Below, one piece after another: positions 1 through 64,000 of a stretch of 64,000 nt of DNA. Under the pieces are notes generated by a model. It did no database searches, was not told the DNA's origin, and saw only the letters and a list, made by a program, of their open reading frames with translations. Source of the stretch: Kutzneria chonburiensis (GTDB lineage: Bacteria; Actinomycetota; Actinomycetes; Mycobacteriales; Pseudonocardiaceae); contig NZ_CP097263.1 in the NCBI RefSeq assembly GCF_028622115.1, positions 5,208,001 through 5,272,000 of the forward strand. Reading direction: 5' to 3'. How positions within the stretch are numbered: position 1 is the first letter of the stretch; every line of letters begins with the position of its first letter. Position numbers and translations under genes: made by a program.

Positions 1-707
1 CCCAGGCGGCGCTGGACAAGGCCGCCGGCCTGCCGGTCGGCGACGAGGGGCCGGAGATCTTCACCCGGGCGATCCAGGCCAATGTCGGCATCGGTGTCGG
101 CATCGTGCTGTTCGGCGTGGCCATGGGCGCGTTCTTCGCCGTGGCCTACGCGGTCTGCCTCGGCCGGGTCGGCAACCTGCGGCCCCGCACGCTGTCGGTG
201 CTGGTGGCCGGCGGCGGCTTCCTCGGCATCTACCTGGTGCCGTTCGTGAAGTACCCGGCCAACCCGCCGTCGATCGGCCACGGTGCGACCATCGGCGTCC
301 GCGGCGCGCTGTACGTGGTGATGATGGTCTGCTCGGTGGCGTTCCTGATCGGGGCCGTGGTGCTGGGCAAACGGTTGGCCCGGCGCTTCGGCAACTGGAA
401 CGCGACATTGCTAGCGGCGCTAGCTTTCGTCGTGGTGATCGGTGTCGTCATGGCGCTGTTGCCGTCGCTGGGCGAGCTCGCCGCCAACGTGCGCGACTAC
501 GGCGAGCAGGCCACCGAGACGCCACAGCCGCTGCGCAATCCCGCCGGGCAGATCGTCTATCCCGGCTTCCCGGCCGATGTGCTGTGGGACTTCCGCTTCT
601 ACTCGATCGCCGCGCAGGCGATCATGTGGGCGGCGATCGGCCTGCTGTTCGCGCCGTTGGCCGAGCGGCTGTTGGCCCCCAAGGCCGAGCAGGTGGCGGC
701 GTCCTGA
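1..707 (+). CDS. cbtA: CbtA family cobalt transporter subunit, 5' end cut by window
   Basis: Reading frame 3 is open from the first base of the window to TGA at 705-707, so the N-terminus lies upstream. Several hydrophobic segments are visible (around 85-165, 195-245, 310-350, 395-470 and 600-655), joined by short polar loops. The order of segments, the PAN-PP-IGH loop near 260-280 and the C-terminal FYSIAAQ segment resemble the CbtA family, predicted cobalt importers regulated by B12 riboswitches. The partner CbtB and any cobalamin riboswitch would be upstream, outside the window. The next gene overlaps the stop by four bases, which suggests translational coupling. A CTAG palindrome lies at 410-424 within the Leu-Ala-Ala-Leu-Ala stretch. 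The family is recognised from memory of its sequence pattern; cobalt as substrate is inferred from the family. Confidence 0.8.
   Translation, partial: QAALDKAAGLPVGDEGPEIFTRAIQANVGIGVGIVLFGVAMGAFFAVAYAVCLGRVGNLRPRTLSVLVAGGGFLGIYLVPFVKYPANPPSIGHGATIGVRGALYVVMMVCSVAFLIGAVVLGKRLARRFGNWNATLLAALAFVVVIGVVMALLPSLGELAANVRDYGEQATETPQPLRNPAGQIVYPGFPADVLWDFRFYSIAAQAIMWAAIGLLFAPLAERLLAPKAEQVAAS
410..424. repeat. CTAG palindrome copy 1 (in cbtA)
   Basis: The sequence is GCTAGCGGCGCTAGC. It forms two in-phase CTA leucine codons within Leu-Ala-Ala-Leu-Ala. It is one of six copies of SCTAGC-N3-GCTAGS in the window. Confidence 0.75.
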
Positions 708-1254
708 ACCGGCTTTTCCTGGTCTGTCACGGCGCCACCGAGGCCGTACGGCAGGCTCGCTTTCCCGCCGACGAGCCGTTGTCGCGACGGCCGGCGGCGT
801 TGGCCGGACCGGCCCGTTTGGACGGTCTCAGCCGGGGCCGGAGCTGCGCTGCGCGCAGACCGCTGAGGCCCTCGGCTGGGACGCCGTCGTCGACGAGTCC
901 CTCGCCGATCTCGATCACGGCTCGTGGCGCGGCCGGTCCTTGGCCGAGATCGACCAGCACGACCTGTCGGCATGGATGACCGATCCCGACGCCGCCCCGC
1001 ATGGCGGCGAGCCCGTCAGTGCCGTGCTCAAGCGCGTCGCCTCGTGGCTGGACCGCCAGGCCGACGTCGGCCGCGTCGGCGTCGTCACCTCGCCGTCCGT
1101 GATCCGGGCGGCAGTCCTAGCGACGCTAGGCGCCCCCGCCGCCGCATTCTGGCGGGTCGACATCTCACCGCTGACCGTCACGCAGCTCACCGGCACCACC
1201 GGCCGATGGACCGTCCGCGAGACCGGGCTTCCGCTCCAGGAAGCCGGGGGCTAG
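704..1254 (+). pseudogene. Histidine phosphatase family protein, frameshifted
   Basis: The N-terminal part (RLFLVCHGATEA then FPADEPL) reads in frame 2 from about 704. The C-terminal part (PELRCAQTAEALG to the TAG at 1252-1254) reads in frame 1. The switch lies between about 785 and 838. One missing base would restore a 183-residue protein, a normal length for the family. The start would be CTG in a CTGA overlap with the cbtA stop, where ATGA would be usual. The RHG phosphohistidine motif reads CHG. Degenerate RHG motifs may occur in relatives beside cbtA, so that change alone does not prove loss of function. Phosphatases of this type often accompany cbtA, where a role in cobalamin metabolism is presumed. 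A CTAG palindrome lies at 1116-1130. Confidence 0.7.
1116..1130. repeat. CTAG palindrome copy 2 (in phosphatase)
   Basis: The sequence is CCTAGCGACGCTAGG. It supplies both CTA codons of the Leu-Ala-Thr-Leu-Gly stretch of the frameshifted phosphatase. Confidence 0.75.
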
Positions 1255-1279
1255 CCGGACCACGTCCGCCCACCTACAC

Positions 1280-1293
1280 TGCAAACGTTTCCA
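1280..1293. promoter_or_regulatory. LacI-family operator upstream of alpha-galactosidase
   Basis: TGCAAACGTTTCCA fits the general LacI/GalR operator pattern TGNAANCGNTTNCA, with a perfect AAACGTTT core. It lies 44 bp before the GTG start of the GH27 gene. Repression by a sugar-responsive LacI protein is inferred. No lacI gene adjoins it; those in the window are at 29899-30903 and 44986-46011. Confidence 0.65.
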
Positions 1294-1337
1294 GCTTGTT
1301 GCAGCGCCGCCGCCGCACTACCTGGTAGGAGGGTGTT

Positions 1338-2654
1338 GTGCGTCGGTGGGCAGTGGGGCTAGCGGTGCTAGGACTTCTAGCGGTGACACCGGTGGCGAAC
1401 GCGGAGGACAACGGGCTGGCCAAGAAGCCGCCCATGGGGTGGAGCAGCTGGAGCTTCGTGCGGAAGGCGCCGTCCGCCGCCAAGATCGAGGCGCAGGCCG
1501 ATGCGATCAAGAGCTCGGGGCTGGCGCAGCACGGGTTTGAGTACGTCAACCTGGACGACTTCTGGATGAAGTGCGACGGGAACGGGCCGACCGTGGACGC
1601 GAACGGGCGGTGGGTGGTCGACACGGCGAAGTTCCCGGACGGGATGAAGGCGGTGGCGGATCACGTCCACGCTGACGGGCTGAAGTTCGGGCTGTACGTG
1701 ACGCCGGGCATCCCGGAGAACGCGGTGAGGAACAACAGCGCGATCGCGGGAACGGCATACCACGCCAAGGACATCGCGGTCACCACGACGTCGGAGAAGA
1801 ACTACAACTGCAAGCACATGTACGGGATCGACTACAGCAAGCCCGGTGCGCAGCAGTACATCGACTCCTGGGCGAAGGAGTTCGCGGACTGGGGCGTGGA
1901 CTACCTGAAGATCGACGGGGTTGGCAGCCCGGACATCCCGGACGTCAAGGCGTGGTCGCAGGCCCTGCGGAACTCGGGTAGGCCGATCCACTACGAGCTG
2001 TCCAACAACCTGGCGATCGCGGACGCGAACACGTGGCGGCAGTACGCGAACGGCTGGCGGACGCAGGGCGACGTGGAATGCTACTGCGGCGCAAATGGGG
2101 CAAGTTTTCCTTTGACGGACTGGAAACACGTGTCAGCGAGGTTCGACACGGCGGCGAGCTGGCAGCAGTACGCCGGGCCGGGCGGCTGGAACGACCTGGA
2201 CTCGCTGGAGATCGGCAACGGCGACAACACCGGTCTGACCAGCGACCAGCGCCGCAGTCACCTGACGCTGTGGGCGATGGCGGCGGCGCCGCTGCTGCTG
2301 GGCACGGATCTGACCCACCTGGACGCGACCGACAAGGCGATGCTGACCAACGACTCCGTGCTGGGCGTCGACCAGGACGCGATCGCCGCGAAGCGCCTGA
2401 CCAAGTCGGGCAACACCCAGGTGTGGACCAAGAAGGAGCCCTCCGGCGCCTACGTCGTGGCCCTGTTCAACACCGGGACCAGCGGCAGCCAGACGATCAC
2501 CGTGGACTGGCAGCAGGTGGGCATCACCACGGGCGCGGCCGCGGTCACGGATCTCTGGGCGCAGAAGGCCAAGGGCACGATCAAGGGCAGCTACAGCGCG
2601 ACGCTGCGCCCGGGCGAGACGCGGCTCATCCGGGCGGTGCCGGCGAATTCCTGA
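1338..2654 (+). CDS. Secreted alpha-galactosidase, GH27 family
   Basis: The 438-residue product starts at GTG, preceded by GGAGG about 6 bases upstream. It has a Sec signal peptide (residues 1-22, ending ANA-ED). The start of the mature part, PPMGWSSWS, is the GH27 N-terminal hallmark. The barrel runs to about residue 330, with the probable nucleophile Asp193 in YLKIDG and the probable acid/base Asp245 in WRTQGD. The motif GGWNDLD follows. A beta-sandwich C-terminal domain (GH27 C-terminal type) occupies about 345-438. It would hydrolyse terminal alpha-galactosides outside the cell. A short AT-richer patch at 2090-2130 lies in the barrel without disrupting the frame. A LacI-type operator precedes the gene. 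Related GH27 enzymes include isomaltodextranases and arabinopyranosidases, so exact substrate is inferred. Confidence 0.88.
   Translation: MRRWAVGLAVLGLLAVTPVANAEDNGLAKKPPMGWSSWSFVRKAPSAAKIEAQADAIKSSGLAQHGFEYVNLDDFWMKCDGNGPTVDANGRWVVDTAKFPDGMKAVADHVHADGLKFGLYVTPGIPENAVRNNSAIAGTAYHAKDIAVTTTSEKNYNCKHMYGIDYSKPGAQQYIDSWAKEFADWGVDYLKIDGVGSPDIPDVKAWSQALRNSGRPIHYELSNNLAIADANTWRQYANGWRTQGDVECYCGANGASFPLTDWKHVSARFDTAASWQQYAGPGGWNDLDSLEIGNGDNTGLTSDQRRSHLTLWAMAAAPLLLGTDLTHLDATDKAMLTNDSVLGVDQDAIAAKRLTKSGNTQVWTKKEPSGAYVVALFNTGTSGSQTITVDWQQVGITTGAAAVTDLWAQKAKGTIKGSYSATLRPGETRLIRAVPANS
1358..1372. repeat. CTAG palindrome copy 3 (in GH27 signal peptide)
   Basis: The sequence is GCTAGCGGTGCTAGG, giving Leu-Ala-Val-Leu-Gly with two CTA codons. 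A further half site, CTAGCGGT, follows at 1377. Confidence 0.75.
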
Positions 2655-2677
2655 CGCAGAGCTGGGGACCGGATCAG

Positions 2678-2710
2678 GTCGGCCACCGTGTGCAGGGCGC
2701 GGTGGCCGAC
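2678..2710 (+). terminator. Hairpin after alpha-galactosidase
   Basis: A perfect 11-bp stem (GTCGGCCACCG with its complement) encloses an 11-base loop 24 bp after the stop codon. There is no U tract, as is common in actinomycetes. Confidence 0.6.
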
Positions 2711-2880
2711 CGCCGGATACCGGCGCCGTGGGGTGGGCGGGTGGGGAAGAGGATGAGCCGGGCGGCACCGGCGGCACGGTCGAAGGCGGCCGCAGTCCGA
2801 GTGGGCGGACGCCAGGGAAGTGGCCGCCGGCGCCACAGAGGTGCGGCGGCGCGGGCAGGTAGAGAACAGGTGGCAGCGGG

Positions 2881-3125
2881 ATAAAGCGCGACGACACCGG
2901 CAGGTGAGGCGGGCGGCGGGATCGAAGGGCGGCAGCGCGGGTGGGTGGCGCGGGCGGCGGCAGAACCGAAGAGCAGCGACACCGATAGGCAGAACGGGCG
3001 GCGGCGGGACCGAAGAGCAGCGACACCGATAGGCAGAGCGCGCGGCGGCGGGACCGAAGAGCAGCGGCACCGATAGGCAGAGCGCGCGGCGGCGGGATCG
3101 AAGGGCGGCGGCGCGGGTGGGGTGG
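2881..3125. repeat. Degenerate 44-bp tandem repeat
   Basis: The core CCGAAGAGCAGCGACACCGA recurs with starts at about 2922, 2966, 3010, 3054 and 3098, a constant 44-bp period. A more diverged unit starts near 2881. The central copies are almost identical and the edge copies are worn. The array fills most of the 484-bp gap between the convergent GH27 and MFS genes. As 44 is not a multiple of three, no repeat protein is implied. I see no gene in this gap. Confidence 0.85.
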
Positions 3126-3138
3126 GGAGGGCGTGGCG

Positions 3139-4434
3139 CTAGAGGGCGGCGGTGGGGGTGGGCGGGGTGGGTTGCAGGTGAACTGCCTCTGGGGGCGGGG
3201 CTACGGGGCGCAGAGTGGTGCCCATGCAGGCCATGAGCAACGGCAAGGCGGCGAAGCCTACGACCAGGCCGAGGGCGGTGAAAGACCAGGTGCTCATGAT
3301 GACTCCGGCGAGGAGGCCGCCGGAGGCGCCGCCGAGGTTGAGGACGAGGTCGGCGAGGCCCTGGGTGGAAGGGCGGAGGGCCACGGGGACGGACTCGGTC
3401 AGCAACGCGCCCCCGGCTACTACGCCGGCGGACCAACCGCAGCCGAGCATGATCATGCCGAGGGCCATCTGGGGCGCATCGTGGGAAGAAGCCATGCCGC
3501 AGACGCCGGCGCCGGCTACGACGAGGGCGGCGCCGAGGGCGAGTACGGGGACGCGGCCGATGCGGTCGGCCAGAACGCCGAAAAGGGGGCTGGCGGCGTA
3601 CATGCCGGCTACGTGAACGCTGACGACCATGCCGACGACGACAAGGGTGGAACCGCCGCCGGTCATCTGGACGGGCATCATCGACATCATGCCGGTCATC
3701 GCGGTGTTGCACAGGGCAACACCTAGCAGTGCTAGGCGGACGTTCGGACCGATCGCCGACCAGACCTCGGCCCGGGTGTGCCGGCGGGGCAGCTCGGAAG
3801 CCCCTACGCCGCAACAACTGTCGCCGACGACCACGGCGACTCGACCGGCCAGCAAGGGATCCGGTCGCAGGCCGAAGAGCAGGCCGATACCGGCAACGGT
3901 GAAAGCTAGCGACGCTAGCAAAAAGGGTGACGGTACGACGGCGGCCAGGTTGGGTGCCGCGATCACGCCTAGCGTCGTCGCCCAGACCACTGTGGACATT
4001 GCGCCGGCCCGACGGCCGGGATGGGCCAGGTCCCCGGCGGCGTACCGAGCGGCCAAGGTCGCCGCGGTGCCGCCGCCGAAGGCCACCAACGACAACAGCA
4101 AAAACGGCCACGAGCCGACAGCCGACGCGAAAGCGCAACCAACGCCGCCCAACGCCCCGACCCCGTACGCCGAGGCCAACGCCCGACGCCGCCCGAACCG
4201 ACCGGCGACCAACGCCACCGGCACGGCCGACAACGCCGCCCCGACGGCGATCGCCGTCGCCCCCAACCCGCCGACGGCCACCGAGCCGGACAGCGTCGTC
4301 GCCGTCAAGGCGCCGAGCATGATGCCGATCCCCACGCCGATCGACCCGACGGCCTGGGTGCCGACAAGGAATCCGATGACCCTGCGCTGCGCGGGATGGC
4401 GGTCCACCATTCGATCGTCACACGCCGCGACCAT
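3139..4434 (-). CDS. MFS transporter
   Basis: The product has 431 residues with about 12 hydrophobic segments and a basic loop between segments 2 and 3 (GRFGRRR), as in the major facilitator superfamily. A second, similar motif, GVLADRIGR, opens the C-terminal half and reflects the internal duplication of the fold. The middle loop (about residues 205-235) is polar and contains CCGV. The substrate cannot be told from sequence; drug-efflux-type MFS proteins look like this. The start is uncertain: ATG at 4434 or ATG at 4410, neither with a clear ribosome binding site. The Hsp70-like gene lies 16 bp upstream on the same strand, so cotranscription is likely. Two CTAG palindromes lie in its membrane segments. 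Confidence 0.85.
   Translation of the reverse strand: MVAACDDRMVDRHPAQRRVIGFLVGTQAVGSIGVGIGIMLGALTATTLSGSVAVGGLGATAIAVGAALSAVPVALVAGRFGRRRALASAYGVGALGGVGCAFASAVGSWPFLLLSLVAFGGGTAATLAARYAAGDLAHPGRRAGAMSTVVWATTLGVIAAPNLAAVVPSPFLLASLAFTVAGIGLLFGLRPDPLLAGRVAVVVGDSCCGVGASELPRRHTRAEVWSAIGPNVRLALLGVALCNTAMTGMMSMMPVQMTGGGSTLVVVGMVVSVHVAGMYAASPLFGVLADRIGRVPVLALGAALVVAGAGVCGMASSHDAPQMALGMIMLGCGWSAGVVAGGALLTESVPVALRPSTQGLADLVLNLGGASGGLLAGVIMSTWSFTALGLVVGFAALPLLMACMGTTLRPVAPPPEAVHLQPTPPTPTAAL
3722..3736. repeat. CTAG palindrome copy 4 (in MFS gene)
   Basis: The sequence is CCTAGCAGTGCTAGG. On the coding (minus) strand it reads Leu-Ala-Leu-Leu-Gly with two CTA codons. Confidence 0.75.
3905..3919. repeat. 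CTAG palindrome copy 5 (in MFS gene)
   Basis: The sequence is GCTAGCGACGCTAGC. On the minus strand it reads Leu-Ala-Ser-Leu-Ala with two CTA codons. A half site, CCTAGCGTCG, lies at 3968. Confidence 0.75.
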
Positions 4435-4450
4435 CGCCGTAGACGTCCGA

Positions 4451-6187
4451 TCAGGTGCCGGGCTGTACCGAATGCTCGAACGTCTCCGCCGCCTTGGCTG
4501 CGGTCAGTGAGCTCGGGTCAGCAGTGGCCGGCGCGGTGAGCACGCCGACGAGCGGCCGGTCCGACACCGTGAACGCGACGACGCCGACGCCGCTGACGCC
4601 AACCGACCAGTACTCGCCGCGCAGGCCATTGCCCGCCCACAGCGCACGGATCGTGGTGGCGTTGGTGTAGCCGCCGATCAGATCATGCACCTTCGTGTCC
4701 CTCTCCTCGAGCGAAGCCGTCTGGGTATAGACCACGGTCCGCCCGTCGATGTGACACGTGACGCTGGCCAACCCGGTCACCGCGACCCCGCTGCCGTCGT
4801 ACCCGGCCTGGCAGTCGCCCTGGTCGGCGACGGGTCCGGCGAGCTGGCGGGTGCAGTTGGTGAAGCCCTTGCCGTCGGGCGATCCGGGCGTGCCGCTGCA
4901 GTCGGCGGCGCTGGGGAACCGCGACGGGCTGGCCACCAGGAAGCCGCCGAGCACGACAAGAGCCACCAGGACGATTGCGCCCAACGCCACCATCGTCGCT
5001 TTCGATGCGCCCTTGGAGGCGGGCGCCGGCGCGGGCCCGGCCAGCTGCGGGAACTGGGCACCGGCCATGAAGTCGCCGGTGGTCGGGTACCGCGGCGAAG
5101 AAGGTGCCGAAACCTGAGTCCTGATCGTCACGCCGTCCCGCGGCACGAGATGCGCGCCCGACGCGACGGCCGTCTCCGGCTGGTCCAGGCTGACCGGGGC
5201 AACCCGCAGCCGCTCCCCGATCAACGCGCCCACCAACGGCATCCGGCTCGCCCCACCGACCAGGTAGATGCCGGCCAACGACATCGGGTGCACGCCACTG
5301 GCGGCGATGGTCGACGACAGCAGCTCGATGCTGCGCGTGAGGCTGGGCCGGATCAGCGCCTCCAGCTCCGGCCGGGTGACCGTCACGTCGGCGAACGGCT
5401 CCGGCATCGGCACCACGGTCTGCGGGTGCCGCGACAGCGCCTCCTTGGCCGCCCGCACGTCCTCGACCAGCGCCCGCTGGGCCCGACGGTCGGCAGTGGA
5501 CTCGGGCCGAAGCAACTGCTGCCACCGAGCGGCGTCGCGGTTGGACACCTGCCGGCCGACGTACTCCAACAGCAGCTGGTCCATGTCGGTGCCGCCGAGA
5601 TCGGCCAGGCCGTCCGAGGCCTGCACGGTGAACCCGCCGGGCGTCGCGGCGACCACGGCGACGTCGAACGTGCCGGAACCGAGGTCGTAGACGGCGAGCG
5701 AGCTGCCCGGGGCGAGGCGGTTGAAGTGCGCGGCGGCGGCGACCGGCTCGGGGACCATCACGATGTTGCCGGTCATCCCGGCGAGCCGCCCGGCCGACAT
5801 GAGGGTGTTGCGCCGCGCGGCGCCCCAGTTGGCGGGGTGGGTGAGCCGGAACTCGTCCGGCAGCGCGCCGCCGAGCTGGCGCACGGTCTCGTCGAGCACC
5901 CGCCGCAGCACGGCCGCGAGCGCGTCGGTGACCGGGACGACGCTGCCGCCGAGCAGCAGAGCGCCGTCGTCGATGCGGCGCTTCGGCGTGGGCTCGAAGC
6001 GCGTGGGGTCCATCCGGGCCTGCCGCTCGGCGTCCCGGCCGACGAGGATCACGCCGTCCTCGTCGGCGTAGACAGCCGACGGCATGGTGGCCGCGCCGTC
6101 GACCTCGACGACGCGGGGTTGCTGGCCGGGCACCGCGAGCACCGCCACCGTGTTCGACGTCCCCACGTCGATCGACAACACCCGCAC
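4451..6187 (-). CDS. Membrane-anchored Hsp70/DnaK-like protein
   Basis: The chosen GTG start at 6187 follows AAGGGGG with 6-base spacing; the upstream in-frame extension has no such site. The N-terminal half is an actin-fold ATPase: phosphate loop 1 IDVGTSNT, phosphate loop 2 YDLGSGTFDVAV and the adenosine motif VGGASRMP. The Hsp70 substrate-binding domain is absent. Instead, near residues 390-425, there is a proline-rich linker and one hydrophobic helix (MVALGAIVLVALVVLGGFLV). A C-terminal domain of about 150 residues follows with four cysteines, probably outside the membrane and disulphide-bonded. This is a transmembrane sensor-like layout rather than a housekeeping chaperone; client and function are unknown. 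It lies between the sigma-factor and MFS genes on the same strand. Confidence 0.85.
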   Translation of the reverse strand: MRVLSIDVGTSNTVAVLAVPGQQPRVVEVDGAATMPSAVYADEDGVILVGRDAERQARMDPTRFEPTPKRRIDDGALLLGGSVVPVTDALAAVLRRVLDETVRQLGGALPDEFRLTHPANWGAARRNTLMSAGRLAGMTGNIVMVPEPVAAAAHFNRLAPGSSLAVYDLGSGTFDVAVVAATPGGFTVQASDGLADLGGTDMDQLLLEYVGRQVSNRDAARWQQLLRPESTADRRAQRALVEDVRAAKEALSRHPQTVVPMPEPFADVTVTRPELEALIRPSLTRSIELLSSTIAASGVHPMSLAGIYLVGGASRMPLVGALIGERLRVAPVSLDQPETAVASGAHLVPRDGVTIRTQVSAPSSPRYPTTGDFMAGAQFPQLAGPAPAPASKGASKATMVALGAIVLVALVVLGGFLVASPSRFPSAADCSGTPGSPDGKGFTNCTRQLAGPVADQGDCQAGYDGSGVAVTGLASVTCHIDGRTVVYTQTASLEERDTKVHDLIGGYTNATTIRALWAGNGLRGEYWSVGVSGVGVVAFTVSDRPLVGVLTAPATADPSSLTAAKAAETFEHSVQPGT

Positions 6188-6270
6188 GCGTGCCCCCTTG
6201 CTCTGGCTTCGCGCAGATGCTGCCACACGGATCGATGCTCAGCGCACCGGTTGACCAAGCCCGTCACGAA

Positions 6271-6303
6271 CCCGATGGGATGACACTCCCTCACCCCATC
6301 GGG
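6271..6303 (-). terminator. Hairpin after sigma-factor gene
   Basis: CCCGATGGG and CCCATCGGG form a 9-bp stem around a 15-base loop, starting 11 bp past the sigma-factor stop codon. It may separate that gene from the Hsp70-like gene. Confidence 0.55.
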
Positions 6304-6313
6304 GGCCCGACCT

Positions 6314-6949
6314 TCAGAACTCCTTCGTGCTGCCGACCAGCTTGCGCAGCCTGGTCAGCGCCCGGTGCTGAGCCACCCGAACCGCACCCGGGGTGGACCC
6401 GACCAGGTCGGCGGTCTCCTCGGCGGACAGGCCGACGACCACCCGCAGCACCACGATCTCGCGCTGCTTGTCGGACAGGACCGCGAGCAGCCTGTCCATG
6501 TTGCTCTTCAACTCGTCCTGCAGCACCCGCTGCTCCGGGCCGGCGACCGTCTCCGGCCGGTCCGGCACCTCGGGCACCGGCAGCGACTTGTTGCGGGCCG
6601 CCGCCCGGTGGGCGTCGGCGACCTTGTGCTGCGCGATGCCGTACACGAAGGCCAGGAACGGCTGACCCTGGTCCCGATAGGACGGCAACGCCGAGATGAC
6701 CGACAGGCAGACCTCCTGCACCACGTCGTCCGCCGAGGCGAACGAGCGGTCCAGCCGGCCGATCCGGGCCCGGCAGTACCGCAGCACGATCGGCCTGATC
6801 GATTCGAGAACCCGTTGCGTGGCAACCGGATCACGGTTGACCGCGGCATCGACGAGCTGCCGGAACTGCTCGTCCTGCGGACCGTAGGCGGCGACCGGCT
6901 TCGGCGCGACCTCGGCCCCCACAGGCAGAACCTGTGCCAAGTTATTCAT
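6314..6949 (-). CDS. shbA: ShbA/SigD-type RNA polymerase sigma factor
   Basis: The 211-residue product starts at ATG 6949 after GGGGAC; a 30-codon in-frame extension upstream looks non-coding. Region 2 contains RYCRARIG, the ASADDVVQEVCL stretch and SYRDQGQPFLAFVYGIAQHKV. Region 4 contains LSDKQREIVVLRVVVGLSAEETADLVGSTPGAVRVAQHRAL with its helix-turn-helix. These stretches match the ShbA (Streptomyces) and SigD (Mycobacterium) group, which has no standard N-terminal anti-sigma-binding domain. In Streptomyces griseus ShbA drives transcription of the principal sigma gene hrdB; the same role here is inference. No anti-sigma gene adjoins. A long non-coding leader lies upstream (6950-7614). Confidence 0.85.
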   Translation of the reverse strand: MNNLAQVLPVGAEVAPKPVAAYGPQDEQFRQLVDAAVNRDPVATQRVLESIRPIVLRYCRARIGRLDRSFASADDVVQEVCLSVISALPSYRDQGQPFLAFVYGIAQHKVADAHRAAARNKSLPVPEVPDRPETVAGPEQRVLQDELKSNMDRLLAVLSDKQREIVVLRVVVGLSAEETADLVGSTPGAVRVAQHRALTRLRKLVGSTKEF

Positions 6950-7614
6950 CTGTCCCCGCACGTGAAATTGGGTGATGATCCGACCTTCGACGGAGAATCG
7001 ACGTCGAATCAAGTTGCGTACTGCGTCAGTGCACCCCACGCGCCGGTGAAATCAGGCCGTCTCCGCCGTGGCCGACGACCCGAACACCCCCGACACCCCT
7101 TGCCCCGTGCTGTCACGCTCGTTCGGTGCCATTCCCAGAGCCCCGATCGGGCGTTACGCGTCCGGTCGTCGTCCCACCGACTTCCTTGGCGCACCGATGA
7201 CGCTAACGCTGCGTGGCTGGCCTCACAAGCACCCTGGGAAACTTTCCAGGAATGGATCCGCACTGGTGAACACGCCACTACCGACCGTGAGGAGTACGCA
7301 GTCTTCGGCCGGTCGGTCCAGGGTGGCTCGTGCAGACACACCAGAAAAACGTGCACCGAGCCGCCGTCGGACACTCCCGCTTACCAGGGAGAACACGAAA
7401 CGCAACCGTGACCTTGGCACTGAGCAACCCGGACGGACACGCTCCGGTCACAACCGTCCGTTGTCGTCACAACCACCCACCAGCGTTACGCGTTCGGTCG
7501 AACACCGGCCGTAGTCCAACCAGTAAATAGGCATAGAAAAGCCTTTCTGCCTACTCATTGGTAATCAATAATCGGCAGCATTGCCCACTCTTACTCCTTC
7601 GATCGAGTGACAAC
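6950..7614. other. 665-bp stretch without a convincing gene
   Basis: This is the upstream region of the sigma-factor gene. Open frames here lack actinobacterial third-position GC bias and resemble no family. The 18-mer GCGTTACGCGTYCGGTCG occurs at 7151-7168 and 7483-7500 with one variable base. The stretch 7510-7590 is unusually AT-rich and may hold promoters. Nothing else is recognised. Confidence 0.6.
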
Positions 7615-7650
7615 GAAGGGCCCATTCCCCGCGCGAGGAATGGGCCCTTC
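7615..7650 (-). terminator. Strong hairpin after chitinase gene
   Basis: A perfect 14-bp stem (GAAGGGCCCATTCC and its complement) encloses an 8-base loop about 50 bp beyond the chitinase stop codon. It is symmetrical enough to act in both directions. Confidence 0.8.
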
Positions 7651-7700
7651 TCAACAGTCGACACCAGATACGCGTTACCGCCAGTACGGTGTCGAATGTG

Positions 7701-9377
7701 CTACAGGCTGCCGAAGTGCCCGTGCACCGTGTTGGCGAAGGCGTAGCCGTTGGACGCGTCCCAGTTGATCGACCAGGTCATCGCCCCGCGGATCGTGGGG
7801 TACGTGGCCGACGGGTGGAAGCTGCCGCAGTTGGCCCCCTTGGCCAGGCAGTCCAGCCCGGCGTTGACGGTGGACGGGGACATGTAGCCGCCGCCCGCGG
7901 CCGAGCTCGAGGCCGGCAGGCCGAGGCCGACCTGGTCGGCCCGCAGACCGCCCTGGAGCTGGATGCAGGCCAGCGCGGTCAGGAAGTTCTCCGTGCCCTG
8001 CGAGTAGACGCCCTGGTCGCAGCCGTTCATCGAACCCGAGTTGTAGTACTGCATGTTGACGATGGTCAGGATGTCCTTGATGTTGAGCGCCAGCTGGAAG
8101 TACGCCATGCCGGTGGACTGCATGTCGATGGTCTGCGGGGCCAGCGTCACGATGAAGCCGGCGCCGACCTTGCTCCCCAGCGAGTGCAGCGCCTGGCCCA
8201 TGTAGGTGGCGTTGACGCCGTTCTCCAGGTCGATGTCGATGCCGTCGAAGCCGTAGCGCTGGATGATCGAGTAGGCGCTGTTGGCGAAGTTGGTCGCGGC
8301 CGACGAGTCGCCGACGCTGATGGTGCCGTTCTGGCCGCCGACCGACAGGATCACCTTCTGGCCGCGGGAGTGCAGGGTGGCGATGTCCGCGGTGAACTGC
8401 GCGTCGGTGTAGCCGCCGAGCTGGCCCGACAGCCCCGAGTCGAGGGTGAAGGAGATGGCGCCCGGGGTGCCCGTCGCGTCGGCGAAGGCCACCGCGACCA
8501 GGTCGTACGTGGTCGGCACGTCGGCCAGCTTCAGGGCCTTGGCGCCGTTGTAGAAGTTCTGCCAGTAGCCGGTCAGCACGTGCGTGGGCAGCGAGCCGCC
8601 GGGGTTGCCGCCACCGCCGGCCTTGGTCGTGGCGCTGATCGTGCCGGACTTCGGCGACTCGCCGACCGAGTTGTACGCCGACACCGCGTACTGATAGGTG
8701 GTCGAGGCGGCCAGGCCGGTCGCGGTGTAGCTGGTGCCGGACACGGAAGCGACCTTGCTGCCGTTCTGGTACACGTTGTAGCCGCTCACGTCACCGGAGG
8801 ACGCCGTCCAGGCCAGCGACACGCTCGACGACGTCTGGCTGGGCGAGCTCAGGCCGGTCGGCGCGGCCGGCGCCGTCGGGGTGCCGCCACCACCGCCGGG
8901 GCCGCTGAGCACGAAGTCGTCGGCGTAGTACGTGGGCTGCCCGTACCAGCCGTGGATGTAGACGGTGACGCTCGTGGTGCTGGCGCCGGTGGTGAAGCTG
9001 GTCGACAGCTGCGTGTAGCTGCCGGAGACCGTCCAGGTCTGCGGGTCGGTGCCGCCCGTGCCGGTGGCGCCGAGGTAGATGTAGCTGCCCTGAACGTAGG
9101 CGGACAGCGTGTACGCGGAGTTCGGCAGCACTGTGACTCTCTGGCTGCACTGCGCGTAGTCCTGGCCGGCCGGGGTGGCCGCGAGCGCGTACGAGCCGCT
9201 GTGCACCGGGCTGCCCACTGTGGTCGCGCCGCTGCACGTCCAGCCGCTGGTGTTGCCGGCCTCGAAGCCCGGGTTGGCAAGCAGGTTCGACGCCGCCGAA
9301 GCAGGGGCGGCGGCGCCGAGCACGACGGTGGCGGCGGCGACCGCTCCGACTAACCAGCGTGTCCACTTCCGTGACAT
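7701..9377 (-). CDS. Secreted chitinase: CBM, FN3, GH18
   Basis: The ATG at 9377 has GGAGG eight bases upstream; in-frame codons further upstream are ignored. Domains in order are: a signal peptide (about residues 1-29, ending ASA), a carbohydrate-binding module like CBM4/9 (about 30-158, NLLANPGFEAG start), a Gly-rich linker, a fibronectin type III domain (about 170-255), a second Gly-rich linker, and a GH18 catalytic barrel (about 265-558). The barrel carries SVGG and the DxxDxDxE signature FDGIDIDLE, with catalytic Glu near residue 385; MTWSINWD closes it. It would cleave chitin outside the cell. A DasR-type operator lies 68 bp upstream, so N-acetylglucosamine-dependent control is likely. 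The gene is divergent from lhr. Confidence 0.93.
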   Translation of the reverse strand: MSRKWTRWLVGAVAAATVVLGAAAPASAASNLLANPGFEAGNTSGWTCSGATTVGSPVHSGSYALAATPAGQDYAQCSQRVTVLPNSAYTLSAYVQGSYIYLGATGTGGTDPQTWTVSGSYTQLSTSFTTGASTTSVTVYIHGWYGQPTYYADDFVLSGPGGGGGTPTAPAAPTGLSSPSQTSSSVSLAWTASSGDVSGYNVYQNGSKVASVSGTSYTATGLAASTTYQYAVSAYNSVGESPKSGTISATTKAGGGGNPGGSLPTHVLTGYWQNFYNGAKALKLADVPTTYDLVAVAFADATGTPGAISFTLDSGLSGQLGGYTDAQFTADIATLHSRGQKVILSVGGQNGTISVGDSSAATNFANSAYSIIQRYGFDGIDIDLENGVNATYMGQALHSLGSKVGAGFIVTLAPQTIDMQSTGMAYFQLALNIKDILTIVNMQYYNSGSMNGCDQGVYSQGTENFLTALACIQLQGGLRADQVGLGLPASSSAAGGGYMSPSTVNAGLDCLAKGANCGSFHPSATYPTIRGAMTWSINWDASNGYAFANTVHGHFGSL

Positions 9378-9444
9378 AGCTGCTACCTCCATGCGCAGGG
9401 GTGGCGGCCTGGGCATCGAGTTGACGCACACACGTGCTGACGAC

Positions 9445-9460
9445 AATGGACTAGACCATT
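9445..9460. promoter_or_regulatory. DasR-responsive element (dre-like)
   Basis: AATGGACTAGACCATT matches the Streptomyces dre consensus AGTGGTCTAGACCACT at 13 of 16 positions and is nearly palindromic. It lies upstream of the chitinase start, where dre sites regulate chitinase genes in response to glucosamine phosphates. It also contains one of the few unpaired CTAG sites of the window. Confidence 0.75.
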
Positions 9461-9529
9461 TCACCCGGTCAAGAGAAAGTCACGTTTTCGCAGGTCAGCG
9501 GCACTTGCGCGGGAAGTGTCGTACCCCCT

Positions 9530-14079
<4,550 letters not shown>

Positions 14080-14083
<4 letters not shown>

Positions 14084-15066
14084 CCGATGGAGCTGTAGGC
14101 GCTCAGTGCCGGCTGGCCGCCGAGGTGGGCGTAGAGCACGGTGCTTGTCGCCGGGATCTCCTTGCGGGCGACGAGATCGATGAGGCCGGCCATGGACTTG
14201 CCTTCGTAGACCGGGTCGGTGATCATGCCCTCGGTGCGGGCGGCAAGTCGCATGGCGTCCAAAGTGGACTCGTCGGGGACGCCGTAGATGCCGGCGTGGT
14301 AGCGCTCGTCGAGGATGACCTCGAGCGGCTCGGTGCCGATGAGGGATGCGGTGGCGGAGGCGATCCGTGAGATCTGGTCGAAGGTCTCCTTGGGCTTGGC
14401 CGAGGCGTCGATGCCGAGGACCTGGCGGTCGCGATTGGTGAACCCCGCGAGCATGCCGGCCTGGGTGCCGCCGGTGACCGAGCAGACGATGATGGTGTCG
14501 AAGAAGACGCCGAGCTCGCGCTCCTGCTGCTCCAGCTCACGGGCCCAGTTGGCGAAGCCGAGGCCGCCCAGCGGGTGGTCGGAAGCACCGGCCGGGATGG
14601 CGTAGGGCTTGCCGCCGGCGGCCTCGATCTCGGCGATGGCGTTGCGCCAGCTCTGCTTGAACTCGATGCCGAAGATCGAATCGACCAGCCGGACGTCGGC
14701 CCCCATGAGGCGGCTGAGCTGGATGTTGCCCACGCGGTCGTAGCCCGGATCGGCCCACTCCACCCAGCTCTCCTGGATCAGCACGCACTTCAGCCCGGCC
14801 CGGGCGGCGGCACCGGCGACCTGGCGGGTGTGGTTGGACTGCACGCCACCGATCGACACCAGCGTGTCGCAGCCCGACGCGACCGCCTCGGCGACGAGGT
14901 ACTCCAGCTTGCGGGTCTTGTTGCCGCCGTAGGCGATGCCGCTGTTGCAGTCCTCCCGCTTGGCCCACACCTCGGCCCCGCCGAGATGCGCGGTCAGGCG
15001 CTCCAGCGGATGGACGGGCGAGGGGCCGAGCAGCAGCGGAAAACGCGGGAAGTCCTCGAGTGCCAA
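14080..15066 (-). CDS. acdS: 1-aminocyclopropane-1-carboxylate deaminase
   Basis: This 328-residue enzyme of the tryptophan-synthase-beta PLP fold (type II) carries the cofactor lysine at about Lys50 in [11 protein letters not shown]. The serine/asparagine pair is in [12 protein letters not shown] and the phosphate-binding loop in [10 protein letters not shown]. The C-terminal DPVYEGKSM and [11 protein letters not shown] stretches carry the Tyr-Glu pair and the leucine that separate true ACC deaminases from D-cysteine desulfhydrases. It converts ACC, the ethylene precursor, to 2-oxobutyrate and ammonia, a trait of plant-associated bacteria. The GntR regulator lies 86 bp upstream on the same strand and probably controls it. 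D-cysteine desulfhydrase is the main alternative. Confidence 0.85.
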
Positions 15067-15152
15067 GGGAAAGCTCCGATTGGGTCGGTAGGGATGGGGG
15101 AACAGGAAGTGGGCGGCTCCCGGGCGAGGGGAGGAGTTGAACGGCGGGCGGA

Positions 15153-15818
15153 TCAGGCCGGCGGGTGATCGGGCAGGTCGGCGAGTTCGGCGGCCAGGGT
15201 GGCCCAGTTGCGTTCGGTGAGGCGGGCGGCCAGGTCGCCGTCGCGGGCTTCGCAGGCGGCGACGATCTCCTCGTGCATGGCCACCGAATCGACGCCGCAG
15301 CTGGAGGAGAAGCGCTGGTATTCGAGGCGTCGCACGAGCGGGGTGTAGCGCTGGATGGTGGCGGCGACGGCGAAGTTGCCGCAGACGGACACCGGAACGA
15401 GGTGGAAGTCGTCGTCGGCGGCCAAGGCCTCGGCGATGTCGGGGGCGGCCAGCGCGGCAGCGAAGCGGGAGTTGTGGACGCGCATCGACGAAAGGTCGTC
15501 AGCAGAGAGCAGAGGCACGGCGAGGCGGAGGGCGAGGCCGTGCATGGCCTGGACGACCTGAAGCGCATCGCGAACGGCGACGGGGTCGATGGGGGTGACC
15601 CGGGTGTAGCTGTGCGGCTTGGACTCGACGAGCCCCTCCTCGGCGAGGTGACTGAGGGCCTCGCGAACGGGAGTGCGGGACAGCCCGAGGCGCTCCGCGA
15701 GGTCGAGGTCACGGATGGCCTCGCCGGGAACGAGGTCGCCGGCGACGATGGCGTGCCGAATGGTGGCCAGCGCGCGATCCCGCAGGAGCGGGCGGTCCAG
15801 GCGACTAATATATTGCAT
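15153..15818 (-). CDS. GntR-family (FadR/FCD) transcriptional regulator
   Basis: The product has 221 residues from ATG 15818, within an AT-rich patch; codons further upstream in the frame look non-coding. The N-terminal winged helix (about 10-75) contains [19 protein letters not shown] and EEGLVES, typical of GntR. An all-helical FCD ligand-binding domain (about 85-215) follows, with metal-type residues in DDDFH and MHEEI. It precedes acdS on the same strand and is divergent from the gene at 15868. Control of acdS and of itself is inferred. An AT-rich near-palindrome, CTAATATATTGC, overlaps the start codon and could be the operator. Confidence 0.85.
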
Positions 15819-15867
15819 TTCAGTACCGTGACCTGGACGAACGCGGAAGTCAAGGGGATACGGTGCA

Positions 15868-16164
15868 GTGGTGGACGCCACGACGCTGGGCCTGGTCGGA
15901 ATCGCCGTGCTGGTGCTGCTCGCGGCGCTGATGAGCCGAGGTGGCTCGACGAAGCAGCTGGAAAGGCGCCTCGACCGCCTCGAAGGCAAGCTCGACCTGC
16001 TGATGCAGCACCAAGGCGTCCAGCTGCCGGGGCCGGACTTCGACCAGGACGTGGTGAACCTGGCCCGCTCGGGCCGGAAGATCGAGGCGATCAAGCGCTA
16101 CCGCGAGCTCACGGGAGCAGGACTCAAGGAGGCCAAGGACGCGGTGGAACGCATCCAGCAGTGA
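15868..16164 (+). CDS. Small membrane protein with ribosomal L7/L12 C-terminal-like domain
   Basis: The 98-residue product starts at GTG with AAGGGG upstream. An N-terminal hydrophobic helix (about 6-23) is followed by a short coiled coil (QLERRLDRLEGKLDLLM). A C-terminal segment of about 40 residues (KIEAIKRYRELTGAGLKEAKDAVE) matches the L7/L12 C-terminal domain. In the ribosome that domain binds translation factors. Here it is tethered to the membrane and its role is unknown. Proteins of this layout are common in actinobacteria. A strong hairpin follows at once. Confidence 0.8.
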   Translation: MVDATTLGLVGIAVLVLLAALMSRGGSTKQLERRLDRLEGKLDLLMQHQGVQLPGPDFDQDVVNLARSGRKIEAIKRYRELTGAGLKEAKDAVERIQQ

Positions 16165-16168
16165 GGAA

Positions 16169-16198
16169 GGCCCGGCCAGTACGGGAACTGGCCGGGCC
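16169..16198 (+). terminator. Hairpin after L7/L12-like gene
   Basis: A perfect 12-bp stem (GGCCCGGCCAGT and its complement) with a 6-base loop begins five bases after the stop codon. It lies between convergent genes and can serve both. Confidence 0.8.
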
Positions 16199-16231
16199 CG
16201 GTCTCAGTGCCCCTGTCTCAATGCACCTGTC

Positions 16232-16996
16232 TCAATGCGTCGCCAGGCGGAGCAAGGCCCACAACGCGGCCACGGCGTCCATGTCGCCGGTGATCCGCAC
16301 GGCGGTGAAGGGCAACCGCCCCCACAGCCACAGGTACACGGTCATGGGCTCACCGGTGACGGTGGCCTGCACGGACTTGGTGTCGGCGGGCGACGCCCGC
16401 CAAGCGGCCTTGTTGTCCCCGTGGGACGACACGAGCCACGTCCGCCCACCGGCCCGGACGGCGACCTTGAACTCGGAGCTGCCGGAGACGCCGATCACCG
16501 AGAGGCGATGGGCGAACCACAGCGTCAGAGCCTCGTCGACGCCGTCGACGGCGACGTCCTCGTCGACCGTGAAGACCTCGATCCCGGTCGCCGACTGGAG
16601 ATCGATCCGGTGCATGGTGGCCTCATGGGCCATCCGACGGCGCCAGAACCCGTAGGTCTGGTCCAACGGCCACCAACTGGCGCACACCTCGTCGGCGGGA
16701 TGTGACTGGAGCTCATCGACCAGCTCGTGCAGCCCGCCACGCAGGAACTCGACCAGAGCGCCGCCGGGCGGCGGCTCGCTCTGCCACCGCACCGGCCCGT
16801 TGCCGCCGCGCAGCCGGGCGGCGACCATCCGGAAGACGCCGCCGACATGGCGGATGGTGTCGGCCAGGGTGGTGGTGGGCCGGCTGGGAATGGGCAGGTC
16901 CGGCCGGGCGCCGTCGGCCGTGTCGGCCATCAGCTCCCCCTCGGCGACGAGAACGTCGAGCAACCTGTCGTGGTCGATGAGTGCCCGGCCGGTCAC
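16232..16996 (-). CDS. Mycothiol-dependent maleylpyruvate isomerase/DinB-family protein
   Basis: The 254-residue product starts at GTG 16996, which overlaps the stop of the HEPN gene by four bases; the ORF extension upstream is non-coding. The N-terminal four-helix part (HDRLLDVLVAEGELM; TTTLADTIRHVGGVFRM; WWPLDQTYGFWRRRMAHEATMHRIDLQ) matches the mycothiol-dependent maleylpyruvate isomerase/DinB_2 fold. The usual metal histidines appear as HVGG and HEATMHRID. The C-terminal part (about 160-250) is the MDMPI_C/SCP-like domain. The reaction is unknown; relatives act with mycothiol in detoxification. The four-base overlap ties it to the SOS-boxed HEPN gene. Confidence 0.8.
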   Translation of the reverse strand: MTGRALIDHDRLLDVLVAEGELMADTADGARPDLPIPSRPTTTLADTIRHVGGVFRMVAARLRGGNGPVRWQSEPPPGGALVEFLRGGLHELVDELQSHPADEVCASWWPLDQTYGFWRRRMAHEATMHRIDLQSATGIEVFTVDEDVAVDGVDEALTLWFAHRLSVIGVSGSSEFKVAVRAGGRTWLVSSHGDNKAAWRASPADTKSVQATVTGEPMTVYLWLWGRLPFTAVRITGDMDAVAALWALLRLATH

Positions 16997-17451
16997 CGCC
17001 CCGCCCCGTGCACGGCACGGTCGACGAGCTCGACGAACTGGCCGGTCTGCCGGACCAGGTCGTCGGCGCTGCGGGCGGACACCAGACGGGTGATGCCGGA
17101 CTCGACGGCGTGCCGGGTGGACGCGCAGGACTGGAAGAACGAGGCCCACTCGGCGAACTCGGGCGCCACCTTGGCCAGCAGCACCCACGCGCTCATGGGC
17201 TTGGTCCGGGTCCGGTGCGGCCGACCCCGCAGCGCGAGCACGGCGGCGGCGGCGCGCAGCGCGGCGAGATGCGCCCGCACGTAGCGCTCGGCGGCGTCGG
17301 GCTCGTGCTCGGCCTGGAGCAACCCCTGCCGGGCCTGCGCCAGCAGCGTCCGGGCCGTCGGCGACGCGCCGGGCGACGGAACCGCGCGGAGTCGGGACCT
17401 GGGCGGGGCCGACACCAGGAACGACTCGGGAAGACGAACGGGCACAGACAT
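16993..17451 (-). CDS. SAV_6107-type HEPN domain protein, SOS-controlled
   Basis: The 152-residue product begins MSVPVRLP. It is predicted all-helical, with the stretch ERYVRAHLAALRAAAAVLA and then EFAEWASFFQSCASTRHAVESG, as in SAV_6107-like HEPN proteins of actinobacteria. The Arg-x4-His spacing in RYVRAH resembles the HEPN catalytic pattern, but whether it is an RNase is unproven. It heads a two-gene operon with the mycothiol-dependent protein (overlap GTGA). A perfect actinobacterial LexA box lies about 60 bp upstream of the start codon, so induction by DNA damage is likely. Recognition of the family rests on pattern similarity. Confidence 0.7.
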   Translation of the reverse strand: MSVPVRLPESFLVSAPPRSRLRAVPSPGASPTARTLLAQARQGLLQAEHEPDAAERYVRAHLAALRAAAAVLALRGRPHRTRTKPMSAWVLLAKVAPEFAEWASFFQSCASTRHAVESGITRLVSARSADDLVRQTGQFVELVDRAVHGAGR

Positions 17452-17511
17452 CAGCGGCCTCCTCGCGGCGTCGTGGGCTCGACGTCTCCGCCGTGGGGAA
17501 GCCGGCGGCTC

Positions 17512-17533
17512 GTATCGAACGTCTGTTCGATAC
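17512..17533. promoter_or_regulatory. LexA (SOS) box
   Basis: TCGAAC-GTCT-GTTCGA at 17515-17530 exactly matches the actinobacterial SOS consensus TCGAAC-N4-GTTCGA. The dyad extends to 9 bp on each arm (17512-17533). It lies between the HEPN gene (minus) and the YbaK gene (plus), about 60 bp from the first start and 95 bp from the second. Confidence 0.88.
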
Positions 17534-17628
17534 TTCGAGAATAGCGCGTACTCGACGACGGGTTCAAGCCCGCGCGGGAACAGGGGTCACTTCCCCTCGG
17601 ACGGCGCAGCCGTGGTGTCATAACTCGT

Positions 17629-18123
17629 GTGAGCGATCAGGAGCACCCAGGGGTGCGCACGGTGCGCAGCGCGCTGCGCGCGGCCGGGGCGACCAGGGCG
17701 GCCGACGGGATCCGCGTGCTCGACGACGCCGTGCGCACGGCGGCCGCGGCGGCCGACGCCGTGGAGGTACCGGTGGGCGCGATCGCCAACAGCCTGTTCT
17801 TCCTCGCCGACGGCCAGCCGCTGCTGGTGCTGACGTCCGGCGCGCACCGGGCCGACACGAAGCGCCTGGCCGAACTGGTCGGCGTGGCCAAGGTGCGCCG
17901 CGCGGACCCGGACTCGGTCCGCACGCACACCGGTCAGGTGATCGGTGGCGTCTCCCCCATCGGCCACCCGGCGAAAATCCGTACCCTGGTGGACGTGCAT
18001 CTCGCCGAGTACGACGTGGTCTGGGCGGCCGCGGGGCACCCCAACGGGGTCTACCCCACGACGTTCGACGAGCTGGTCGCCGTCACCGGCGGCACCCCTG
18101 CGACCGTGTCCGGAGAGCAGTGA
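17629..18123 (+). CDS. YbaK/EbsC-type aminoacyl-tRNA deacylase
   Basis: The 164-residue product, from GTG, matches the YbaK fold along its length. GAIANSLFFLADGQPLLVLTSGAHRAD and the conserved lysine and glycine stretches in IGGVSPIGHP are the hallmarks. Enzymes of this family remove mischarged amino acids from tRNA (Cys-tRNA-Pro or Ala-tRNA-Pro types); the substrate here is unknown. The stop codon overlaps the ATG of the GNAT gene (TGATG), so the two are translationally coupled. The SOS box lies about 95 bp upstream, but the HEPN gene is nearer to it. Confidence 0.88.
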   Translation: MSDQEHPGVRTVRSALRAAGATRAADGIRVLDDAVRTAAAAADAVEVPVGAIANSLFFLADGQPLLVLTSGAHRADTKRLAELVGVAKVRRADPDSVRTHTGQVIGGVSPIGHPAKIRTLVDVHLAEYDVVWAAAGHPNGVYPTTFDELVAVTGGTPATVSGEQ

Positions 18124-18689
18124 TGACAGCCTCACAGACCGAGCGCCTGGTCGAGTTCAGCGCCGAGACGCTGCGCGCCCGGCTGCCCGAGGCCCTCAAC
18201 CTGTACGTGACGGCGATGCGCTACCCCAGCGGCACCGCGCAGCAGCGGGCCCCGATGTGGCTGGCGCACATGATCCGGGCGGGCTGGCGCTGCGTCGGCG
18301 CGCTGGACCAGGACGGCGCGCTGGTCGGCATCTGCTACGGCTACCGCGGCGCCGCCGGCCAGTGGTGGCACGAGCAGGTCCGTCGCGGTCTCACGGCGGT
18401 GTCCACGCCGACCGCGGTGGACGAGTGGATGCGTGACTACTTCGAACTGACCGAGCTGCACGTGTCGCCGGACGCGCAGGGCCGTGGCATCGGCGAGCGC
18501 CTGCTGCGCAGCCTTCTCGACGCCGTCAGCACGGAGCGGGTGCTGCTGTCCACGCCCGAGGGCCCGTCCCGCGCGTGGCGGCTGTACCGCCGGGTCGGCT
18601 TCCAGGACGTGTTGCGGCACTACCACTTCGCCGGCGACCCCCGCCCCTTCGCCGTCCTCGGCCGCCCCCTCCCGATCGACCCGTCCTGA
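18123..18689 (+). CDS. GNAT-family N-acetyltransferase
   Basis: The 188-residue product has motif A at LTELHVSPDAQGRGIGERLLRSLL, where QGRGIG binds the pyrophosphate of acetyl-CoA. WRLYRRVGFQDVLRHY closes the fold. The N-terminal half contains a Trp-rich stretch (GQWWHEQVRRGL). The acceptor is unknown. It is coupled to the YbaK-type gene by a one-base stop/start overlap, and a long hairpin starts directly after its stop. Confidence 0.85.
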   Translation: MTASQTERLVEFSAETLRARLPEALNLYVTAMRYPSGTAQQRAPMWLAHMIRAGWRCVGALDQDGALVGICYGYRGAAGQWWHEQVRRGLTAVSTPTAVDEWMRDYFELTELHVSPDAQGRGIGERLLRSLLDAVSTERVLLSTPEGPSRAWRLYRRVGFQDVLRHYHFAGDPRPFAVLGRPLPIDPS

Positions 18690-18742
18690 CGCTGGGAAGG
18701 GGCCTTCCTGCACTCGGAGTGCAGGAAGGCCCCTTCCCAGCG
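18690..18742. terminator. 25-bp perfect hairpin, dispersed-repeat type
   Basis: Two perfectly complementary 25-base arms (18690-18714 and 18718-18742) are separated by CGG. The arms contain GGAAGGGGCCTTCC. The element fills the gap between the convergent GNAT and DUF885 genes. It shares architecture and part of its sequence with the hairpin at 38660-38716. It is probably a bidirectional terminator. Confidence 0.85.
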
Positions 18743-18757
18743 AAAGATGAAGCTGGC

Positions 18758-20437
18758 TCAGATTTGGGCCAGGCGGTCGCGGAGGGCGTCGAGGCCCATG
18801 GAGCCCATGTCGAGGGCCTGCTTGTGGAACGCCTTGAGGTCGAAGGCATCCCCGTGCCGGGCGCGGGCCTCGTCGCGGGCGGCCAGCCACAGCCGCTCGC
18901 CGAGCTTGTACGACGGCGCCTGCCCGGGCCAGCCCAGGTAGCGGTCGATCTCGTCGCGCACGTGGGCCGGGTCGGTGATGGTCCTGGTCAGCATGAACTC
19001 CAGGCCCAGCTCGGGGGTCCAGCGCTCGCCATCGTGGAACCCGGTGCCGGCCGGGATCTCCAGCTCCAGGTGCATGCCGAGGTCGATGATCACGCGGGCG
19101 GCCCGGAACAGGTGGCCGTCGAGCATGCCGAGCAGGTCGCCGTCGTCGTCGAGGTAGCCCAGCTCGCGGACCAGCCGCTCGGCGTACAGGGCCCAGCCCT
19201 CGCCGTGCCCGGAGACCCAGCACATCAGCCGCTGGAACTTGTTGAGCTGCTCGGCCCGGTACACCGCGGTGGCGAACTGGAGGTGATGGCCGGGCACGCC
19301 CTCGTGGTAGACGGTGGTCGTCTCCCGCCAGGTGGAGAACTCCTCGCGGTCGGCCGGCACCGACCACCACATCGCGCCGGGCCGGCTGAAGTCGTCGGTC
19401 GGGCCGATGTAGTACGCGCCGACGCCGCCGCCGGGCGGCGCGATCTTGCAGTCCAGCTGCATCAGCGGGTCGGGGATGTCGAAGTGCACGCCGCGCATGT
19501 CGGACAGAGCCTTGTCGGACAGCCGCTGCATCCAGTCCCGCAGCTCGTCCTGGCCCCGCAGCTGGTAGCGCGGGTCGGCGTCGAGCAGCGCGGCGGCCTC
19601 GGCCAGGGAGGCGCCGGGACGGATACGACCCGCGACCTCCTTCATCTCCGACTCGATACGGGCGAACTCGGCCCAGCCCCACTCGTACGCCTCCTGGAGG
19701 TCCAGGCGGGCGCCGGTGAAGTAGCGCGAGTTGAGCCGGTACACGTCGACGCCGACGGCGTCCTTGGCCGGCGCCTTCGGCGCGAGGTCGGTACGCAGGA
19801 ACGTGGCCAGGTCGGCGTAGCCCTGGGCGGCGGCGTTGGCCCCGGTCTCCAGGCGGGTGCGCAGCGTGTCGTCGACCTCGGCGCCGGCGATCATGGCGCC
19901 GAAGAACGAGGTCCCGCCGCTGAGGCCGGCCCAGGTGTCGCACTGCTCGGCGACGCGGGTGACCTGGCGCAGCGCCGACACCACGCCGCGGTCGGCGGCC
20001 TTGGCCAGCGACGCGCGCAGCCCGGCCAGCGCCTCCGGCACCTTGCTCAGCCGGGTGGCGATGGTCGCCCACTGCTCGGGGGTGTCGGTCGGCATCAGGT
20101 CGAACAGCTGGCGCAGGTCCTGCACCGGGCTGGCGATCACGTTCAGCGAGGACAGGTCCAGCCCGGCGTCGCGGAACTCCTGGGAAAGGCCGTTGCGCTC
20201 GAGGAAGACGGCCTGCGCCACCCGCTCCGAGTCGTCGGCCGGGGTCGCCGCGCCGATCTCCCGCAGCGCACGGGCGGTCAGCTCGGCCCGGCTCTCGTGG
20301 CCATCGGGCGAGTAGTCGGTGAGCTCCTCGTCGTACCCCGTGATGCCGAGGTGGGTCGCCGCGTTCGGGTCAAGTGCGGCGTAGTCCGCGACGAAGTCGT
20401 CGCTCAGCTGATGCACGCCTCGTGGGGTGGATGACAT
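18758..20437 (-). CDS. DUF885 family protein, probable metallo-carboxypeptidase-like
   Basis: The 559-residue product begins MSSTPRG at ATG 20437; a TTG three codons upstream is the alternative. No signal peptide is visible. The zinc-type motif YHEGVPGHH lies near residue 378 and the downstream SGHGEGWALYAERL supplies the third ligand, as in the gluzincin-like DUF885 family. The C-terminal stretch PGQAPSYKLGERLW is also typical. Members are predicted cytosolic or exported peptidases of broad or unknown specificity. It converges on the GNAT gene across a shared hairpin. Confidence 0.85.
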   Translation of the reverse strand: MSSTPRGVHQLSDDFVADYAALDPNAATHLGITGYDEELTDYSPDGHESRAELTARALREIGAATPADDSERVAQAVFLERNGLSQEFRDAGLDLSSLNVIASPVQDLRQLFDLMPTDTPEQWATIATRLSKVPEALAGLRASLAKAADRGVVSALRQVTRVAEQCDTWAGLSGGTSFFGAMIAGAEVDDTLRTRLETGANAAAQGYADLATFLRTDLAPKAPAKDAVGVDVYRLNSRYFTGARLDLQEAYEWGWAEFARIESEMKEVAGRIRPGASLAEAAALLDADPRYQLRGQDELRDWMQRLSDKALSDMRGVHFDIPDPLMQLDCKIAPPGGGVGAYYIGPTDDFSRPGAMWWSVPADREEFSTWRETTTVYHEGVPGHHLQFATAVYRAEQLNKFQRLMCWVSGHGEGWALYAERLVRELGYLDDDGDLLGMLDGHLFRAARVIIDLGMHLELEIPAGTGFHDGERWTPELGLEFMLTRTITDPAHVRDEIDRYLGWPGQAPSYKLGERLWLAARDEARARHGDAFDLKAFHKQALDMGSMGLDALRDRLAQI

Positions 20438-20529
20438 GGTCGCCAACGCTACCCGGCCGCCGCGACGCCCCGTAGCTCCTTCGGGCGGTGATCCGCCGGG
20501 AAACCGGGTCCGGCTGGCAGGATGACCCG

Positions 20530-21207
20530 GTGCTGTCGAGGCGTGTGGCCAGGCCGTTCCCCCGAATTGTCGGGCTCTCGCTCGCGTTCACGGCCGCCCT
20601 GGTGATGTTGACGGGCTGTGTCCGGGCCCGCGCCGACCTGACCGTGTCCGGCGACTTCAAGGTGTCCGGCACGATGATCGCCGCGACCGTGCCGGCCTCG
20701 CCCGACGACCACGGCCCGCAGCTGTCGATCCCGTCCGATCTCGGCGAGGACGTGCTGGTCCAGCCGTACAGCGCGGACGGCTACGTCGGGACCCAGCTGT
20801 CGTTCGCCAACATGGAGTTCGACCAGTTCACCACGCTGGTCGGCGGGTCGAGCGCGGCCAGCAGCAACTACCAGCTGCTGCTGCGCCGGGTCGGCGACCT
20901 GGTCTACTTCACCGGCTCGGTGGATCTGCGCACGGTGCCGGCCGATCACGCCGACGTGGAGCTGCGGATCACCTTCCCGGCCGGCGTGACCAGCTCGACC
21001 GGGTCGGTCGACGACGACACGGTGACCTGGCATCCGCAGCCGGGGTCGATCACCTCGCTGTCGGCCACGTCCGACCTGTCCACGTTGGCCACGGCGGCGT
21101 GGATGCGGTGGTCGGTGCTGGTGGGCGCACTGCTGATCGGGTCGGTGCTGGTGGTCAGCGTGCTGGCGCTGCGGGCGCACCGGCGCAGCCTGCGGGTGCG
21201 GCGCTGA
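20530..21207 (+). CDS. LppM-like lipoprotein with C-terminal membrane anchor
   Basis: The chosen GTG at 20530 follows CAGGA by about 8 bases and starts directly before a signal sequence; an upstream GTG at 20488 would add 14 polar residues. The signal ends in the lipobox LTGC (about Cys31). The mature part is about 150 residues of alternating polar and hydrophobic stretches. A C-terminal hydrophobic helix (about 195-216) and an Arg-rich tail follow. This layout matches LppM of mycobacteria (DUF3153 type), which has been linked to phagosome handling and surface lipids. The neighbouring metF and polyprenyl synthase genes recall the mycobacterial lppM locus. Confidence 0.7.
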   Translation: MLSRRVARPFPRIVGLSLAFTAALVMLTGCVRARADLTVSGDFKVSGTMIAATVPASPDDHGPQLSIPSDLGEDVLVQPYSADGYVGTQLSFANMEFDQFTTLVGGSSAASSNYQLLLRRVGDLVYFTGSVDLRTVPADHADVELRITFPAGVTSSTGSVDDDTVTWHPQPGSITSLSATSDLSTLATAAWMRWSVLVGALLIGSVLVVSVLALRAHRRSLRVRR

Positions 21208-21236
21208 GCTGGGCTGCCCGAGGACCAAGACGCGCG

Positions 21237-21272
21237 AAAACGGGGCGCGCCCCGAAGGGCCCGCCCCGTTTC
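21237..21272 (+). terminator. Hairpin after LppM-like gene
   Basis: AAACGGGGCG pairs with CGCCCCGTTT, with GC-rich bases between them, and the right arm ends in a short T run. It lies between convergent genes. Confidence 0.7.
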
Positions 21273-21284
21273 TCGTCGGCAGAC

Positions 21285-21632
21285 TCAGCCGGCGGTGTTC
21301 GAGCTGTTGTCGGCGTTGCCGCCGAGGTACTCGAGGTAGCTGCTGATCGGCACCGTGTTGTTCACGATCTGGACCGGCAGGTAGTCGGTCTCCTGCAGGT
21401 CGCCGCCGCCGCCGAGCACGTTGGAGGCGTTGGCCGTGCTGCCGCAGCCGTCCACGTACTCCTCGGAGGAGATCGGCACAGCGTTGCAGTTGACCTGGAT
21501 CGGCACGTAGTGCGTGACCTGCGTGTCGCCGCCGTCGCTCATGACCAGGTTCGGGGCGTCCGCGAACGCCGGCGAGCCGACGATCATCAGACCGGCCGCG
21601 ACGCCCGCGATCATTCCGGCTTTCTTCAGCAC
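21285..21632 (-). CDS. Small secreted protein with two internal repeats
   Basis: The 115-residue product starts at GTG 21632 after AAGGAG. The signal peptide (about 1-24) ends AFA-DAPN. The mature part has two imperfect repeats of about 35 residues. One runs from TQVTHYVPIQVNCNAVPISS to about ANASN, the other from LQETDYLPVQIVNNTVPISS to about DNSSN. The first holds two cysteines (Cys-Asn and Asp-Gly-Cys), the second none. Repeated V-P-I-x-V strands recall surface-active chaplins and rodlins of Streptomyces, but I cannot assign a family. It lies between the LppM-like gene and metF with its own hairpin downstream. Confidence 0.7.
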   Translation of the reverse strand: MLKKAGMIAGVAAGLMIVGSPAFADAPNLVMSDGGDTQVTHYVPIQVNCNAVPISSEEYVDGCGSTANASNVLGGGGDLQETDYLPVQIVNNTVPISSYLEYLGGNADNSSNTAG

Positions 21633-21819
21633 GGACTCCACACTCCTTGGGTTGCACCGCTTCTTCATGAAGACACCGCACCGGCGATAACGCCGAAGCC
21701 GTGCAGGCGTGGAAACTACCGCCAAACGGAGCAACTTCGCCCGGTGACGACCCCATTGAGTGACACTTCGATCGCACGGCGTGTCGCCCGCTGACCAGCG
21801 ACTTCACCCGTGTGACGGG

Positions 21820-21839
21820 CCCGGGTGGCATCACCCGGG
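21820..21839 (-). terminator. Hairpin after metF
   Basis: CCCGGGTG and CACCCGGG form a perfect 8-bp stem with a 4-base loop, eight bases past the metF stop. Confidence 0.55.
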
Positions 21840-21846
21840 TGAACGA

Positions 21847-22731
21847 TCATGCCCGGGCCGGTAGCAGCCCCAGCCGCTCGACCACCTCGGTGGTCGCCCT
21901 GGACATGTTGAACGTGTAGAAGTGCACGCCCGGCACGCCCTCGTCGATCAGGCGCTGGGCCAGCTCGGTCACCACGTCGATGCCGGCGGCGCGGAAGCCC
22001 TTCGGGTCGTCGGCGAACGGATCCAGCCGCCGGGCCAGGGCCGGCGGCACCGGGGCGCCGGACAGCTCGACGGTCTTGTTGAGCGTGCGGACCGTGGTCA
22101 TCGGCAGGATTCCCGGCAGAAGCGGGGCGTCGCAGCCGCGGGCGGCCAGCCGGTCGCGCAGCCGCAGGAAGTCCTCGGCCTCGAAGAACAGCTGGGCGAT
22201 GGCGAAGCCGGCGCCGGCCCGGAACTTGCGCACCAGGTTCTCGGTGTCCTGGTCGAGGTCGGTGGACCGGGGATGCCCGTACGGGAAGGCCGCCACCCCG
22301 ACGCAGAAGTCGCCCAGCTGCTTGACCAGGGCGACCAGCTCCTCGGCGTAGGTCAGCCCCTGCGGGTGCTTGATCCACTCGCCGTTGGGGTCACCGGGCG
22401 GGTCGCCCCGCACGGCCAGGATGTTGCGCACCCCGACCGCGGCGTACCAGCCGATCACGTTGCGCAGCTCGGCCACGGAGTGGTCCACGGCCGTCAGATG
22501 TGCCATCGGCAACAGCGACGTCTCCTGCACCACACGACCGGTGGTCCGGATCGTCCGGTCACGGCTGGATCCGCCGGCCCCGTAGGTCACCGACATGAAC
22601 GCCGGCTCCAGGCCCTCCAGCTGCCTGATCGCGAGCCAAAGCCGCTGCTCATCGGCCGCGTCGCGGGGTGGGAAGAACTCCACCGAGAACACCGGTTCCG
22701 GCCCGCTCAGCCGCTCGACCACCGACGTCAT
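21847..22731 (-). CDS. metF: Methylenetetrahydrofolate reductase
   Basis: This 294-residue protein has the MetF barrel. Visible marks are VEFFPPRD at the N-terminus (catalytic Glu region), SVTYGAGGSS, LAVRGDPPG (flavin/folate loop), GVAAFPYGHP and GAGFAIAQLFFEAEDFLRLRD. It reduces 5,10-methylene-THF to 5-methyl-THF for methionine synthesis. It is divergent from the polyprenyl synthase gene, with about 95 bp between starts. The same neighbours (lppM, a MetF-like gene, idsA2) occur in Mycobacterium tuberculosis as I recall it. Confidence 0.94.
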   Translation of the reverse strand: MTSVVERLSGPEPVFSVEFFPPRDAADEQRLWLAIRQLEGLEPAFMSVTYGAGGSSRDRTIRTTGRVVQETSLLPMAHLTAVDHSVAELRNVIGWYAAVGVRNILAVRGDPPGDPNGEWIKHPQGLTYAEELVALVKQLGDFCVGVAAFPYGHPRSTDLDQDTENLVRKFRAGAGFAIAQLFFEAEDFLRLRDRLAARGCDAPLLPGILPMTTVRTLNKTVELSGAPVPPALARRLDPFADDPKGFRAAGIDVVTELAQRLIDEGVPGVHFYTFNMSRATTEVVERLGLLPARA

Positions 22732-22825
22732 GACATCAGGTTACGGGGGCAGCCTCCGAGTGGACCCGGCGGCCGGGCCACGTACTGTTGAGCACGCACG
22801 CGTAGGGCGCACGACGGAGGTTGGC

Positions 22826-23974
22826 ATGAGCAAGCCGGGCATTCTGGCCGAGCTTCGGTCGGACCGGCCCAGCGACGACCTCACGGCGTTGCACCCCTGC
22901 GACACGGGCTTTCTCGGCCTGGTCGAGCGGGCCCTGACCGACTACCTCAACCGGCGGCGCACCGAGGCCGCGCTGGTGGACGAGAACTTCGCGGTCGCGG
23001 TGGACGCGCTGGCCGACTTCGTGCTGGGCGGCGGCAAGCGGATCCGGCCGACCTTCGCCTGGTGGGGCTGGCGGGGTGCGGGTGGTGACCCGCGCGGTGC
23101 GGATACCGAGGCCGTGGTGATGGCGGTCAGCGCCCTGGAGCTGATCCAGGCGTGCGCGCTCGTGCACGACGACCTGATGGACGCCTCGGCGGTGCGCCGC
23201 GGCTCGCCGACCGTGCACGTGGCGTTCGCCGACCTGCACCGCACCTCAAGGTGGGCCGGCACGGCCGAGCGGTTCGGGCAGGCGTCGGCGGTGCTGCTCG
23301 GCGACCTGGCGCTGGCCTGGGCCGACGACATGCTGCGCGAGTCCGGCCTCGGCGCCGGACAGCTGAGCCGCGCGCTGGAGCCGTGGCGGGCGATGCGCAC
23401 GGAGATGCTGGCCGGGCAGTACCTGGACGTGCTGACGCAGGCTCACGCCGATGAGTCGGCCGAGGCGGCGCTGCGCGTGGACCGCCTCAAGACCGCCGCG
23501 TACACCGTGGAACGGCCGCTGCACCTCGGTGCGGTGCTGGCCGGCGCGGGCGACGGGCTGGTGCAGGGGCTGCGGCAGTTCGGCGTGGACATCGGCCTGG
23601 CCTTCCAGCTGCGCGACGACCTGCTGGGCGTGTTCGGCGACCCGGCCGTGACGGGCAAGCCGGCCGGCGACGACCTGCGTGAGGGCAAGCGGACGCTGCT
23701 GGCCTCGCTGGGCCTGCGGCTGGCCGAGGAGCAGCGCCGGCCCGCGAACGCCGCGCGGCTCCGCGAGGCCATCGGCCGACAGGACCTGGACGAGCCGGCC
23801 GTGGACGAGATCCGTGCGCTGCTGGTCGACCTGGGTGCGGTGGCGGCCGTGGAGTCCCGTATCGACGAGCTGCGCGACCAGGCCCTGGCCACGCTGGCCG
23901 CGACGCCGGTGGCCGAGCCGGCCGCGTCCGAGCTGGCGGGCCTTGCCGTCGCCGCGACCCGGCGCAACCACTGA
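22826..23974 (+). CDS. Polyprenyl diphosphate synthase (GGPP synthase type)
   Basis: The ATG at 22826 follows GGAGG. The 382-residue product carries both Asp-rich motifs: VHDDLMDAS (first, about residues 114-121) and QLRDDLLGVFGDP (second, about 262). GGGKRIRPTF is the isopentenyl-binding segment. The chain-length-determining residues upstream of the first motif are small or hydrophobic, compatible with a C20 product; chain length is inferred. It builds prenyl diphosphates for carotenoids or quinones. It is followed after one base by crtI, so it most likely supplies geranylgeranyl diphosphate. Confidence 0.9.
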   Translation: MSKPGILAELRSDRPSDDLTALHPCDTGFLGLVERALTDYLNRRRTEAALVDENFAVAVDALADFVLGGGKRIRPTFAWWGWRGAGGDPRGADTEAVVMAVSALELIQACALVHDDLMDASAVRRGSPTVHVAFADLHRTSRWAGTAERFGQASAVLLGDLALAWADDMLRESGLGAGQLSRALEPWRAMRTEMLAGQYLDVLTQAHADESAEAALRVDRLKTAAYTVERPLHLGAVLAGAGDGLVQGLRQFGVDIGLAFQLRDDLLGVFGDPAVTGKPAGDDLREGKRTLLASLGLRLAEEQRRPANAARLREAIGRQDLDEPAVDEIRALLVDLGAVAAVESRIDELRDQALATLAATPVAEPAASELAGLAVAATRRNH

Positions 23975-23975
23975 C

Positions 23976-25502
23976 ATGAAGGCCATCAAGGGGCGTTCCG
24001 ACCACGTCGTGGTGGTCGGCGCCGGGCTGGCCGGACTGGCCACGGCGCTGCACCTGCTCGGCTCGGGCCGGCAGGTCACGGTGGTCGAGCGCGACCGGGT
24101 GCCGGGCGGGCGGGCCGGGCAGCTCGACGTGGACGGCTTCCGGCTGGACACCGGGCCGACCGTGCTGACCATGCCCGAGCTGCTGGACGAGGCGTTCCAC
24201 GCCGTCGGCGACTCGCTGTCGGCCCGGCTGGACCTGGTGCCGCTGCATCCCGCGTACGTGGCGCGGTTCCCGGACGGCAGCTCCATCGACGTACACAGCG
24301 ACGCCGACGCCATGGAGGCCGAGGTGCGGCGGGTCGCCGGCCCGGACGAGGCCGCCGGCTACCGGCGGCTGCGGCGGTGGCTGACCGAGCTGTACGCGGC
24401 CGAGCGGGATCGCTTCATCGGGGCCAACTTCGACTCGCCGCTGGACCTGGTCAGCCCGGCCTTGGCCCGGCTGGCCGGCATGGGGGCGTTCGGCAGCCTC
24501 GGGGCGAAGGTCGGCGGCTTCGTCAAGGACCGGCGGCTGCGGCGGATCTTCTCGTTCCAGGCGCTGTACGCCGGTGTGCCGCCGGCCCGGGCGTTGGCGG
24601 CGTACGCGGTGATCGCGTACATGGACACCGTGGCCGGCGTGTACTTCCCGCGTGGCGGCATGCGGGCCGTGCCCGAGGCCATGGCCGCGTCGGCCGCCCG
24701 GGCCGGGGCGGAATTCCGTTACGGGACAACGGTTGCGTGGCTGGAGCGGATCGGCTCGCGGGTCGCGGCCGTACGGACCACCCATGGCGAGCGGATCCCT
24801 TGCGACGCAGTGGTTCTGACGCCCGATCTGCCGGCGGCGTACCGGCTGCTGGGGTATCTGCCGCGGCGGGTCGTGCCGCTGACGTGGTCGCCGTCGGCCT
24901 TCGTGCTGCACGCCGGCGTGGACCGGTCATGGGACACGCTGGGGCATCACGCGATCTCGTTCGGGGCGGCGTGGAAGCGGACGTTCGAGGAGATCACCTC
25001 GACCGGCCGGCTGATGACCGACCCGTCGCTGTTGATCACCCGCCCGACGGCCACGGATCCGTCGCTCGCCCCGGAGGGGCGGCAGCTGCTGTCCGTGCTC
25101 GCGCCGACGCCCAACCTCGAGCTGGCGCCGATCGACTGGGACCGGGTGGCGACGGCCTACCGCGACGAGCTGGTGGCCGTGCTGGAGGCGCGCGGGCTGA
25201 CCGGCTTCGGCGACTCGGTGACCATGGAGCGGCTGCTGACGCCGGCCGACTGGGCCCGGCAGGGGCTGGCCGCGGGCACGCCGTTCGCCGCCGCGCACAC
25301 GTTTGCGCAGACCGGGCCGTTCCGGCCGCGCAACCTGCTTCGCGGCATCGACAACGTGGTGCTGGCCGGCTGCGGAACGACGCCGGGGGTGGGGGTGCCG
25401 CCGGTGCTCATCTCGGGGCGGCTGGCCGCCGACCGGATCACCGGCGGCCGAGCGGTCGAGGGTGGACGGTCTCATCACGATCTGGCCCGCTCGGCCACCT
25501 GA
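23976..25502 (+). CDS. crtI: Phytoene desaturase family protein (CrtI type)
   Basis: This 508-residue flavoprotein begins with the FAD-binding GxGxxG motif (VVVVGAGLAGLATALHLL, about 11-28) followed by VVERDRVPGGRAG. FPRGGM, the TPDLPAAY region and the C-terminal CrtI signature AGCGTTPGVGVPPVLISGRLAA complete it. CrtI enzymes desaturate phytoene or act on related carotenoids. Its start is two bases after the polyprenyl synthase stop, and a PlsC-type acyltransferase follows 10 bp on. No phytoene synthase (crtB) is in the window, so the substrate must come from elsewhere. A related desaturase or ketolase role is possible. Confidence 0.85.
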   Translation: MKAIKGRSDHVVVVGAGLAGLATALHLLGSGRQVTVVERDRVPGGRAGQLDVDGFRLDTGPTVLTMPELLDEAFHAVGDSLSARLDLVPLHPAYVARFPDGSSIDVHSDADAMEAEVRRVAGPDEAAGYRRLRRWLTELYAAERDRFIGANFDSPLDLVSPALARLAGMGAFGSLGAKVGGFVKDRRLRRIFSFQALYAGVPPARALAAYAVIAYMDTVAGVYFPRGGMRAVPEAMAASAARAGAEFRYGTTVAWLERIGSRVAAVRTTHGERIPCDAVVLTPDLPAAYRLLGYLPRRVVPLTWSPSAFVLHAGVDRSWDTLGHHAISFGAAWKRTFEEITSTGRLMTDPSLLITRPTATDPSLAPEGRQLLSVLAPTPNLELAPIDWDRVATAYRDELVAVLEARGLTGFGDSVTMERLLTPADWARQGLAAGTPFAAAHTFAQTGPFRPRNLLRGIDNVVLAGCGTTPGVGVPPVLISGRLAADRITGGRAVEGGRSHHDLARSAT

Positions 25503-25512
25503 TCGTGCGAGA

Positions 25513-26283
25513 GTGGCGGTTGTGCTCATCCCGGACGCTGTCGACGACGCCCCGCACGGCCTCTGGGCCAAGATCGTCCTGACCTGTCGGACGCCGCGGC
25601 GCGGCCGTGGCTTCTGGTACGGGCTGGCCATCGACGTGCTGTGGCCGTTCGTCATGTTCTGCACGCGGATGCGCTGGCACGGCGGGGAGAACATCCCCCG
25701 CAGCGGGCCGGTGCTGGTCGCCAGCAACCACGTGTCGTTCGCCGACCCGGTGACCGTGACGGCGTACGTGCTGGGGCACGGGCGGATTCCGCGCTATCTG
25801 GCCAAGGCCGGGCTGTGGAAGATCCCCGTGGTGCGCAGCGTGTTGAGCGGCGGCAAGCACATTCCCGTGCACCGCGGGACGTCCAAGGCGACCGATGCCT
25901 ACCGGGATGCCGTGACGGCCGTGGAGAACGGCGAATGCGTGCTGGTGTTCCCGGAGGGGACGTTCACCGCCGACCCGGCCGGCTGGCCGTCGGTGAAGCA
26001 GGCCAAGAGCGGCATCGCCCGGCTGGCCCTGGCGACCGGCGCCCCGGTGGTGCCGATCGGGCATTGGGGCACGCAGAACGTGTTGCCGCCCAAGGGAAGG
26101 TTCCCGAAGCTGTTTCCACGTCAGCGCACGGTGATCCGCACCGGGCCGCCGGTGGACCTGTCGGATCTGCTGGGCCAGGAGCAGACGCGTGAGGTCGTCG
26201 CCGAGACCACGCGGCGGATCGTCGCCGCCATCACGGAGCAGCTGGAACTGGCCCGGGGCGAGAAAGCGCCGGAAGCGGGCTGA
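25513..26283 (+). CDS. 1-acylglycerol-3-phosphate acyltransferase (PlsC type)
   Basis: The start is GTG 25513 (GTG 25522 is an alternative with GAGAGTGG before it), just after crtI. The 256-residue product has an N-terminal hydrophobic stretch (about 33-47) and the HX4D catalytic motif NHVSFAD (about 72-78). FPEGTF (about 147) binds the phosphate, and PVVPIGHWGTQ is the fourth block. It transfers acyl groups to lysophosphatidic acid or a similar acceptor at the inner membrane. Acylation of a carotenoid glycoside is conceivable because it follows crtI, but that is speculation. Confidence 0.88.
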   Translation: MAVVLIPDAVDDAPHGLWAKIVLTCRTPRRGRGFWYGLAIDVLWPFVMFCTRMRWHGGENIPRSGPVLVASNHVSFADPVTVTAYVLGHGRIPRYLAKAGLWKIPVVRSVLSGGKHIPVHRGTSKATDAYRDAVTAVENGECVLVFPEGTFTADPAGWPSVKQAKSGIARLALATGAPVVPIGHWGTQNVLPPKGRFPKLFPRQRTVIRTGPPVDLSDLLGQEQTREVVAETTRRIVAAITEQLELARGEKAPEAG

Positions 26284-26304
26284 GCCCGCCCCCGGCGGCA
26301 GTGG

Positions 26305-27357
26305 TCAGTGCCGGCCGATCGTCGCGATCAGGCCGCCGTACACCCAGAACATCGGCTTGGGCGTGTAGTCGTCGGTCATCAGGCCGAGGTTGTCGAACCC
26401 GCTCGGTGAGCCGGTGACATCGTCGCGCAGGTCGAACATCTCGAAGCTGACCACGTTCTCGGCCTTGCGATCGGCGTTCACGGCCAGGATCTCGCCGGTC
26501 AGGATCTTGGCCTGGTCCGCGGACGAGCGAGCCGGCGTGTTCGTCGAATACCCGTTCTCCGACACCCGGATCGGCACGTTCCGGCCGAGCCCGACGGTCG
26601 GCATCTCCTGTGTCCGCACGACATCCAGCGTGTGGTGCACGAAGTCGGTCACGTCGCTCAGCTCGGGCGTGTCCGGCACGCCGGGCAGGCCGGAGTCCGG
26701 GTAGAGGTCGACGCCGATGAAGTCGACGGAGCGGGCGAAGTCCGGCCCGACCCGGCCGGCCAGGTCGTGCCAGAACTGGATGAACGGGTCCACCCACTGG
26801 CCCGAGTCGTCCGGGAAGCTGGCCGCGACCTCGTCGAAGCCGATCTGCAACCGGTGCAGGCCGTTCGATTCCGCCGCCTGCTTGGCCACGACGACGCCCT
26901 GCGCCAACGCGTCCAAACCCTTGCTGTCGTGGAGAATGTTCTCCTCCAGCGTCACCGAGATGGTGTCGGTGACCGGGCCGTAGCGCTTCACTTCCGTGCG
27001 CAGGCAGGCCAGCCAGTCGGCCATGCTCTGGCCGGTGTAGGAGATCACCAGGTCCAGCCGCCGTCCCGGGGCCAGCAGGGACATCTCGTCGTCCGGGAAC
27101 GGGCTGTCGCAGCCGATGTAGTCACGCAGCAGGAACGGCGAACGGCCGTGCTGCAACGTGCCCAGCGCGGCGGAGATCTTGGCCGGGTCGTCGGGCTTGC
27201 CGGTGGTCGAGCCACCGCCGGCGTAGCCGCCCGGATAGATGCCGAAAGTCAATGGCGGCGCGGCAACCGCGGCCTCGGCCGGCACCGCCGGCAGCACGAA
27301 CGCCCCCGCCACGACAACCGCCGCCGCGACGGTTCCCCACCTCTGTCGTCGATTCAT
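26305..27357 (-). CDS. Secreted glycoside-hydrolase-like TIM-barrel protein
   Basis: The 350-residue product has a signal peptide (about 1-29, ending AEA) and a TIM-barrel-like pattern: FGIYPGG at the start, then LDLVISYTG, ISVTLEENIL, IGFDEV, DFIGVDLYPDSG, IRVSENGYS and a closing VVSFEMFDLRDD. The Glu in VSENGY looks like a clan-A nucleophile and the Glu in the TLEEN stretch is a candidate acid. I cannot place it in a numbered GH family. It converges on the acyltransferase gene with 21 bp between them. Confidence 0.65.
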   Translation of the reverse strand: MNRRQRWGTVAAAVVVAGAFVLPAVPAEAAVAAPPLTFGIYPGGYAGGGSTTGKPDDPAKISAALGTLQHGRSPFLLRDYIGCDSPFPDDEMSLLAPGRRLDLVISYTGQSMADWLACLRTEVKRYGPVTDTISVTLEENILHDSKGLDALAQGVVVAKQAAESNGLHRLQIGFDEVAASFPDDSGQWVDPFIQFWHDLAGRVGPDFARSVDFIGVDLYPDSGLPGVPDTPELSDVTDFVHHTLDVVRTQEMPTVGLGRNVPIRVSENGYSTNTPARSSADQAKILTGEILAVNADRKAENVVSFEMFDLRDDVTGSPSGFDNLGLMTDDYTPKPMFWVYGGLIATIGRH

Positions 27358-27410
27358 GGGGCGAGTCTTCCCGGCCCGCGAGAGGTCACCCCATGACGGC
27401 TGTCACGACT

Positions 27411-29849
27411 TCAGCGCCAGGCGTCGCGTTCCTCGTCCAGGACAACGTCTTTGCTCACCGGGCCGGTGCCGACGGTGACCAGGTCGGCGCTGGGGTGGCG
27501 GCCGGGGCTCGAGGCGATCAGCAGGTACGTGCCGCTCTCCGGCACCTCGATCCGGTACCGGCCGTCGTCGGCCGGCACGGATTTGCCCACCTGGCGGCCT
27601 TTTCCGTCGACCAGCGTGAGGGCGGCATCGGACAGCGGCTGGCCGGAGCCGTCTCGAACCTGGCCGAGCAGCCGGGAAGTGACCCGGTCGACGTCCTCGG
27701 CCGGCTCGGTCTCGGCGTCGTCGCCGAGCCCCAACGGCCGGGCCAGCGCGACCACGAGCTCGTCGAGATGGTCGAAGCTGGCCATGACCCGGCGGCCGAC
27801 GGCATCGTCGTCGTTCAAGCCCTCGGCCAGATGCCGCGGACGGACATGGGTGGACAGGGCATCGCCGGCGACGACCTGTGAGCGGTCGGGCGAACCCTTG
27901 TCGCCGCCGACCACTCCGATCAGCCGGGTGAGGTTCTCGGCGATACGGCCACTGGTTCGCGGCAGCCGGTCGTCGGAGGCCAACAGCGCCGGCTCGGCCG
28001 CGGCGGCGAGATTCCGGGCGTAATAGGCGGAACTGCCGAGAATGGCCAGCACATGGCGGAGTTCGCTGCGCTGATTCCGGTACGGGCTGATCACGTGGGT
28101 CATCGGCTCGGCCGCCTTGCGCAACTCGGCCAGCTTCTTGTCGATCTCCCGCGACTGGTCGATCAGGTCGACGTTGTCGGCGTCACGCAGCAGACCCGTG
28201 GCGTCGCCGACAAAAACCCGCAGCGCCGCCAATACCGCGGCAACGTCCTCGCGAATGATGGTCCTGGTCTTGGTCGGCAGCACGAGAACCGCCGCGATAC
28301 CGCCGGCCAACGCGCCGATCACGGTTTCCTCAAGGCGCAGCACGAGAACCTCGGGCGTGAAGGTGCCGATCAGGCTGTACAGCAGGGCCAGCATCGTGGT
28401 CATGAAGAACGTCATGAGCCCGTACGAGACCTGCACGACATACACCCCGAGGCTGATGCAGCCGATGATCAGGATGAGGATCAGGGCGTTCTGGCCGGAG
28501 ACCAGGGTCGCGGCGGCCATGCCGGCGAGAATGCCGAGCAGGGTGCCGATGGTCCGCCGGAAACCGCGAATGAGGATGTCGCCGCGGGAGGTGGTGTTGG
28601 CGAACACCAGGAAGGCGGTGATCACCGCCCAGTACCACCGCTGGGTCGACACCAGCTCCCCGCCCAGGATGGCCAGACCCGCGCCGATCACCGCCTGGAT
28701 GGCCTGCCGGGTGGTGATCCGCAGCCCCTCCTGCGGCGAGGCCGGCGCGGGCGACGGCGACGCGGCCTCCGAGGCCGGCCGGCGATGCCGTCCGGTGTAG
28801 TCGTCGCCGACCACGGAGCGCAGGTCCGACTCCAGCTCGGCACGGGCCGAGGTGATGCTGACGGCCAGCTCGCGGATGGCCCGCCGCAGCCGGGTGACCA
28901 GCGGCGGATTGTCCAGGGCGTCCAGGTGCCGGCCGATCTCCTGGAGCCGGCTGATCGACCGGTCGTCCTCGTACACCAGCGCCGGCCGCGGGTCCCGGCC
29001 GGCCAGCAGCCGCAGCTCCTGGAGCTCGGCGACCAGGCCGGCCCGCAGCTCCGGCGCGAGCTCGCCGCCGGCCACCAGCCGCCGGGTGGCGACGGCCAGC
29101 CGCTCCCCGGTCAGCTCGATGTCGACGACGTCCTGCTGCCACTGGTCGAACTGGGCCGGCTCGACCAGCTCGGCCAGCTCCGTCTCGATCATCAGCGCGC
29201 ACTCGTGCAGCCGCGCCACCCGCTTGCGCACCTGCTCGTGCCGGCGGTCGTCCGGGGCCTCCACGAGGTGCGCGGCGGCGTCCACCAGCTGGCCGAGGCG
29301 GGCTCGGAAAGCGACGACGATCCGCCGCAGCGACAGCCGTGGCCGCCGCGGCACGAGCACGAAGTGCGACAGCGACGAGCAGACCAGCGCCACCACCACC
29401 GACAGCAGCAACAGCGGCAGCTGCGCGAGAGTGGCGTGGATGAACAGCGAGAAGAAGAACGTCATGAACGCGACCATGCCGACGGCGAAGCCGCGCGGGG
29501 CGTATCGCCGCAGGTAGACGGCCCCGAAGATGATCACGAGGAAGGCGCCGTCGCCGATCCTCGGCCACGGCTCCAGCAGCGCGCCGGCAGTGATCACCCC
29601 GCCGGCCACGAACGGCAGCAGCACGAACGTGATCGCCCGGGCCCGGACGGTCTTGTCGTTGACCGACATCGCCGACATCATCGCCACGATGGTGCCCAGC
29701 ATGATCGTGGTGATGGGCAGCCCCAGCAGCGCCAGGACGGCGATGGCCAGCATGACGCTGACCGCTGTGCGGATCGCCTGCCGCAACCGGAGCGTGCCCG
29801 GATCGGCCGCGGCCAGCCGATCGAGCACGGCGTCGAACACGTGGGTCAT
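27411..29849 (-). CDS. FUSC family membrane protein with C-terminal carboxypeptidase-regulatory-like domain
   Basis: From ATG 29849 the product has 812 residues. The N-terminal half has about five hydrophobic helices (residues 25-165), then a long soluble helical region (about 170-370). A second set of about five helices follows (385-530), then another helical region. This is the duplicated FUSC/aromatic-acid-exporter layout. The last 85 residues (GQVRDGSGQPLSDAALTLVD..., GRYRIEVPESGTYLLIAS) are a beta-sandwich like the carboxypeptidase regulatory or transthyretin fold, an unusual addition. Export of an aromatic or amphipathic compound is inferred. A GTG nine codons upstream is an alternative start. 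Confidence 0.82.
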   Translation of the reverse strand: MTHVFDAVLDRLAAADPGTLRLRQAIRTAVSVMLAIAVLALLGLPITTIMLGTIVAMMSAMSVNDKTVRARAITFVLLPFVAGGVITAGALLEPWPRIGDGAFLVIIFGAVYLRRYAPRGFAVGMVAFMTFFFSLFIHATLAQLPLLLLSVVVALVCSSLSHFVLVPRRPRLSLRRIVVAFRARLGQLVDAAAHLVEAPDDRRHEQVRKRVARLHECALMIETELAELVEPAQFDQWQQDVVDIELTGERLAVATRRLVAGGELAPELRAGLVAELQELRLLAGRDPRPALVYEDDRSISRLQEIGRHLDALDNPPLVTRLRRAIRELAVSITSARAELESDLRSVVGDDYTGRHRRPASEAASPSPAPASPQEGLRITTRQAIQAVIGAGLAILGGELVSTQRWYWAVITAFLVFANTTSRGDILIRGFRRTIGTLLGILAGMAAATLVSGQNALILILIIGCISLGVYVVQVSYGLMTFFMTTMLALLYSLIGTFTPEVLVLRLEETVIGALAGGIAAVLVLPTKTRTIIREDVAAVLAALRVFVGDATGLLRDADNVDLIDQSREIDKKLAELRKAAEPMTHVISPYRNQRSELRHVLAILGSSAYYARNLAAAAEPALLASDDRLPRTSGRIAENLTRLIGVVGGDKGSPDRSQVVAGDALSTHVRPRHLAEGLNDDDAVGRRVMASFDHLDELVVALARPLGLGDDAETEPAEDVDRVTSRLLGQVRDGSGQPLSDAALTLVDGKGRQVGKSVPADDGRYRIEVPESGTYLLIASSPGRHPSADLVTVGTGPVSKDVVLDEERDAWR

Positions 29850-29898
29850 AGACCGTCGACTATGCCGTACCGGCACCGTGCCCGATCAAGACATGCCG

Positions 29899-30903
29899 TC
29901 AGGCTGAGCGCCTAATCACCAGCCGGGGGCGTACGACCGGCCAGTGCGTCGCCGCGGTCGTCTGCTCGGACAGGATCAGCGCGACCTGTTCCACGGCCAG
30001 CTCGCCGATGCGCCGCTTGTCGATGTGCAGCGTGGTCAGCGGCGGGTCGACCAGCTCGCCGAGGGCCAGGCCGTCGAAGCCGATCACCGCGCAGTCGGCC
30101 GGCACCTGCCGGCCCAGCCCGCGCGCGGCCTGCACCGCGCCGATGGCCACCAGGTCGTTGAACGCGAACACCGCCGTGACGTCGGGGTGGGCCCCGAGCA
30201 GGGCCTCCATCGCCGCCGCGCCACCGGCCACCGAGTGGTCGCAGTCGAAGATCCAGCCGTCGTCGACGGCCAGCCCCAGCTCCTGGGCCACGGCCAGGTA
30301 GTGCCGGCGGCGCCCGGCCTGCGACGGGTACGGCGCCCCGTCGAGCATGCCGATGCGCTTGTGCCCGGACGACACCAGGTGCCGCAGGCCGGCCAGCACG
30401 CCGCCCTCGATGTCGATCCGCACCGACCCCAGCCGCGGCGAGCTGCTCGGCCGTTCCAGCAGCACCAGCGGCACCCCGCCGGCGTGCCGCTCCAGCTCGT
30501 CGTCGGGATTGCCGAGATAGCCGACGATCGCGTCGGCCTGGTGGGACAGCACTTCCAGCGCTGCCAGCTCCCGTTCGAGCGAGTACTGGGTGTCGCAGAC
30601 GACCACGTGCCAGCCGCGGTGCTCGGCCGCCGCCAGCACGCCGGCCGCGACCTCCGGGAAGAACGGGTTGACCAGGTCGGAGATGATCAGGCCGATGGTC
30701 GTGGTGTCCTGTTTGACCAGTCCGCGGGCGAACCGGCTCGGCCGGTAGCCGAGGGTGCGCACCGCCTCCAGCACCCGCTGCTTGGTGGTGGGGGTTATCT
30801 CGGCCATGTCGTTGACCGCCCGGGACACGGTCTGCCGCGACACCCCCGCCAGTTTGGCGACGTCCTCGATGGTCGCACGGCCGCGGCGTCCAGGTCTGCT
30901 CAT
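29899..30903 (-). CDS. LacI-family transcriptional regulator
   Basis: The 334-residue product has GGAAGGA before its ATG. The helix-turn-helix is TIEDVAKLAGVSRQTVSRAVND, followed by the hinge helix. The periplasmic-binding-protein-like ligand domain begins TIGLIISDLVNPFF and includes AVFAFNDLVAIGA. It probably answers a sugar. No sugar genes adjoin on the same strand; the divergent gene is phosphoglucomutase. The GH27 operator at 1280 is far away, so its targets cannot be told. Confidence 0.88.
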   Translation of the reverse strand: MSRPGRRGRATIEDVAKLAGVSRQTVSRAVNDMAEITPTTKQRVLEAVRTLGYRPSRFARGLVKQDTTTIGLIISDLVNPFFPEVAAGVLAAAEHRGWHVVVCDTQYSLERELAALEVLSHQADAIVGYLGNPDDELERHAGGVPLVLLERPSSSPRLGSVRIDIEGGVLAGLRHLVSSGHKRIGMLDGAPYPSQAGRRRHYLAVAQELGLAVDDGWIFDCDHSVAGGAAAMEALLGAHPDVTAVFAFNDLVAIGAVQAARGLGRQVPADCAVIGFDGLALGELVDPPLTTLHIDKRRIGELAVEQVALILSEQTTAATHWPVVRPRLVIRRSA

Positions 30904-31031
30904 ACGTCCTTCCTCGTTCGGACTCCCCGTAGTTACCTGATTGCATCCGGGCGCGACGGAACACCGCCGTCAGAGTGAGCCGGGGTGAGAGAATGCGACA
31001 GCCGCACAGCGCCTACCCAGAAGGAGCCCGG

Positions 31032-32671
31032 ATGTCGGTGGATCCCAGGGCCGGACAGCCCGCTGCGCCGTCCGATCTGGTCGACCTGGCCAAGCTCGTC
31101 ACCGCCTACTACGCCGAGCATCCGGACCCGTCCGTGCCCGAGCAGCGGGTCGCGTTCGGCACCTCCGGGCACCGCGGCTCGGCCCTGTCGGTGGCGTTCA
31201 ACGAGGACCACATTCTCGCCACCAGCCAGGCGATCTGCGAGTACCGCGCCGGGCAGGGCATCACCGGTCCGCTGTTCATGGGCAAGGACACGCACGCGTT
31301 GTCCGAGCCGGCGTTCGTCAGCGCGCTGGAGGTGTTCGCGGCCAACGATGTCCGGGTACTGATCGACAGCCGCGACGGCTACACGCCGACCCCGGCGCTG
31401 TCCCGCGCGATCCTCGCGCACAACACCGGCAACAGCGGCGATCGGGCTGACGGCGTGGTCATCACGCCGTCGCACAATCCCCCACGTGATGGCGGTTTCA
31501 AGTACAACCCGCCCAACGGCGGCCCGGCCGACACCGACGTGACGCGCTGGATCCAGGACCGCGCCAACGAGTTGCTGGCCGCCGGACTGGCCGGCGTGAA
31601 GCGAGTGACCTACGCGAAAGCGCTCGCCGCGGACACCACCGGGCGGTACGACTTCCTCGACGCGTACGTCGGCGCGCTGCCGTCGGCCGTAGACCTGGAC
31701 GTGATCAAGTCCTCCGGGCTGCGCATCGGTGCGGACCCGCTGGGCGGGGCCAGCGTGGCCTACTGGGGCGAGATCGCCGACCGCTACGGCCTGGCCATGA
31801 CGGTGGTGAACCCGTTGGTGGACGCCACCTTCCGGTTCATGACCCTGGACTGGGACGGCAAGATCCGGATGGACTGCTCGTCCCCCAACGCGATGGCCTC
31901 GCTGATCGGCCGCCGCGCCGAGTTCGACCTGGCCACCGGCAACGACGCCGACGCCGACCGGCACGGCATCGTCACGCCGGACGCCGGCCTGCTCAACCCC
32001 AACCACTTCCTGGCCGTGGCCATCGACTACCTGTACCGGCACCGCGACGGCTGGGCGGCCGACGCGGCCGTCGGCAAGACGCTGGTCAGCTCGTCCATGA
32101 TCGACCGCGTGACGGCCGGCCTCGGCCGCCGGCTGGTCGAGGTGCCGGTGGGCTTCAAGTGGTTCGTGCCGGGCCTGCTCGACGGCTCGGTGGCGTTCGG
32201 CGGCGAGGAAAGCGCCGGGGCGTCGTTCCTGCGCCGCGACGGCTCCGTGTGGACCACCGACAAGGACGGGCTGCTGCTGTGCCTGCTGGCCGCGGAGATC
32301 ACCGCGACCACCGGCAAGTCGCCCAGCCGGCGCTACGCCGAGCTGGTCCACGAGTTCGGCGCACCCAGCTACGCCCGGGTCGACGCGCCGGCCAGCCGTG
32401 AGGAGAAGGCCAAGCTGGGCAAGCTCTCCCCTCCGCGGTGACCGCCACCGAGCTCGCCGGCGAGCCGATCGAGCAGCGCCTCACCGAGGCCCCCGGCAAC
32501 GGTGCGGCGCTCGGCGGCCTCAAGGTCACCACCAAGTCGGGCTGGTTCGCGGCCCGGCCGTCCGGCACCGAGGACGTGTACAAGATCTACGCCGAGAGCT
32601 TCCAGGGCGACGAGCACCTGGCCCGCATCCAGCAGGAGGCCCGCCAGGTGGTGTCGCAGGCCCTCGCGTAG
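31032..32671 (+). pseudogene. pgm: Phosphoglucomutase, one-base frameshift near the C-terminus
   Basis: The ATG at 31032 follows AAGGAG. The first part (to about residue 466) has all the marks of alpha-phosphoglucomutase: FGTSGHRG, the phosphoserine loop TPSHNPP, metal-binding [10 protein letters not shown] and [11 protein letters not shown]. It then stops at 32439-32441 just after [11 protein letters not shown]. The expected continuation ([15 protein letters not shown] to [15 protein letters not shown], the phosphate-binding loop of domain 4) is intact in the next frame and ends at 32671. One extra base in the CCCC run near 32430 would restore a 546-residue enzyme. It interconverts glucose 1- and 6-phosphate. 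This is either an assembly error or a recent null allele. Confidence 0.85.
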
Positions 32672-32706
32672 GGAATGTGTCCTGGACCACGACGGTTGGA
32701 GCAGGC

Positions 32707-33117
32707 ATGGATCTTGACGAAGCCAGGGACGTAATCCGCACCCAGCACCACGCGGTGCTGGCCACCACCCGCGCCGACGGCTCGACCCAGATGTCGCCGG
32801 TGACGGTCGACGTTGACGACGAGGGCTACGTGGTGGTCAGCACCAGGGAGACCGCGTACAAGCTCAAGCACATCCTGCGCGAGCCGCGGGTGGCGGTGTG
32901 CGTGCTGCCGGACCAGTTCTTCGGCCGCTGGATCCAGGTCGAGGGCACCGCGTCGGTGGTGCACCTGCCCGAGGCGATGGACGGCCTGGTCGAGTACTAC
33001 CGGCGGGTCTCCGGCGAGCACCCCGACTGGGACGACTACCGCGCGGCGATGGTCCGCGACCAGCGGGTCCTGGTCCGGATCAGCCTGGACAAGGCTGGTC
33101 CGGACCGTAACGGCTGA
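32707..33117 (+). CDS. PPOX-class F420-dependent or flavin-binding protein
   Basis: The 136-residue product has GGAGCAGG before its ATG. It is a split-barrel fold of the pyridoxamine 5'-phosphate oxidase class. LATTRADGSTQMSPVTVDVDDEGYVVVST, then KLKHILREPRVAVCVLP and the C-terminal LVRISLDKAG match actinobacterial F420-binding family members. The reaction is unknown; relatives reduce or sequester small molecules with F420. It lies 35 bp after pgm and converges on the crotonase gene. Confidence 0.85.
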   Translation: MDLDEARDVIRTQHHAVLATTRADGSTQMSPVTVDVDDEGYVVVSTRETAYKLKHILREPRVAVCVLPDQFFGRWIQVEGTASVVHLPEAMDGLVEYYRRVSGEHPDWDDYRAAMVRDQRVLVRISLDKAGPDRNG

Positions 33118-33121
33118 CGCG

Positions 33122-33956
33122 TCACTCTCCGTTGAACTTCGGGGCGGCGCTCGAAGAAGGCGGCCGCCGCCTCGCCGAGGTCCTTGCTGGGCAGGAAGGC
33201 CGAGTTCCAGGCGCCGACGTAGCGCAGGCCGGCGGCGATCTGCGGGGCGCGGGCGGTGTCGAGCACATCCTTGACGCCCTGCACGACCAGCGGCGGGTTG
33301 GCCGCGATCTCCTCGGCCAGCGCGCGGGCCGCGGCCAGCACGTCGTCCTGGGTCTCGTAGACGTCGTTGACCAGGTTGATCTTCTCGGCCCGGCGGGCGT
33401 CGATGTCCCGGCCGGAGAAGGCCAGCTCGCGCAGGTGGCCCTCGCCGATGATGCCGACCAGCCGCTGGAGGCTGCCCAGGTCGGCGACGATGGCCACCTT
33501 GACCTCGCGCACGCTGAACTTGGCGTCGGCGCTGGCCAGGCGGATGTCGGCGGCCGCGATGACGTCGACGCCGCCGCCGATGCACCAGCCCGACACGGCC
33601 GCGATGACCGGCTTGCGGCAGGCCGCGACCGCGGTCACGGAGTCCTGGAGGCGGCGCAGGTCGTGCAGGAAGCGGGTCCGCGGCTCGGCCAGCGCCGGGT
33701 CGGCCCCGAGCAGCTCGGCCCAGCTGGGCATCATGGCCGGCAGGTCGAGGCCGTAGGAGAAGTTGGCCCCGCTGCCGGTCAGCACGATGGCCCGGACCTG
33801 CGGGTCCGCGTCCAGCGCGCCGAAGACGAGCGGCAGCTCGCGCCAGAAGTCGGGGCCCATGGCGTTGCCCTTGGACGGCCCGAGCAGGGTCACCTCGGCG
33901 ACATGCCCGGTCACCTTCACGCTCAGCGACACCAACTGATCGAGATCGGCCATCAT
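33122..33956 (-). CDS. Enoyl-CoA hydratase/isomerase (crotonase) family, frameshifted at the last codons
   Basis: The product has the crotonase fold: GSGANFSYGLDL and AVSGWCIGGGVDVIAAADIRLASADAKFSVREV form the oxyanion-hole and substrate region. DLGSLQRLVGIIGEGHLRELAFSGRDI and the C-terminal FLPSKDLGEAAAAFFERRP are typical of long enoyl-CoA hydratases. With the GGGG run at 33141-33144 (plus strand) one base shorter, the protein would end ERRPKFNGE at 33122 with 277 residues. As read, the frame runs on to 33036 with an unrelated tail and overlaps the facing PPOX gene. It begins inside the stop of the monooxygenase gene (TGATG) and is part of the lipid-type operon. Confidence 0.85.
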
Positions 33957-35269
33957 CAGCTCCCAGCGCCCGTCGAGTTACTCGACGGTAACATACGCCG
34001 GAGCCGTTTCAGGTCGGCCAGGTACTCCTGGAAGTCCACCTCGATCGTGTGACGCTTGGAGGCCACGTAGCGGCGGCGCATCCGCTCCCGGTAGCGGTGG
34101 ATCTCGCGGCGCATCTCGGCTGCCGGCGGCAGCGTGGCCGTGCCCTCGATCAGGTCGGCGATCCAGTGGGCCTGAGCCTCGGCCAGCGGCATGATCGCGC
34201 CGAGCGGCTGGATCAGGCCGAGGAAGTACAGCCCGGGCCGGTCGACCGGCACCACCCGGTGATACAGCTCCACCTCGTTGTCGGCCGTGGCCATGACGTC
34301 GTCGGCCAGGAACGGGAAAGTGATGCGGTAACCGGTGCAGTAGATGACGGCGTCGACTTCTTCCCTGCTGCCGTCGGTGAAAACGACCGTCGAGCCGTCG
34401 AATTGAGCAATGTTCGGTTTCACCGTGACATCGCCGTGGCCGACGCGGGTGAGAATGTCGTCGGACACGGTCGGATGGGCGGCCAGCACCTTGTGATCCG
34501 GCGCGGGCAGACCGTATTTGGTCACGCTGCCACGCGTCAAAGCGAGCATTGCTTGCATGGAAAGCCGTTGCAGCCACAGCGGTCCACGGGCCAGCGGTGA
34601 GGTCGTCAGGTGATCGGTCGGAATGCCGAACAGGAACTTGGGCAGCACGTGGGCGCTGCGGCGCATGGCCAGGAACGTGCGATCGGCGACGCGGGAGAGT
34701 TCGACCGCGATGTCGCAGGCCGAATTGCCGATGCCCAGCACGACAACACGTTTGCCCACGTACGGATCGAAGGTCTTGTAGTAGTGGGAATGCACGCGCT
34801 CACCGGTGAACTCGCCCGGGAATTCCGGCTCCCGCGGATCCCAGTGGTGCCCGTTGGCCACGATCACCGAGCGGTAGCGCAGGGTTCGTTCCTCGCCGTC
34901 GGCCTTGATCGTCACGTCGTAAGCGCCATCCTTGGGGACGACGGCCGTGACCTCGGTGCGGAAGGCGATCTTGTCGCGGAGCCCGAAGTGGTCCACGAAA
35001 TCGTCGAAGTACCGCGCGATCTGGAAGTGGTTGGGGTACGCCGGCAGCCCCGGCGGCATGGGGTAGCTGGCGTACTCCATCTGCCGGGTGGAGGTGTTGA
35101 TGTGCAGCGACCGGTAGGCCGACGACATGCCGTTGTCGTTGAGGTACCGCCAGTTGCCGCCGACCTGCGATCCCGCCTCGTAGCAGTCGAAGTCGATGCC
35201 GCGCGCCTGCAACACCTGGGCCGCCGCGATGCCGGACGAGCCGGCACCGATCACGCACACCTCGGCCAT
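33956..35269 (-). CDS. Flavin-containing monooxygenase
   Basis: The 437-residue product starts at ATG 35269 after GAGGGGAG. It carries the FAD motif VIGAGSSGIAAAQVL and the NADPH motif VVLGIGNSACDIAVELS. Between them are the FMO stretches VGGNWRY, and later CTGYRITFPFL (ATGY-type). It uses NADPH and oxygen to oxidise a soft nucleophile or ketone; the substrate is unknown. Gene order (mpaB-like, tetR, this, crotonase) suggests oxidation of a lipid, terpenoid or steroid-like compound. Baeyer-Villiger activity is possible. Confidence 0.88.
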   Translation of the reverse strand: MAEVCVIGAGSSGIAAAQVLQARGIDFDCYEAGSQVGGNWRYLNDNGMSSAYRSLHINTSTRQMEYASYPMPPGLPAYPNHFQIARYFDDFVDHFGLRDKIAFRTEVTAVVPKDGAYDVTIKADGEERTLRYRSVIVANGHHWDPREPEFPGEFTGERVHSHYYKTFDPYVGKRVVVLGIGNSACDIAVELSRVADRTFLAMRRSAHVLPKFLFGIPTDHLTTSPLARGPLWLQRLSMQAMLALTRGSVTKYGLPAPDHKVLAAHPTVSDDILTRVGHGDVTVKPNIAQFDGSTVVFTDGSREEVDAVIYCTGYRITFPFLADDVMATADNEVELYHRVVPVDRPGLYFLGLIQPLGAIMPLAEAQAHWIADLIEGTATLPPAAEMRREIHRYRERMRRRYVASKRHTIEVDFQEYLADLKRLRRMLPSSNSTGAGS

Positions 35270-35328
35270 GGCCACTCCCCTCGTTCGCGCCCACCTTGGC
35301 ATTCGGGGCGCGGCGGCACCAGATCCGA

Positions 35329-35886
35329 TCAGGACATCAGCGGTACCAGGTAGCCGCGGGCGAAGTCCCGGACGGCGTCGTCATCGGCCACGGCGATCGA
35401 GCCGTCCGGCGTGAGCGTGAAGGAAATCGCCAGCCGTACCAGCATTTCCGCCAGCACGTGGGGATCGCGGGTCATGGTCCCGCCGACCTCCGCGTACTGC
35501 GACACCAGGAACTCGCTGGCCGCGGCGATCACGCCCGCGCCGCGCAGCGTCAGGTACGGCACCAGTTCCTCGGGATCGCTGACCAGCAGCCGGGTCAGCA
35601 GGGCGTCGGTGCGAACCTTGCGCAGCCCCACCACGAATCCCTCGACCAGTCGTTCCTCGGCCGTCGGCAGCGGCCCGATGGCCGCGACGATCTCGCCGAA
35701 GAACCGGGCACTCTCCCGTACCAAAGCCGCTTGGACCAGCACGTTCTTGCTCTCGAACCGCCGGTAGACGGTGGCCCTGGACAGGCCGGCGCGGCGGGCC
35801 ACGTTGTCCACGCTGGTGCGCTTCAAGCCGTAGTCACGCAGTTCGTCGACGGCCGCGTCGAGGATCAGGTCGTCGTCAACCGGCAC
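35329..35886 (-). CDS. TetR-family transcriptional regulator
   Basis: The 185-residue product starts at GTG 35886, overlapping the MpaB gene end by 11 bases. The N-terminal helix-turn-helix is KRTSVDNVARRAGLSRATVYRRFESKNVLV; the C-terminal helical domain has no named family. It lies inside the operon it most likely controls. The palindrome at 36781-36796, between this operon and the acyl-CoA ligase gene, is the probable operator. Confidence 0.87.
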   Translation of the reverse strand: MPVDDDLILDAAVDELRDYGLKRTSVDNVARRAGLSRATVYRRFESKNVLVQAALVRESARFFGEIVAAIGPLPTAEERLVEGFVVGLRKVRTDALLTRLLVSDPEELVPYLTLRGAGVIAAASEFLVSQYAEVGGTMTRDPHVLAEMLVRLAISFTLTPDGSIAVADDDAVRDFARGYLVPLMS

Positions 35887-36739
35887 CGGCGACCCGTTTC
35901 ATCGCCGCCCGGGAGCGGGGCGAGTAGCGCAGCCGGTACGGCACCAGCGGCCACAGCAGGTGCACGATCCGGGCGAAGATCCGCAGCCGGCGCTCGTCCC
36001 GCTCGGTCCAGGTGGCGCCGATGCGCATCAGGATCGCCGGGTGCAGGGTGCCGCGGTTGACCCACCACAGGAACTTGCCGAACGGGCGTTTGACCAGGCG
36101 ATACAGCGGGGCCGGCACCAGCGGGAAGCGTTCCGGCGGTTGCTCGACGAAGGCCAGCAGCCCCTTGGCCACCGGCGTCACCTCCAGCCCCTCACGGCAC
36201 ATCCGGTCCAGATACCGCTGGTAGCCGGCCCAGTCGTCCGGGGCGAACCGGTCGCTGACGCCGTAGAGGCGGTAGCCGGCCAGGGTCTCGGCGTACAGCT
36301 GGGCCTTCTCGTCGTCGCTCAGCCGGTGGTCGAACAGCTCGATCGCGCGGATCATCGTGTCGAAAATCGTGAGATGGGCCCAGAAATACGTCTCCGGGTC
36401 GAGCGCGTGATAGCGCCTGCCCTGCTCGTCGGTGCCCTTGATGTCGAGGTGATAGGCGGTGATCTGTTCGGCCGTCCGGCGCGCGTCCGGCCAGTCGAAG
36501 GTGACGCCCTGTATCTGCGGCACCGAGCGGATGATCCGTTCCCACGGCTCGCCGAAGAAGTCGGAATGATCTTTCACCCCGGCGCCGAGGCCGGGATGCA
36601 TGAGCTGGAGCAGGCCGACCCGTACGAGCAGCATCAGCACCCGGTTGTCACCGGCGTGGCGCCAGTGCAGCGAGCCCGGTCCGGCCAGGTCCATGGCCGC
36701 CTCCCGAAACGGTGAGACGATTTCTTCTCTTTGTATCAC
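35876..36739 (-). CDS. Oxygenase MpaB family protein (DUF2236)
   Basis: From GTG 36739 the product has 287 residues. ATG 36694, with GGGAGG six bases before it, is an equally plausible start and would remove 15 residues. GPGSLHWRHAGDNRVLMLLVRVGLLQLMHPGLGAGV, then ALDPETYFWAHLTIFDTM with its conserved His and Asp, are the DUF2236 marks. MpaB of Penicillium and Lcp rubber oxygenases share this heme-binding fold and cleave double bonds. Members are often encoded near lipid or terpene catabolism genes in actinobacteria. It is the first gene of the four-gene operon. Confidence 0.83.
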   Translation of the reverse strand: MIQREEIVSPFREAAMDLAGPGSLHWRHAGDNRVLMLLVRVGLLQLMHPGLGAGVKDHSDFFGEPWERIIRSVPQIQGVTFDWPDARRTAEQITAYHLDIKGTDEQGRRYHALDPETYFWAHLTIFDTMIRAIELFDHRLSDDEKAQLYAETLAGYRLYGVSDRFAPDDWAGYQRYLDRMCREGLEVTPVAKGLLAFVEQPPERFPLVPAPLYRLVKRPFGKFLWWVNRGTLHPAILMRIGATWTERDERRLRIFARIVHLLWPLVPYRLRYSPRSRAAMKRVAGAG

Positions 36740-36780
36740 CGCGACCGGTCGGCCACCAGCCCCGCGGCACTCGGACGCGT

Positions 36781-36796
36781 TGATTGGCACCAATCA
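36781..36796. promoter_or_regulatory. Candidate TetR operator in divergent promoter
   Basis: TGATTGG-CA-CCAATCA is a perfect 7-bp dyad in an otherwise GC-rich stretch, between the MpaB/TetR operon and the acyl-CoA ligase gene. Binding by the TetR encoded at 35329-35886 is inferred from position only. Confidence 0.6.
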
Positions 36797-36864
36797 GGGG
36801 AGCTGTTAGCGTCAACGCGATTGCGCTTGGGGGAGGCGAACGGGATCGGGGGTCGAGGACCGAT

Positions 36865-38610
36865 ATGAGCACGCTGTGCGCCGTGTTCCAGGCGACGGCG
36901 GCCAAGCATCCCGACCTGGTGGCGCTGCGCACCCCGGCCGACGCGGTCACCGTCACCTGGCGCGAGTACGCCGACCGGGTGCGGCACATCGCCGCCGGAT
37001 TGGCCTCGCTCGGCGTGCGCCGTGGCGACACCGTCGCCCTCATGATGGTCAACCGCCCCGAGTTCCACCTGGTCGACACGGCCGTGTTCCACCTCGGCGC
37101 CACCCCGTTCTCGCTGTACAACACCTCGTCTCCGGAGCAGATCCAGTTCCTGGTCGGCAACGCCGGCAACCGCGTGGTGATCTGCGAGGAGCAGTTCCTG
37201 CCCGCCGTGCTGGCCGGCCGTGACGGCACGGCGGTCGAACACGTGGTCTGCGTGGACGCTGCCCCTTCCGGCACCATCGGCTTGGCCTCGCTCGAGACGC
37301 GGACGCCCGACGACTTCGACTTCGAGGCCACCTGGCGGGCCGTCGAACCTGACGACGTGTTGACGTTGATCTACACGTCCGGGACGACCGGGCCGCCCAA
37401 AGGGGTGGAGCTCAGCCACCGGAACATGATCGCGGCGGTGTCCGCGGCCGAGTCCGTGCTGCCGGCCGACCACAACGACCGGATCATCTCGTTCCTGCCC
37501 CACGCGCACGTCGCCGACCGTTGGGGCACCCATTACACGCAGATCGTCACCGGTCTCCAGGTGACGTGCGTGGCCAACCGCCGCGCCGTGCTGGCCGCCC
37601 TGGTGGAATGCCGCCCGACGATCTTCGGTGCCGTGCCTCAGGTTTGGTACAACATCCGGGCCGGGGTCGAGGCGATGATCGCCGGCGAGGTCAACCAGGC
37701 CCGCAAGGCGGCGTTGACCCAGGCCGTCCGCCTAGGACTCGATTTCGTGCGTACCGAGAACCCCGACGAGCAGTTGCGGGCTCGCTACCGTGCCGCCGAC
37801 GAGCGCACCCTTGCCCCGTTGCGGGCGATGATCGGCTTCGACCAGATCCGTTACGCCCTCTGCGGTGCCGCCCCCATCACCGCCGACGCCGTCGAGTTCA
37901 TCAATGCCATCGGCATTCCCTTGTCCGAGGGTTGGGGCATGTCCGAGGTCTGCGGCCTTGCGACCTTGAATCCCCCGCACGCCAACCGTTTCGGCACCTG
38001 CGGCCCCGCCATTCCCGGCGTCGAGCTCCGCCTCGGCGACGAGAACGAACTCCTCGTCCGCGGCGCCCTGGTGATGAAGGGCTACCGCGGCGCCGTCACC
38101 CATGCCGCCGCCACCCTCGACTCCGACGGCTGGCTCCACACCGGCGACGTGGCGACCATGGACCCCGACGGTTACGTCCGCATCATCGACCGCAAGAAGG
38201 AGTTGATCATCAACTCCAGCGGCAAGAACATGTCGCCCAGCACCATCGAGAACACCATCAAGGCCGGTTGCCCCCTCATCGGCCAGCTCGTCGTCATCGG
38301 CGACGCCCGCCCGTACAACGTCGCCCTGGTGTTGTTGGAACCCGAGGTGCTCAAGGGCTTCGCCGCCGGCCACGCCCTCGACGCCGACCTTCCGTCCCTG
38401 GCCGCCCACCCCGACGTCCGCCAGGCCATCGCCGACGGCATCGACGCCGGCAACCAGCGCCTGTCCCGGGTCGAGCAGGTCAAGCGCTTCGCCATCCTGC
38501 CGACCTGGTGGGAGCCCGGCTGCCCCGAGCTCACCCACACCTTGAAGCTACGCAGGGGTCCCATCGCCGAGCGCTACGCCACGGAGATCGAGTCCCTCTA
38601 CACCAAGTGA
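36865..38610 (+). CDS. AMP-dependent acyl-CoA ligase (FadD type)
   Basis: The 581-residue product starts at ATG 36865 after GAGGA. The adenylation signature LIYTSGTTGPPKGVELSHRN (about residues 170-189) is intact. GWGMSEVCGLATLN, the TGD motif (HTGDVATMDPDGYVRIIDRKKELI) and the C-terminal catalytic lysine region (LTHTLKLRRG) follow. The long form with an FIRSVPQ-like loop (TIFGAVPQVWYNI) is typical of bacterial long-chain fatty acid ligases. It faces away from the MpaB operon across a shared promoter region, so coregulation is likely. Confidence 0.92.
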   Translation: MSTLCAVFQATAAKHPDLVALRTPADAVTVTWREYADRVRHIAAGLASLGVRRGDTVALMMVNRPEFHLVDTAVFHLGATPFSLYNTSSPEQIQFLVGNAGNRVVICEEQFLPAVLAGRDGTAVEHVVCVDAAPSGTIGLASLETRTPDDFDFEATWRAVEPDDVLTLIYTSGTTGPPKGVELSHRNMIAAVSAAESVLPADHNDRIISFLPHAHVADRWGTHYTQIVTGLQVTCVANRRAVLAALVECRPTIFGAVPQVWYNIRAGVEAMIAGEVNQARKAALTQAVRLGLDFVRTENPDEQLRARYRAADERTLAPLRAMIGFDQIRYALCGAAPITADAVEFINAIGIPLSEGWGMSEVCGLATLNPPHANRFGTCGPAIPGVELRLGDENELLVRGALVMKGYRGAVTHAAATLDSDGWLHTGDVATMDPDGYVRIIDRKKELIINSSGKNMSPSTIENTIKAGCPLIGQLVVIGDARPYNVALVLLEPEVLKGFAAGHALDADLPSLAAHPDVRQAIADGIDAGNQRLSRVEQVKRFAILPTWWEPGCPELTHTLKLRRGPIAERYATEIESLYTK

Positions 38611-38659
38611 CCCGTCCACCAGCTTCACCCACCCCCTCCGCCACTGAACCGATCCGGAA

Positions 38660-38716
38660 ATGCAGGGAAGGACGCCTTACCTGCATCCAACGCAGGTAAG
38701 GCGTCCTTCCCTGCAT
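38660..38716. terminator. 25-bp perfect hairpin, dispersed-repeat type
   Basis: Two perfectly complementary 25-base arms (38660-38684 and 38692-38716) with a 7-base loop lie between the convergent ligase and GH38 genes. The arms contain GCAGGGAAGG. The layout repeats that of 18690-18742, again at a convergent gene end. Confidence 0.85.
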
Positions 38717-38720
38717 CACA

Positions 38721-41717
38721 TCAGCGGGTGAAGCGCAGGGTCAGGACCTGGAAGGGGCGGAGCTCGATGTCGACGGCGTTGTCGGTCAACGCGCGGTCGG
38801 CCAGGTGTCGCTCCAACAGGTCGGTCTCCTGCACGGCGGAAACCGGGAAAGACGGGGTGACGACGGCACGAGCCCGGCCGCCGAGGGACTCGTAGAGACG
38901 GACGACGATGTCGCCGGAGCGGTCGTCGGCGGCCTTGACGGCCTCGATGACGATGCCGGGATCGGACACGGTGAAGACGGGGGCGACCGGGGAGCCGACG
39001 GCGCGGCGCTCGGGCAGGTTGATGCGGTAGCCCTCACGGACGGCGTCGGCGATGGTGGCGCCGGGGACGATGGAGTAGTTGAGCGTGTGAATGCCCTGGT
39101 CGGTCAAAGGATCGGGGAAACGCGGGGCGCGGAGTAGGGACAGGCGGACCGTGGTGGTGGTGCCGCCGGAAGACCGGGCCTTGCGGGTGATGTCGTGGCC
39201 ATAGGTGGAGTCGTTGACGACGGCGAAGCCGTAGCCGGGCTCGGCGACGTGCACCCACCGGTGTGCGCAGATCTCGAACTTGGCGGCGTCCCACGACGTG
39301 TTGACGTGGGTCGGCCGGTGCAGGTGCCCGAACTGGATCTCCGAGGTGGAACGGTCGGCATGCACGTCAACCGGGAAGGCGACCTTGAGGAACTTCTCGA
39401 CTTCCTGCCAGTCGACCTCGGTGGACACGTCGAGACGACGCTCGCCGGCCCGCAGCCGCAACACCTGGGTGAGCGTGGAATCCCCGAAAGTGCGCCGGAC
39501 CCGGATGGCGCCGACGTCCTTGCCCTCGTCGACGGCGACGACCTCATCGGCCTCGACCAGGTCACGGACATTGTTGCGGTAGAACGGATCCACGTCCCAA
39601 GCATCCCACTGGTTGGGGACGTCGACGTGCAGCTGCAACAGGTTGCCGACGGCCCCGGGGGCCAACACCTCGCGGTCGGCGACCAGGTCACGCAACGAGG
39701 TGATGAGGCCACGCGAGTCGACGGTCACCCGGAGCAAACCGTTGTCCAGCACCAGATCCTCGACGGACACCGGCTGCGCGGAACCGGAGTCCGTTGCCCC
39801 GGCGCCGAGTCCGGGCACGCCGGAGCGGGAGTGCGGGGCGGCGTTGAAGACGACGGTCTCGGAGCCCTCGCCGGCCAACGCCGACAGCGCCGAAGAGATC
39901 AGGGATTCCAGTTCAAGAGCCACCTCGGCGTACCGGGCCTCGGCCTCGCGGTGCACCCACGCGATCGAACTGCCGGGCAGGATGTCGTGGAACTGGTGCA
40001 GCAGCACGGTTTTCCACAACCGGTCGAGCTGCTCATAGGGGTAGTCAAAGCCCTGCAACAACGCGGCCGTGGCCCACAGCTCGGCCTCACGCAGCAGGTG
40101 CTCGCTACGACGGTTGCCCTGCTTGGTCCGAGCCTGCGTGGTGTACGTGGCCCGGTGCTTCTCCAGGTACAGCTCCCCCGACCACACCGGGGCGTCCTCG
40201 TACTCTGCCTCGGCCGCGGCGAAGAACTTCGACGGGGCCTCGATCGTCACCCGCGGCGAGCCCTCGAGATCGGCGGACCGACGGGCGGTTTCCAACATCT
40301 CCCGGGTGGGACCGCCGCCGCCGTCGCCGTAACCGAACGGCACCAACGACCGGGTGGCCTTGCCGTGCTCGGCGTACTGCCGGCTGGCCCGGGCCAGGTC
40401 GGCCCCGAGCAGGTCGGAGTTGTACGTGTCGACCGGCGGGAAGTGGGTGAACACCTGCGATCCGTCGATGCCCTCCCAGTAGAAGCTGTGGTGCGGGAAC
40501 CGGTTGATCTGGTTCCACGACAGCTTCTGGGTGAGGAACCACCGCGACCCGGACAGCTTCACCAGCTGCGGCATGGCCGCGCTGTAGCCGAACGAGTCGG
40601 GCAGCCACACCTCCTCGGTCTCGATGCCGAACTCGTCGAGGAAGAAGCGCTTGCCGTGGATGAACTGGCGGGCCATGGCCTCGCCGCCGGGCATGTTGGT
40701 GTCGGACTCCACCCACATGCCGCCGACCGGCACGAACTGACCCCTAGCAACGCTAGCTTTCACGCGTTCCCAGACGTCCGGGTGCTTCTCCTTCATCCAC
40801 GCGTACTGCTGGGCCTGCGAGCAGGCGAAGACGAACTCGGGGTACTCCTCCATCAACGCCGTCACGTTGGAGAACGTGCGGGCGCACTTGCGGACGGTCT
40901 CCCGCAGCGGCCACAGCCAGGCCGAGTCGATGTGGGCGTGGCCGGCGGCGGTGATCTGGTGCGCGCTGGCATTGGCCGGCTTCGACAGCACGTCGGCGAG
41001 CTCGGCGCGGGCCAGCCCGGCGGTGCCGGGGATGTCCTGGAAGTCGAGGCGGTCCAACGCCCGGTCCAGCGAACGCTGGATGTCCCAGCGCCGCGGCTCC
41101 CGCTCGTCGAGCTCGTTCTTGAGGCTGTTCAACACCTCGATGTCCAGCAGCAGGTCCCAGACGTCACGGTTGAACACGGCCAGCTCGGCGCGCACCACGT
41201 GGTAGATCGGCTCGGTGCCGGCCGTCTCCTTCAGGCCCAGCTCGGTCGGCTGGAACGGCACGAAGTCCAGGATCACCGGGTTGGCCGCGGCCTCGACGTA
41301 GAACAGCACGTCCTCGCCACCGGCCACCTCGACACCAACCGGCAGGTGGGTGCTGCGCGGGGCCAGGCCCTTGATCGGCTTGCCTTCCGGCGTGTACGCG
41401 AGGCCCTCGCACTGGAAACCCGGGCCGGGATGGGTGAATCCCAGGTCCACCACGGCTTCCACGTGCCGGCCGGCCCACTCCGCCGGCACGGTGCCGGACA
41501 TCCGGAACCAGCTGGTGGCCCACGGCGCGCCCCACGCGTCGCCGACCTTGGCCGGCTCGTACGTGGCGGCCAGCGCCTCGGCGACCGGCACCGGCTCGCC
41601 GGGCGCGTGCCAGACCTCCAGCGTCAGCGGCACGGCCGCGCCGTACACCTCCGGCCGGATGCGCTGGCGGACGGTCCTGGTCAGCCGCTCGTCGAGCAGG
41701 CTGCGGTCATCGTGCAT
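38721..41717 (-). CDS. Alpha-mannosidase, GH38 family
   Basis: The product has 998 residues. An N-terminal domain precedes the GH38 barrel at about 255. AGHAHIDSAWLWPLRETVRKCARTF carries the zinc ligands His and Asp. WLPDSFGYSAAMPQ carries the probable nucleophile Asp. The conserved middle domain and a large beta-rich C-terminal region follow. No signal peptide is seen, so it should act in the cytosol on imported manno-oligosaccharides. It lies 18 bp after the permease genes in one operon (SBP, two permeases, mannosidase), opposite a LacI regulator. A CTAG palindrome lies at 40743. Confidence 0.93.
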   Translation of the reverse strand: MHDDRSLLDERLTRTVRQRIRPEVYGAAVPLTLEVWHAPGEPVPVAEALAATYEPAKVGDAWGAPWATSWFRMSGTVPAEWAGRHVEAVVDLGFTHPGPGFQCEGLAYTPEGKPIKGLAPRSTHLPVGVEVAGGEDVLFYVEAAANPVILDFVPFQPTELGLKETAGTEPIYHVVRAELAVFNRDVWDLLLDIEVLNSLKNELDEREPRRWDIQRSLDRALDRLDFQDIPGTAGLARAELADVLSKPANASAHQITAAGHAHIDSAWLWPLRETVRKCARTFSNVTALMEEYPEFVFACSQAQQYAWMKEKHPDVWERVKASVARGQFVPVGGMWVESDTNMPGGEAMARQFIHGKRFFLDEFGIETEEVWLPDSFGYSAAMPQLVKLSGSRWFLTQKLSWNQINRFPHHSFYWEGIDGSQVFTHFPPVDTYNSDLLGADLARASRQYAEHGKATRSLVPFGYGDGGGGPTREMLETARRSADLEGSPRVTIEAPSKFFAAAEAEYEDAPVWSGELYLEKHRATYTTQARTKQGNRRSEHLLREAELWATAALLQGFDYPYEQLDRLWKTVLLHQFHDILPGSSIAWVHREAEARYAEVALELESLISSALSALAGEGSETVVFNAAPHSRSGVPGLGAGATDSGSAQPVSVEDLVLDNGLLRVTVDSRGLITSLRDLVADREVLAPGAVGNLLQLHVDVPNQWDAWDVDPFYRNNVRDLVEADEVVAVDEGKDVGAIRVRRTFGDSTLTQVLRLRAGERRLDVSTEVDWQEVEKFLKVAFPVDVHADRSTSEIQFGHLHRPTHVNTSWDAAKFEICAHRWVHVAEPGYGFAVVNDSTYGHDITRKARSSGGTTTTVRLSLLRAPRFPDPLTDQGIHTLNYSIVPGATIADAVREGYRINLPERRAVGSPVAPVFTVSDPGIVIEAVKAADDRSGDIVVRLYESLGGRARAVVTPSFPVSAVQETDLLERHLADRALTDNAVDIELRPFQVLTLRFTR
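40743..40757. repeat. CTAG palindrome copy 6 (in GH38 gene)
   Basis: The sequence is CCTAGCAACGCTAGC. On the minus strand it reads Ala-Ser-Val-Ala-Arg, a different codon phase from the other five copies, so it does not encode the Leu-Ala-x-Leu stretch. Confidence 0.75.
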
Positions 41718-41735
41718 TCGGTCGCTCCCCGGTAA

Positions 41736-42554
41736 TCAACCCTTGACGGCCCCTTCTCCGACACCGCGGAAGAAGTACTTCTGCGCCGCGACGAACAGCA
41801 GCACCAGCGGCGCCACCGCGATCATCGTGCCAGCGGCGACCAGCCGCTGGTCGTTGACGAAGGTGCCCTGGAGGTAACTCAGCCCGATGGTCAGCGTGTA
41901 CTTGGCCGGATCGCTCAGCACGATCAGCGGCCACAGGAAGTCGTCCCAGCTGAACATGAACGAGAAGACGGCGACGACCACGATGGTGCCGCGGGCCGAG
42001 GGCAGCGCGATCCGGGTGAACCGCTGCCAAACGTTTGCGCCGTCGATGATCGCGGCCTCTTCCACCGCCGAGGGCAGGGCCAGGAAGGCGTTGCGCATGA
42101 GCAGCACGTTCAGCGCGGCGATCGAGCCGGGCAGCACCACGGCGGCCAGCGTGTTGTTCAGGTGCAGCGAACGCATCACCAGGAACAACGCCACCATGAT
42201 CGCTTCGAACGGGACGAGCAGGCTGGTGAGGAACACGGTCAGCGCGGCGGTCCGGCCGCGGAAACGCAGGCGGGCCAAGGCATAGCCGGCCATGGCCGCG
42301 CCCAGGCAGTTGGCCACCACGTTGGTCACGGCGACCAGCAGCGAGTTCAGCGCGAACGACCAGATAGGCACTGCGTCGGCCACCCGCGCGTAGTTGCCGG
42401 GCGTCGGATGCTGCGGGAACAGCTGTGGCGGCGTGGAGTAGATGTCCTCGGTCACGCCCTTGAGCGACGTCGACAGCTGCCACAGGAACGGGCCGACCGT
42501 GATCGCCAGGACCAGAAGCAGCAACACGTACCGGCCGACAGTCCCGCCTCTCAC
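41736..42554 (-). CDS. Carbohydrate ABC transporter permease (MalG type)
   Basis: The 272-residue product starts at GTG 42554, which overlaps the previous permease stop by four bases. Six hydrophobic segments and the EAA loop (LPSAVEEAAIIDGANVWQRFTRIALPSARG) identify a binding-protein-dependent sugar permease of the MalG side. It pairs with the MalF-type permease and the binding protein. No ATPase is encoded nearby; in actinobacteria such importers usually share the MsiK ATPase encoded elsewhere. Confidence 0.9.
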   Translation of the reverse strand: MRGGTVGRYVLLLLVLAITVGPFLWQLSTSLKGVTEDIYSTPPQLFPQHPTPGNYARVADAVPIWSFALNSLLVAVTNVVANCLGAAMAGYALARLRFRGRTAALTVFLTSLLVPFEAIMVALFLVMRSLHLNNTLAAVVLPGSIAALNVLLMRNAFLALPSAVEEAAIIDGANVWQRFTRIALPSARGTIVVVAVFSFMFSWDDFLWPLIVLSDPAKYTLTIGLSYLQGTFVNDQRLVAAGTMIAVAPLVLLFVAAQKYFFRGVGEGAVKG

Positions 42555-43486
42555 AGGTCCTCCTTGCGGTTGAGCCGGTTGGTGAGCAGCAGCAGCCCGA
42601 GCGTGAGCACGAACAGCACCACCGACAGCGCCGAGGAGTAGCCGAGATCGCCGGACAGGCCGGTGCCGACCTGCTGGATGAGCATCACCAGCGAGGTGTC
42701 GGCGCCGCCGGGGCCGCCGGCCGGACCGGCCAGCAGGTACACCTCGGAGAACACGCGGAATGCCGACACCGCGGACAGCACGGCCACCAGCACCATGGTC
42801 GGCCGCAGCGCCGGCAGCGTCACCGACCACAGCCGCCGCCACCAGCCCGCCCCGTCCACCTGGGCTGCCTCGTGCAGATCCTTGGAAACAGTGCCCAACG
42901 CGGCCAAGTAGATGATCATGTAGTAGCCCAGCCCCTTCCACACCGTCACGAGCATGGCGCTGACCAGCAGCAGCCATTCGTCGGTGAGGAAAGGGATCGG
43001 CGTCGTCAGCACGCCCAACGCCCGCAGCACATCGTTGACCAGGCCGCGGGAATCCAGCAGCCACGTCCAGATCAGGCCGACCACGACGATCGACGCGATC
43101 ACCGGCGTGAAGAAAGCGGTACGGAAGAACGTGATGCCGGGCAGCTTGCGCTCGACCAGCAACGCCAGCAGCAACGGCAGGATCACCAGCGGCGGGACCA
43201 CACCGACGATGTAGAGCGCGCTGTTGCCGACCGCGGTCCAGAACGCCGGATCGTGGACCATGCGGACGAAGTTGTCCGCGCCGGTGAAGTGGCCGCCGCC
43301 CAACACCTTGGCGTTGGTGAAGGCCAGCACGACCGTGTTCAGGAACGGGAACAGGTTGAAGCCGAGCACCACGGCCAGGCCGGGCAACAGGAACAGCCAC
43401 GGCGTGAACCAGCGCTGCTGAACGATCCTCACGGCCGGCCGACGCACGTCGGCCGGCTCCCGCACCACTTCGGCCGCGACCTTCAC
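42551..43486 (-). CDS. Carbohydrate ABC transporter permease (MalF type)
   Basis: The 311-residue product starts at GTG 43486, overlapping the binding-protein stop by four bases. It has six hydrophobic segments, PWLFLLPGLAVVLGFNLFPF at the N-terminus and the EAA loop DLHEAAQVDGAGWWRRLWSVTLPALRP. It forms the membrane channel with the MalG-type subunit. Confidence 0.9.
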   Translation of the reverse strand: MKVAAEVVREPADVRRPAVRIVQQRWFTPWLFLLPGLAVVLGFNLFPFLNTVVLAFTNAKVLGGGHFTGADNFVRMVHDPAFWTAVGNSALYIVGVVPPLVILPLLLALLVERKLPGITFFRTAFFTPVIASIVVVGLIWTWLLDSRGLVNDVLRALGVLTTPIPFLTDEWLLLVSAMLVTVWKGLGYYMIIYLAALGTVSKDLHEAAQVDGAGWWRRLWSVTLPALRPTMVLVAVLSAVSAFRVFSEVYLLAGPAGGPGGADTSLVMLIQQVGTGLSGDLGYSSALSVVLFVLTLGLLLLTNRLNRKEDL

Positions 43487-44787
43487 CCGGCCAGCAGCTT
43501 GTTGCACTGGGCAACGGTGTCGTCCAGCGCCTGCTTCGGCGTGGCCTTGCCCTGCATGGCGTCGGACATCTTCTGCTGCAACAGGGTGGTCATCTGCTCG
43601 CTCCACTGCACCGGCGTGTAGTTGACCGCCGTGTCCAGCTGCTTGGCCGCCGCCACCCGGACCCGGCCCTCGTCGGTGCCGCCGTCCTGGGCGAAGTACG
43701 GGTCCTGCATGGAGCCCTTGGTGCTGGGGAAGATCGCGGTCAGCTTGGCGAAGGCCATCTGGTTCTGCGCGTTGGTCACGAACCGGGCGAAGGCCAGCGC
43801 GGTCGGCTTGTTCTTGCTGGCCGACGGCACCGAAAGGCCCTGCACGTACAGGTTGGCCTTGCCGGTGCTGGTGATCGTCTTGGTGATGCCGACGTTGGCG
43901 TACAGGCTGGGCGCGTTGGTCTTGAAGTTCTGGAGGTCGTACGCGGAGCCCGGGGCCCAGGCGATCTGCTGGTTCATGAACTTGGTGCCGGCGCCGGTGT
44001 AGGTGGCCGACAGCGCCTCGGGAATGAGCGCGCCCGCGTCGAACAGCCGCTTGTACATCTCGACGAACTCGACGCCCTTGGCCTCGTTGAAGGTGAACTT
44101 GGAGCCGTCGTCGTTCATCACCTTGACGCCGTACAGGCCGAAGTCGGCGATCACCGGGGTCAGGCCGAGCATGGCGATCTGCTTGTTGCTGCGCTGGGCC
44201 ATCACCAGCGCGGCCGCCTCCAGCTCGGCGTAGCTGGTCGGCGGGTGCTCGGCGTCCAGGCCGACCTGCCGGAACAGCGCCTTGTTGTAGAAGGTGGGGC
44301 CGGTGTTGAGGTACCACGGAAAGCCGTAGGAGCCGGGCTGGCCGGGCAGCGCGTACGCGGCCCAGCCGCCGTCGACGTAGTCCTTCTTGGCGTCCGGCGC
44401 GGCCGTCTCGATGTTGAGCAGCAGCTTCTTGCGGGCCAGCGGGTAGGACAGGTCCGGCGGCACGTTGATCACGTCGGGCAGGTTGCCGGCGGCCGCGTCG
44501 GCGGTGACCTTCTGCAGGTAGCCGTCGGCCGGCTGGTCGATCCAGGTGATCTTGACGCCGTTGTGCTGCTGCTGGAACGCCGTGATCATGCCGTTGATGT
44601 AGTCGGTGTACTTCGGCTTGAGCGCCCACGTCTGGAACTTGATCTCGCCGGTGACGTCGCCGGTGACCGGGCCGGTGTCAGCGTTGTCCTCGGTGCCGCC
44701 GCCCAGGCCGCAGCCGGTGACGCCGAGCGCGGTCGTCGCCGCCGCGGCCAGCAGGAAACCGCGCCTCGACAGGGGATTCGTCGGCAT
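43483..44787 (-). CDS. Sugar ABC transporter substrate-binding lipoprotein
   Basis: The ATG at 44787 (MPTNPLSRRGFLLAAAATTA) starts a twin-arginine-like signal ending in the lipobox VTGC; the 36 upstream codons in frame are not coding. The mature protein has the two-lobe extracellular solute-binding fold of cluster B/D sugar binders: ITWIDQPADGYLQKV, then WYLNTGPTFYNKALF and AYDLQN. It is 434 residues long. It captures oligosaccharides, presumably alpha-mannosides since GH38 follows in the operon. Its promoter region is shared with the divergent lacI gene, with a paired palindrome. Confidence 0.9.
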   Translation of the reverse strand: MPTNPLSRRGFLLAAAATTALGVTGCGLGGGTEDNADTGPVTGDVTGEIKFQTWALKPKYTDYINGMITAFQQQHNGVKITWIDQPADGYLQKVTADAAAGNLPDVINVPPDLSYPLARKKLLLNIETAAPDAKKDYVDGGWAAYALPGQPGSYGFPWYLNTGPTFYNKALFRQVGLDAEHPPTSYAELEAAALVMAQRSNKQIAMLGLTPVIADFGLYGVKVMNDDGSKFTFNEAKGVEFVEMYKRLFDAGALIPEALSATYTGAGTKFMNQQIAWAPGSAYDLQNFKTNAPSLYANVGITKTITSTGKANLYVQGLSVPSASKNKPTALAFARFVTNAQNQMAFAKLTAIFPSTKGSMQDPYFAQDGGTDEGRVRVAAAKQLDTAVNYTPVQWSEQMTTLLQQKMSDAMQGKATPKQALDDTVAQCNKLLAG

Positions 44788-44927
44788 GACAACCGTCCAA
44801 GGTGGTGTGTGCTGCGCCGGGGGACGCGCACGAATTTGCCAAAGGCCCGCCATCGTTGTCAATAGCCGAATTTGTCCTGGTAGCGGCCTTGACATGTCAT
44901 CGGCCGGGTCGGATGCTACCGGGGAGG

Positions 44928-44961
44928 TAAACCGGTTTAGCGACGAGGCTGAACCGGTTTA
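44928..44961. promoter_or_regulatory. Paired LacI-type operator of the mannoside locus
   Basis: TAAACCGGTTTA (44928-44939, perfect palindrome) and TGAACCGGTTTA (44950-44961, near perfect) have centres 22 bp apart, about two helical turns. They lie just upstream of the lacI start and 141 bp or more before the binding-protein gene. The encoded LacI protein is the likely ligand, with autoregulation. Confidence 0.82.
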
Positions 44962-44985
44962 GCTGCTGCGCTCTCGCCGTTTGGG

Positions 44986-46011
44986 GTGACCGTGAAACGA
45001 CCGACGATCATGGACATCGCCCGCCGTGCGGGCGTGTCCAAGGGCGCGGTGTCGATGGCCCTCAACGGCCTGCCCGGCGTGTCCGAGGCGACCCGCACCC
45101 GCATCCTGGCGGTGGCCAGGGAGCTGGACTGGCATCCCAACAACGCCGCACGGGCGCTGTCCGCGGCCCGGGCCGACGCGATCGGCCTTGTGCTGGCCCG
45201 ACCGGCCCGCACGCTCGGCGCGGAGCCGTTCTTCTTCCAGCTCATCTCGGGGTTGCAGGCCGAGTTGTCCGGCCGGCGCATCGCGCTGCTGCTTCAGGTG
45301 GTCGAGGACCTGGACGCGGAAATGGCCGTCCACCGGCAATGGTGGTCGGAGCGGCGGGTGGACGCGGTGATCCTGATCGACCTGCGCGTCGAGGACCCGC
45401 GGGTGGCGCTGCTGGAGGAGCTGGACCTGCCGGCGCTGGTGATAGGCGGTCCCGGGCACCACGGGCGGCTGCCCAGCGTGTGGGCCGACGACGCCAAGGC
45501 GATGACGCGAATCATCGACCACCTGGCCGGGCTGGGCCACCGGCGGATCGCGCGCGTGGCCGGGCTGCCGGACCTGCTGCACACCGAGCGCCGCACCGAT
45601 GCGTTCCGCGCGGCGGTGGCCTCGCACGGCATCGACGCCGCCCCGATCCTGATGACCGACTACTCCGGCGAGCAGGGCGCGGCCGCGACCCGACAGCTGC
45701 TCGCGTCCTCGCGGCCGCCGACCGCGATCGTCTACGACAACGACGTGATGGCGGTGGCCGGCGTGGCCGTGGCGACCGAGCTCGGTGTCGCGGTGCCGGC
45801 GTCACTGTCCATTGTGGCCTGGGACGATTCCCCGCTGTGCCAGCTGCTGCACCCGCCGCTGACCGCGCTCACCCGCGACACGTTCGCGTTCGGCGCCGCC
45901 GCGGCCCGGGCACTGCTCTCGGTGCTGGACGGCGCGGAGGGCGCCGACGTGGAGGACCAGGTGCCGATACTGGTCCCCCGGGAAAGCACGTCGACGCCCT
46001 CTGCTGAATAG
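44986..46011 (+). CDS. LacI-family regulator of the mannoside locus
   Basis: The 341-residue product starts at GTG 44986. The helix-turn-helix is TIMDIARRAGVSKGAVSMALNG and the ligand domain runs from AIGLVLARPA to AIVYDNDVMAVAGV and WDDSPLCQL. It is divergent from the ABC importer and GH38 operon, with the paired operator between them. Derepression by a mannoside or mannose is inferred from the operon. Confidence 0.9.
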   Translation: MTVKRPTIMDIARRAGVSKGAVSMALNGLPGVSEATRTRILAVARELDWHPNNAARALSAARADAIGLVLARPARTLGAEPFFFQLISGLQAELSGRRIALLLQVVEDLDAEMAVHRQWWSERRVDAVILIDLRVEDPRVALLEELDLPALVIGGPGHHGRLPSVWADDAKAMTRIIDHLAGLGHRRIARVAGLPDLLHTERRTDAFRAAVASHGIDAAPILMTDYSGEQGAAATRQLLASSRPPTAIVYDNDVMAVAGVAVATELGVAVPASLSIVAWDDSPLCQLLHPPLTALTRDTFAFGAAAARALLSVLDGAEGADVEDQVPILVPRESTSTPSAE

Positions 46012-46045
46012 TCCGTTCCTGACCATTGATTGTCCGATCAGCGGA

Positions 46046-46534
46046 TCACCGCGCCGGTTCCGGAACGGCGTTGATCCGAATCTCGGCGCCACGGCGGAAC
46101 ACGCGGTCGATCGACAGCGCCCCCGCGCCGAGGAAGGCGACCAGCAGGAAGGCCCAGCAGAACTGGATCGCCGCCTCGCCACCGTTGATCATCGGAATGA
46201 ACGATTTCGGCATGTGCACGGTGAAGTAGGCGTACGCCATCGAGCCGGAGCACAGCAGCGCGGCGACCCGGGTGAACAGGCCGACCAGCACCAGCGCGCC
46301 GGCCACCAGCTGGATCGCCGCGGCCCACCAGCTGGGCCATACCCCGAACTCGACGGCCTTCTTGGCCCCGAACAGCCCGAAGAGGCTGGCCGCCCCGTGC
46401 GAGACGAACAGCAGCCCGATGACGATGCGATACAAAGAGATCACATAATCTTTTCCTTGTTCCAGAAATCGCATGGTCGCTCCAAGCAAGGATTGGAAGG
46501 GCGGCTGGGTGAGATTCTGGACAGTCGACGACAT
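46046..46534 (-). CDS. DoxX family membrane protein
   Basis: The 162-residue product has four hydrophobic helices. RIVIGLLFVSHGAASLFGLFG and the C-terminal GGEAAIQFCWAFLLVAFLGAGALSIDRV match the DoxX family. DoxX-type proteins are linked to redox or thiol stress in mycobacteria and to quinol oxidation in archaea; the role here is unknown. The upstream region (46547-46586) is AT-rich, with repeated GTTRAC hexamers. Confidence 0.88.
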   Translation of the reverse strand: MSSTVQNLTQPPFQSLLGATMRFLEQGKDYVISLYRIVIGLLFVSHGAASLFGLFGAKKAVEFGVWPSWWAAAIQLVAGALVLVGLFTRVAALLCSGSMAYAYFTVHMPKSFIPMINGGEAAIQFCWAFLLVAFLGAGALSIDRVFRRGAEIRINAVPEPAR

Positions 46535-46546
46535 GCGGGGACACCC

Positions 46547-46586
46547 TTAACGGTTAACGTTGACAGTCGTTGACTTTGTTAAATTA
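46547..46586. promoter_or_regulatory. Repeated GTTRAC hexamers upstream of DoxX gene
   Basis: GTTAAC, GTTGAC, GTTGAC and GTTAAA start at 46553, 46559, 46569 and 46578. An overlapping TTAAC-G-GTTAA dyad lies at 46547-46557. Such an AT-rich, iterated block next to the DoxX start could be a promoter with activator sites. No regulator is identified. Confidence 0.4.
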
Positions 46587-46744
46587 ACCGGGTCGTCCCA
46601 CTTCAGCGGGGTGAACACGCTCTCGTTCGGATCTTCCTTGTATCTCTTTCAAAGCCAATTCTGAGCAAGCTGGGGAGAATACCTCACCTATTCAGACCAG
46701 TGACCGGACGAACGTACTAGGCCAACCGGCAAGGATCCCGGGCC

Positions 46745-47344
46745 GTGAGCACCTCTCGCGTTGCGGGCCGGCAGCACCGGCAGGACCATGTGCGCGTGGT
46801 CGAACTGATGACGCGAAACTGGTGGCTGGTGGCCCTGCGCGGCGCGCTGGCCGTGATCTTCGGCATCCTCACGCTGGCCTGGCCCGGCCTGACGCTGCTC
46901 GCCCTGATCTTCCTGTGGGGCTTCTACGCACTGGTCGACGGCATCAGCTCGATCGCGCTGGGCGCGGCGGTGCGCGGGCACCGTTGGTCCAACGTGCTGA
47001 TCGGCGTCGTCGGCATCCTGGCCGGCCTGGTCGCCATCATGCTGCCGGGCGAGACCGCGGTGGTGCTGCTGGTGATCATCGCGATCTGGGCGATCATCGC
47101 CGGCGTGGTGCAGATCGCCGCCGGCATCACGCTGCGGCGGGCCATGGCCCACGCCTGGTTCCTGATCCTGACCGGCGGCCTGACCCTGGTGCTCGGCGTC
47201 GTGCTGCTGCTCAACCCGGGCGCGGGCGCGCTGGCCCTGGTCACCACGATCGCGATCTTCGCCCTGATCTGGGGGATCTCGCTGATCCTGCTGGGTTTCC
47301 GGCTACGGGGTCTGCGCACCGACAGCACGGTCGACGCGGTCTGA
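46745..47344 (+). CDS. HdeD-like acid-resistance family membrane protein
   Basis: The 199-residue product starts at GTG 46745 after AAGGA; ATG 46808 (MTRNWWLVALRG) is the alternative. Six hydrophobic segments, the start WWLVALRGALAVIFGILTLAWPG, and the repeat of that pattern (GVVQIAAGITLRRAMAHAWFLILTGGLTLVLGV) are typical of DUF308/HdeD. The protein is probably a stress-related membrane protein. It overlaps the facing mannosyltransferase gene by 42 bases. Confidence 0.88.
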   Translation: MSTSRVAGRQHRQDHVRVVELMTRNWWLVALRGALAVIFGILTLAWPGLTLLALIFLWGFYALVDGISSIALGAAVRGHRWSNVLIGVVGILAGLVAIMLPGETAVVLLVIIAIWAIIAGVVQIAAGITLRRAMAHAWFLILTGGLTLVLGVVLLLNPGAGALALVTTIAIFALIWGISLILLGFRLRGLRTDSTVDAV

Positions 47345-48568
47345 GGCCTTGGCCAGCCCTCGCGACCAGACGGTCATCGCGATCAGCACGGCAATGGCCA
47401 GCCAGACATAGGCATTGCCGATCACGTTGTCGTACGGGTCCCAGTACTGCCCGGGATCACGCAGCTCGGGCGCCTGGTGGTACGGGGCCTGCCAGAACAG
47501 GTAGACCGCGAACAGGGAGAGCGCGCCCGACAGCCAGGACCGGGCGCGTATCGCCGCGGCCGCGCCCCACAGGATGGCCAGCACGGCCCACACCCAGTGG
47601 TGGGCCCAGGACACCGGCGACACCAGCAGCGACAGCACGCCGATGGCCAGCATGGCCGGCAGGTCCTGGCCGGCCAGGCGGGAGCGGCGCGCGACCAGCC
47701 AGGCCAGGGCCAGCACGCCGAGGCACAGCAACACCCAGAGCGGCCCCTCCAGGTTGGCGGGGATGCCCAGCCGGGCCACCATGCCGCGCAGCGACTGGTT
47801 GTAGCTGAAGCCGAGGTTGCCGACCCGGTTGGTGTCGAAGAAGTCCTGGAACCAGTAGCTGACCGAGTCGCCGGCGGCCAGCGCGAAGCCGACAAGGCCG
47901 AAGCCGACGAAGCCGCCGACCATGGTCAGCGCGGCCTTCCAGTCCTTCCTGGCCAGGAAGAAGAGCACGAACGCGGCCGGCGTGAGCTTGATCGAGGCGG
48001 CCAGGCCGATCAGCAGGCCGCGCGGCCACCACGGCTTGGCCACCAGGCAGTCGGCCACGATCAGGCCCAGCAGCAGGACGTTGACCTGCCCGAACGAGAT
48101 CGTCTCGCGGACCGGCTCCAGCCAGGCGGCGCCGAGCGTGAGGACCAGCGCGGCGATCGGCACCGGGAAGCGGGCCAGCAGCCGGGCCGGCGCGATCCGC
48201 ACCAGCACGGCCCGGATGCACAGGAACAGGATGACCAGCGTGGCCGTGGTGAAGATGCCGATGGCCACGGCCAGCGGAAACACCGCGAGGCCGGCGAACA
48301 GCACCGCGGCCAGCGGCGGATAGGTGAACTTGAGCAGGAAGCCGGCGAACGGCGTGGCCATCTCGGTCTGGTAGAGGTCCTGGCCGTGCCGCCAGGCGTC
48401 GCCGCCGCCGAGATAGACGTACAGGTCGGTGAAGTGGTGCTGGTTGTACGTGCCGATGTAGACCGTGCTGAGCACGATCAGCGCCAGCAGCGCGGCCGCC
48501 ACCAGCGACCACAAGATCAACTCGACCGGAGACCGGTGCGTGGACGGGGGCTGCTGCTGGACGTCCAC
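47303..48568 (-). CDS. GT87-type polyprenol-phosphate-mannose-dependent mannosyltransferase
   Basis: From GTG 48568 (after AAGGGA) the product has 421 residues and about 10 hydrophobic segments. The first periplasmic loop carries DLYVYLGGGDAWRHGQDLY, whose Asp is the candidate catalytic residue of this C-type glycosyltransferase fold. FTYPPLAAVLF and GQVNVLLLGLIVAD are the family marks. Mycobacterial relatives (PimE, Rv2181) add alpha-1,2-mannose to phosphatidylinositol mannosides or lipomannan from polyprenol phosphate mannose. Substrate here is inferred. Confidence 0.88.
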   Translation of the reverse strand: MDVQQQPPSTHRSPVELILWSLVAAALLALIVLSTVYIGTYNQHHFTDLYVYLGGGDAWRHGQDLYQTEMATPFAGFLLKFTYPPLAAVLFAGLAVFPLAVAIGIFTTATLVILFLCIRAVLVRIAPARLLARFPVPIAALVLTLGAAWLEPVRETISFGQVNVLLLGLIVADCLVAKPWWPRGLLIGLAASIKLTPAAFVLFFLARKDWKAALTMVGGFVGFGLVGFALAAGDSVSYWFQDFFDTNRVGNLGFSYNQSLRGMVARLGIPANLEGPLWVLLCLGVLALAWLVARRSRLAGQDLPAMLAIGVLSLLVSPVSWAHHWVWAVLAILWGAAAAIRARSWLSGALSLFAVYLFWQAPYHQAPELRDPGQYWDPYDNVIGNAYVWLAIAVLIAMTVWSRGLAKASDRVDRAVGAQTP

Positions 48569-48745
48569 CGGTTCCCTTACGGCTCGCCTGACACTGCGAG
48601 CCAAGGGTAACGGTTCTCGGCGGCACCGATCGCCCGCCCCGATTCGGCTACGTACAGTGGACAGGCGGGTGCGGTCGGTCGAATTGACCGGTGATTCGGG
48701 TGACAGCTGTCGCACGAATGCGCACGCGCGGGCTACCCTGTGCTT

Positions 48746-49403
48746 ATGACCATGGCGTTGGAGACTGTGCTGGCCAAGGCGGGCCTACGGGTCACCGCGG
48801 ACGAGTTCCTCTCCCTGGTCGAGGACGTGGCCAGGCGACTGGCCCCACCCCACCCCGAGCCGGCCACCTACTTCACGCCCGAGCAGCAGGTCGCGCTGAC
48901 CGACGTCGGCCTCGACCTCGGCGGGCTGCGCGAGGACGACTTCGAGCCGCGGGCCCGGGCGCTGGCCGCGCAGACCGTGCTGCTGGACAGCGCGCTCACC
49001 GTCACCGACGCGGCCCGGGTGCTCGACGTCGACACCAGCCGCATCCGGCACCGCCTGGCCGCCGGCCGGCTCGCCGGCTGGAAGGACCGCGGCAGCTGGC
49101 GGCTGCCGGCCTGGCAGTTCACCGACTCCGGCGTGCTGCCCGGCCTGGAGGTCGTGCTGGCCGCCATGCCCGACGACCAGCCGCCGCTGGTGCTGGCCGG
49201 CTTCATGACCACGGCCCAGCCCGACTTCCCGCTCGGCGATTCCGCCGGTTCGCCGCGGGAATGGCTGCTCGCGGGCGGTGATCCCCGCCGCGTCGCCGCC
49301 GTCGCCGCGATGCTGGGCACCCTGCTTGATCGACTCGCGGTGCGGCCCGGCACGATCAGTGGCCGGACCCGGCACCATCCCCGAACGGAAACGACGTATC
49401 TGA
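48746..49403 (+). CDS. Antitoxin-like protein (Xre/MbcA type), frameshifted near its end
   Basis: From ATG 48746 the frame carries a helix-turn-helix of the excisionase type (LTVTDAARVLDVDTSRIRHRLAAGRLAGWK), then an MbcA-like C-terminal part with SPREWLLAGGDPRRV. The frame as read has no stop until 50026 and would run through the whole RES gene. A stop in another frame, TGA at 49401-49403, directly abuts the RES ATG. One extra base between about 49330 and 49380 explains this and gives 218 residues. It probably neutralises the RES toxin and binds its own promoter. The sequence before the start (TACCCT about 11 bases upstream, no ribosome binding site) would suit a leaderless transcript. Confidence 0.75.
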
Positions 49404-50051
49404 ATGGCTCGGCTTCCCCCACCGCCGGCACCCGCTGTGCTGCAGGCGCTCCTGCGCCGCGCCGAGGATGTGGTGGCGGTGCACCGCGCGACCCGGCTCG
49501 TCCGCATCTTCACCGCGGGCGGCAGCCACCCGCAGCGGTGGAACTCGTTCCGGTACACCGGCCCGCTGCCGCACGCCCGCTTCGACCCGCATCCCGAGGG
49601 TCCGCCGGCCGAGGACCCCGGCAATGGCGTCCTGTACTTCGGCCTGTCCGTGCGGACCAGCGTGGCCGAGGTCTACCAGGCCACCTCCACCGTCGACCGC
49701 CGGACCCGCCGGCCGCACCTGGTGGTGTTCCGGCCCCGGCGGACCCTGCGGCTGCTCGACCTGGCCGGCCTGTGGCCGACCAGGGCCGGCGCGTCCCAGG
49801 AGATCAGCAGCGGCCCCAAGGACCTGACCCAGGCCTGGGCGCGGACCATCCGCGCCGCCTATCCCGAGCTGGACGGCCTCTGGTACCGGTCGTCGATGGA
49901 CGCGGGCGACCCGGCCATCTGCCTGTGGGACCCGCCCGGCGGCAATGCCATGCCGGATGCTCCCGATGTGCTGCTTCCACTGGAGCATCCGGGCCTCGAC
50001 CTGCCGCTGAGCCGGATCTGCGATGAGCTGAACTACATCATGTTGGGGTGA
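49404..50051 (+). CDS. RES-domain toxin (MbcT-like)
   Basis: The 215-residue product starts at ATG 49404, directly after the stop of the antitoxin. The family residues are visible: Arg in VRIF, RWNSFRYTG, Glu in TSVAEVYQ and Ser in GLWYRSSM. RES toxins such as MbcT of M. tuberculosis degrade NAD by phosphorolysis and are neutralised by Xre-like antitoxins. Location and gene order match that system; NAD degradation here is inferred. Confidence 0.85.
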   Translation: MARLPPPPAPAVLQALLRRAEDVVAVHRATRLVRIFTAGGSHPQRWNSFRYTGPLPHARFDPHPEGPPAEDPGNGVLYFGLSVRTSVAEVYQATSTVDRRTRRPHLVVFRPRRTLRLLDLAGLWPTRAGASQEISSGPKDLTQAWARTIRAAYPELDGLWYRSSMDAGDPAICLWDPPGGNAMPDAPDVLLPLEHPGLDLPLSRICDELNYIMLG

Positions 50052-50054
50052 GCC

Positions 50055-50633
50055 TCAGCCGAAGGCGGGTCGGCGGAAGCCTGCTGGGGGGCGGTTGCGT
50101 CGGCTGCGAGGCAGAAACCTCCCGTAGCGGACCAGGGTGAGCCGATGCTCCCCCACGACGTGGTGTTTGCAACCACCGTCGTGCCGCCAGCCGTGATGGG
50201 CGTAGAAGGAACGGGTGTCCCAGTCGTCCTGGAGCACCCACAGCACCGCGTAGCGGAAGCCCTGCGCCGCCAGGTGGTCCAGGGCCGCGTCGTGCACCGT
50301 CCGCCCCGCGCCCGTGCCTTGGCACTCGGGGTCGGCGTGCACCGATATCAGCTCGCCGGTGCGTAGGTCGTCGTGCAGGTCATCGTCGTCGCGGGCCTCC
50401 GCGACGACACAGTAGGAGCCTATGCGGCCCTGGTCGTCCTCGGCGACGAAAACCCCGTCGGGGTCGGGCAGGCACACCCAGCGTCGCCAGCCGTTGAGGT
50501 GGCTCTCCGGCAGCATCCGGTCGAGCAACACGTCCGGCACCGCGCCGCGAGCGGCCTTGAGCCAGGATTCACGGTTGATCCTGGCCAGCTCGCGAACGTC
50601 ACCGGAATCGGCTCGTCGCACCGTCCATGTCAT
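50055..50633 (-). CDS. GNAT-family N-acetyltransferase
   Basis: The 192-residue product starts at ATG 50633 (MTWTVRRADSGDV). GELISVHADPECQGTGAGRTVHD holds the acetyl-CoA motif QGTGAG, and SFYAHHGWRHDGG closes the fold. The tail is Arg- and Pro-rich. The substrate is unknown. It converges on the RES gene with only three bases between. Confidence 0.85.
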   Translation of the reverse strand: MTWTVRRADSGDVRELARINRESWLKAARGAVPDVLLDRMLPESHLNGWRRWVCLPDPDGVFVAEDDQGRIGSYCVVAEARDDDDLHDDLRTGELISVHADPECQGTGAGRTVHDAALDHLAAQGFRYAVLWVLQDDWDTRSFYAHHGWRHDGGCKHHVVGEHRLTLVRYGRFLPRSRRNRPPAGFRRPAFG

Positions 50634-50650
50634 GACGGGAGCGTGCCAAA

Positions 50651-52567
50651 TCAGCGGGGCCCGGTGCCAACGGATTCCCCGAGATGCCGTCGCCACCAGT
50701 CCAGCACCGCGTCGAACCGCTGCCGCCGGTGCACCGGCCGGCCGGACCGGGTCAGCTCGTGCCCCTCGCCGGGGAAAAGCAGCAGCTCAGTCTCGGTGCC
50801 GTTGGCCTTGAGCGCGACGAACAGCCGCTGCGCCTGCTCGATCGGACAGCGCCAGTCCTGCTCCGAGTGCACCACTGCGAACGGGATGTTGATCTTGTCC
50901 GCGTAGGTGAGCGGGCTCACGGACCGCTGCACGTCGGGATCGGTGCCGCAATAAGTCTGCGCGAACCACCACCCGATGTCCGACGATCCGACGAACGAGT
51001 CCCAGGCGTTGACCGCCCGCTCGCTCCACGCGGCCTTGAACCGGTGCCCATGGTGGGCGGCCAGCCAGCTGGTCATGAAGCCGCCGTACGAGCCGCCCAT
51101 CACGCCGACACGGTCGGCGTCGCATTCCGGCAGCTCAAGGGCGGCATCGAGGAGCGCGAGCACGTCGTCGGCGTCGACCGTGCCGAGCTTGTGCACGATG
51201 GCCGTGCCGTGGTCCCGGCCGTAGCCGGCGGAGCCGCGCGGGTTGGGCAGCACGACCGCGTAGCCGGCGGAGGCGTAGACCTGGGCCTCGTCGAACAGGC
51301 CCCAGCCGTAGTACATGTACGGGCCGCCGTGCACGCTCAGGATCGTCGGGTGCGGGCCCTCGCCCTCCGGCAGCACGACCCAGCCGTGCACGGGATAGCC
51401 GTCCGGGGCGGTGCCGTGGATCTCCCGCAGCGGCCGGATCCCGGCCTTCCGCAGGTCGGCGCCGAAGTCGGTCTTGACGTCCGTGCCGACCAGCACGACC
51501 TCGCCGGCGCTCTCCGGCGTCGCCACGACCACGGCCACCCGGCCGGCATCCTCGGCGAACGCCTTCACGACGACCTGGCCGCCGAAGATGACCGGGAGGT
51601 CGTCCAGCCCGGCCTGGTCGGCGTCGAAGGGGATCTGGCGGAGCTCGACTGCGCCCCGGTTGCGGACCAGGGCCAGCACGCCGTCCTCGGTGACGGTCAG
51701 GGCACCGGGAGCGCCCTCGCAGTCCACGGACGCCGGGTCGGTCAGCAGCCGCGGCGGCTGCGGGTCCCCGGCCGGGTCGAACGGCGCAACCCACAGGGCG
51801 TCGGGCAGCGGCCGGGCGGCCAGCCCCTCGAACTCGGAGCCGAGGAAGTAGATCCGCCCCTCGCCGGCGGCGATGAGGCTGATCATGCCCACGCCGCGCA
51901 CGGCGACGACCGGCGCGCCGCCGGCCGCGGGCATGGCGTACACGTCCTCGTGCAGGTTCTGCGGGCCGGCGTCCTGGCGTGCGCCCACGGCCAGCACATG
52001 CCGGCCGTCCGGCGTCCAGACGGGGTTGTCGAGGTCGTACGAGCCGCTGGTGAGCTGCGTGGCCTCGTCCTCGGCCGTGACGTCGACGACGAACAGCTGC
52101 TGGACGCGGTCGCGGAGGAAGCCGACGCCGTCGATGCGGTAGTTCAGGTCGGTGATGCGCCGCGGGGCCTCGGCCTCGGCGGCCGGCGCGTCCTTGACGC
52201 CGTAGCGGCCGTCCTCGGGCACGCGGGCCGCGAAGGCCACCCGCTGCGAGTCCGGGGCCCACACCGGCGTGCCGGCGCCGCCAGGCAGGTCGGTGACCTT
52301 GCGGGCCTCGCCGCCGTCGGCCGGGATCACGTGCAGCTGACGGTCGCGCAGGAAGGCGACAAGGCGACCGTCCGGCGAGATCCGCGGCGCGGTGTCCCGC
52401 TCGCCCCTGGTCCACTGCTGCGACTCGCCGTCGGTCGGCACGCGGACGAGCCCGCCCCGGTAGCTGTCGGACTCCAGGTCGGGGCGGGCTACGTCGGTCA
52501 GCAGCAGATCGCCGCGGAGGGTGACGGAACCGGGTACGCGCAGCAGCGCGACGTCTTCAGGGCGCAC
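50651..52567 (-). CDS. S9-family prolyl oligopeptidase-like peptidase
   Basis: The 638-residue product has an N-terminal beta-propeller (about 1-370; repeats such as APRISPDGRLVAFLRD, TPVWAPDSQRVAF and NPVWTPDGRHVLA) and a C-terminal alpha/beta-hydrolase domain. The catalytic Ser is in GGSYGG (about 492), Asp in SEQDWRC (about 568) and His in PGEGHEL (about 602). No signal peptide is seen, so it is probably cytosolic. It would cleave short peptides from the N-terminus. It shares strand with TerC upstream. Confidence 0.93.
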   Translation of the reverse strand: MRPEDVALLRVPGSVTLRGDLLLTDVARPDLESDSYRGGLVRVPTDGESQQWTRGERDTAPRISPDGRLVAFLRDRQLHVIPADGGEARKVTDLPGGAGTPVWAPDSQRVAFAARVPEDGRYGVKDAPAAEAEAPRRITDLNYRIDGVGFLRDRVQQLFVVDVTAEDEATQLTSGSYDLDNPVWTPDGRHVLAVGARQDAGPQNLHEDVYAMPAAGGAPVVAVRGVGMISLIAAGEGRIYFLGSEFEGLAARPLPDALWVAPFDPAGDPQPPRLLTDPASVDCEGAPGALTVTEDGVLALVRNRGAVELRQIPFDADQAGLDDLPVIFGGQVVVKAFAEDAGRVAVVVATPESAGEVVLVGTDVKTDFGADLRKAGIRPLREIHGTAPDGYPVHGWVVLPEGEGPHPTILSVHGGPYMYYGWGLFDEAQVYASAGYAVVLPNPRGSAGYGRDHGTAIVHKLGTVDADDVLALLDAALELPECDADRVGVMGGSYGGFMTSWLAAHHGHRFKAAWSERAVNAWDSFVGSSDIGWWFAQTYCGTDPDVQRSVSPLTYADKINIPFAVVHSEQDWRCPIEQAQRLFVALKANGTETELLLFPGEGHELTRSGRPVHRRQRFDAVLDWWRRHLGESVGTGPR

Positions 52568-52583
52568 CCGGCGACGGTACCTC

Positions 52584-53612
52584 CTAGGCCGCTTCGGGCT
52601 TGGCCTTCCCGGTGGTCTTGCCGGTCTTGCTGTCCGACCGGGCAGTCACATGCGTCTTGATCAGACTCGCCACCGTGGTGATGGCCAGCACGCCGCCGAT
52701 CACCGCCAGCGAGGTGCCGGTGCCGATCTCCCACACCGGCAGGCCATCGCCGCCGTTGATGAACGGCAGCTCGTTGTCGTGCAGCGCTTCCATGATCAGC
52801 TTGAAGCCGATGAAGCCCAGCAGCACCGAGAGGCCGATCGGCAGGTACACCAGCCGGTCGAGCAGGCCGCCGATGAGGAAGTACAGCTGCCGCAGGCCCA
52901 TCAGCGCGAAAGCGTTGGCCGCGAAGACCAGGTAGGGCTCCTTGGTCAGGCCGAAGATGGCCGGGATGGAGTCCAGCGCGAACAGCAGGTCGGTGGTGCC
53001 GATGGCGATCATCACGATCAGCATCGGGGTGACCATGCTGCGGCCCTTGTGCTTCACGAACGACTTGGCGCCGTGGTAGTCGTCGGTGACCGGCAGGATC
53101 TTGCGGGAGAGCCTGATCATCAGGTTCTCCTTGTACTCCTCGTCGTCGTGCGACTGGCCCTGCGAGCGGGCCATCTGCACGGCCGTGTAGACCAGGAACG
53201 CGCCGAAAAGGTAGAAGACGGCGCTGAAGTGGCTGATCACCACCGCGCCGACGCCGATGAACAGGCCGCGCATGATCAGCGCCAGCACCACGCCGATCAG
53301 CAGCACCCGGTGCTGGTGGATCTTGGGCACGGCGAACGTGGTCATGATGATCACGAAGACGAACAGGTTGTCCACCGACAGCGAGTACTCGGTGAGATAC
53401 CCGGCGATGAACTCGCCGGCCGGGGCCGAGCCGGCGAAGTACCAGAGCCCACCGGCGAAGACCAGGGCACAGGCGATGTAGAAGACCACCCACCGGGCCG
53501 CCTCGCCCACCTTCACCACGTGCGGGTGCCGGTCGACGATCACCAGGTCGAGTGCGAGAAGGACGGCCAGTCCACCGAGCGTGGCGATCCACAACCACAG
53601 TGGGACGATCAT
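52584..53612 (-). CDS. TerC/Alx family manganese exporter
   Basis: The 342-residue product starts at ATG 53612 after GGAGGTTGAAC; the long N-terminal extension in the frame belongs to the riboswitch leader. About nine hydrophobic segments include the family Asp-rich motifs SLSVDNLFVFVIIM and TTDLLFALDSIPAIFGL. Alx/TerC proteins are now seen as Mn(II) exporters or transporters that metallate exoenzymes. A yybP-ykoY riboswitch lies directly upstream, which supports manganese as signal. Confidence 0.92.
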   Translation of the reverse strand: MIVPLWLWIATLGGLAVLLALDLVIVDRHPHVVKVGEAARWVVFYIACALVFAGGLWYFAGSAPAGEFIAGYLTEYSLSVDNLFVFVIIMTTFAVPKIHQHRVLLIGVVLALIMRGLFIGVGAVVISHFSAVFYLFGAFLVYTAVQMARSQGQSHDDEEYKENLMIRLSRKILPVTDDYHGAKSFVKHKGRSMVTPMLIVMIAIGTTDLLFALDSIPAIFGLTKEPYLVFAANAFALMGLRQLYFLIGGLLDRLVYLPIGLSVLLGFIGFKLIMEALHDNELPFINGGDGLPVWEIGTGTSLAVIGGVLAITTVASLIKTHVTARSDSKTGKTTGKAKPEAA

Positions 53613-53644
53613 GTTCAACCTCCGGTCCAAGGGCATGCGCCACC

Positions 53645-53753
53645 GACCGGAGGTCTCTTCCGTCGACACTGCCGTGCCGACCGGCGGAACCGGGTGCTCG
53701 CCCTTGAACACCGTGCTGACGACGCCGCCGCGAAGGAATACTCCCCTCCAACG
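53645..53753 (-). ncRNA. yybP-ykoY (manganese) riboswitch
   Basis: On the minus strand, GGAGGGGAGTATTCC (about 53749-53735) opens the element and GAAGAGACCTCC (53660-53649) closes it. P1 pairs GGAGG with CCTCC, and both conserved loops (GGGGAGTA and GAGACC) are present in the right places. The internal GTCGTCAGCAC matches actinobacterial members. It lies about 36 bases before the TerC start. Binding of Mn(II) would turn on the exporter. Confidence 0.85.
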
Positions 53754-53958
53754 TCACTCATTGTCCCAGATGACCACGGTGAGAAGCCAGCAGGGGGTCC
53801 AACATCACCCAGTGCAGCCAACCCCCGCGAGTCCCGTCGAGCGTCACACCGAATGCCCGAAGCCGATTCACACATTCGCCATGACGCTGAGCGGGACACA
53901 CCGGGTTTCGACACAACCCGTGACCACGAGATGGGGACGGCGTGCAACGATTCACTTC

Positions 53959-54267
53959 GTGATCCTCACGATCGCCGAGATCCGCGTGCGGGCCGGGTTC
54001 GGGGATGCCTTCGTCGCCGCCTCGCGCGGCGCGATCGAGCACATCCTGACCAGTCCCGGCTGCCGGTCGGCCAAGCTGACCCGCAGCGTCGAGGATCCGT
54101 GCCGGTACCTGGTGATCACCGAGTGGGACTCGCTCGAGTCGCACACCCAGCAGTTCTACTACTCCGAGCACCTCGTCAACTGGCGCAACGCGGTCAGCGA
54201 GTTCTTCGACGACCCGCCGATGGTCGAACACGTCAGCGAGGTGCTTGACGCCCGGGGAGAGTTTTGA
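53959..54267 (+). CDS. Antibiotic biosynthesis monooxygenase (ABM) domain protein
   Basis: The 102-residue product from GTG 53959 is a single ABM-type ferredoxin-like domain: ILTIAEIRVRAGFGDAFVAAS, then LVITEWDSLESHTQQF. Members are small dimeric monooxygenases or heme/quinone-binding proteins; function here is open. The region before the start lacks a clear ribosome binding site. The stop overlaps the next gene's TTG start (TTGA), so the genes are coupled. Confidence 0.8.
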   Translation: MILTIAEIRVRAGFGDAFVAASRGAIEHILTSPGCRSAKLTRSVEDPCRYLVITEWDSLESHTQQFYYSEHLVNWRNAVSEFFDDPPMVEHVSEVLDARGEF

Positions 54268-57011
54268 CCAGCCGCACATGGCCCACGGTGGGGCTCGTCG
54301 TCCTGTTGCTGCTCGCGGTGGCGGGCGTGCTGTGGGTCAACCGGTCCGCGCCGCCGCCCGCGGTCAGCACCCGTGACGTGCTGATCGACGTGGTCGACGG
54401 CCCGGACGGCGCCAAGCAGCCCATCCAGCTCGACGCCACCTTCTACGTGCCGGAGACGACGCCGGCGCCGTCGGTGATCGTGTCGCCCGGCTTCGGCCAG
54501 ACCAAGGCCGATCTGGCCGACGACGCGACCGACCTGGCCCGGCACGGTTTCGCGGTGCTGGCCTACTCGGCCCGTGGCTTCGGCCGCAGCACCGGCCAGA
54601 TCGAGCTGAACTCGCCGGACTACGAGGTGCAGGACGCCGACCAGCTGGTCAGCTGGCTGTCCCGGCAGCCGGAGGTGCAGCAGGACAAGCAGGACGACCC
54701 GCGGGTCGGCGTGATGGGCGGCTCCTACGGCGGCGCGCTGGCACTGATGTTGGCCGGCCTCGACAAGAACAAGCGGATCGACGCCGTCGCATCCCTGATC
54801 ACGTACAACGACCTGTCGAACGCCTTGCTGCCCAACGCGGCCAGCCCGGTGGCGATCGACGGCGCGACGCCGGCGGCCGGGGTTGGCGACGGCAACGGCG
54901 TGTTCAAGAAGACGTGGGCCGGCAACCTCTTCGGCTCGGCGCTGAGCGGTATCCGCACTGGCGCACCGAGTTCGTGCGGACGCTTCGCGCCGGACGTGTG
55001 CGCGGCCTACACGCAGGTCGCCACGACGGGCCGGGCCGACCAGGCCACCGTGGACCTGTTGCGGCGCAACTCCCCGGTCAGCGTGGCCGGCGGCATCGCC
55101 GCGCCGACGCTGCTGGTGCAGGGCGAGCAGGACACGCTGTTCGGGCTGGACCAGGCCGACGCGACGGCCCGGCAGCTGGCCAGGAACAACGTGCCGGTGA
55201 AGGTCTCCTGGTATCCGGGCGGCCATGACGGCGGCGCGCCCGGCGACAGCGTGCGGGCCGAGGTCGCCGACTGGTTTTCCTTCTACCTCAAGCACAACAC
55301 GCCCGATCCCGGCACCGGCTTCTCGTACGACGTGCAGGGGACGGTCCGGGCCCGCGGCGCGCCGACCCTGCGGACCATCGCCGCACCGGCCTATCCCGGC
55401 CTGCGCGACAACCCGACGGCCCGGCAGAAGATCACGCTGGCCGGCCCGCAGCAGCCGGTGATCACCCCGCCCGGCGGCAGCCCGGCGTCGGTGAGCAGCC
55501 TGCCCGGCGTCGGCAGCGCGCTGCTCGGCGGCTCGGCGTCCAGCCTGGCCGGCAATCTGGCCATCGACCTGCCCGGGCAGTCGGCCGTGTTCACCAGCGA
55601 GCCGCTGAGCTCGCCGCTGACCATCGCCGGCTCGGCCCTGACGACGTTGCGTATCGGCCGGGTGCCCGGCGCCACCGACTCCGGCGACACGGTGCTGTTC
55701 GCCAAGCTCTACGACGTCGGCGCGGACGGCCGGCGCACGCTGCCCGGGGCCACGGTCGCCCCGATCCGGGTGCAGCTGCCGGCCGATCGCCCATCGGTCG
55801 ACGTGAACGTCAGCCTGGCCGGCATCGTGCGGCCGGTCGCCGCCGGGCACCGGTTGCAGCTGGTCGTCACCACGACCGATCAGGCGTACGCCAACCAGAC
55901 CACGCCGTCGGTGCGCACGGTCGCGCTGGCCGGCCCGCTCCAGGTGCCGGTGGTCGACGGCACCAGCGCCACCGGCAGCGGCATCCCGGCCGGCCCGGTG
56001 ATCGGCATCGCGGTGATCCTCGGCCTCGGCCTGGTGGCGGCGCTGGTGTCGCTGCTGCGCCGTCGCGGCGGCCGGGACTTCGACCCCGAGCTGGCCGACG
56101 TGCCGATGGTGATCACCGGCCTGACCAAGTCCTATCCGGGCCGGCTGACCGCCGTGAAGGACCTGTCGTTCCGGGTCGAGCACGGCCAGGTGCTGGGCCT
56201 GCTCGGGCCCAACGGCGCCGGCAAGACGACCACGCTGCGCATGCTGATGGGCCTGGTCCGGCCGACCGCCGGCGAGATCCGCGTGTTCGGCCACAAGGTG
56301 CGCGCGGGCGCGCCGGTGCTGTCCCGGATCGGCTCGTTCGTGGAGGGCGCGGGCTTCCTGCCGCACCTGTCCGGCACGGCCAACCTGAGCCTGTACTGGG
56401 CCGCGACCGGGCGTCCGCTCGAGGAGGCCCACCTGGAGCAGGCCCTGGAGATCGCCGGCCTCGGCGACGCCGTGCGACGCCGTGTCGGCACGTACAGCCA
56501 GGGCATGCGGCAGCGGCTGGCCATCGCCCAGGCCATGCTCGGCCTGCCCGATCTGCTGGTGCTCGACGAGCCGACCAACGGGCTCGACCCGCCCCAGATC
56601 CACCAGATGCGGGACGTGCTCAAGCGCTACGCGGCGACCGGCCGGACCGTGGTCGTCTCCAGCCACCTGCTGTCCGAGGTGGAGCAGTCCTGCAGCCACG
56701 TCGTCGTGATGCACCGCGGCCGGCTGGTCGCCTCGGGCGACGTGGACGACATCGTGGCCGGTGGCGGCGAGGCGACGTTCCGGGTCGACCGGGTCACCGA
56801 CGCCGCCCGGGTGCTGCGCGGCCTGAACGGCACGTCCGCGGTCAGCGCCGAGGGCCAGCTGGTGCACGCCGATCTGGGCAGCACGGCCCGCTCGGCGGCG
56901 GTGGACGCGCTGGTCCGGGCCGGTATCGCGGTCGAGCAGGCGGGGCCGCGGCGACGGCTGGAGGACGCGTTCCTCAAGCTGGTCGAGAGCGGCGAACAGG
57001 AGGGGTCATGA
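54264..57011 (+). CDS. Exported serine hydrolase fused to an ABC ATPase
   Basis: The 915-residue product starts at TTG after GGAGAG. Order: a signal anchor (about 7-24), an alpha/beta hydrolase of the X-Pro dipeptidyl-peptidase/CocE type (about 40-360) with Ser154 in GGSYGG, Asp290 in GEQDTLF and His321 in GGHDGG, a beta-sandwich domain of the PepX C-terminal type (about 380-560), and a second hydrophobic helix (about 575-597). An ABC ATPase domain (about 610-830) follows with Walker A GPNGAGKTT, signature YSQGM and LDEPTNGLDP. The hydrolase would lie outside and the ATPase inside. It pairs with the permease that overlaps its stop. The substrate is unknown. Confidence 0.88.
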   Translation: MTSRTWPTVGLVVLLLLAVAGVLWVNRSAPPPAVSTRDVLIDVVDGPDGAKQPIQLDATFYVPETTPAPSVIVSPGFGQTKADLADDATDLARHGFAVLAYSARGFGRSTGQIELNSPDYEVQDADQLVSWLSRQPEVQQDKQDDPRVGVMGGSYGGALALMLAGLDKNKRIDAVASLITYNDLSNALLPNAASPVAIDGATPAAGVGDGNGVFKKTWAGNLFGSALSGIRTGAPSSCGRFAPDVCAAYTQVATTGRADQATVDLLRRNSPVSVAGGIAAPTLLVQGEQDTLFGLDQADATARQLARNNVPVKVSWYPGGHDGGAPGDSVRAEVADWFSFYLKHNTPDPGTGFSYDVQGTVRARGAPTLRTIAAPAYPGLRDNPTARQKITLAGPQQPVITPPGGSPASVSSLPGVGSALLGGSASSLAGNLAIDLPGQSAVFTSEPLSSPLTIAGSALTTLRIGRVPGATDSGDTVLFAKLYDVGADGRRTLPGATVAPIRVQLPADRPSVDVNVSLAGIVRPVAAGHRLQLVVTTTDQAYANQTTPSVRTVALAGPLQVPVVDGTSATGSGIPAGPVIGIAVILGLGLVAALVSLLRRRGGRDFDPELADVPMVITGLTKSYPGRLTAVKDLSFRVEHGQVLGLLGPNGAGKTTTLRMLMGLVRPTAGEIRVFGHKVRAGAPVLSRIGSFVEGAGFLPHLSGTANLSLYWAATGRPLEEAHLEQALEIAGLGDAVRRRVGTYSQGMRQRLAIAQAMLGLPDLLVLDEPTNGLDPPQIHQMRDVLKRYAATGRTVVVSSHLLSEVEQSCSHVVVMHRGRLVASGDVDDIVAGGGEATFRVDRVTDAARVLRGLNGTSAVSAEGQLVHADLGSTARSAAVDALVRAGIAVEQAGPRRRLEDAFLKLVESGEQEGS

Positions 57012-57943
57012 CCGACGAGCACGGTGTGCACACCGATCCGTCGGCGATCGCCGACCTGGTCGCCGTGGCCGAGCACGAACACGCCGCGGTGGCCACGGAC
57101 GGATCCGTCGCCGGCTATCGCGGCTCGCGGACGTTGCGGCTGGGCGTGGAGCTGCGTCGCCAGCTGCGCCGCCGCCGCACCCAGTTCGCGCTGGTCTTCC
57201 TCGCGGTGCTGCCGTTCCTGCTGCTGATCGCGTTCAAGGCCGCCCCCACCCAGAACGGCCCGCGGACGGCCTCGTCGGCCTTCGTCGACCTGGCCACCTC
57301 CAGCGGCCTCAACTTCGCGATCTTCGCCCTGTTCGCCTCGGCCAGCTTCCTGCTGGTGGTGGTGATCGCCCTGTTCTTCGGCGACACCGTGGCCAGCGAG
57401 GCCTCCTGGTCGAGCCTGAAGTACCTGCTGGCCATCCCGGTGCCACGCGGCCGGCTGCTGCGGCAGAAGGCCGTCGTGTCCGGACTGCTGTCGGTGCTGG
57501 GGCTGATCGTGCTGCCCGCGGTGGCGCTGGTCGTCGGCCTGATCTGGTACGGCAACGGCGACCTGATCAGCACCACCGGCGAGTCGCTGGCCTTCACCAC
57601 CGGCATCGTCCGACTGGCCCTGGCCGTGGCCTACCTGATCGTCTACCTGACCTGGATCGCCGGCCTGGCCCTGCTGCTGTCGGTGTCCACCGACGCCCCG
57701 CTGGGCGCGGTCGGCGGCGCGGTGCTGGTGTCGATCGTGTCGCAGATCCTGGACTCCATCACCGCGCTCGGCGACCTGCGCGACTACCTGCCCACGCACT
57801 ACGCCACGGCCTGGTCCGACCTGCTCAGCGCCGACGTGGACTGGGGCGACATGGTCCGCGGCTCGTTCTCGTCGCTGGCCTACTGCACGGTTTTCCTGCT
57901 GCTGGCCGCGCGCCGCTTCGCCCGCAAGGACATCACCTCTTAG
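57008..57943 (+). CDS. ABC-2-type permease partner of the hydrolase-ATPase fusion
   Basis: The 311-residue product starts at ATG 57008, overlapping the fusion gene by four bases. A polar, acidic N-terminal part (about 1-45) precedes six hydrophobic segments (RTQFALVFLAVLPFLLLIAF first). The third loop SEASWSSLKYLLAIPVPRGRLLRQK is typical of ABC-2 exporters. It forms the membrane part of the transporter whose ATPase is fused to the hydrolase. Confidence 0.88.
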   Translation: MTDEHGVHTDPSAIADLVAVAEHEHAAVATDGSVAGYRGSRTLRLGVELRRQLRRRRTQFALVFLAVLPFLLLIAFKAAPTQNGPRTASSAFVDLATSSGLNFAIFALFASASFLLVVVIALFFGDTVASEASWSSLKYLLAIPVPRGRLLRQKAVVSGLLSVLGLIVLPAVALVVGLIWYGNGDLISTTGESLAFTTGIVRLALAVAYLIVYLTWIAGLALLLSVSTDAPLGAVGGAVLVSIVSQILDSITALGDLRDYLPTHYATAWSDLLSADVDWGDMVRGSFSSLAYCTVFLLLAARRFARKDITS

Positions 57944-57963
57944 CGCCGTAAGACCCTAACCCG

Positions 57964-58887
57964 CTAACGCCTCTTACCGGCGAGATAGGTAGCACCGGCC
58001 GAGGCCGTGACCACGCACATGATGGCCACCCACTGCACCGGGCGGAGGTTCTCGTGCAGGACCAGCATGCCGGCCAGCGCGGCCACGGCCGGCTCGACGC
58101 TCATCAGCACGCCGAACAGGCGCGGCGGGATCTTGCGCAGCGCCTCCAGCTCCAGCGAGTACGGGATCACCGAGGACAGCAGCGCGACGCCGGCCCCGAT
58201 CACCAGGGTCGTCGGGTCGAGCAGCGCCGTGCCGGCCTCGGCCACGCCGAACGGGGCGATGACCAGGGCGCCCACGGCCATCGCGATGGCCAGGCCCGAG
58301 CCGCCGGCCGTGGCCTCGCCGAGCTTGGCGCCGAGCAGGATGTAGCCGGCCCAGCAGAGCGCGGCGGCCAGCGCGAACAGGATGCCGAGCAGCGAGGTCT
58401 CGCCGCCCAGGTCGGCCAGCAGCACCACACCGGCAGCGGCCAGCAGCGCCCACAGCACGTCCAGCAGACGGCGGGAACCGGCCAGCGCGATGGCCAGCGG
58501 CCCGAGGAACTCGATCGTCACGGCAATGCCCAGCGGCAGCCGCTGGAGCGACTCGTAGATCGACAGGTTCATCAGGCCGAGCACGGTCCCGTAGGCCAGC
58601 ACCACCAGCCAGGCCCGGCCGGACATGCGTAACCGCGGCCGCCAGAAGGCCAGCAGCATGCCCGCCGCGAACAGCAGCCGCAGCCCGGCCGTGCCGGCCG
58701 GGCCGACCAGCGGGAACAGGCCCTTGGCCAGCGTCGCGCCGAACTGCACGCTGATGATGCCGCCCAGCAGCAGCCCGGTCGGCGGCACCGAGCCCAGCAT
58801 CCGGCCGGCAACGGCACTGAGACTGCGGCGCGGCAGTGCTCGTCCAGGCAGCCGGCCCGACGTGCCGTCCACGTAAACCATGACCAT
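57964..58887 (-). CDS. EamA-family (DMT superfamily) transporter
   Basis: From ATG 58887 the product has 307 residues; TTG 58896 and ATG 58881 are alternatives. Ten hydrophobic segments form two EamA repeats. QFGATLAKGLFPLVGPAGTAGLRLLFA and LSSVIPYSLELEALRKIPPRLFGVLMSVEPAVAALAGML are close to the RhtA threonine/homoserine exporter group. Export of an amino acid or similar metabolite is inferred. Confidence 0.88.
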   Translation of the reverse strand: MVMVYVDGTSGRLPGRALPRRSLSAVAGRMLGSVPPTGLLLGGIISVQFGATLAKGLFPLVGPAGTAGLRLLFAAGMLLAFWRPRLRMSGRAWLVVLAYGTVLGLMNLSIYESLQRLPLGIAVTIEFLGPLAIALAGSRRLLDVLWALLAAAGVVLLADLGGETSLLGILFALAAALCWAGYILLGAKLGEATAGGSGLAIAMAVGALVIAPFGVAEAGTALLDPTTLVIGAGVALLSSVIPYSLELEALRKIPPRLFGVLMSVEPAVAALAGMLVLHENLRPVQWVAIMCVVTASAGATYLAGKRR

Positions 58888-58987
58888 GCCCAACAAAATA
58901 GGTGCTGGCCCCGACAGGCCCGCTCACCGGAGCCTCACCGGGGCCGTGCGAGGCTGACCTACGACCGAGACGAGAGCGAGGAGCAGC

Positions 58988-60529
58988 GTGCCGCGCCATT
59001 CCCAGCCTGGCCGGTCGCTCGGCGTGCTGGTCCCCGTCCTGATACTGGCCAGCGCCTGCGCGGTCGGCCCGTCCGTGCGCCCGGTGATCGCCGTCAACGA
59101 CGGCGGGCAGAGCACCGGCAGCAGCGCCCCCGTGCCGACCGGGCAGCTGCCGCCGCTGGACAAGCCGCAGAACCCGTCCGTGTCCTGGTCGGACTGCACG
59201 AGCGCGACCAAGGCCCGGCTGGCCGAGACCGCCACCTCGCTGTCCTTCCAGTGCGGCCGGATCACCACCCCGCTCGACGCCCCCGGCCAGCCCGGGGTCG
59301 GCGACGTCTCGCTGTCCCTGCTCAAGGCCGGCGACGGCGCGATCCCGCTGGTCGTGGTGAACGACGCCACCGGCGCGCCGGGCACGCTGTACGCGGCGCG
59401 GCTGGCCGCGAAGCTGCCGCCCGAGCTGCTCAAGACGTTCTCGGTGATCGGCATGGACCGCCGCGGCACCGGTGCCTCCGAGCCGGCCCAGTGCATCCCC
59501 GGCGGGGCGCGGGCCGAGATCGCCGAATTCGACCCGAACAGCACCCAGCTCGACGACCTGTCGGCCGCGGCAAAGCAAGCCAGCCAGGCGTGCGTGCTGG
59601 AGCTGGACGACCGGCTGCAGGCGCTGGACAGCTGGCGCACCGCCGGCGACCTGGAGCAGCTCCGCCAGGCGCTGGGCGTGAACCGGCTCAACGCGGTCGG
59701 GCACGGCGAGGGCTCGCGCGTGCTGACCCTGTACGCCGACCGCTTCGGCAGCCACACCGGTCGGCTGGTGCTGGACGGCTCGCCGGACCCGATTCTGGAC
59801 CCGCCCGGCGCGGCGCAGGCGGGCGCGCTGGGTGCCGAGGCCACGTTCGACGCGTTCGCGGCCAACTGCCGCACCCGTGGCTGTTCGCTCGGCTCCGACC
59901 CCAAGAAGTCCACGCTGGCGCTGCTCGACCAGCTGCGTCAGCACCCGAAGACCGCGCGGCTGTCGGTCGGCGAAGCCGTGCACGCCGTGCTGATGGGCTT
60001 GGCCGACCGGGCCGCCTGGGCGGCATTGGCCGACGCGATCAATGCGGCGCTGCAAGGCAATGTCGATGCGCTGGCCCAGTTCGCGGCCCCGCTGTCCACC
60101 GTCGTGGACGGCGACCCGCCGCTGCTGGACACGCAGCTGATCACCGGGTGCAACGACATGCAGATGCGGCTGCCGCCGGAGCAGATCAGCGGCATGGTGA
60201 CCGACTGGAAGGCCAAGGCCCCGCTGTTCGGCGGCCTGTTCGCGCAGCAGCTGCTGCTGTGCAGCTCATGGCCGGTGCCGGCGCAGCAGCTGCCCGCGCC
60301 CGGCGGACACAACGCGCCGCCGATCCTGGTGCTGAGCACGGCCGACGACCCGATCACGCCGGAAGCCGGCACGCAGCGCACCGCCCGTCAGCTCGCCTCG
60401 GGCGTGCTGGTCAGCTGGGAGGGCGGTGGGCACGGCGCGCTCACGCAGTCGTCGTGCGCCACCGCCGCGGTGCAGCACTTCCTGGTCGACGCTCAGATTC
60501 CGACGGACGGCACCGCCTGCCCGCCGTAA
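58988..60529 (+). CDS. Alpha/beta hydrolase-like lipoprotein lacking the catalytic Ser
   Basis: The 513-residue product has a signal with the lipobox LASAC (about Cys24). Its fold is like the tripeptidyl aminopeptidase (TAP-like) group of actinobacterial alpha/beta hydrolases. The late Asp (STADDPITP) and His (GGGHGAL) are present. The nucleophile elbow reads GHGEGS (about residues 238-243), so the Ser of GxSxG is Gly240. A Gly there cannot be the nucleophile; Ser243 lies just outside the elbow. It is probably a non-catalytic or altered surface protein. The cysteine-rich peptide gene lies just downstream on the other strand. Confidence 0.83.
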   Translation: MPRHSQPGRSLGVLVPVLILASACAVGPSVRPVIAVNDGGQSTGSSAPVPTGQLPPLDKPQNPSVSWSDCTSATKARLAETATSLSFQCGRITTPLDAPGQPGVGDVSLSLLKAGDGAIPLVVVNDATGAPGTLYAARLAAKLPPELLKTFSVIGMDRRGTGASEPAQCIPGGARAEIAEFDPNSTQLDDLSAAAKQASQACVLELDDRLQALDSWRTAGDLEQLRQALGVNRLNAVGHGEGSRVLTLYADRFGSHTGRLVLDGSPDPILDPPGAAQAGALGAEATFDAFAANCRTRGCSLGSDPKKSTLALLDQLRQHPKTARLSVGEAVHAVLMGLADRAAWAALADAINAALQGNVDALAQFAAPLSTVVDGDPPLLDTQLITGCNDMQMRLPPEQISGMVTDWKAKAPLFGGLFAQQLLLCSSWPVPAQQLPAPGGHNAPPILVLSTADDPITPEAGTQRTARQLASGVLVSWEGGGHGALTQSSCATAAVQHFLVDAQIPTDGTACPP

Positions 60530-60557
60530 GTGTCTCGGGCGTCGACCCGTAGCGGTG

Positions 60558-60647
60558 TCAGCTGCAGCTGGAGCAGCAGCCGCAGCCGGGGCCCGTGCAG
60601 CTTCCGCAGCAGCTGCAGCCACCGAGCTCAGGCGTCTTGTCGTCCAT
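60558..60647 (-). CDS. 29-residue cysteine-rich peptide
   Basis: The ATG at 60647 follows a strong GGGGAGG. The peptide has an acidic N-terminus (MDDKTPELGG) and a C-terminal part of CSCC, GSC, GCGCC and SSC runs, giving eight Cys, about 28% of the chain. It has no signal peptide. It could bind metal (metallothionein-like) or be a precursor of a Cys-modified peptide. No RiPP enzyme genes are nearby, which favours a metal-binding role. It lies between the convergent hydrolase gene and, upstream on the same strand, a DUF6319-like gene. Confidence 0.6.
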   Translation of the reverse strand: MDDKTPELGGCSCCGSCTGPGCGCCSSCS

Positions 60648-60791
60648 GAGGACCTCCCCGGAATTCGAACGGACCAGCCGAGTTGACGGTATTTCCGCGC
60701 GGCGGGCCGGGGACACCGCTACGTGAGCGACCCCCGAGCTCACCCGAACGCGGGCCCGATCGATTCACGGATCGCCATACGTGACCGAAAA

Positions 60792-60825
60792 AGAGTGGGG
60801 ACCCCCCGAAAGGAATCCCCACTCT
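60792..60825 (-). terminator. Hairpin after the DUF6319-like gene
   Basis: AGAGTGGGGA and TCCCCACTCT form a perfect 10-bp stem, 18 bases past the stop codon. Downstream (minus strand) there is a T-rich stretch (complement of AAAAA), as in an intrinsic terminator. Confidence 0.8.
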
Positions 60826-60842
60826 GTGCTATTGCCGGCGAA

Positions 60843-61529
60843 TCAGCCGGCCAGCTCCTCGAGCGCCTTCTGGGCCGCCTCCAGCTCGGCCCGCAGCTGC
60901 TCGACCTTGGCCGTCTGCTGCTCGCGGGCCTGCTCCAGGATCGCCTCGATGGACTCGGCGACCTCCGGGTGCAGCGCCTTGGCGGCCTGGCCGACGAGAG
61001 CCGGCGTGACCGGCAGCGCCCGCAGGGCCTTCTTCTTGGCCGCGACCACGTCGACGGTCCAGTCGCCGTCGACACTGCCGCTGATGGTGATGACCACGTC
61101 GGCGACGCGGGTCTTCTTGGCGGTGCTGGCGGCCGGCCGCGGCTTCTTGGCGGCGGGAGCCTCCTCCACGACGGCGGTGTCGCCCGCAGCGACCTCCTCG
61201 GGCGCTTCGGTGGTGGTGTTCTCGATCTCCGACATTCTCTGCTCCATGGAGGGACGGGATACCGCTGGTACCTGTGGCGAACGCTTGCGTCCCGGCCGTT
61301 CGAGCGTCAGCTCGCTCGGCGAGAAGGACAGCTCATCGTGCGAACCGGCCGGTCGGACCTGGATGTAGTCGCCCTCGTCCGGGTCGTTGAGCGCGGTGAC
61401 CCGGGCCGAGCGGCCCGCCTCGACCCCGACCGCGTCGGCCGTGAACCAGACGGTGGGCTCGCGGCCCCTGACCAGCTCGTCACGAAGGTGCTCGACGTCC
61501 TCGTCGGACAGCGAGCCTGGTTGCGCCAT
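60843..61529 (-). CDS. DUF6319-like protein with Lys/Ala linker and coiled coil
   Basis: The 228-residue product starts at ATG 61529 after GGAGAA. Its N-terminal domain (about 1-80; SLSDEDVEHLRDELVRGREP, then VGVEAGRSARVTALNDPDEGDYIQV) looks like a compact beta domain. An acidic and Ala/Lys-rich linker (about 95-145, with AAKKPRPAASTAKKTR) follows, then a second region. A C-terminal coiled coil (about 190-228) closes it. I assign DUF6319 with limited certainty. The basic linker might bind nucleic acid. A hairpin terminator follows. Confidence 0.6.
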   Translation of the reverse strand: MAQPGSLSDEDVEHLRDELVRGREPTVWFTADAVGVEAGRSARVTALNDPDEGDYIQVRPAGSHDELSFSPSELTLERPGRKRSPQVPAVSRPSMEQRMSEIENTTTEAPEEVAAGDTAVVEEAPAAKKPRPAASTAKKTRVADVVITISGSVDGDWTVDVVAAKKKALRALPVTPALVGQAAKALHPEVAESIEAILEQAREQQTAKVEQLRAELEAAQKALEELAG

Positions 61530-61696
61530 CTCAATTCTCCTCGATGCGTGCAGGGCTGGGCACCGGGGTGGCACACACCGTGACGAGGTCGGCCCGATGT
61601 GCTGCCGCTCGGCAACCTAGCAGTAGGGGCTGACGCCCCTCACCGGCTCCGTCCGGAAGGCGACGCAGAGATTAGCACACGTGTTCGAACTTACAC

Positions 61697-61891
61697 CTAC
61701 GACTCTCGGAGGCGGTACTCCCAGCCGAACTGGTCGCTGTGGTGCAGGTCGTAGTGGTGCTCGATCTTGGGCCCGTCGTGCAGGTGCACGTGGGTGATGG
61801 TCTGGCGCGGCTCGTCGAGCGGCTTGCTCCAGATCTCCTCGCGGCCGTCGAGCGGGCCGCCGACGAAGCGTGCCACATAGGGAATCGTCAT
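61697..61891 (-). CDS. Small hypothetical protein, His-rich
   Basis: The 64-residue product starts at ATG 61891 after GGAGGAGGG. It begins MTIPYVARFVGGPLDGREEIW and carries a dense His cluster (THVHLHDG, EHHYDLHHSD), with no signal peptide. It is probably a single small beta-rich domain, possibly metal-binding. I do not recognise a family. Codon use fits the genome. Confidence 0.65.
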   Translation of the reverse strand: MTIPYVARFVGGPLDGREEIWSKPLDEPRQTITHVHLHDGPKIEHHYDLHHSDQFGWEYRLRES

Positions 61892-62106
61892 GGCCGGCCC
61901 TCCTCCAGGCGCCTCGGGGTTTCCGCTCGCTCCATGATAAACGGCCGACACCGGGATGCGTCAGACCGATCACACTGACGTCTCAGTACATTTTCCCCGC
62001 AGGTCACCGGCCGGAACGACACCGTTCCCGACTGTCAAGAGTCGAGCCGGACATGATACGCCTTCGCGCGGGATTGATGTCCACAATGGAATTGCGGCGT
62101 GACGAT

Positions 62107-63102
62107 TCAGTCGCGCCGGGCCTTGCTCGGCTGGACCCGCTTCGGTTCTCCGGCCATCTTCGGATAATCGGGCGGATAGGGCATCTCGCCGCGGTCGTCG
62201 GCCGCGTACCAGTCCAGCAGGCGTTCGATGCCGTGCGCCTGGTCGTCGATGCCCTCGAGCGCGTCACCGTGCTCGGCCAGCCAGCCCGGCGCCGTCAGCA
62301 CGTCGAAGTCGTTCGGGTCGACCGTCGGCAGCTTCTCCCAGGTCAGCGGCATCGACACGGTGGCCCTCGGGGTTCCTCGCACCGACCAGGCCGAGGCGAT
62401 CGTCCGGTCGCGGGCCGCCTGGTTGTAGTCCAGGAAGACCCGCTCGCCCCGCTCTTCCTTCCACCAGGCCGTCGTCGCCTTGTCCGGCAGCCGGCGCTCC
62501 ACCTCGCGGCCCAGCGCGATCACCGCGTGCCGGACGTCGATGAAGTCCCACTCCGGCCGAATCCTGGTGAGCACGTGGATCCCGCGCCCGCCCGAGGTCT
62601 TCGGGAAGGCCGTCATGCCCAGCTCGTCGAGGACCTCCCGCAGCGTCAGCGCCACCTCCACCGCGTCCGCGAAGTCCGTGCCCGGCTGTGGATCCAGGTC
62701 GATGCGCAGCTCGTCCGGCCGGTCGACGTCACTGCGCCGCACCGGCCACGGGTGGAAGTCGAACGTGCCCAGGTTCGCCGCCCAGGCCAGCACCGCCGGC
62801 TCCGTCGGGCACACCTCGTCCGCCGTGCGCCCCGAGGGGAAGGTGATCTTCGCCGTCTGCACCCACTCCGGCGCGCCTTTGGGGATCCGCTTGGCGTAGA
62901 ACGCTTCCCCCGTCACCCCGTCCACGTACCGCTTCAGCGTCGTCGGCCGGTCCCCCACCGCCCGCAGCAGCGGCTCGGCGACCTGGAGGTAGTACTCCAC
63001 CACCTGCCGCTTGGTGATGCCCCGGTCCGGGAAGTACACCTTGCCCGGGCTCGACACCCGAACGGTGCGCTCCCCCACCTGCAACTCGATCGCCTCGGCC
63101 AC
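62107..63102 (-). CDS. Stand-alone LigD-type DNA polymerase (primase-polymerase) domain protein
   Basis: The 331-residue product is the polymerase domain of bacterial NHEJ ligase D alone: KRYVDGVTGEAFYAKRIPKG, RIDLDPQPGTDFADAVE (metal-binding Asp-x-Asp), FPKTSGGRGIHVLTRIRP and the third Asp region FLDYNQAARDRTIASAWS. No ligase or nuclease domain is attached. Such enzymes add or fill in nucleotides, with preference for ribonucleotides, during end joining. Ku and ligase partners are not in the window. Confidence 0.9.
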   Translation of the reverse strand: MAEAIELQVGERTVRVSSPGKVYFPDRGITKRQVVEYYLQVAEPLLRAVGDRPTTLKRYVDGVTGEAFYAKRIPKGAPEWVQTAKITFPSGRTADEVCPTEPAVLAWAANLGTFDFHPWPVRRSDVDRPDELRIDLDPQPGTDFADAVEVALTLREVLDELGMTAFPKTSGGRGIHVLTRIRPEWDFIDVRHAVIALGREVERRLPDKATTAWWKEERGERVFLDYNQAARDRTIASAWSVRGTPRATVSMPLTWEKLPTVDPNDFDVLTAPGWLAEHGDALEGIDDQAHGIERLLDWYAADDRGEMPYPPDYPKMAGEPKRVQPSKARRD

Positions 63103-63123
63103 GCCAGCACCCTATGCCGCCCA

Positions 63124-63239
63124 CGCGAGTCACGCTCTCGGGCAGGAGAGTTCCGTCCTCGGGCCCACCCGCCCAGCCAGCACCCGCACTACTTGCCCGA
63201 GGGCGGAACTCGCCTCGGCGCCCGAGAGCGTGACTCGCG
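63124..63239. repeat. Nested inverted repeat
   Basis: An outer pair of perfectly complementary 20-base arms (63124-63143 and 63220-63239) encloses an inner pair of 17 bases (63148-63164 and 63195-63211, one mismatch) and a 30-base loop. The two arm types share the element CTCGGGC. It lies between the TetR gene end and the LigD-type gene start. It may terminate TetR transcription; its symmetry suggests a dispersed repeat. Confidence 0.85.
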
Positions 63240-63243
63240 GGGG

Positions 63244-63864
63244 TCACACCACCTCATGCTTCGCGTCCAATGTGGTCAGCAACCCTTCCAGCGCCAGCTC
63301 GAAGCTGTCCTCATCCACTTCCTCGGCGTGCTCCCGCAACAGGTGCGCCTGATTCAGGTGCGGATACCGCTCCACGTACAGCTGGGCGTCGTCGGAGAAG
63401 CCGGCCGCGAAGGAGCTCGTCGCCGCGCCGATCACGATGTACTTCACCGCCGCGCCGATCATGGTCGCCTCCCGCGGCGGCCAGCCGGCGCCGACCAGGC
63501 CGCCGTGCACGGCGTCGGCCATGCGCAGGGAGGCGTCGCGGCGGGCCGGACCGCGGGCGACGAACGGGACCATGTTGGGGTGCTCGGCCAGCGCGGCCCG
63601 GTAGGACCGGGCCCAGCGGACCACCCCCGGCCGCCAGCCCTCGTCGAATCCGCTGACGTCGACCCGGCCGATGATCTCGTTGGCCACGTCGTGGAGCAGG
63701 TCGTCCTTGGTCGGCACATGGCTGTACAGGGACGCGGCCTGGACGCCGAGCTCGGCCGCCAGTTTGCGCATGGACAGCGCCTCGAGGCCGTCGCGGTCGA
63801 CCAGCGCCAGCGCCGTGGCGCGGATGCGGGTCGGGCTGAGGATCGGGGTGTGCGGTCTTGGCAT
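63244..63864 (-). CDS. TetR-family transcriptional regulator
   Basis: The 206-residue product has the helix-turn-helix SMRKLAAELGVQAASLYSHVPTKDDLL and a C-terminal domain of the TetR_C (tetracyclin repressor-like) kind. It is divergent from an acyl-CoA dehydrogenase gene, 63 bp between starts. Control of that gene is likely. A near-palindrome in the shared region is the candidate operator. Confidence 0.87.
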   Translation of the reverse strand: MPRPHTPILSPTRIRATALALVDRDGLEALSMRKLAAELGVQAASLYSHVPTKDDLLHDVANEIIGRVDVSGFDEGWRPGVVRWARSYRAALAEHPNMVPFVARGPARRDASLRMADAVHGGLVGAGWPPREATMIGAAVKYIVIGAATSSFAAGFSDDAQLYVERYPHLNQAHLLREHAEEVDEDSFELALEGLLTTLDAKHEVV

Positions 63865-63887
63865 GGCGACCTCCTGCGGCGTACATT

Positions 63888-63909
63888 AAAACTAACAGTG
63901 TTCGGTTTA
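63888..63909. promoter_or_regulatory. Candidate TetR operator
   Basis: AAACTAACA and TGTTCGGTTT form an imperfect dyad in an AT-rich patch between the TetR and acyl-CoA dehydrogenase starts. It is inferred from position and symmetry only. Confidence 0.45.
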
Positions 63910-63927
63910 GTCGGGAAGGGACGCGCG

Positions 63928-64000
63928 GTGGACTTCTCACTCAGCGACGAGCAGCGGGAGATCAGGGACTGGGTGCGCACCTTCGTGCGCAAGGAGGTCA
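63928..64000 (+). CDS. Acyl-CoA dehydrogenase, 3' part outside window
   Basis: The GTG at 63928 follows GGGAAGGG. The first 24 codons read VDFSLSDEQREIRDWVRTFV, the typical N-terminus of acyl-CoA dehydrogenases. The rest lies beyond the window. It is divergent from the TetR gene that probably controls it. Confidence 0.8.
   Translation, partial: MDFSLSDEQREIRDWVRTFVRKEV

Follow-up and report, generated by a model that had tools for sequence, protein, structure and literature searches.

A 13-base palindrome with the consensus CTAGC-RNY-GCTAG was found inside genes of the soil bacterium Kutzneria chonburiensis and, on present evidence, is almost certainly the operator of a predicted regulator of the TetR_N/TetR_C_33 type. 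Copies within genes, gathered in a halo around the gene of this regulator, have very probably been selected as binding sites, to judge from sequence comparison. Bacterial transcription factors are commonly assessed from their sites at promoters, and those within genes are often dismissed as noise. The halo copies suggest a local job other than ordinary promoter control. A literature search on the motif and on the TetR_C_33 regulator and its operator found nothing on the subject.

The window analysed here is a stretch of 64,000 nucleotides. The gene of the probable cognate regulator, tetR (G000:5147331-5147906), lies beyond it, 60 kb to the left. In the three regulators scanned, PF00440 and PF13305 were above cut-off, and TetR_N and TetR_C_33 were the sole domains found. 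The divergent promoter between tetR and a small membrane-protein gene (DUF4267) holds two motif copies 51 bp apart, and therefore ordinary autoregulation is very likely there. Among the named tetR homologues, CTAG-N5-CTAG was present within 250 bp upstream in 80/80 and the full motif in 79/80, usually as two copies 51 bp apart, with an RNY centre in all 138 full sites at these loci. The TetR_C_33 family with this probable operator is present in many actinomycete genera. A protein binding site had been among the options of the original prediction, and the predicted operator agrees with it.

Within the window, six copies of a 15-bp palindrome had been reported, and all were confirmed (at positions 410, 1116, 1358, 3722, 3905 and 40743), with none in 100 dinucleotide-preserving shuffles. 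The recount gave the same 21 CTAG sites, of which 12 belong to the six copies. CTAG is indeed avoided, but less strongly than the roughly 160 sites previously expected had implied: the mean by dinucleotide shuffle is 64.6, an approximately 3-fold avoidance. All six copies are inside genes, as described, in open reading frames with protein-family (Pfam) matches; our own gene caller missed two host genes (copies 1116 and 1358).

Five of the operator-like palindromes lie 60–64 kb from tetR. The copy at 410..424 (+60.5 kb from tetR) is in the gene for CbtA, probably a subunit of a cobalt transporter, a gene truncated at the left window end (3..707, plus strand; PF09490, E 8.7e-58). This site is also present in G001 and G002, with CTG leucine codons instead in G003 and G006. 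The copy at 1116..1130 (+61.2 kb) is common to all five Kutzneria genomes with a close tetR orthologue, and is in an open frame with a histidine-phosphatase domain (442..1254, plus strand; PF00300, residues 133-260, E 4.8e-19), whose true start is probably later because its upstream end runs into the CbtA gene. Early in an alpha-galactosidase-like gene (1338..2654, plus strand; PF16499, E 3e-40) is the copy at 1358..1372 (+61.4 kb), with a third CTAG 9 bp beyond it at 1377-1380; its register is not shared, and G001 and G006 have a nearby site in the same protein stretch. One MFS transporter gene (3139..4434, minus strand; PF07690, E 5.8e-28) has two copies, at 3722..3736 (+63.8 kb; also in G001 and G002, absent from G003 and G006) and at 3905..3919 (+64.0 kb; unique to the K. 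chonburiensis genome among the five compared). The copy at 40743..40757 (+100.8 kb) is in a glycoside hydrolase family 38 alpha-mannosidase gene (38721..41717, minus strand; PF01074, E 1.8e-97), in another codon phase. This gene had no match in the congener stretches compared, and no site at ~100 kb from tetR appears in the complete lists for G002, G003 and G006.

The codon reading of the original prediction was confirmed: five window copies place CTA twice (CTA-GCR-NYG-CTA) and the sixth reads GCT-AGC-GTT-GCT-AGG. Genome-wide, 49 copies of CTAGCNNNGCTAG were counted in 10.4 Mb, and their clustering is real. The centre, described as purine-purine-pyrimidine, is patterned, but R-N-Y is the better wording because an RRY centre becomes RYY when read from the opposite strand. 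It fits 49/49 copies, against a share of ~61% (0.095/0.155) expected in codon shuffles, and the same centre was found in 19/22 copies in G001, 19/19 in G002, 8/8 in G003, 11/12 in G006 and 2/2 in G005. The core of the reported consensus SCTAGC-N3-GCTAGS stands, but not its outer S-S pair, where other copies have T or A.

It is extremely improbable that the word is an artefact of codon use or of a protein motif, that it serves methylation or restriction, or that it is a mobile repeat. The genomic avoidance of CTAG, as for some restriction words, and the Leu-Ala-x-Leu phase of 28/33 coding copies would fit such an origin. However, 5/33 are in another phase, and 734 genes of the same genome, a data set that includes site-rich stretches, contain 33 coding copies, where codon-preserving shuffles gave 0.095 on average; the DNA word is kept rather than the protein, as had been proposed, and orthologues carry many of the copies. 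A control for the spacing of CTAG pairs gave 35 pairs at 9 bp and 0 at 6, 12 and 15 bp; this control and the codon shuffles reject a codon or protein artefact. Methylation or restriction would leave unexplained why the motif holds a fixed position upstream of a single tetR family, and a mobile oligonucleotide is unlikely because the flanks of the sites are no more similar than random ones (29% vs 30%). The proposed likeness to highly iterated palindromes did not hold either: HIP1 is dense genome-wide in cyanobacteria and, like the present motif, is a palindromic word in coding sequence above codon expectation, whereas here the 49 copies are few and clustered. Overall, the interpretation given in the original prediction is partly supported.

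A close tetR orthologue next to a DUF4267-like gene, with extra copies within ~±65 kb, was found in 5/7 Kutzneria genomes. These halo copies are mostly gene-internal, at synonymous positions of neighbouring genes. Groups of non-promoter sites within 65 kb of tetR numbered 11/39 in G000, 9/13 in G002, 4/5 in G003 and 6/6 in G006, with an expectation below 0.5 in each, the tests of related species being mutually non-independent. For this test, each genome's promoter pair and the promoter pair of a second TetR gene in G006 were left out, sites less than 1 kb apart were merged, sites on other contigs were scored as lying outside, genome lengths were in some cases rounded, and G001 (70 contigs) was omitted; radii of 65, 75 and 105 kb were tried. 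In K. chonburiensis, 29/49 sites are outside the halo, and a second cluster is at 8.72-8.93 Mb. The names MocR-like, response regulator, miaA, scpA, scpB and SbcD come from reading of translations only. One-mismatch sites numbered 7 in 120 kb of halo vs 0 in 400 kb elsewhere; the control stretches were chosen after the full site list was known, so the absence of exact sites there restates that list, while neither the absence of one-mismatch sites nor the codon shuffle depends on it.

Comparison of orthologous genes, with G004 and G005 omitted (the CbtA synteny probe matched there at just 46% and 44%), gave 13/24 non-promoter halo positions common to at least two species; the 24 positions are 27 compared rows minus three tetR-promoter rows, counted without G001 C3:155001-180000 and 200001-240000. 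The 11 unshared positions were gained or lost within the same halo. The CTA codon was kept in 56/86 comparisons within sites vs 6/94 for other CTA codons, where the count was restricted to positions with leucine in both genomes, the site class includes one one-mismatch site, and both G001 stretches are included. Gene-internal operators are improbable, conserved and tightly set round tetR, and selection on the DNA word is therefore hard to escape. Position relative to the origin was also mapped: in four genomes, 10.4-11.6 Mb in size, 2.20-2.31 Mb separate the halo from dnaA, so that it marks neither origin nor terminus.

Selection on the sites, and the early position of some in their genes (e.g. 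1358), would also be expected if each internal site were a roadblock or silencing site for its host gene, with the halo as a locally placed regulon. Intragenic silencing by Lsr2-type silencers, with intragenic sites in Streptomyces, is a precedent for such gene-by-gene regulation. Lsr2 is described as a silencer in Streptomyces (PMC6584129). We consider gene-by-gene regulation unlikely here. The place of sites along genes is uniform (KS P 0.62, n=33), which disfavours a promoter-proximal regulon; the host genes are unrelated, and unshared sites still fall inside the same halo. In G132, 4/7 intergenic loci besides the tetR promoter sit, on our reading, between convergent genes, which also speaks against it.

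The same indifference of sites to host gene and to place in the gene, together with the turnover of individual sites, would suit titration, in which extra sites are decoys buffering free regulator and co-replication with the nearby tetR steadies the ratio of protein to sites. Any location should titrate, however, so that the compact halos of G002, G003 and G006 require the added replication argument, and individual sites are conserved beyond the need of interchangeable decoys; titration appears quite improbable as the main role.

It is very unlikely that the regulator is a cell-cycle or segregation factor that acts in nucleoid occlusion or anchoring like SlmA or Noc and marks the chromosome by its halo. 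SlmA is described as a member of the TetR-like family (PMC3573117), canonical Z-ring regulators are described as absent from Actinobacteria (PMC7118173), and SlmA entries (E 1.7e-8) were among the PDB matches of the regulator's profile, all of which would favour such a factor. Against it, many ordinary TetR proteins match equally or better (best match 3cjd, 6.1e-15), and the sites are focal rather than distributed round most of the chromosome. The presence of the halo in just five of the seven Kutzneria genomes also counts against it, because the halo is then non-essential to the genus.

Outside Kutzneria, G231, of another genus, has a similar halo, with four sites no more than 38 kb from its own tetR, in different genes. 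G132 has just 3/12 groups within 75 kb of its own tetR (P = 0.013, 0.001 and 0.003 at radii of 65, 75 and 105 kb), and G035 has dense site arrays at loci across six contigs. Most motif-bearing relatives have just 1-5 copies, and within Kutzneria, G005 has tetR with a DUF4267-like gene without a halo; the halo is therefore dispensable for core regulation.

Among known systems, TetR autoregulators share the TetR_N domain, a palindromic operator upstream of the own gene and a divergent partner gene, but here there are many extra operators inside neighbouring genes. parS sites cluster near parB, many of them within genes. ParB/parS and Noc/NBS are alike in that a site-specific protein is paired with numerous palindromes at scattered places (for Noc/NBS, PMC4331003), whereas the sites here are not near the origin, and no ParB domain was found in the regulator, which has TetR domains only. 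SlmA, which blocks FtsZ assembly, likewise has chromosomal sites that are not tied to promoters and are missing from the terminus. Their distribution is described as resembling the one known for Noc and as covering most of the chromosome (PMC4331003), unlike the focal sites in G002, G003 and G006. The matS site of E. coli, GTGACRNYGTCAC, is also a 13-bp palindrome with an RNY centre, a likeness confined to shape, and its copies are concentrated in a single part of the chromosome (PMC6907758). In contrast to MatP/matS, a TetR-family protein with only TetR_N and TetR_C_33 domains takes the place of MatP here, and the sites are off the terminus, around tetR, over a span of ~130 kb.

Our preferred reading, held tentatively and at slightly less than an even chance, is a local nucleoprotein field around the regulator's locus rather than per-gene regulation. 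The TetR_N/TetR_C_33 protein would bind the operators of its own divergent promoter, for the autoregulation of tetR-DUF4267, and the gene-internal halo copies would bind the same protein. The resulting field would keep the protein concentrated around its own locus and might fold or mark the ~130-kb stretch around tetR; the halo operators would not be individual switches of host-gene promoters. It is possible, though doubtful, that this amounts to a chromosome-domain system in which a TetR-family protein organises ~130 kb round its own gene via operators in synonymous codons, MatP/matS-like and built from an ordinary repressor, and that it has originated repeatedly among Pseudonocardiaceae-type actinomycetes, with one halo in Kutzneria, another in G231 and dense arrays in G035.

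With these results, a probable operator can be assigned to the TetR_C_33 family of many actinomycete genera. The halo would also provide a naturally occurring system, recodable from CTA to CTG with the protein unchanged, for studying the role of non-promoter binding sites, in which higher local repressor concentration, chromosome folding and titration may be probed as candidate roles.

All six copies of the 15-bp palindrome SCTAGC-N3-GCTAGS placed by the original prediction at window positions 410, 1116, 1358, 3722, 3905 and 40743 were recovered, and 100 shuffles gave none. CTAG was counted 21 times in the window, below expectation as claimed, with 64.6 expected from dinucleotide shuffles instead of about 160. 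The whole Kutzneria chonburiensis genome (10.41 Mb, one contig, of which the window covers 5208001–5272000) held 49 copies of CTAGCNNNGCTAG. Their centre was purine-N-pyrimidine in 49/49, and the motif was therefore defined as CTAGC-RNY-GCTAG; of the purine-purine-pyrimidine centre read earlier, the outer two bases hold and the middle one is free.

Excess over codon chance was assessed in 40 stretches of 20 kb, 20 chosen for sites and 20 outside selected with the site list known, which together with the remaining window yielded 250,807 codons in 734 called genes. These genes, a sample of the genome, held 33 motifs, whereas 200 synonymous-codon shuffles averaged 0.095 and never exceeded 1. Coding pairs of CTAG were found 35 times at 9 bp and never at 6, 12 or 15 bp, and single coding CTAG was under codon expectation (193 vs 232). 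In the sampled stretches 33/43 sites lay within called genes; of the ten outside, two belong to the tetR promoter, and another two (window 1117 and 1359) fall in genes missed by the caller. The genic sites read CTA-GCR-NYG-CTA in 28 cases and another phase in 5; the predicted non-CTA phase of the 40743 copy was confirmed. Relative position of the 33 sites along host genes was uniform (mean 0.50, KS P 0.62), and flank similarity among 42 sites was 29% vs 30% for random flanks.

Site pairs spaced 51 bp apart recurred across several genera, and the majority of those examined separate a TetR-like gene from a divergently transcribed gene for a small membrane protein; an adjacent tetR was not found at the C6 pair of G001 (another Kutzneria genome), nor at one pair of G047, from the wider comparison. 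Pfam assigned TetR_N and TetR_C_33 to the regulator and DUF4267 to its divergent partner, with Anthrone_oxy at a paralogous locus. Upstream regions were scanned for the best 80 of 488 confirmed relatives in named genomes. Among these, CTAG-N5-CTAG was present in the 250 bp preceding the TetR match in 80/80, the complete motif in 79/80 and two complete copies in 58/80; neighbouring upstream sites were 51 bp apart in 62/68 intervals, and the centre was RNY in all 138 complete sites. When eight regulators were aligned, columns 31–65, within which we place the helix-turn-helix, were invariant in 23/35 vs 40/159 elsewhere. On these sequence comparisons, the motif is probably the operator to which the TetR_N/TetR_C_33 regulator binds.

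The regulator gene lies at 5147331–5147906, 60 kb left of the window, and 20/49 sites fall within 65 kb of it, promoter pair included. This halo contained 14/19 sites in G002, 7/8 in G003, 9/11 in G006 and 13/19 in G001 (part of the stretches), all congeners; in G006 the two sites beyond it lie as a pair in the promoter of a second TetR. Counted as site groups with promoters excluded, 11/39, 9/13, 4/5 and 6/6 were within 65 kb in K. chonburiensis, G002, G003 and G006, with fewer than 0.5 expected in each, tests that are not independent because the species share ancestry. No close tetR orthologue was found in the congeners G004 and G005 (best matches 49% and 53%). G004 has no site; G005 has 2, which form the promoter pair of its own tetR beside a DUF4267-like gene. 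The halo is 2.20–2.31 Mb from dnaA in four genomes and therefore marks neither origin nor terminus. Titration, with the extra sites soaking up the regulator, would account for the indifference to position in host genes and requires an extra argument for the nearness to tetR; we regard it as quite improbable.

Orthologue comparison across five Kutzneria genomes reduced 63 sites in the examined halo stretches to 24 non-promoter positions, 13 common to at least two species and 11 in a single species. Three are common to all five, in a MocR-like gene, a response regulator and the histidine phosphatase gene of window copy 1116. Copies 410 and 3722 are common to K. chonburiensis, G001 and G002, and 1358 (in its own register) and 3905 occur in K. 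chonburiensis only. For copy 40743, +100.8 kb from tetR, no site about 100 kb from tetR was found in the full lists of G002, G003 and G006, and its host gene was absent from the compared congener stretches, which span part of those genomes. By eye, imperfect tandem-like repeats of about 48–50 bases (gaccgaagagcagcgacaccgataggcagag...) were seen at window 2880–3115 in a non-coding-looking stretch. Two sites 36 bp apart (L020:16006 and 16042) lie within a miaA-like gene, named from its translation; both are present in G002 and one in G006.

Species without a given site often have CTG for the same leucine. In 391 comparisons of 110 genes with orthologues, K. chonburiensis CTA codons were still CTA in 56/86 cases in sites vs 6/94 elsewhere (Fisher P 8.5e-18, which overstates independence because the 86 comparisons represent few sites and four related genomes); retention was 1680/2643 for CTC and 252/858 for TTG. 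One-mismatch sites numbered 7 in 120 kb of halo vs 0 in 400 kb elsewhere. CTA retention and shared positions strongly suggest selection on the DNA word, and the genic sites outside CTA phase agree with the earlier claim that the word rather than the protein is kept. Roadblocks, each genic site controlling its host gene, would account for this conservation and leave the nearness to tetR unexplained, and we consider them unlikely.

Family-wide, 229/390 genomes had at least one copy and, by our own count, 24/390 more than five; these include K. chonburiensis (49), G035 (48), G132 (21), G143 (19), G167 (17) and G231 (11). G231 has four sites near its tetR (-9.4, +23.5, +30.9 and +37.7 kb), all in CTA phase and in host genes differing from those of Kutzneria, and five further sites on other contigs. 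In G132, three site groups lie within 75 kb of tetR-DUF4267 and nine elsewhere (2/12 within 65 kb, P 0.013); 4/7 of its intergenic loci, tetR promoter excluded, are between convergent genes by our reading. One SbcD-like gene there, named from its translation, carries four non-CTA sites in a serine- and alanine-rich stretch (L228:5659–5932). In G035, arrays that repeat the palindrome at intervals of 15 or 18 bp occur at about eight loci distributed over six contigs, among them its tetR promoter, an intergenic space flanked by convergent genes, and a scpA-like/scpB-like gap (names from translation). The array in this last gap is a perfect 18-base tandem of six palindromes (L182:8411–8513). Dense arrays at intervals of about 31–33 bp or 18 bp were also seen in another genus (G143:C1:134085–134527 and G167:C1:2113459–2113562).

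The motif is alike in shape to the MatP site matS, GTGACRNYGTCAC, of which the E. coli terminus region carries 23 copies, spaced by about 35 kb; their bridging is reported to be disputed (PMC6907758). SlmA shares the regulator's TetR fold (PMC3573117), and its sites are described as having a Noc-like distribution, around most of the chromosome (PMC4331003). The tested defining features of MatP, ParB, SlmA and HIP1 were not found here, and the likeness to HIP1-type iterated palindromes was abandoned. The literature covered, which excludes most subscription papers, held no report of the operator or of a TetR with DUF4267 or DUF1772.

Against a local field at the regulator's locus stand the 29/49 K. 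chonburiensis sites beyond the halo and the lack of a halo in most relatives having the regulator's motif. Ten of the 29 form a second cluster (8724606–8926599), two of which lie within very long genes (10.7 kb and >5.6 kb); a close tetR paralogue was not found there at E 1e-25. A local field is nevertheless tentatively favoured for the halo sites over per-gene regulation, at somewhat short of an even chance, because it would explain nearness to tetR, position indifference, DNA-word conservation and turnover within the halo. At the paired promoter operators the regulator very likely controls its own gene; the halo sites would form a local field that keeps the regulator at its own locus and may possibly fold the region.
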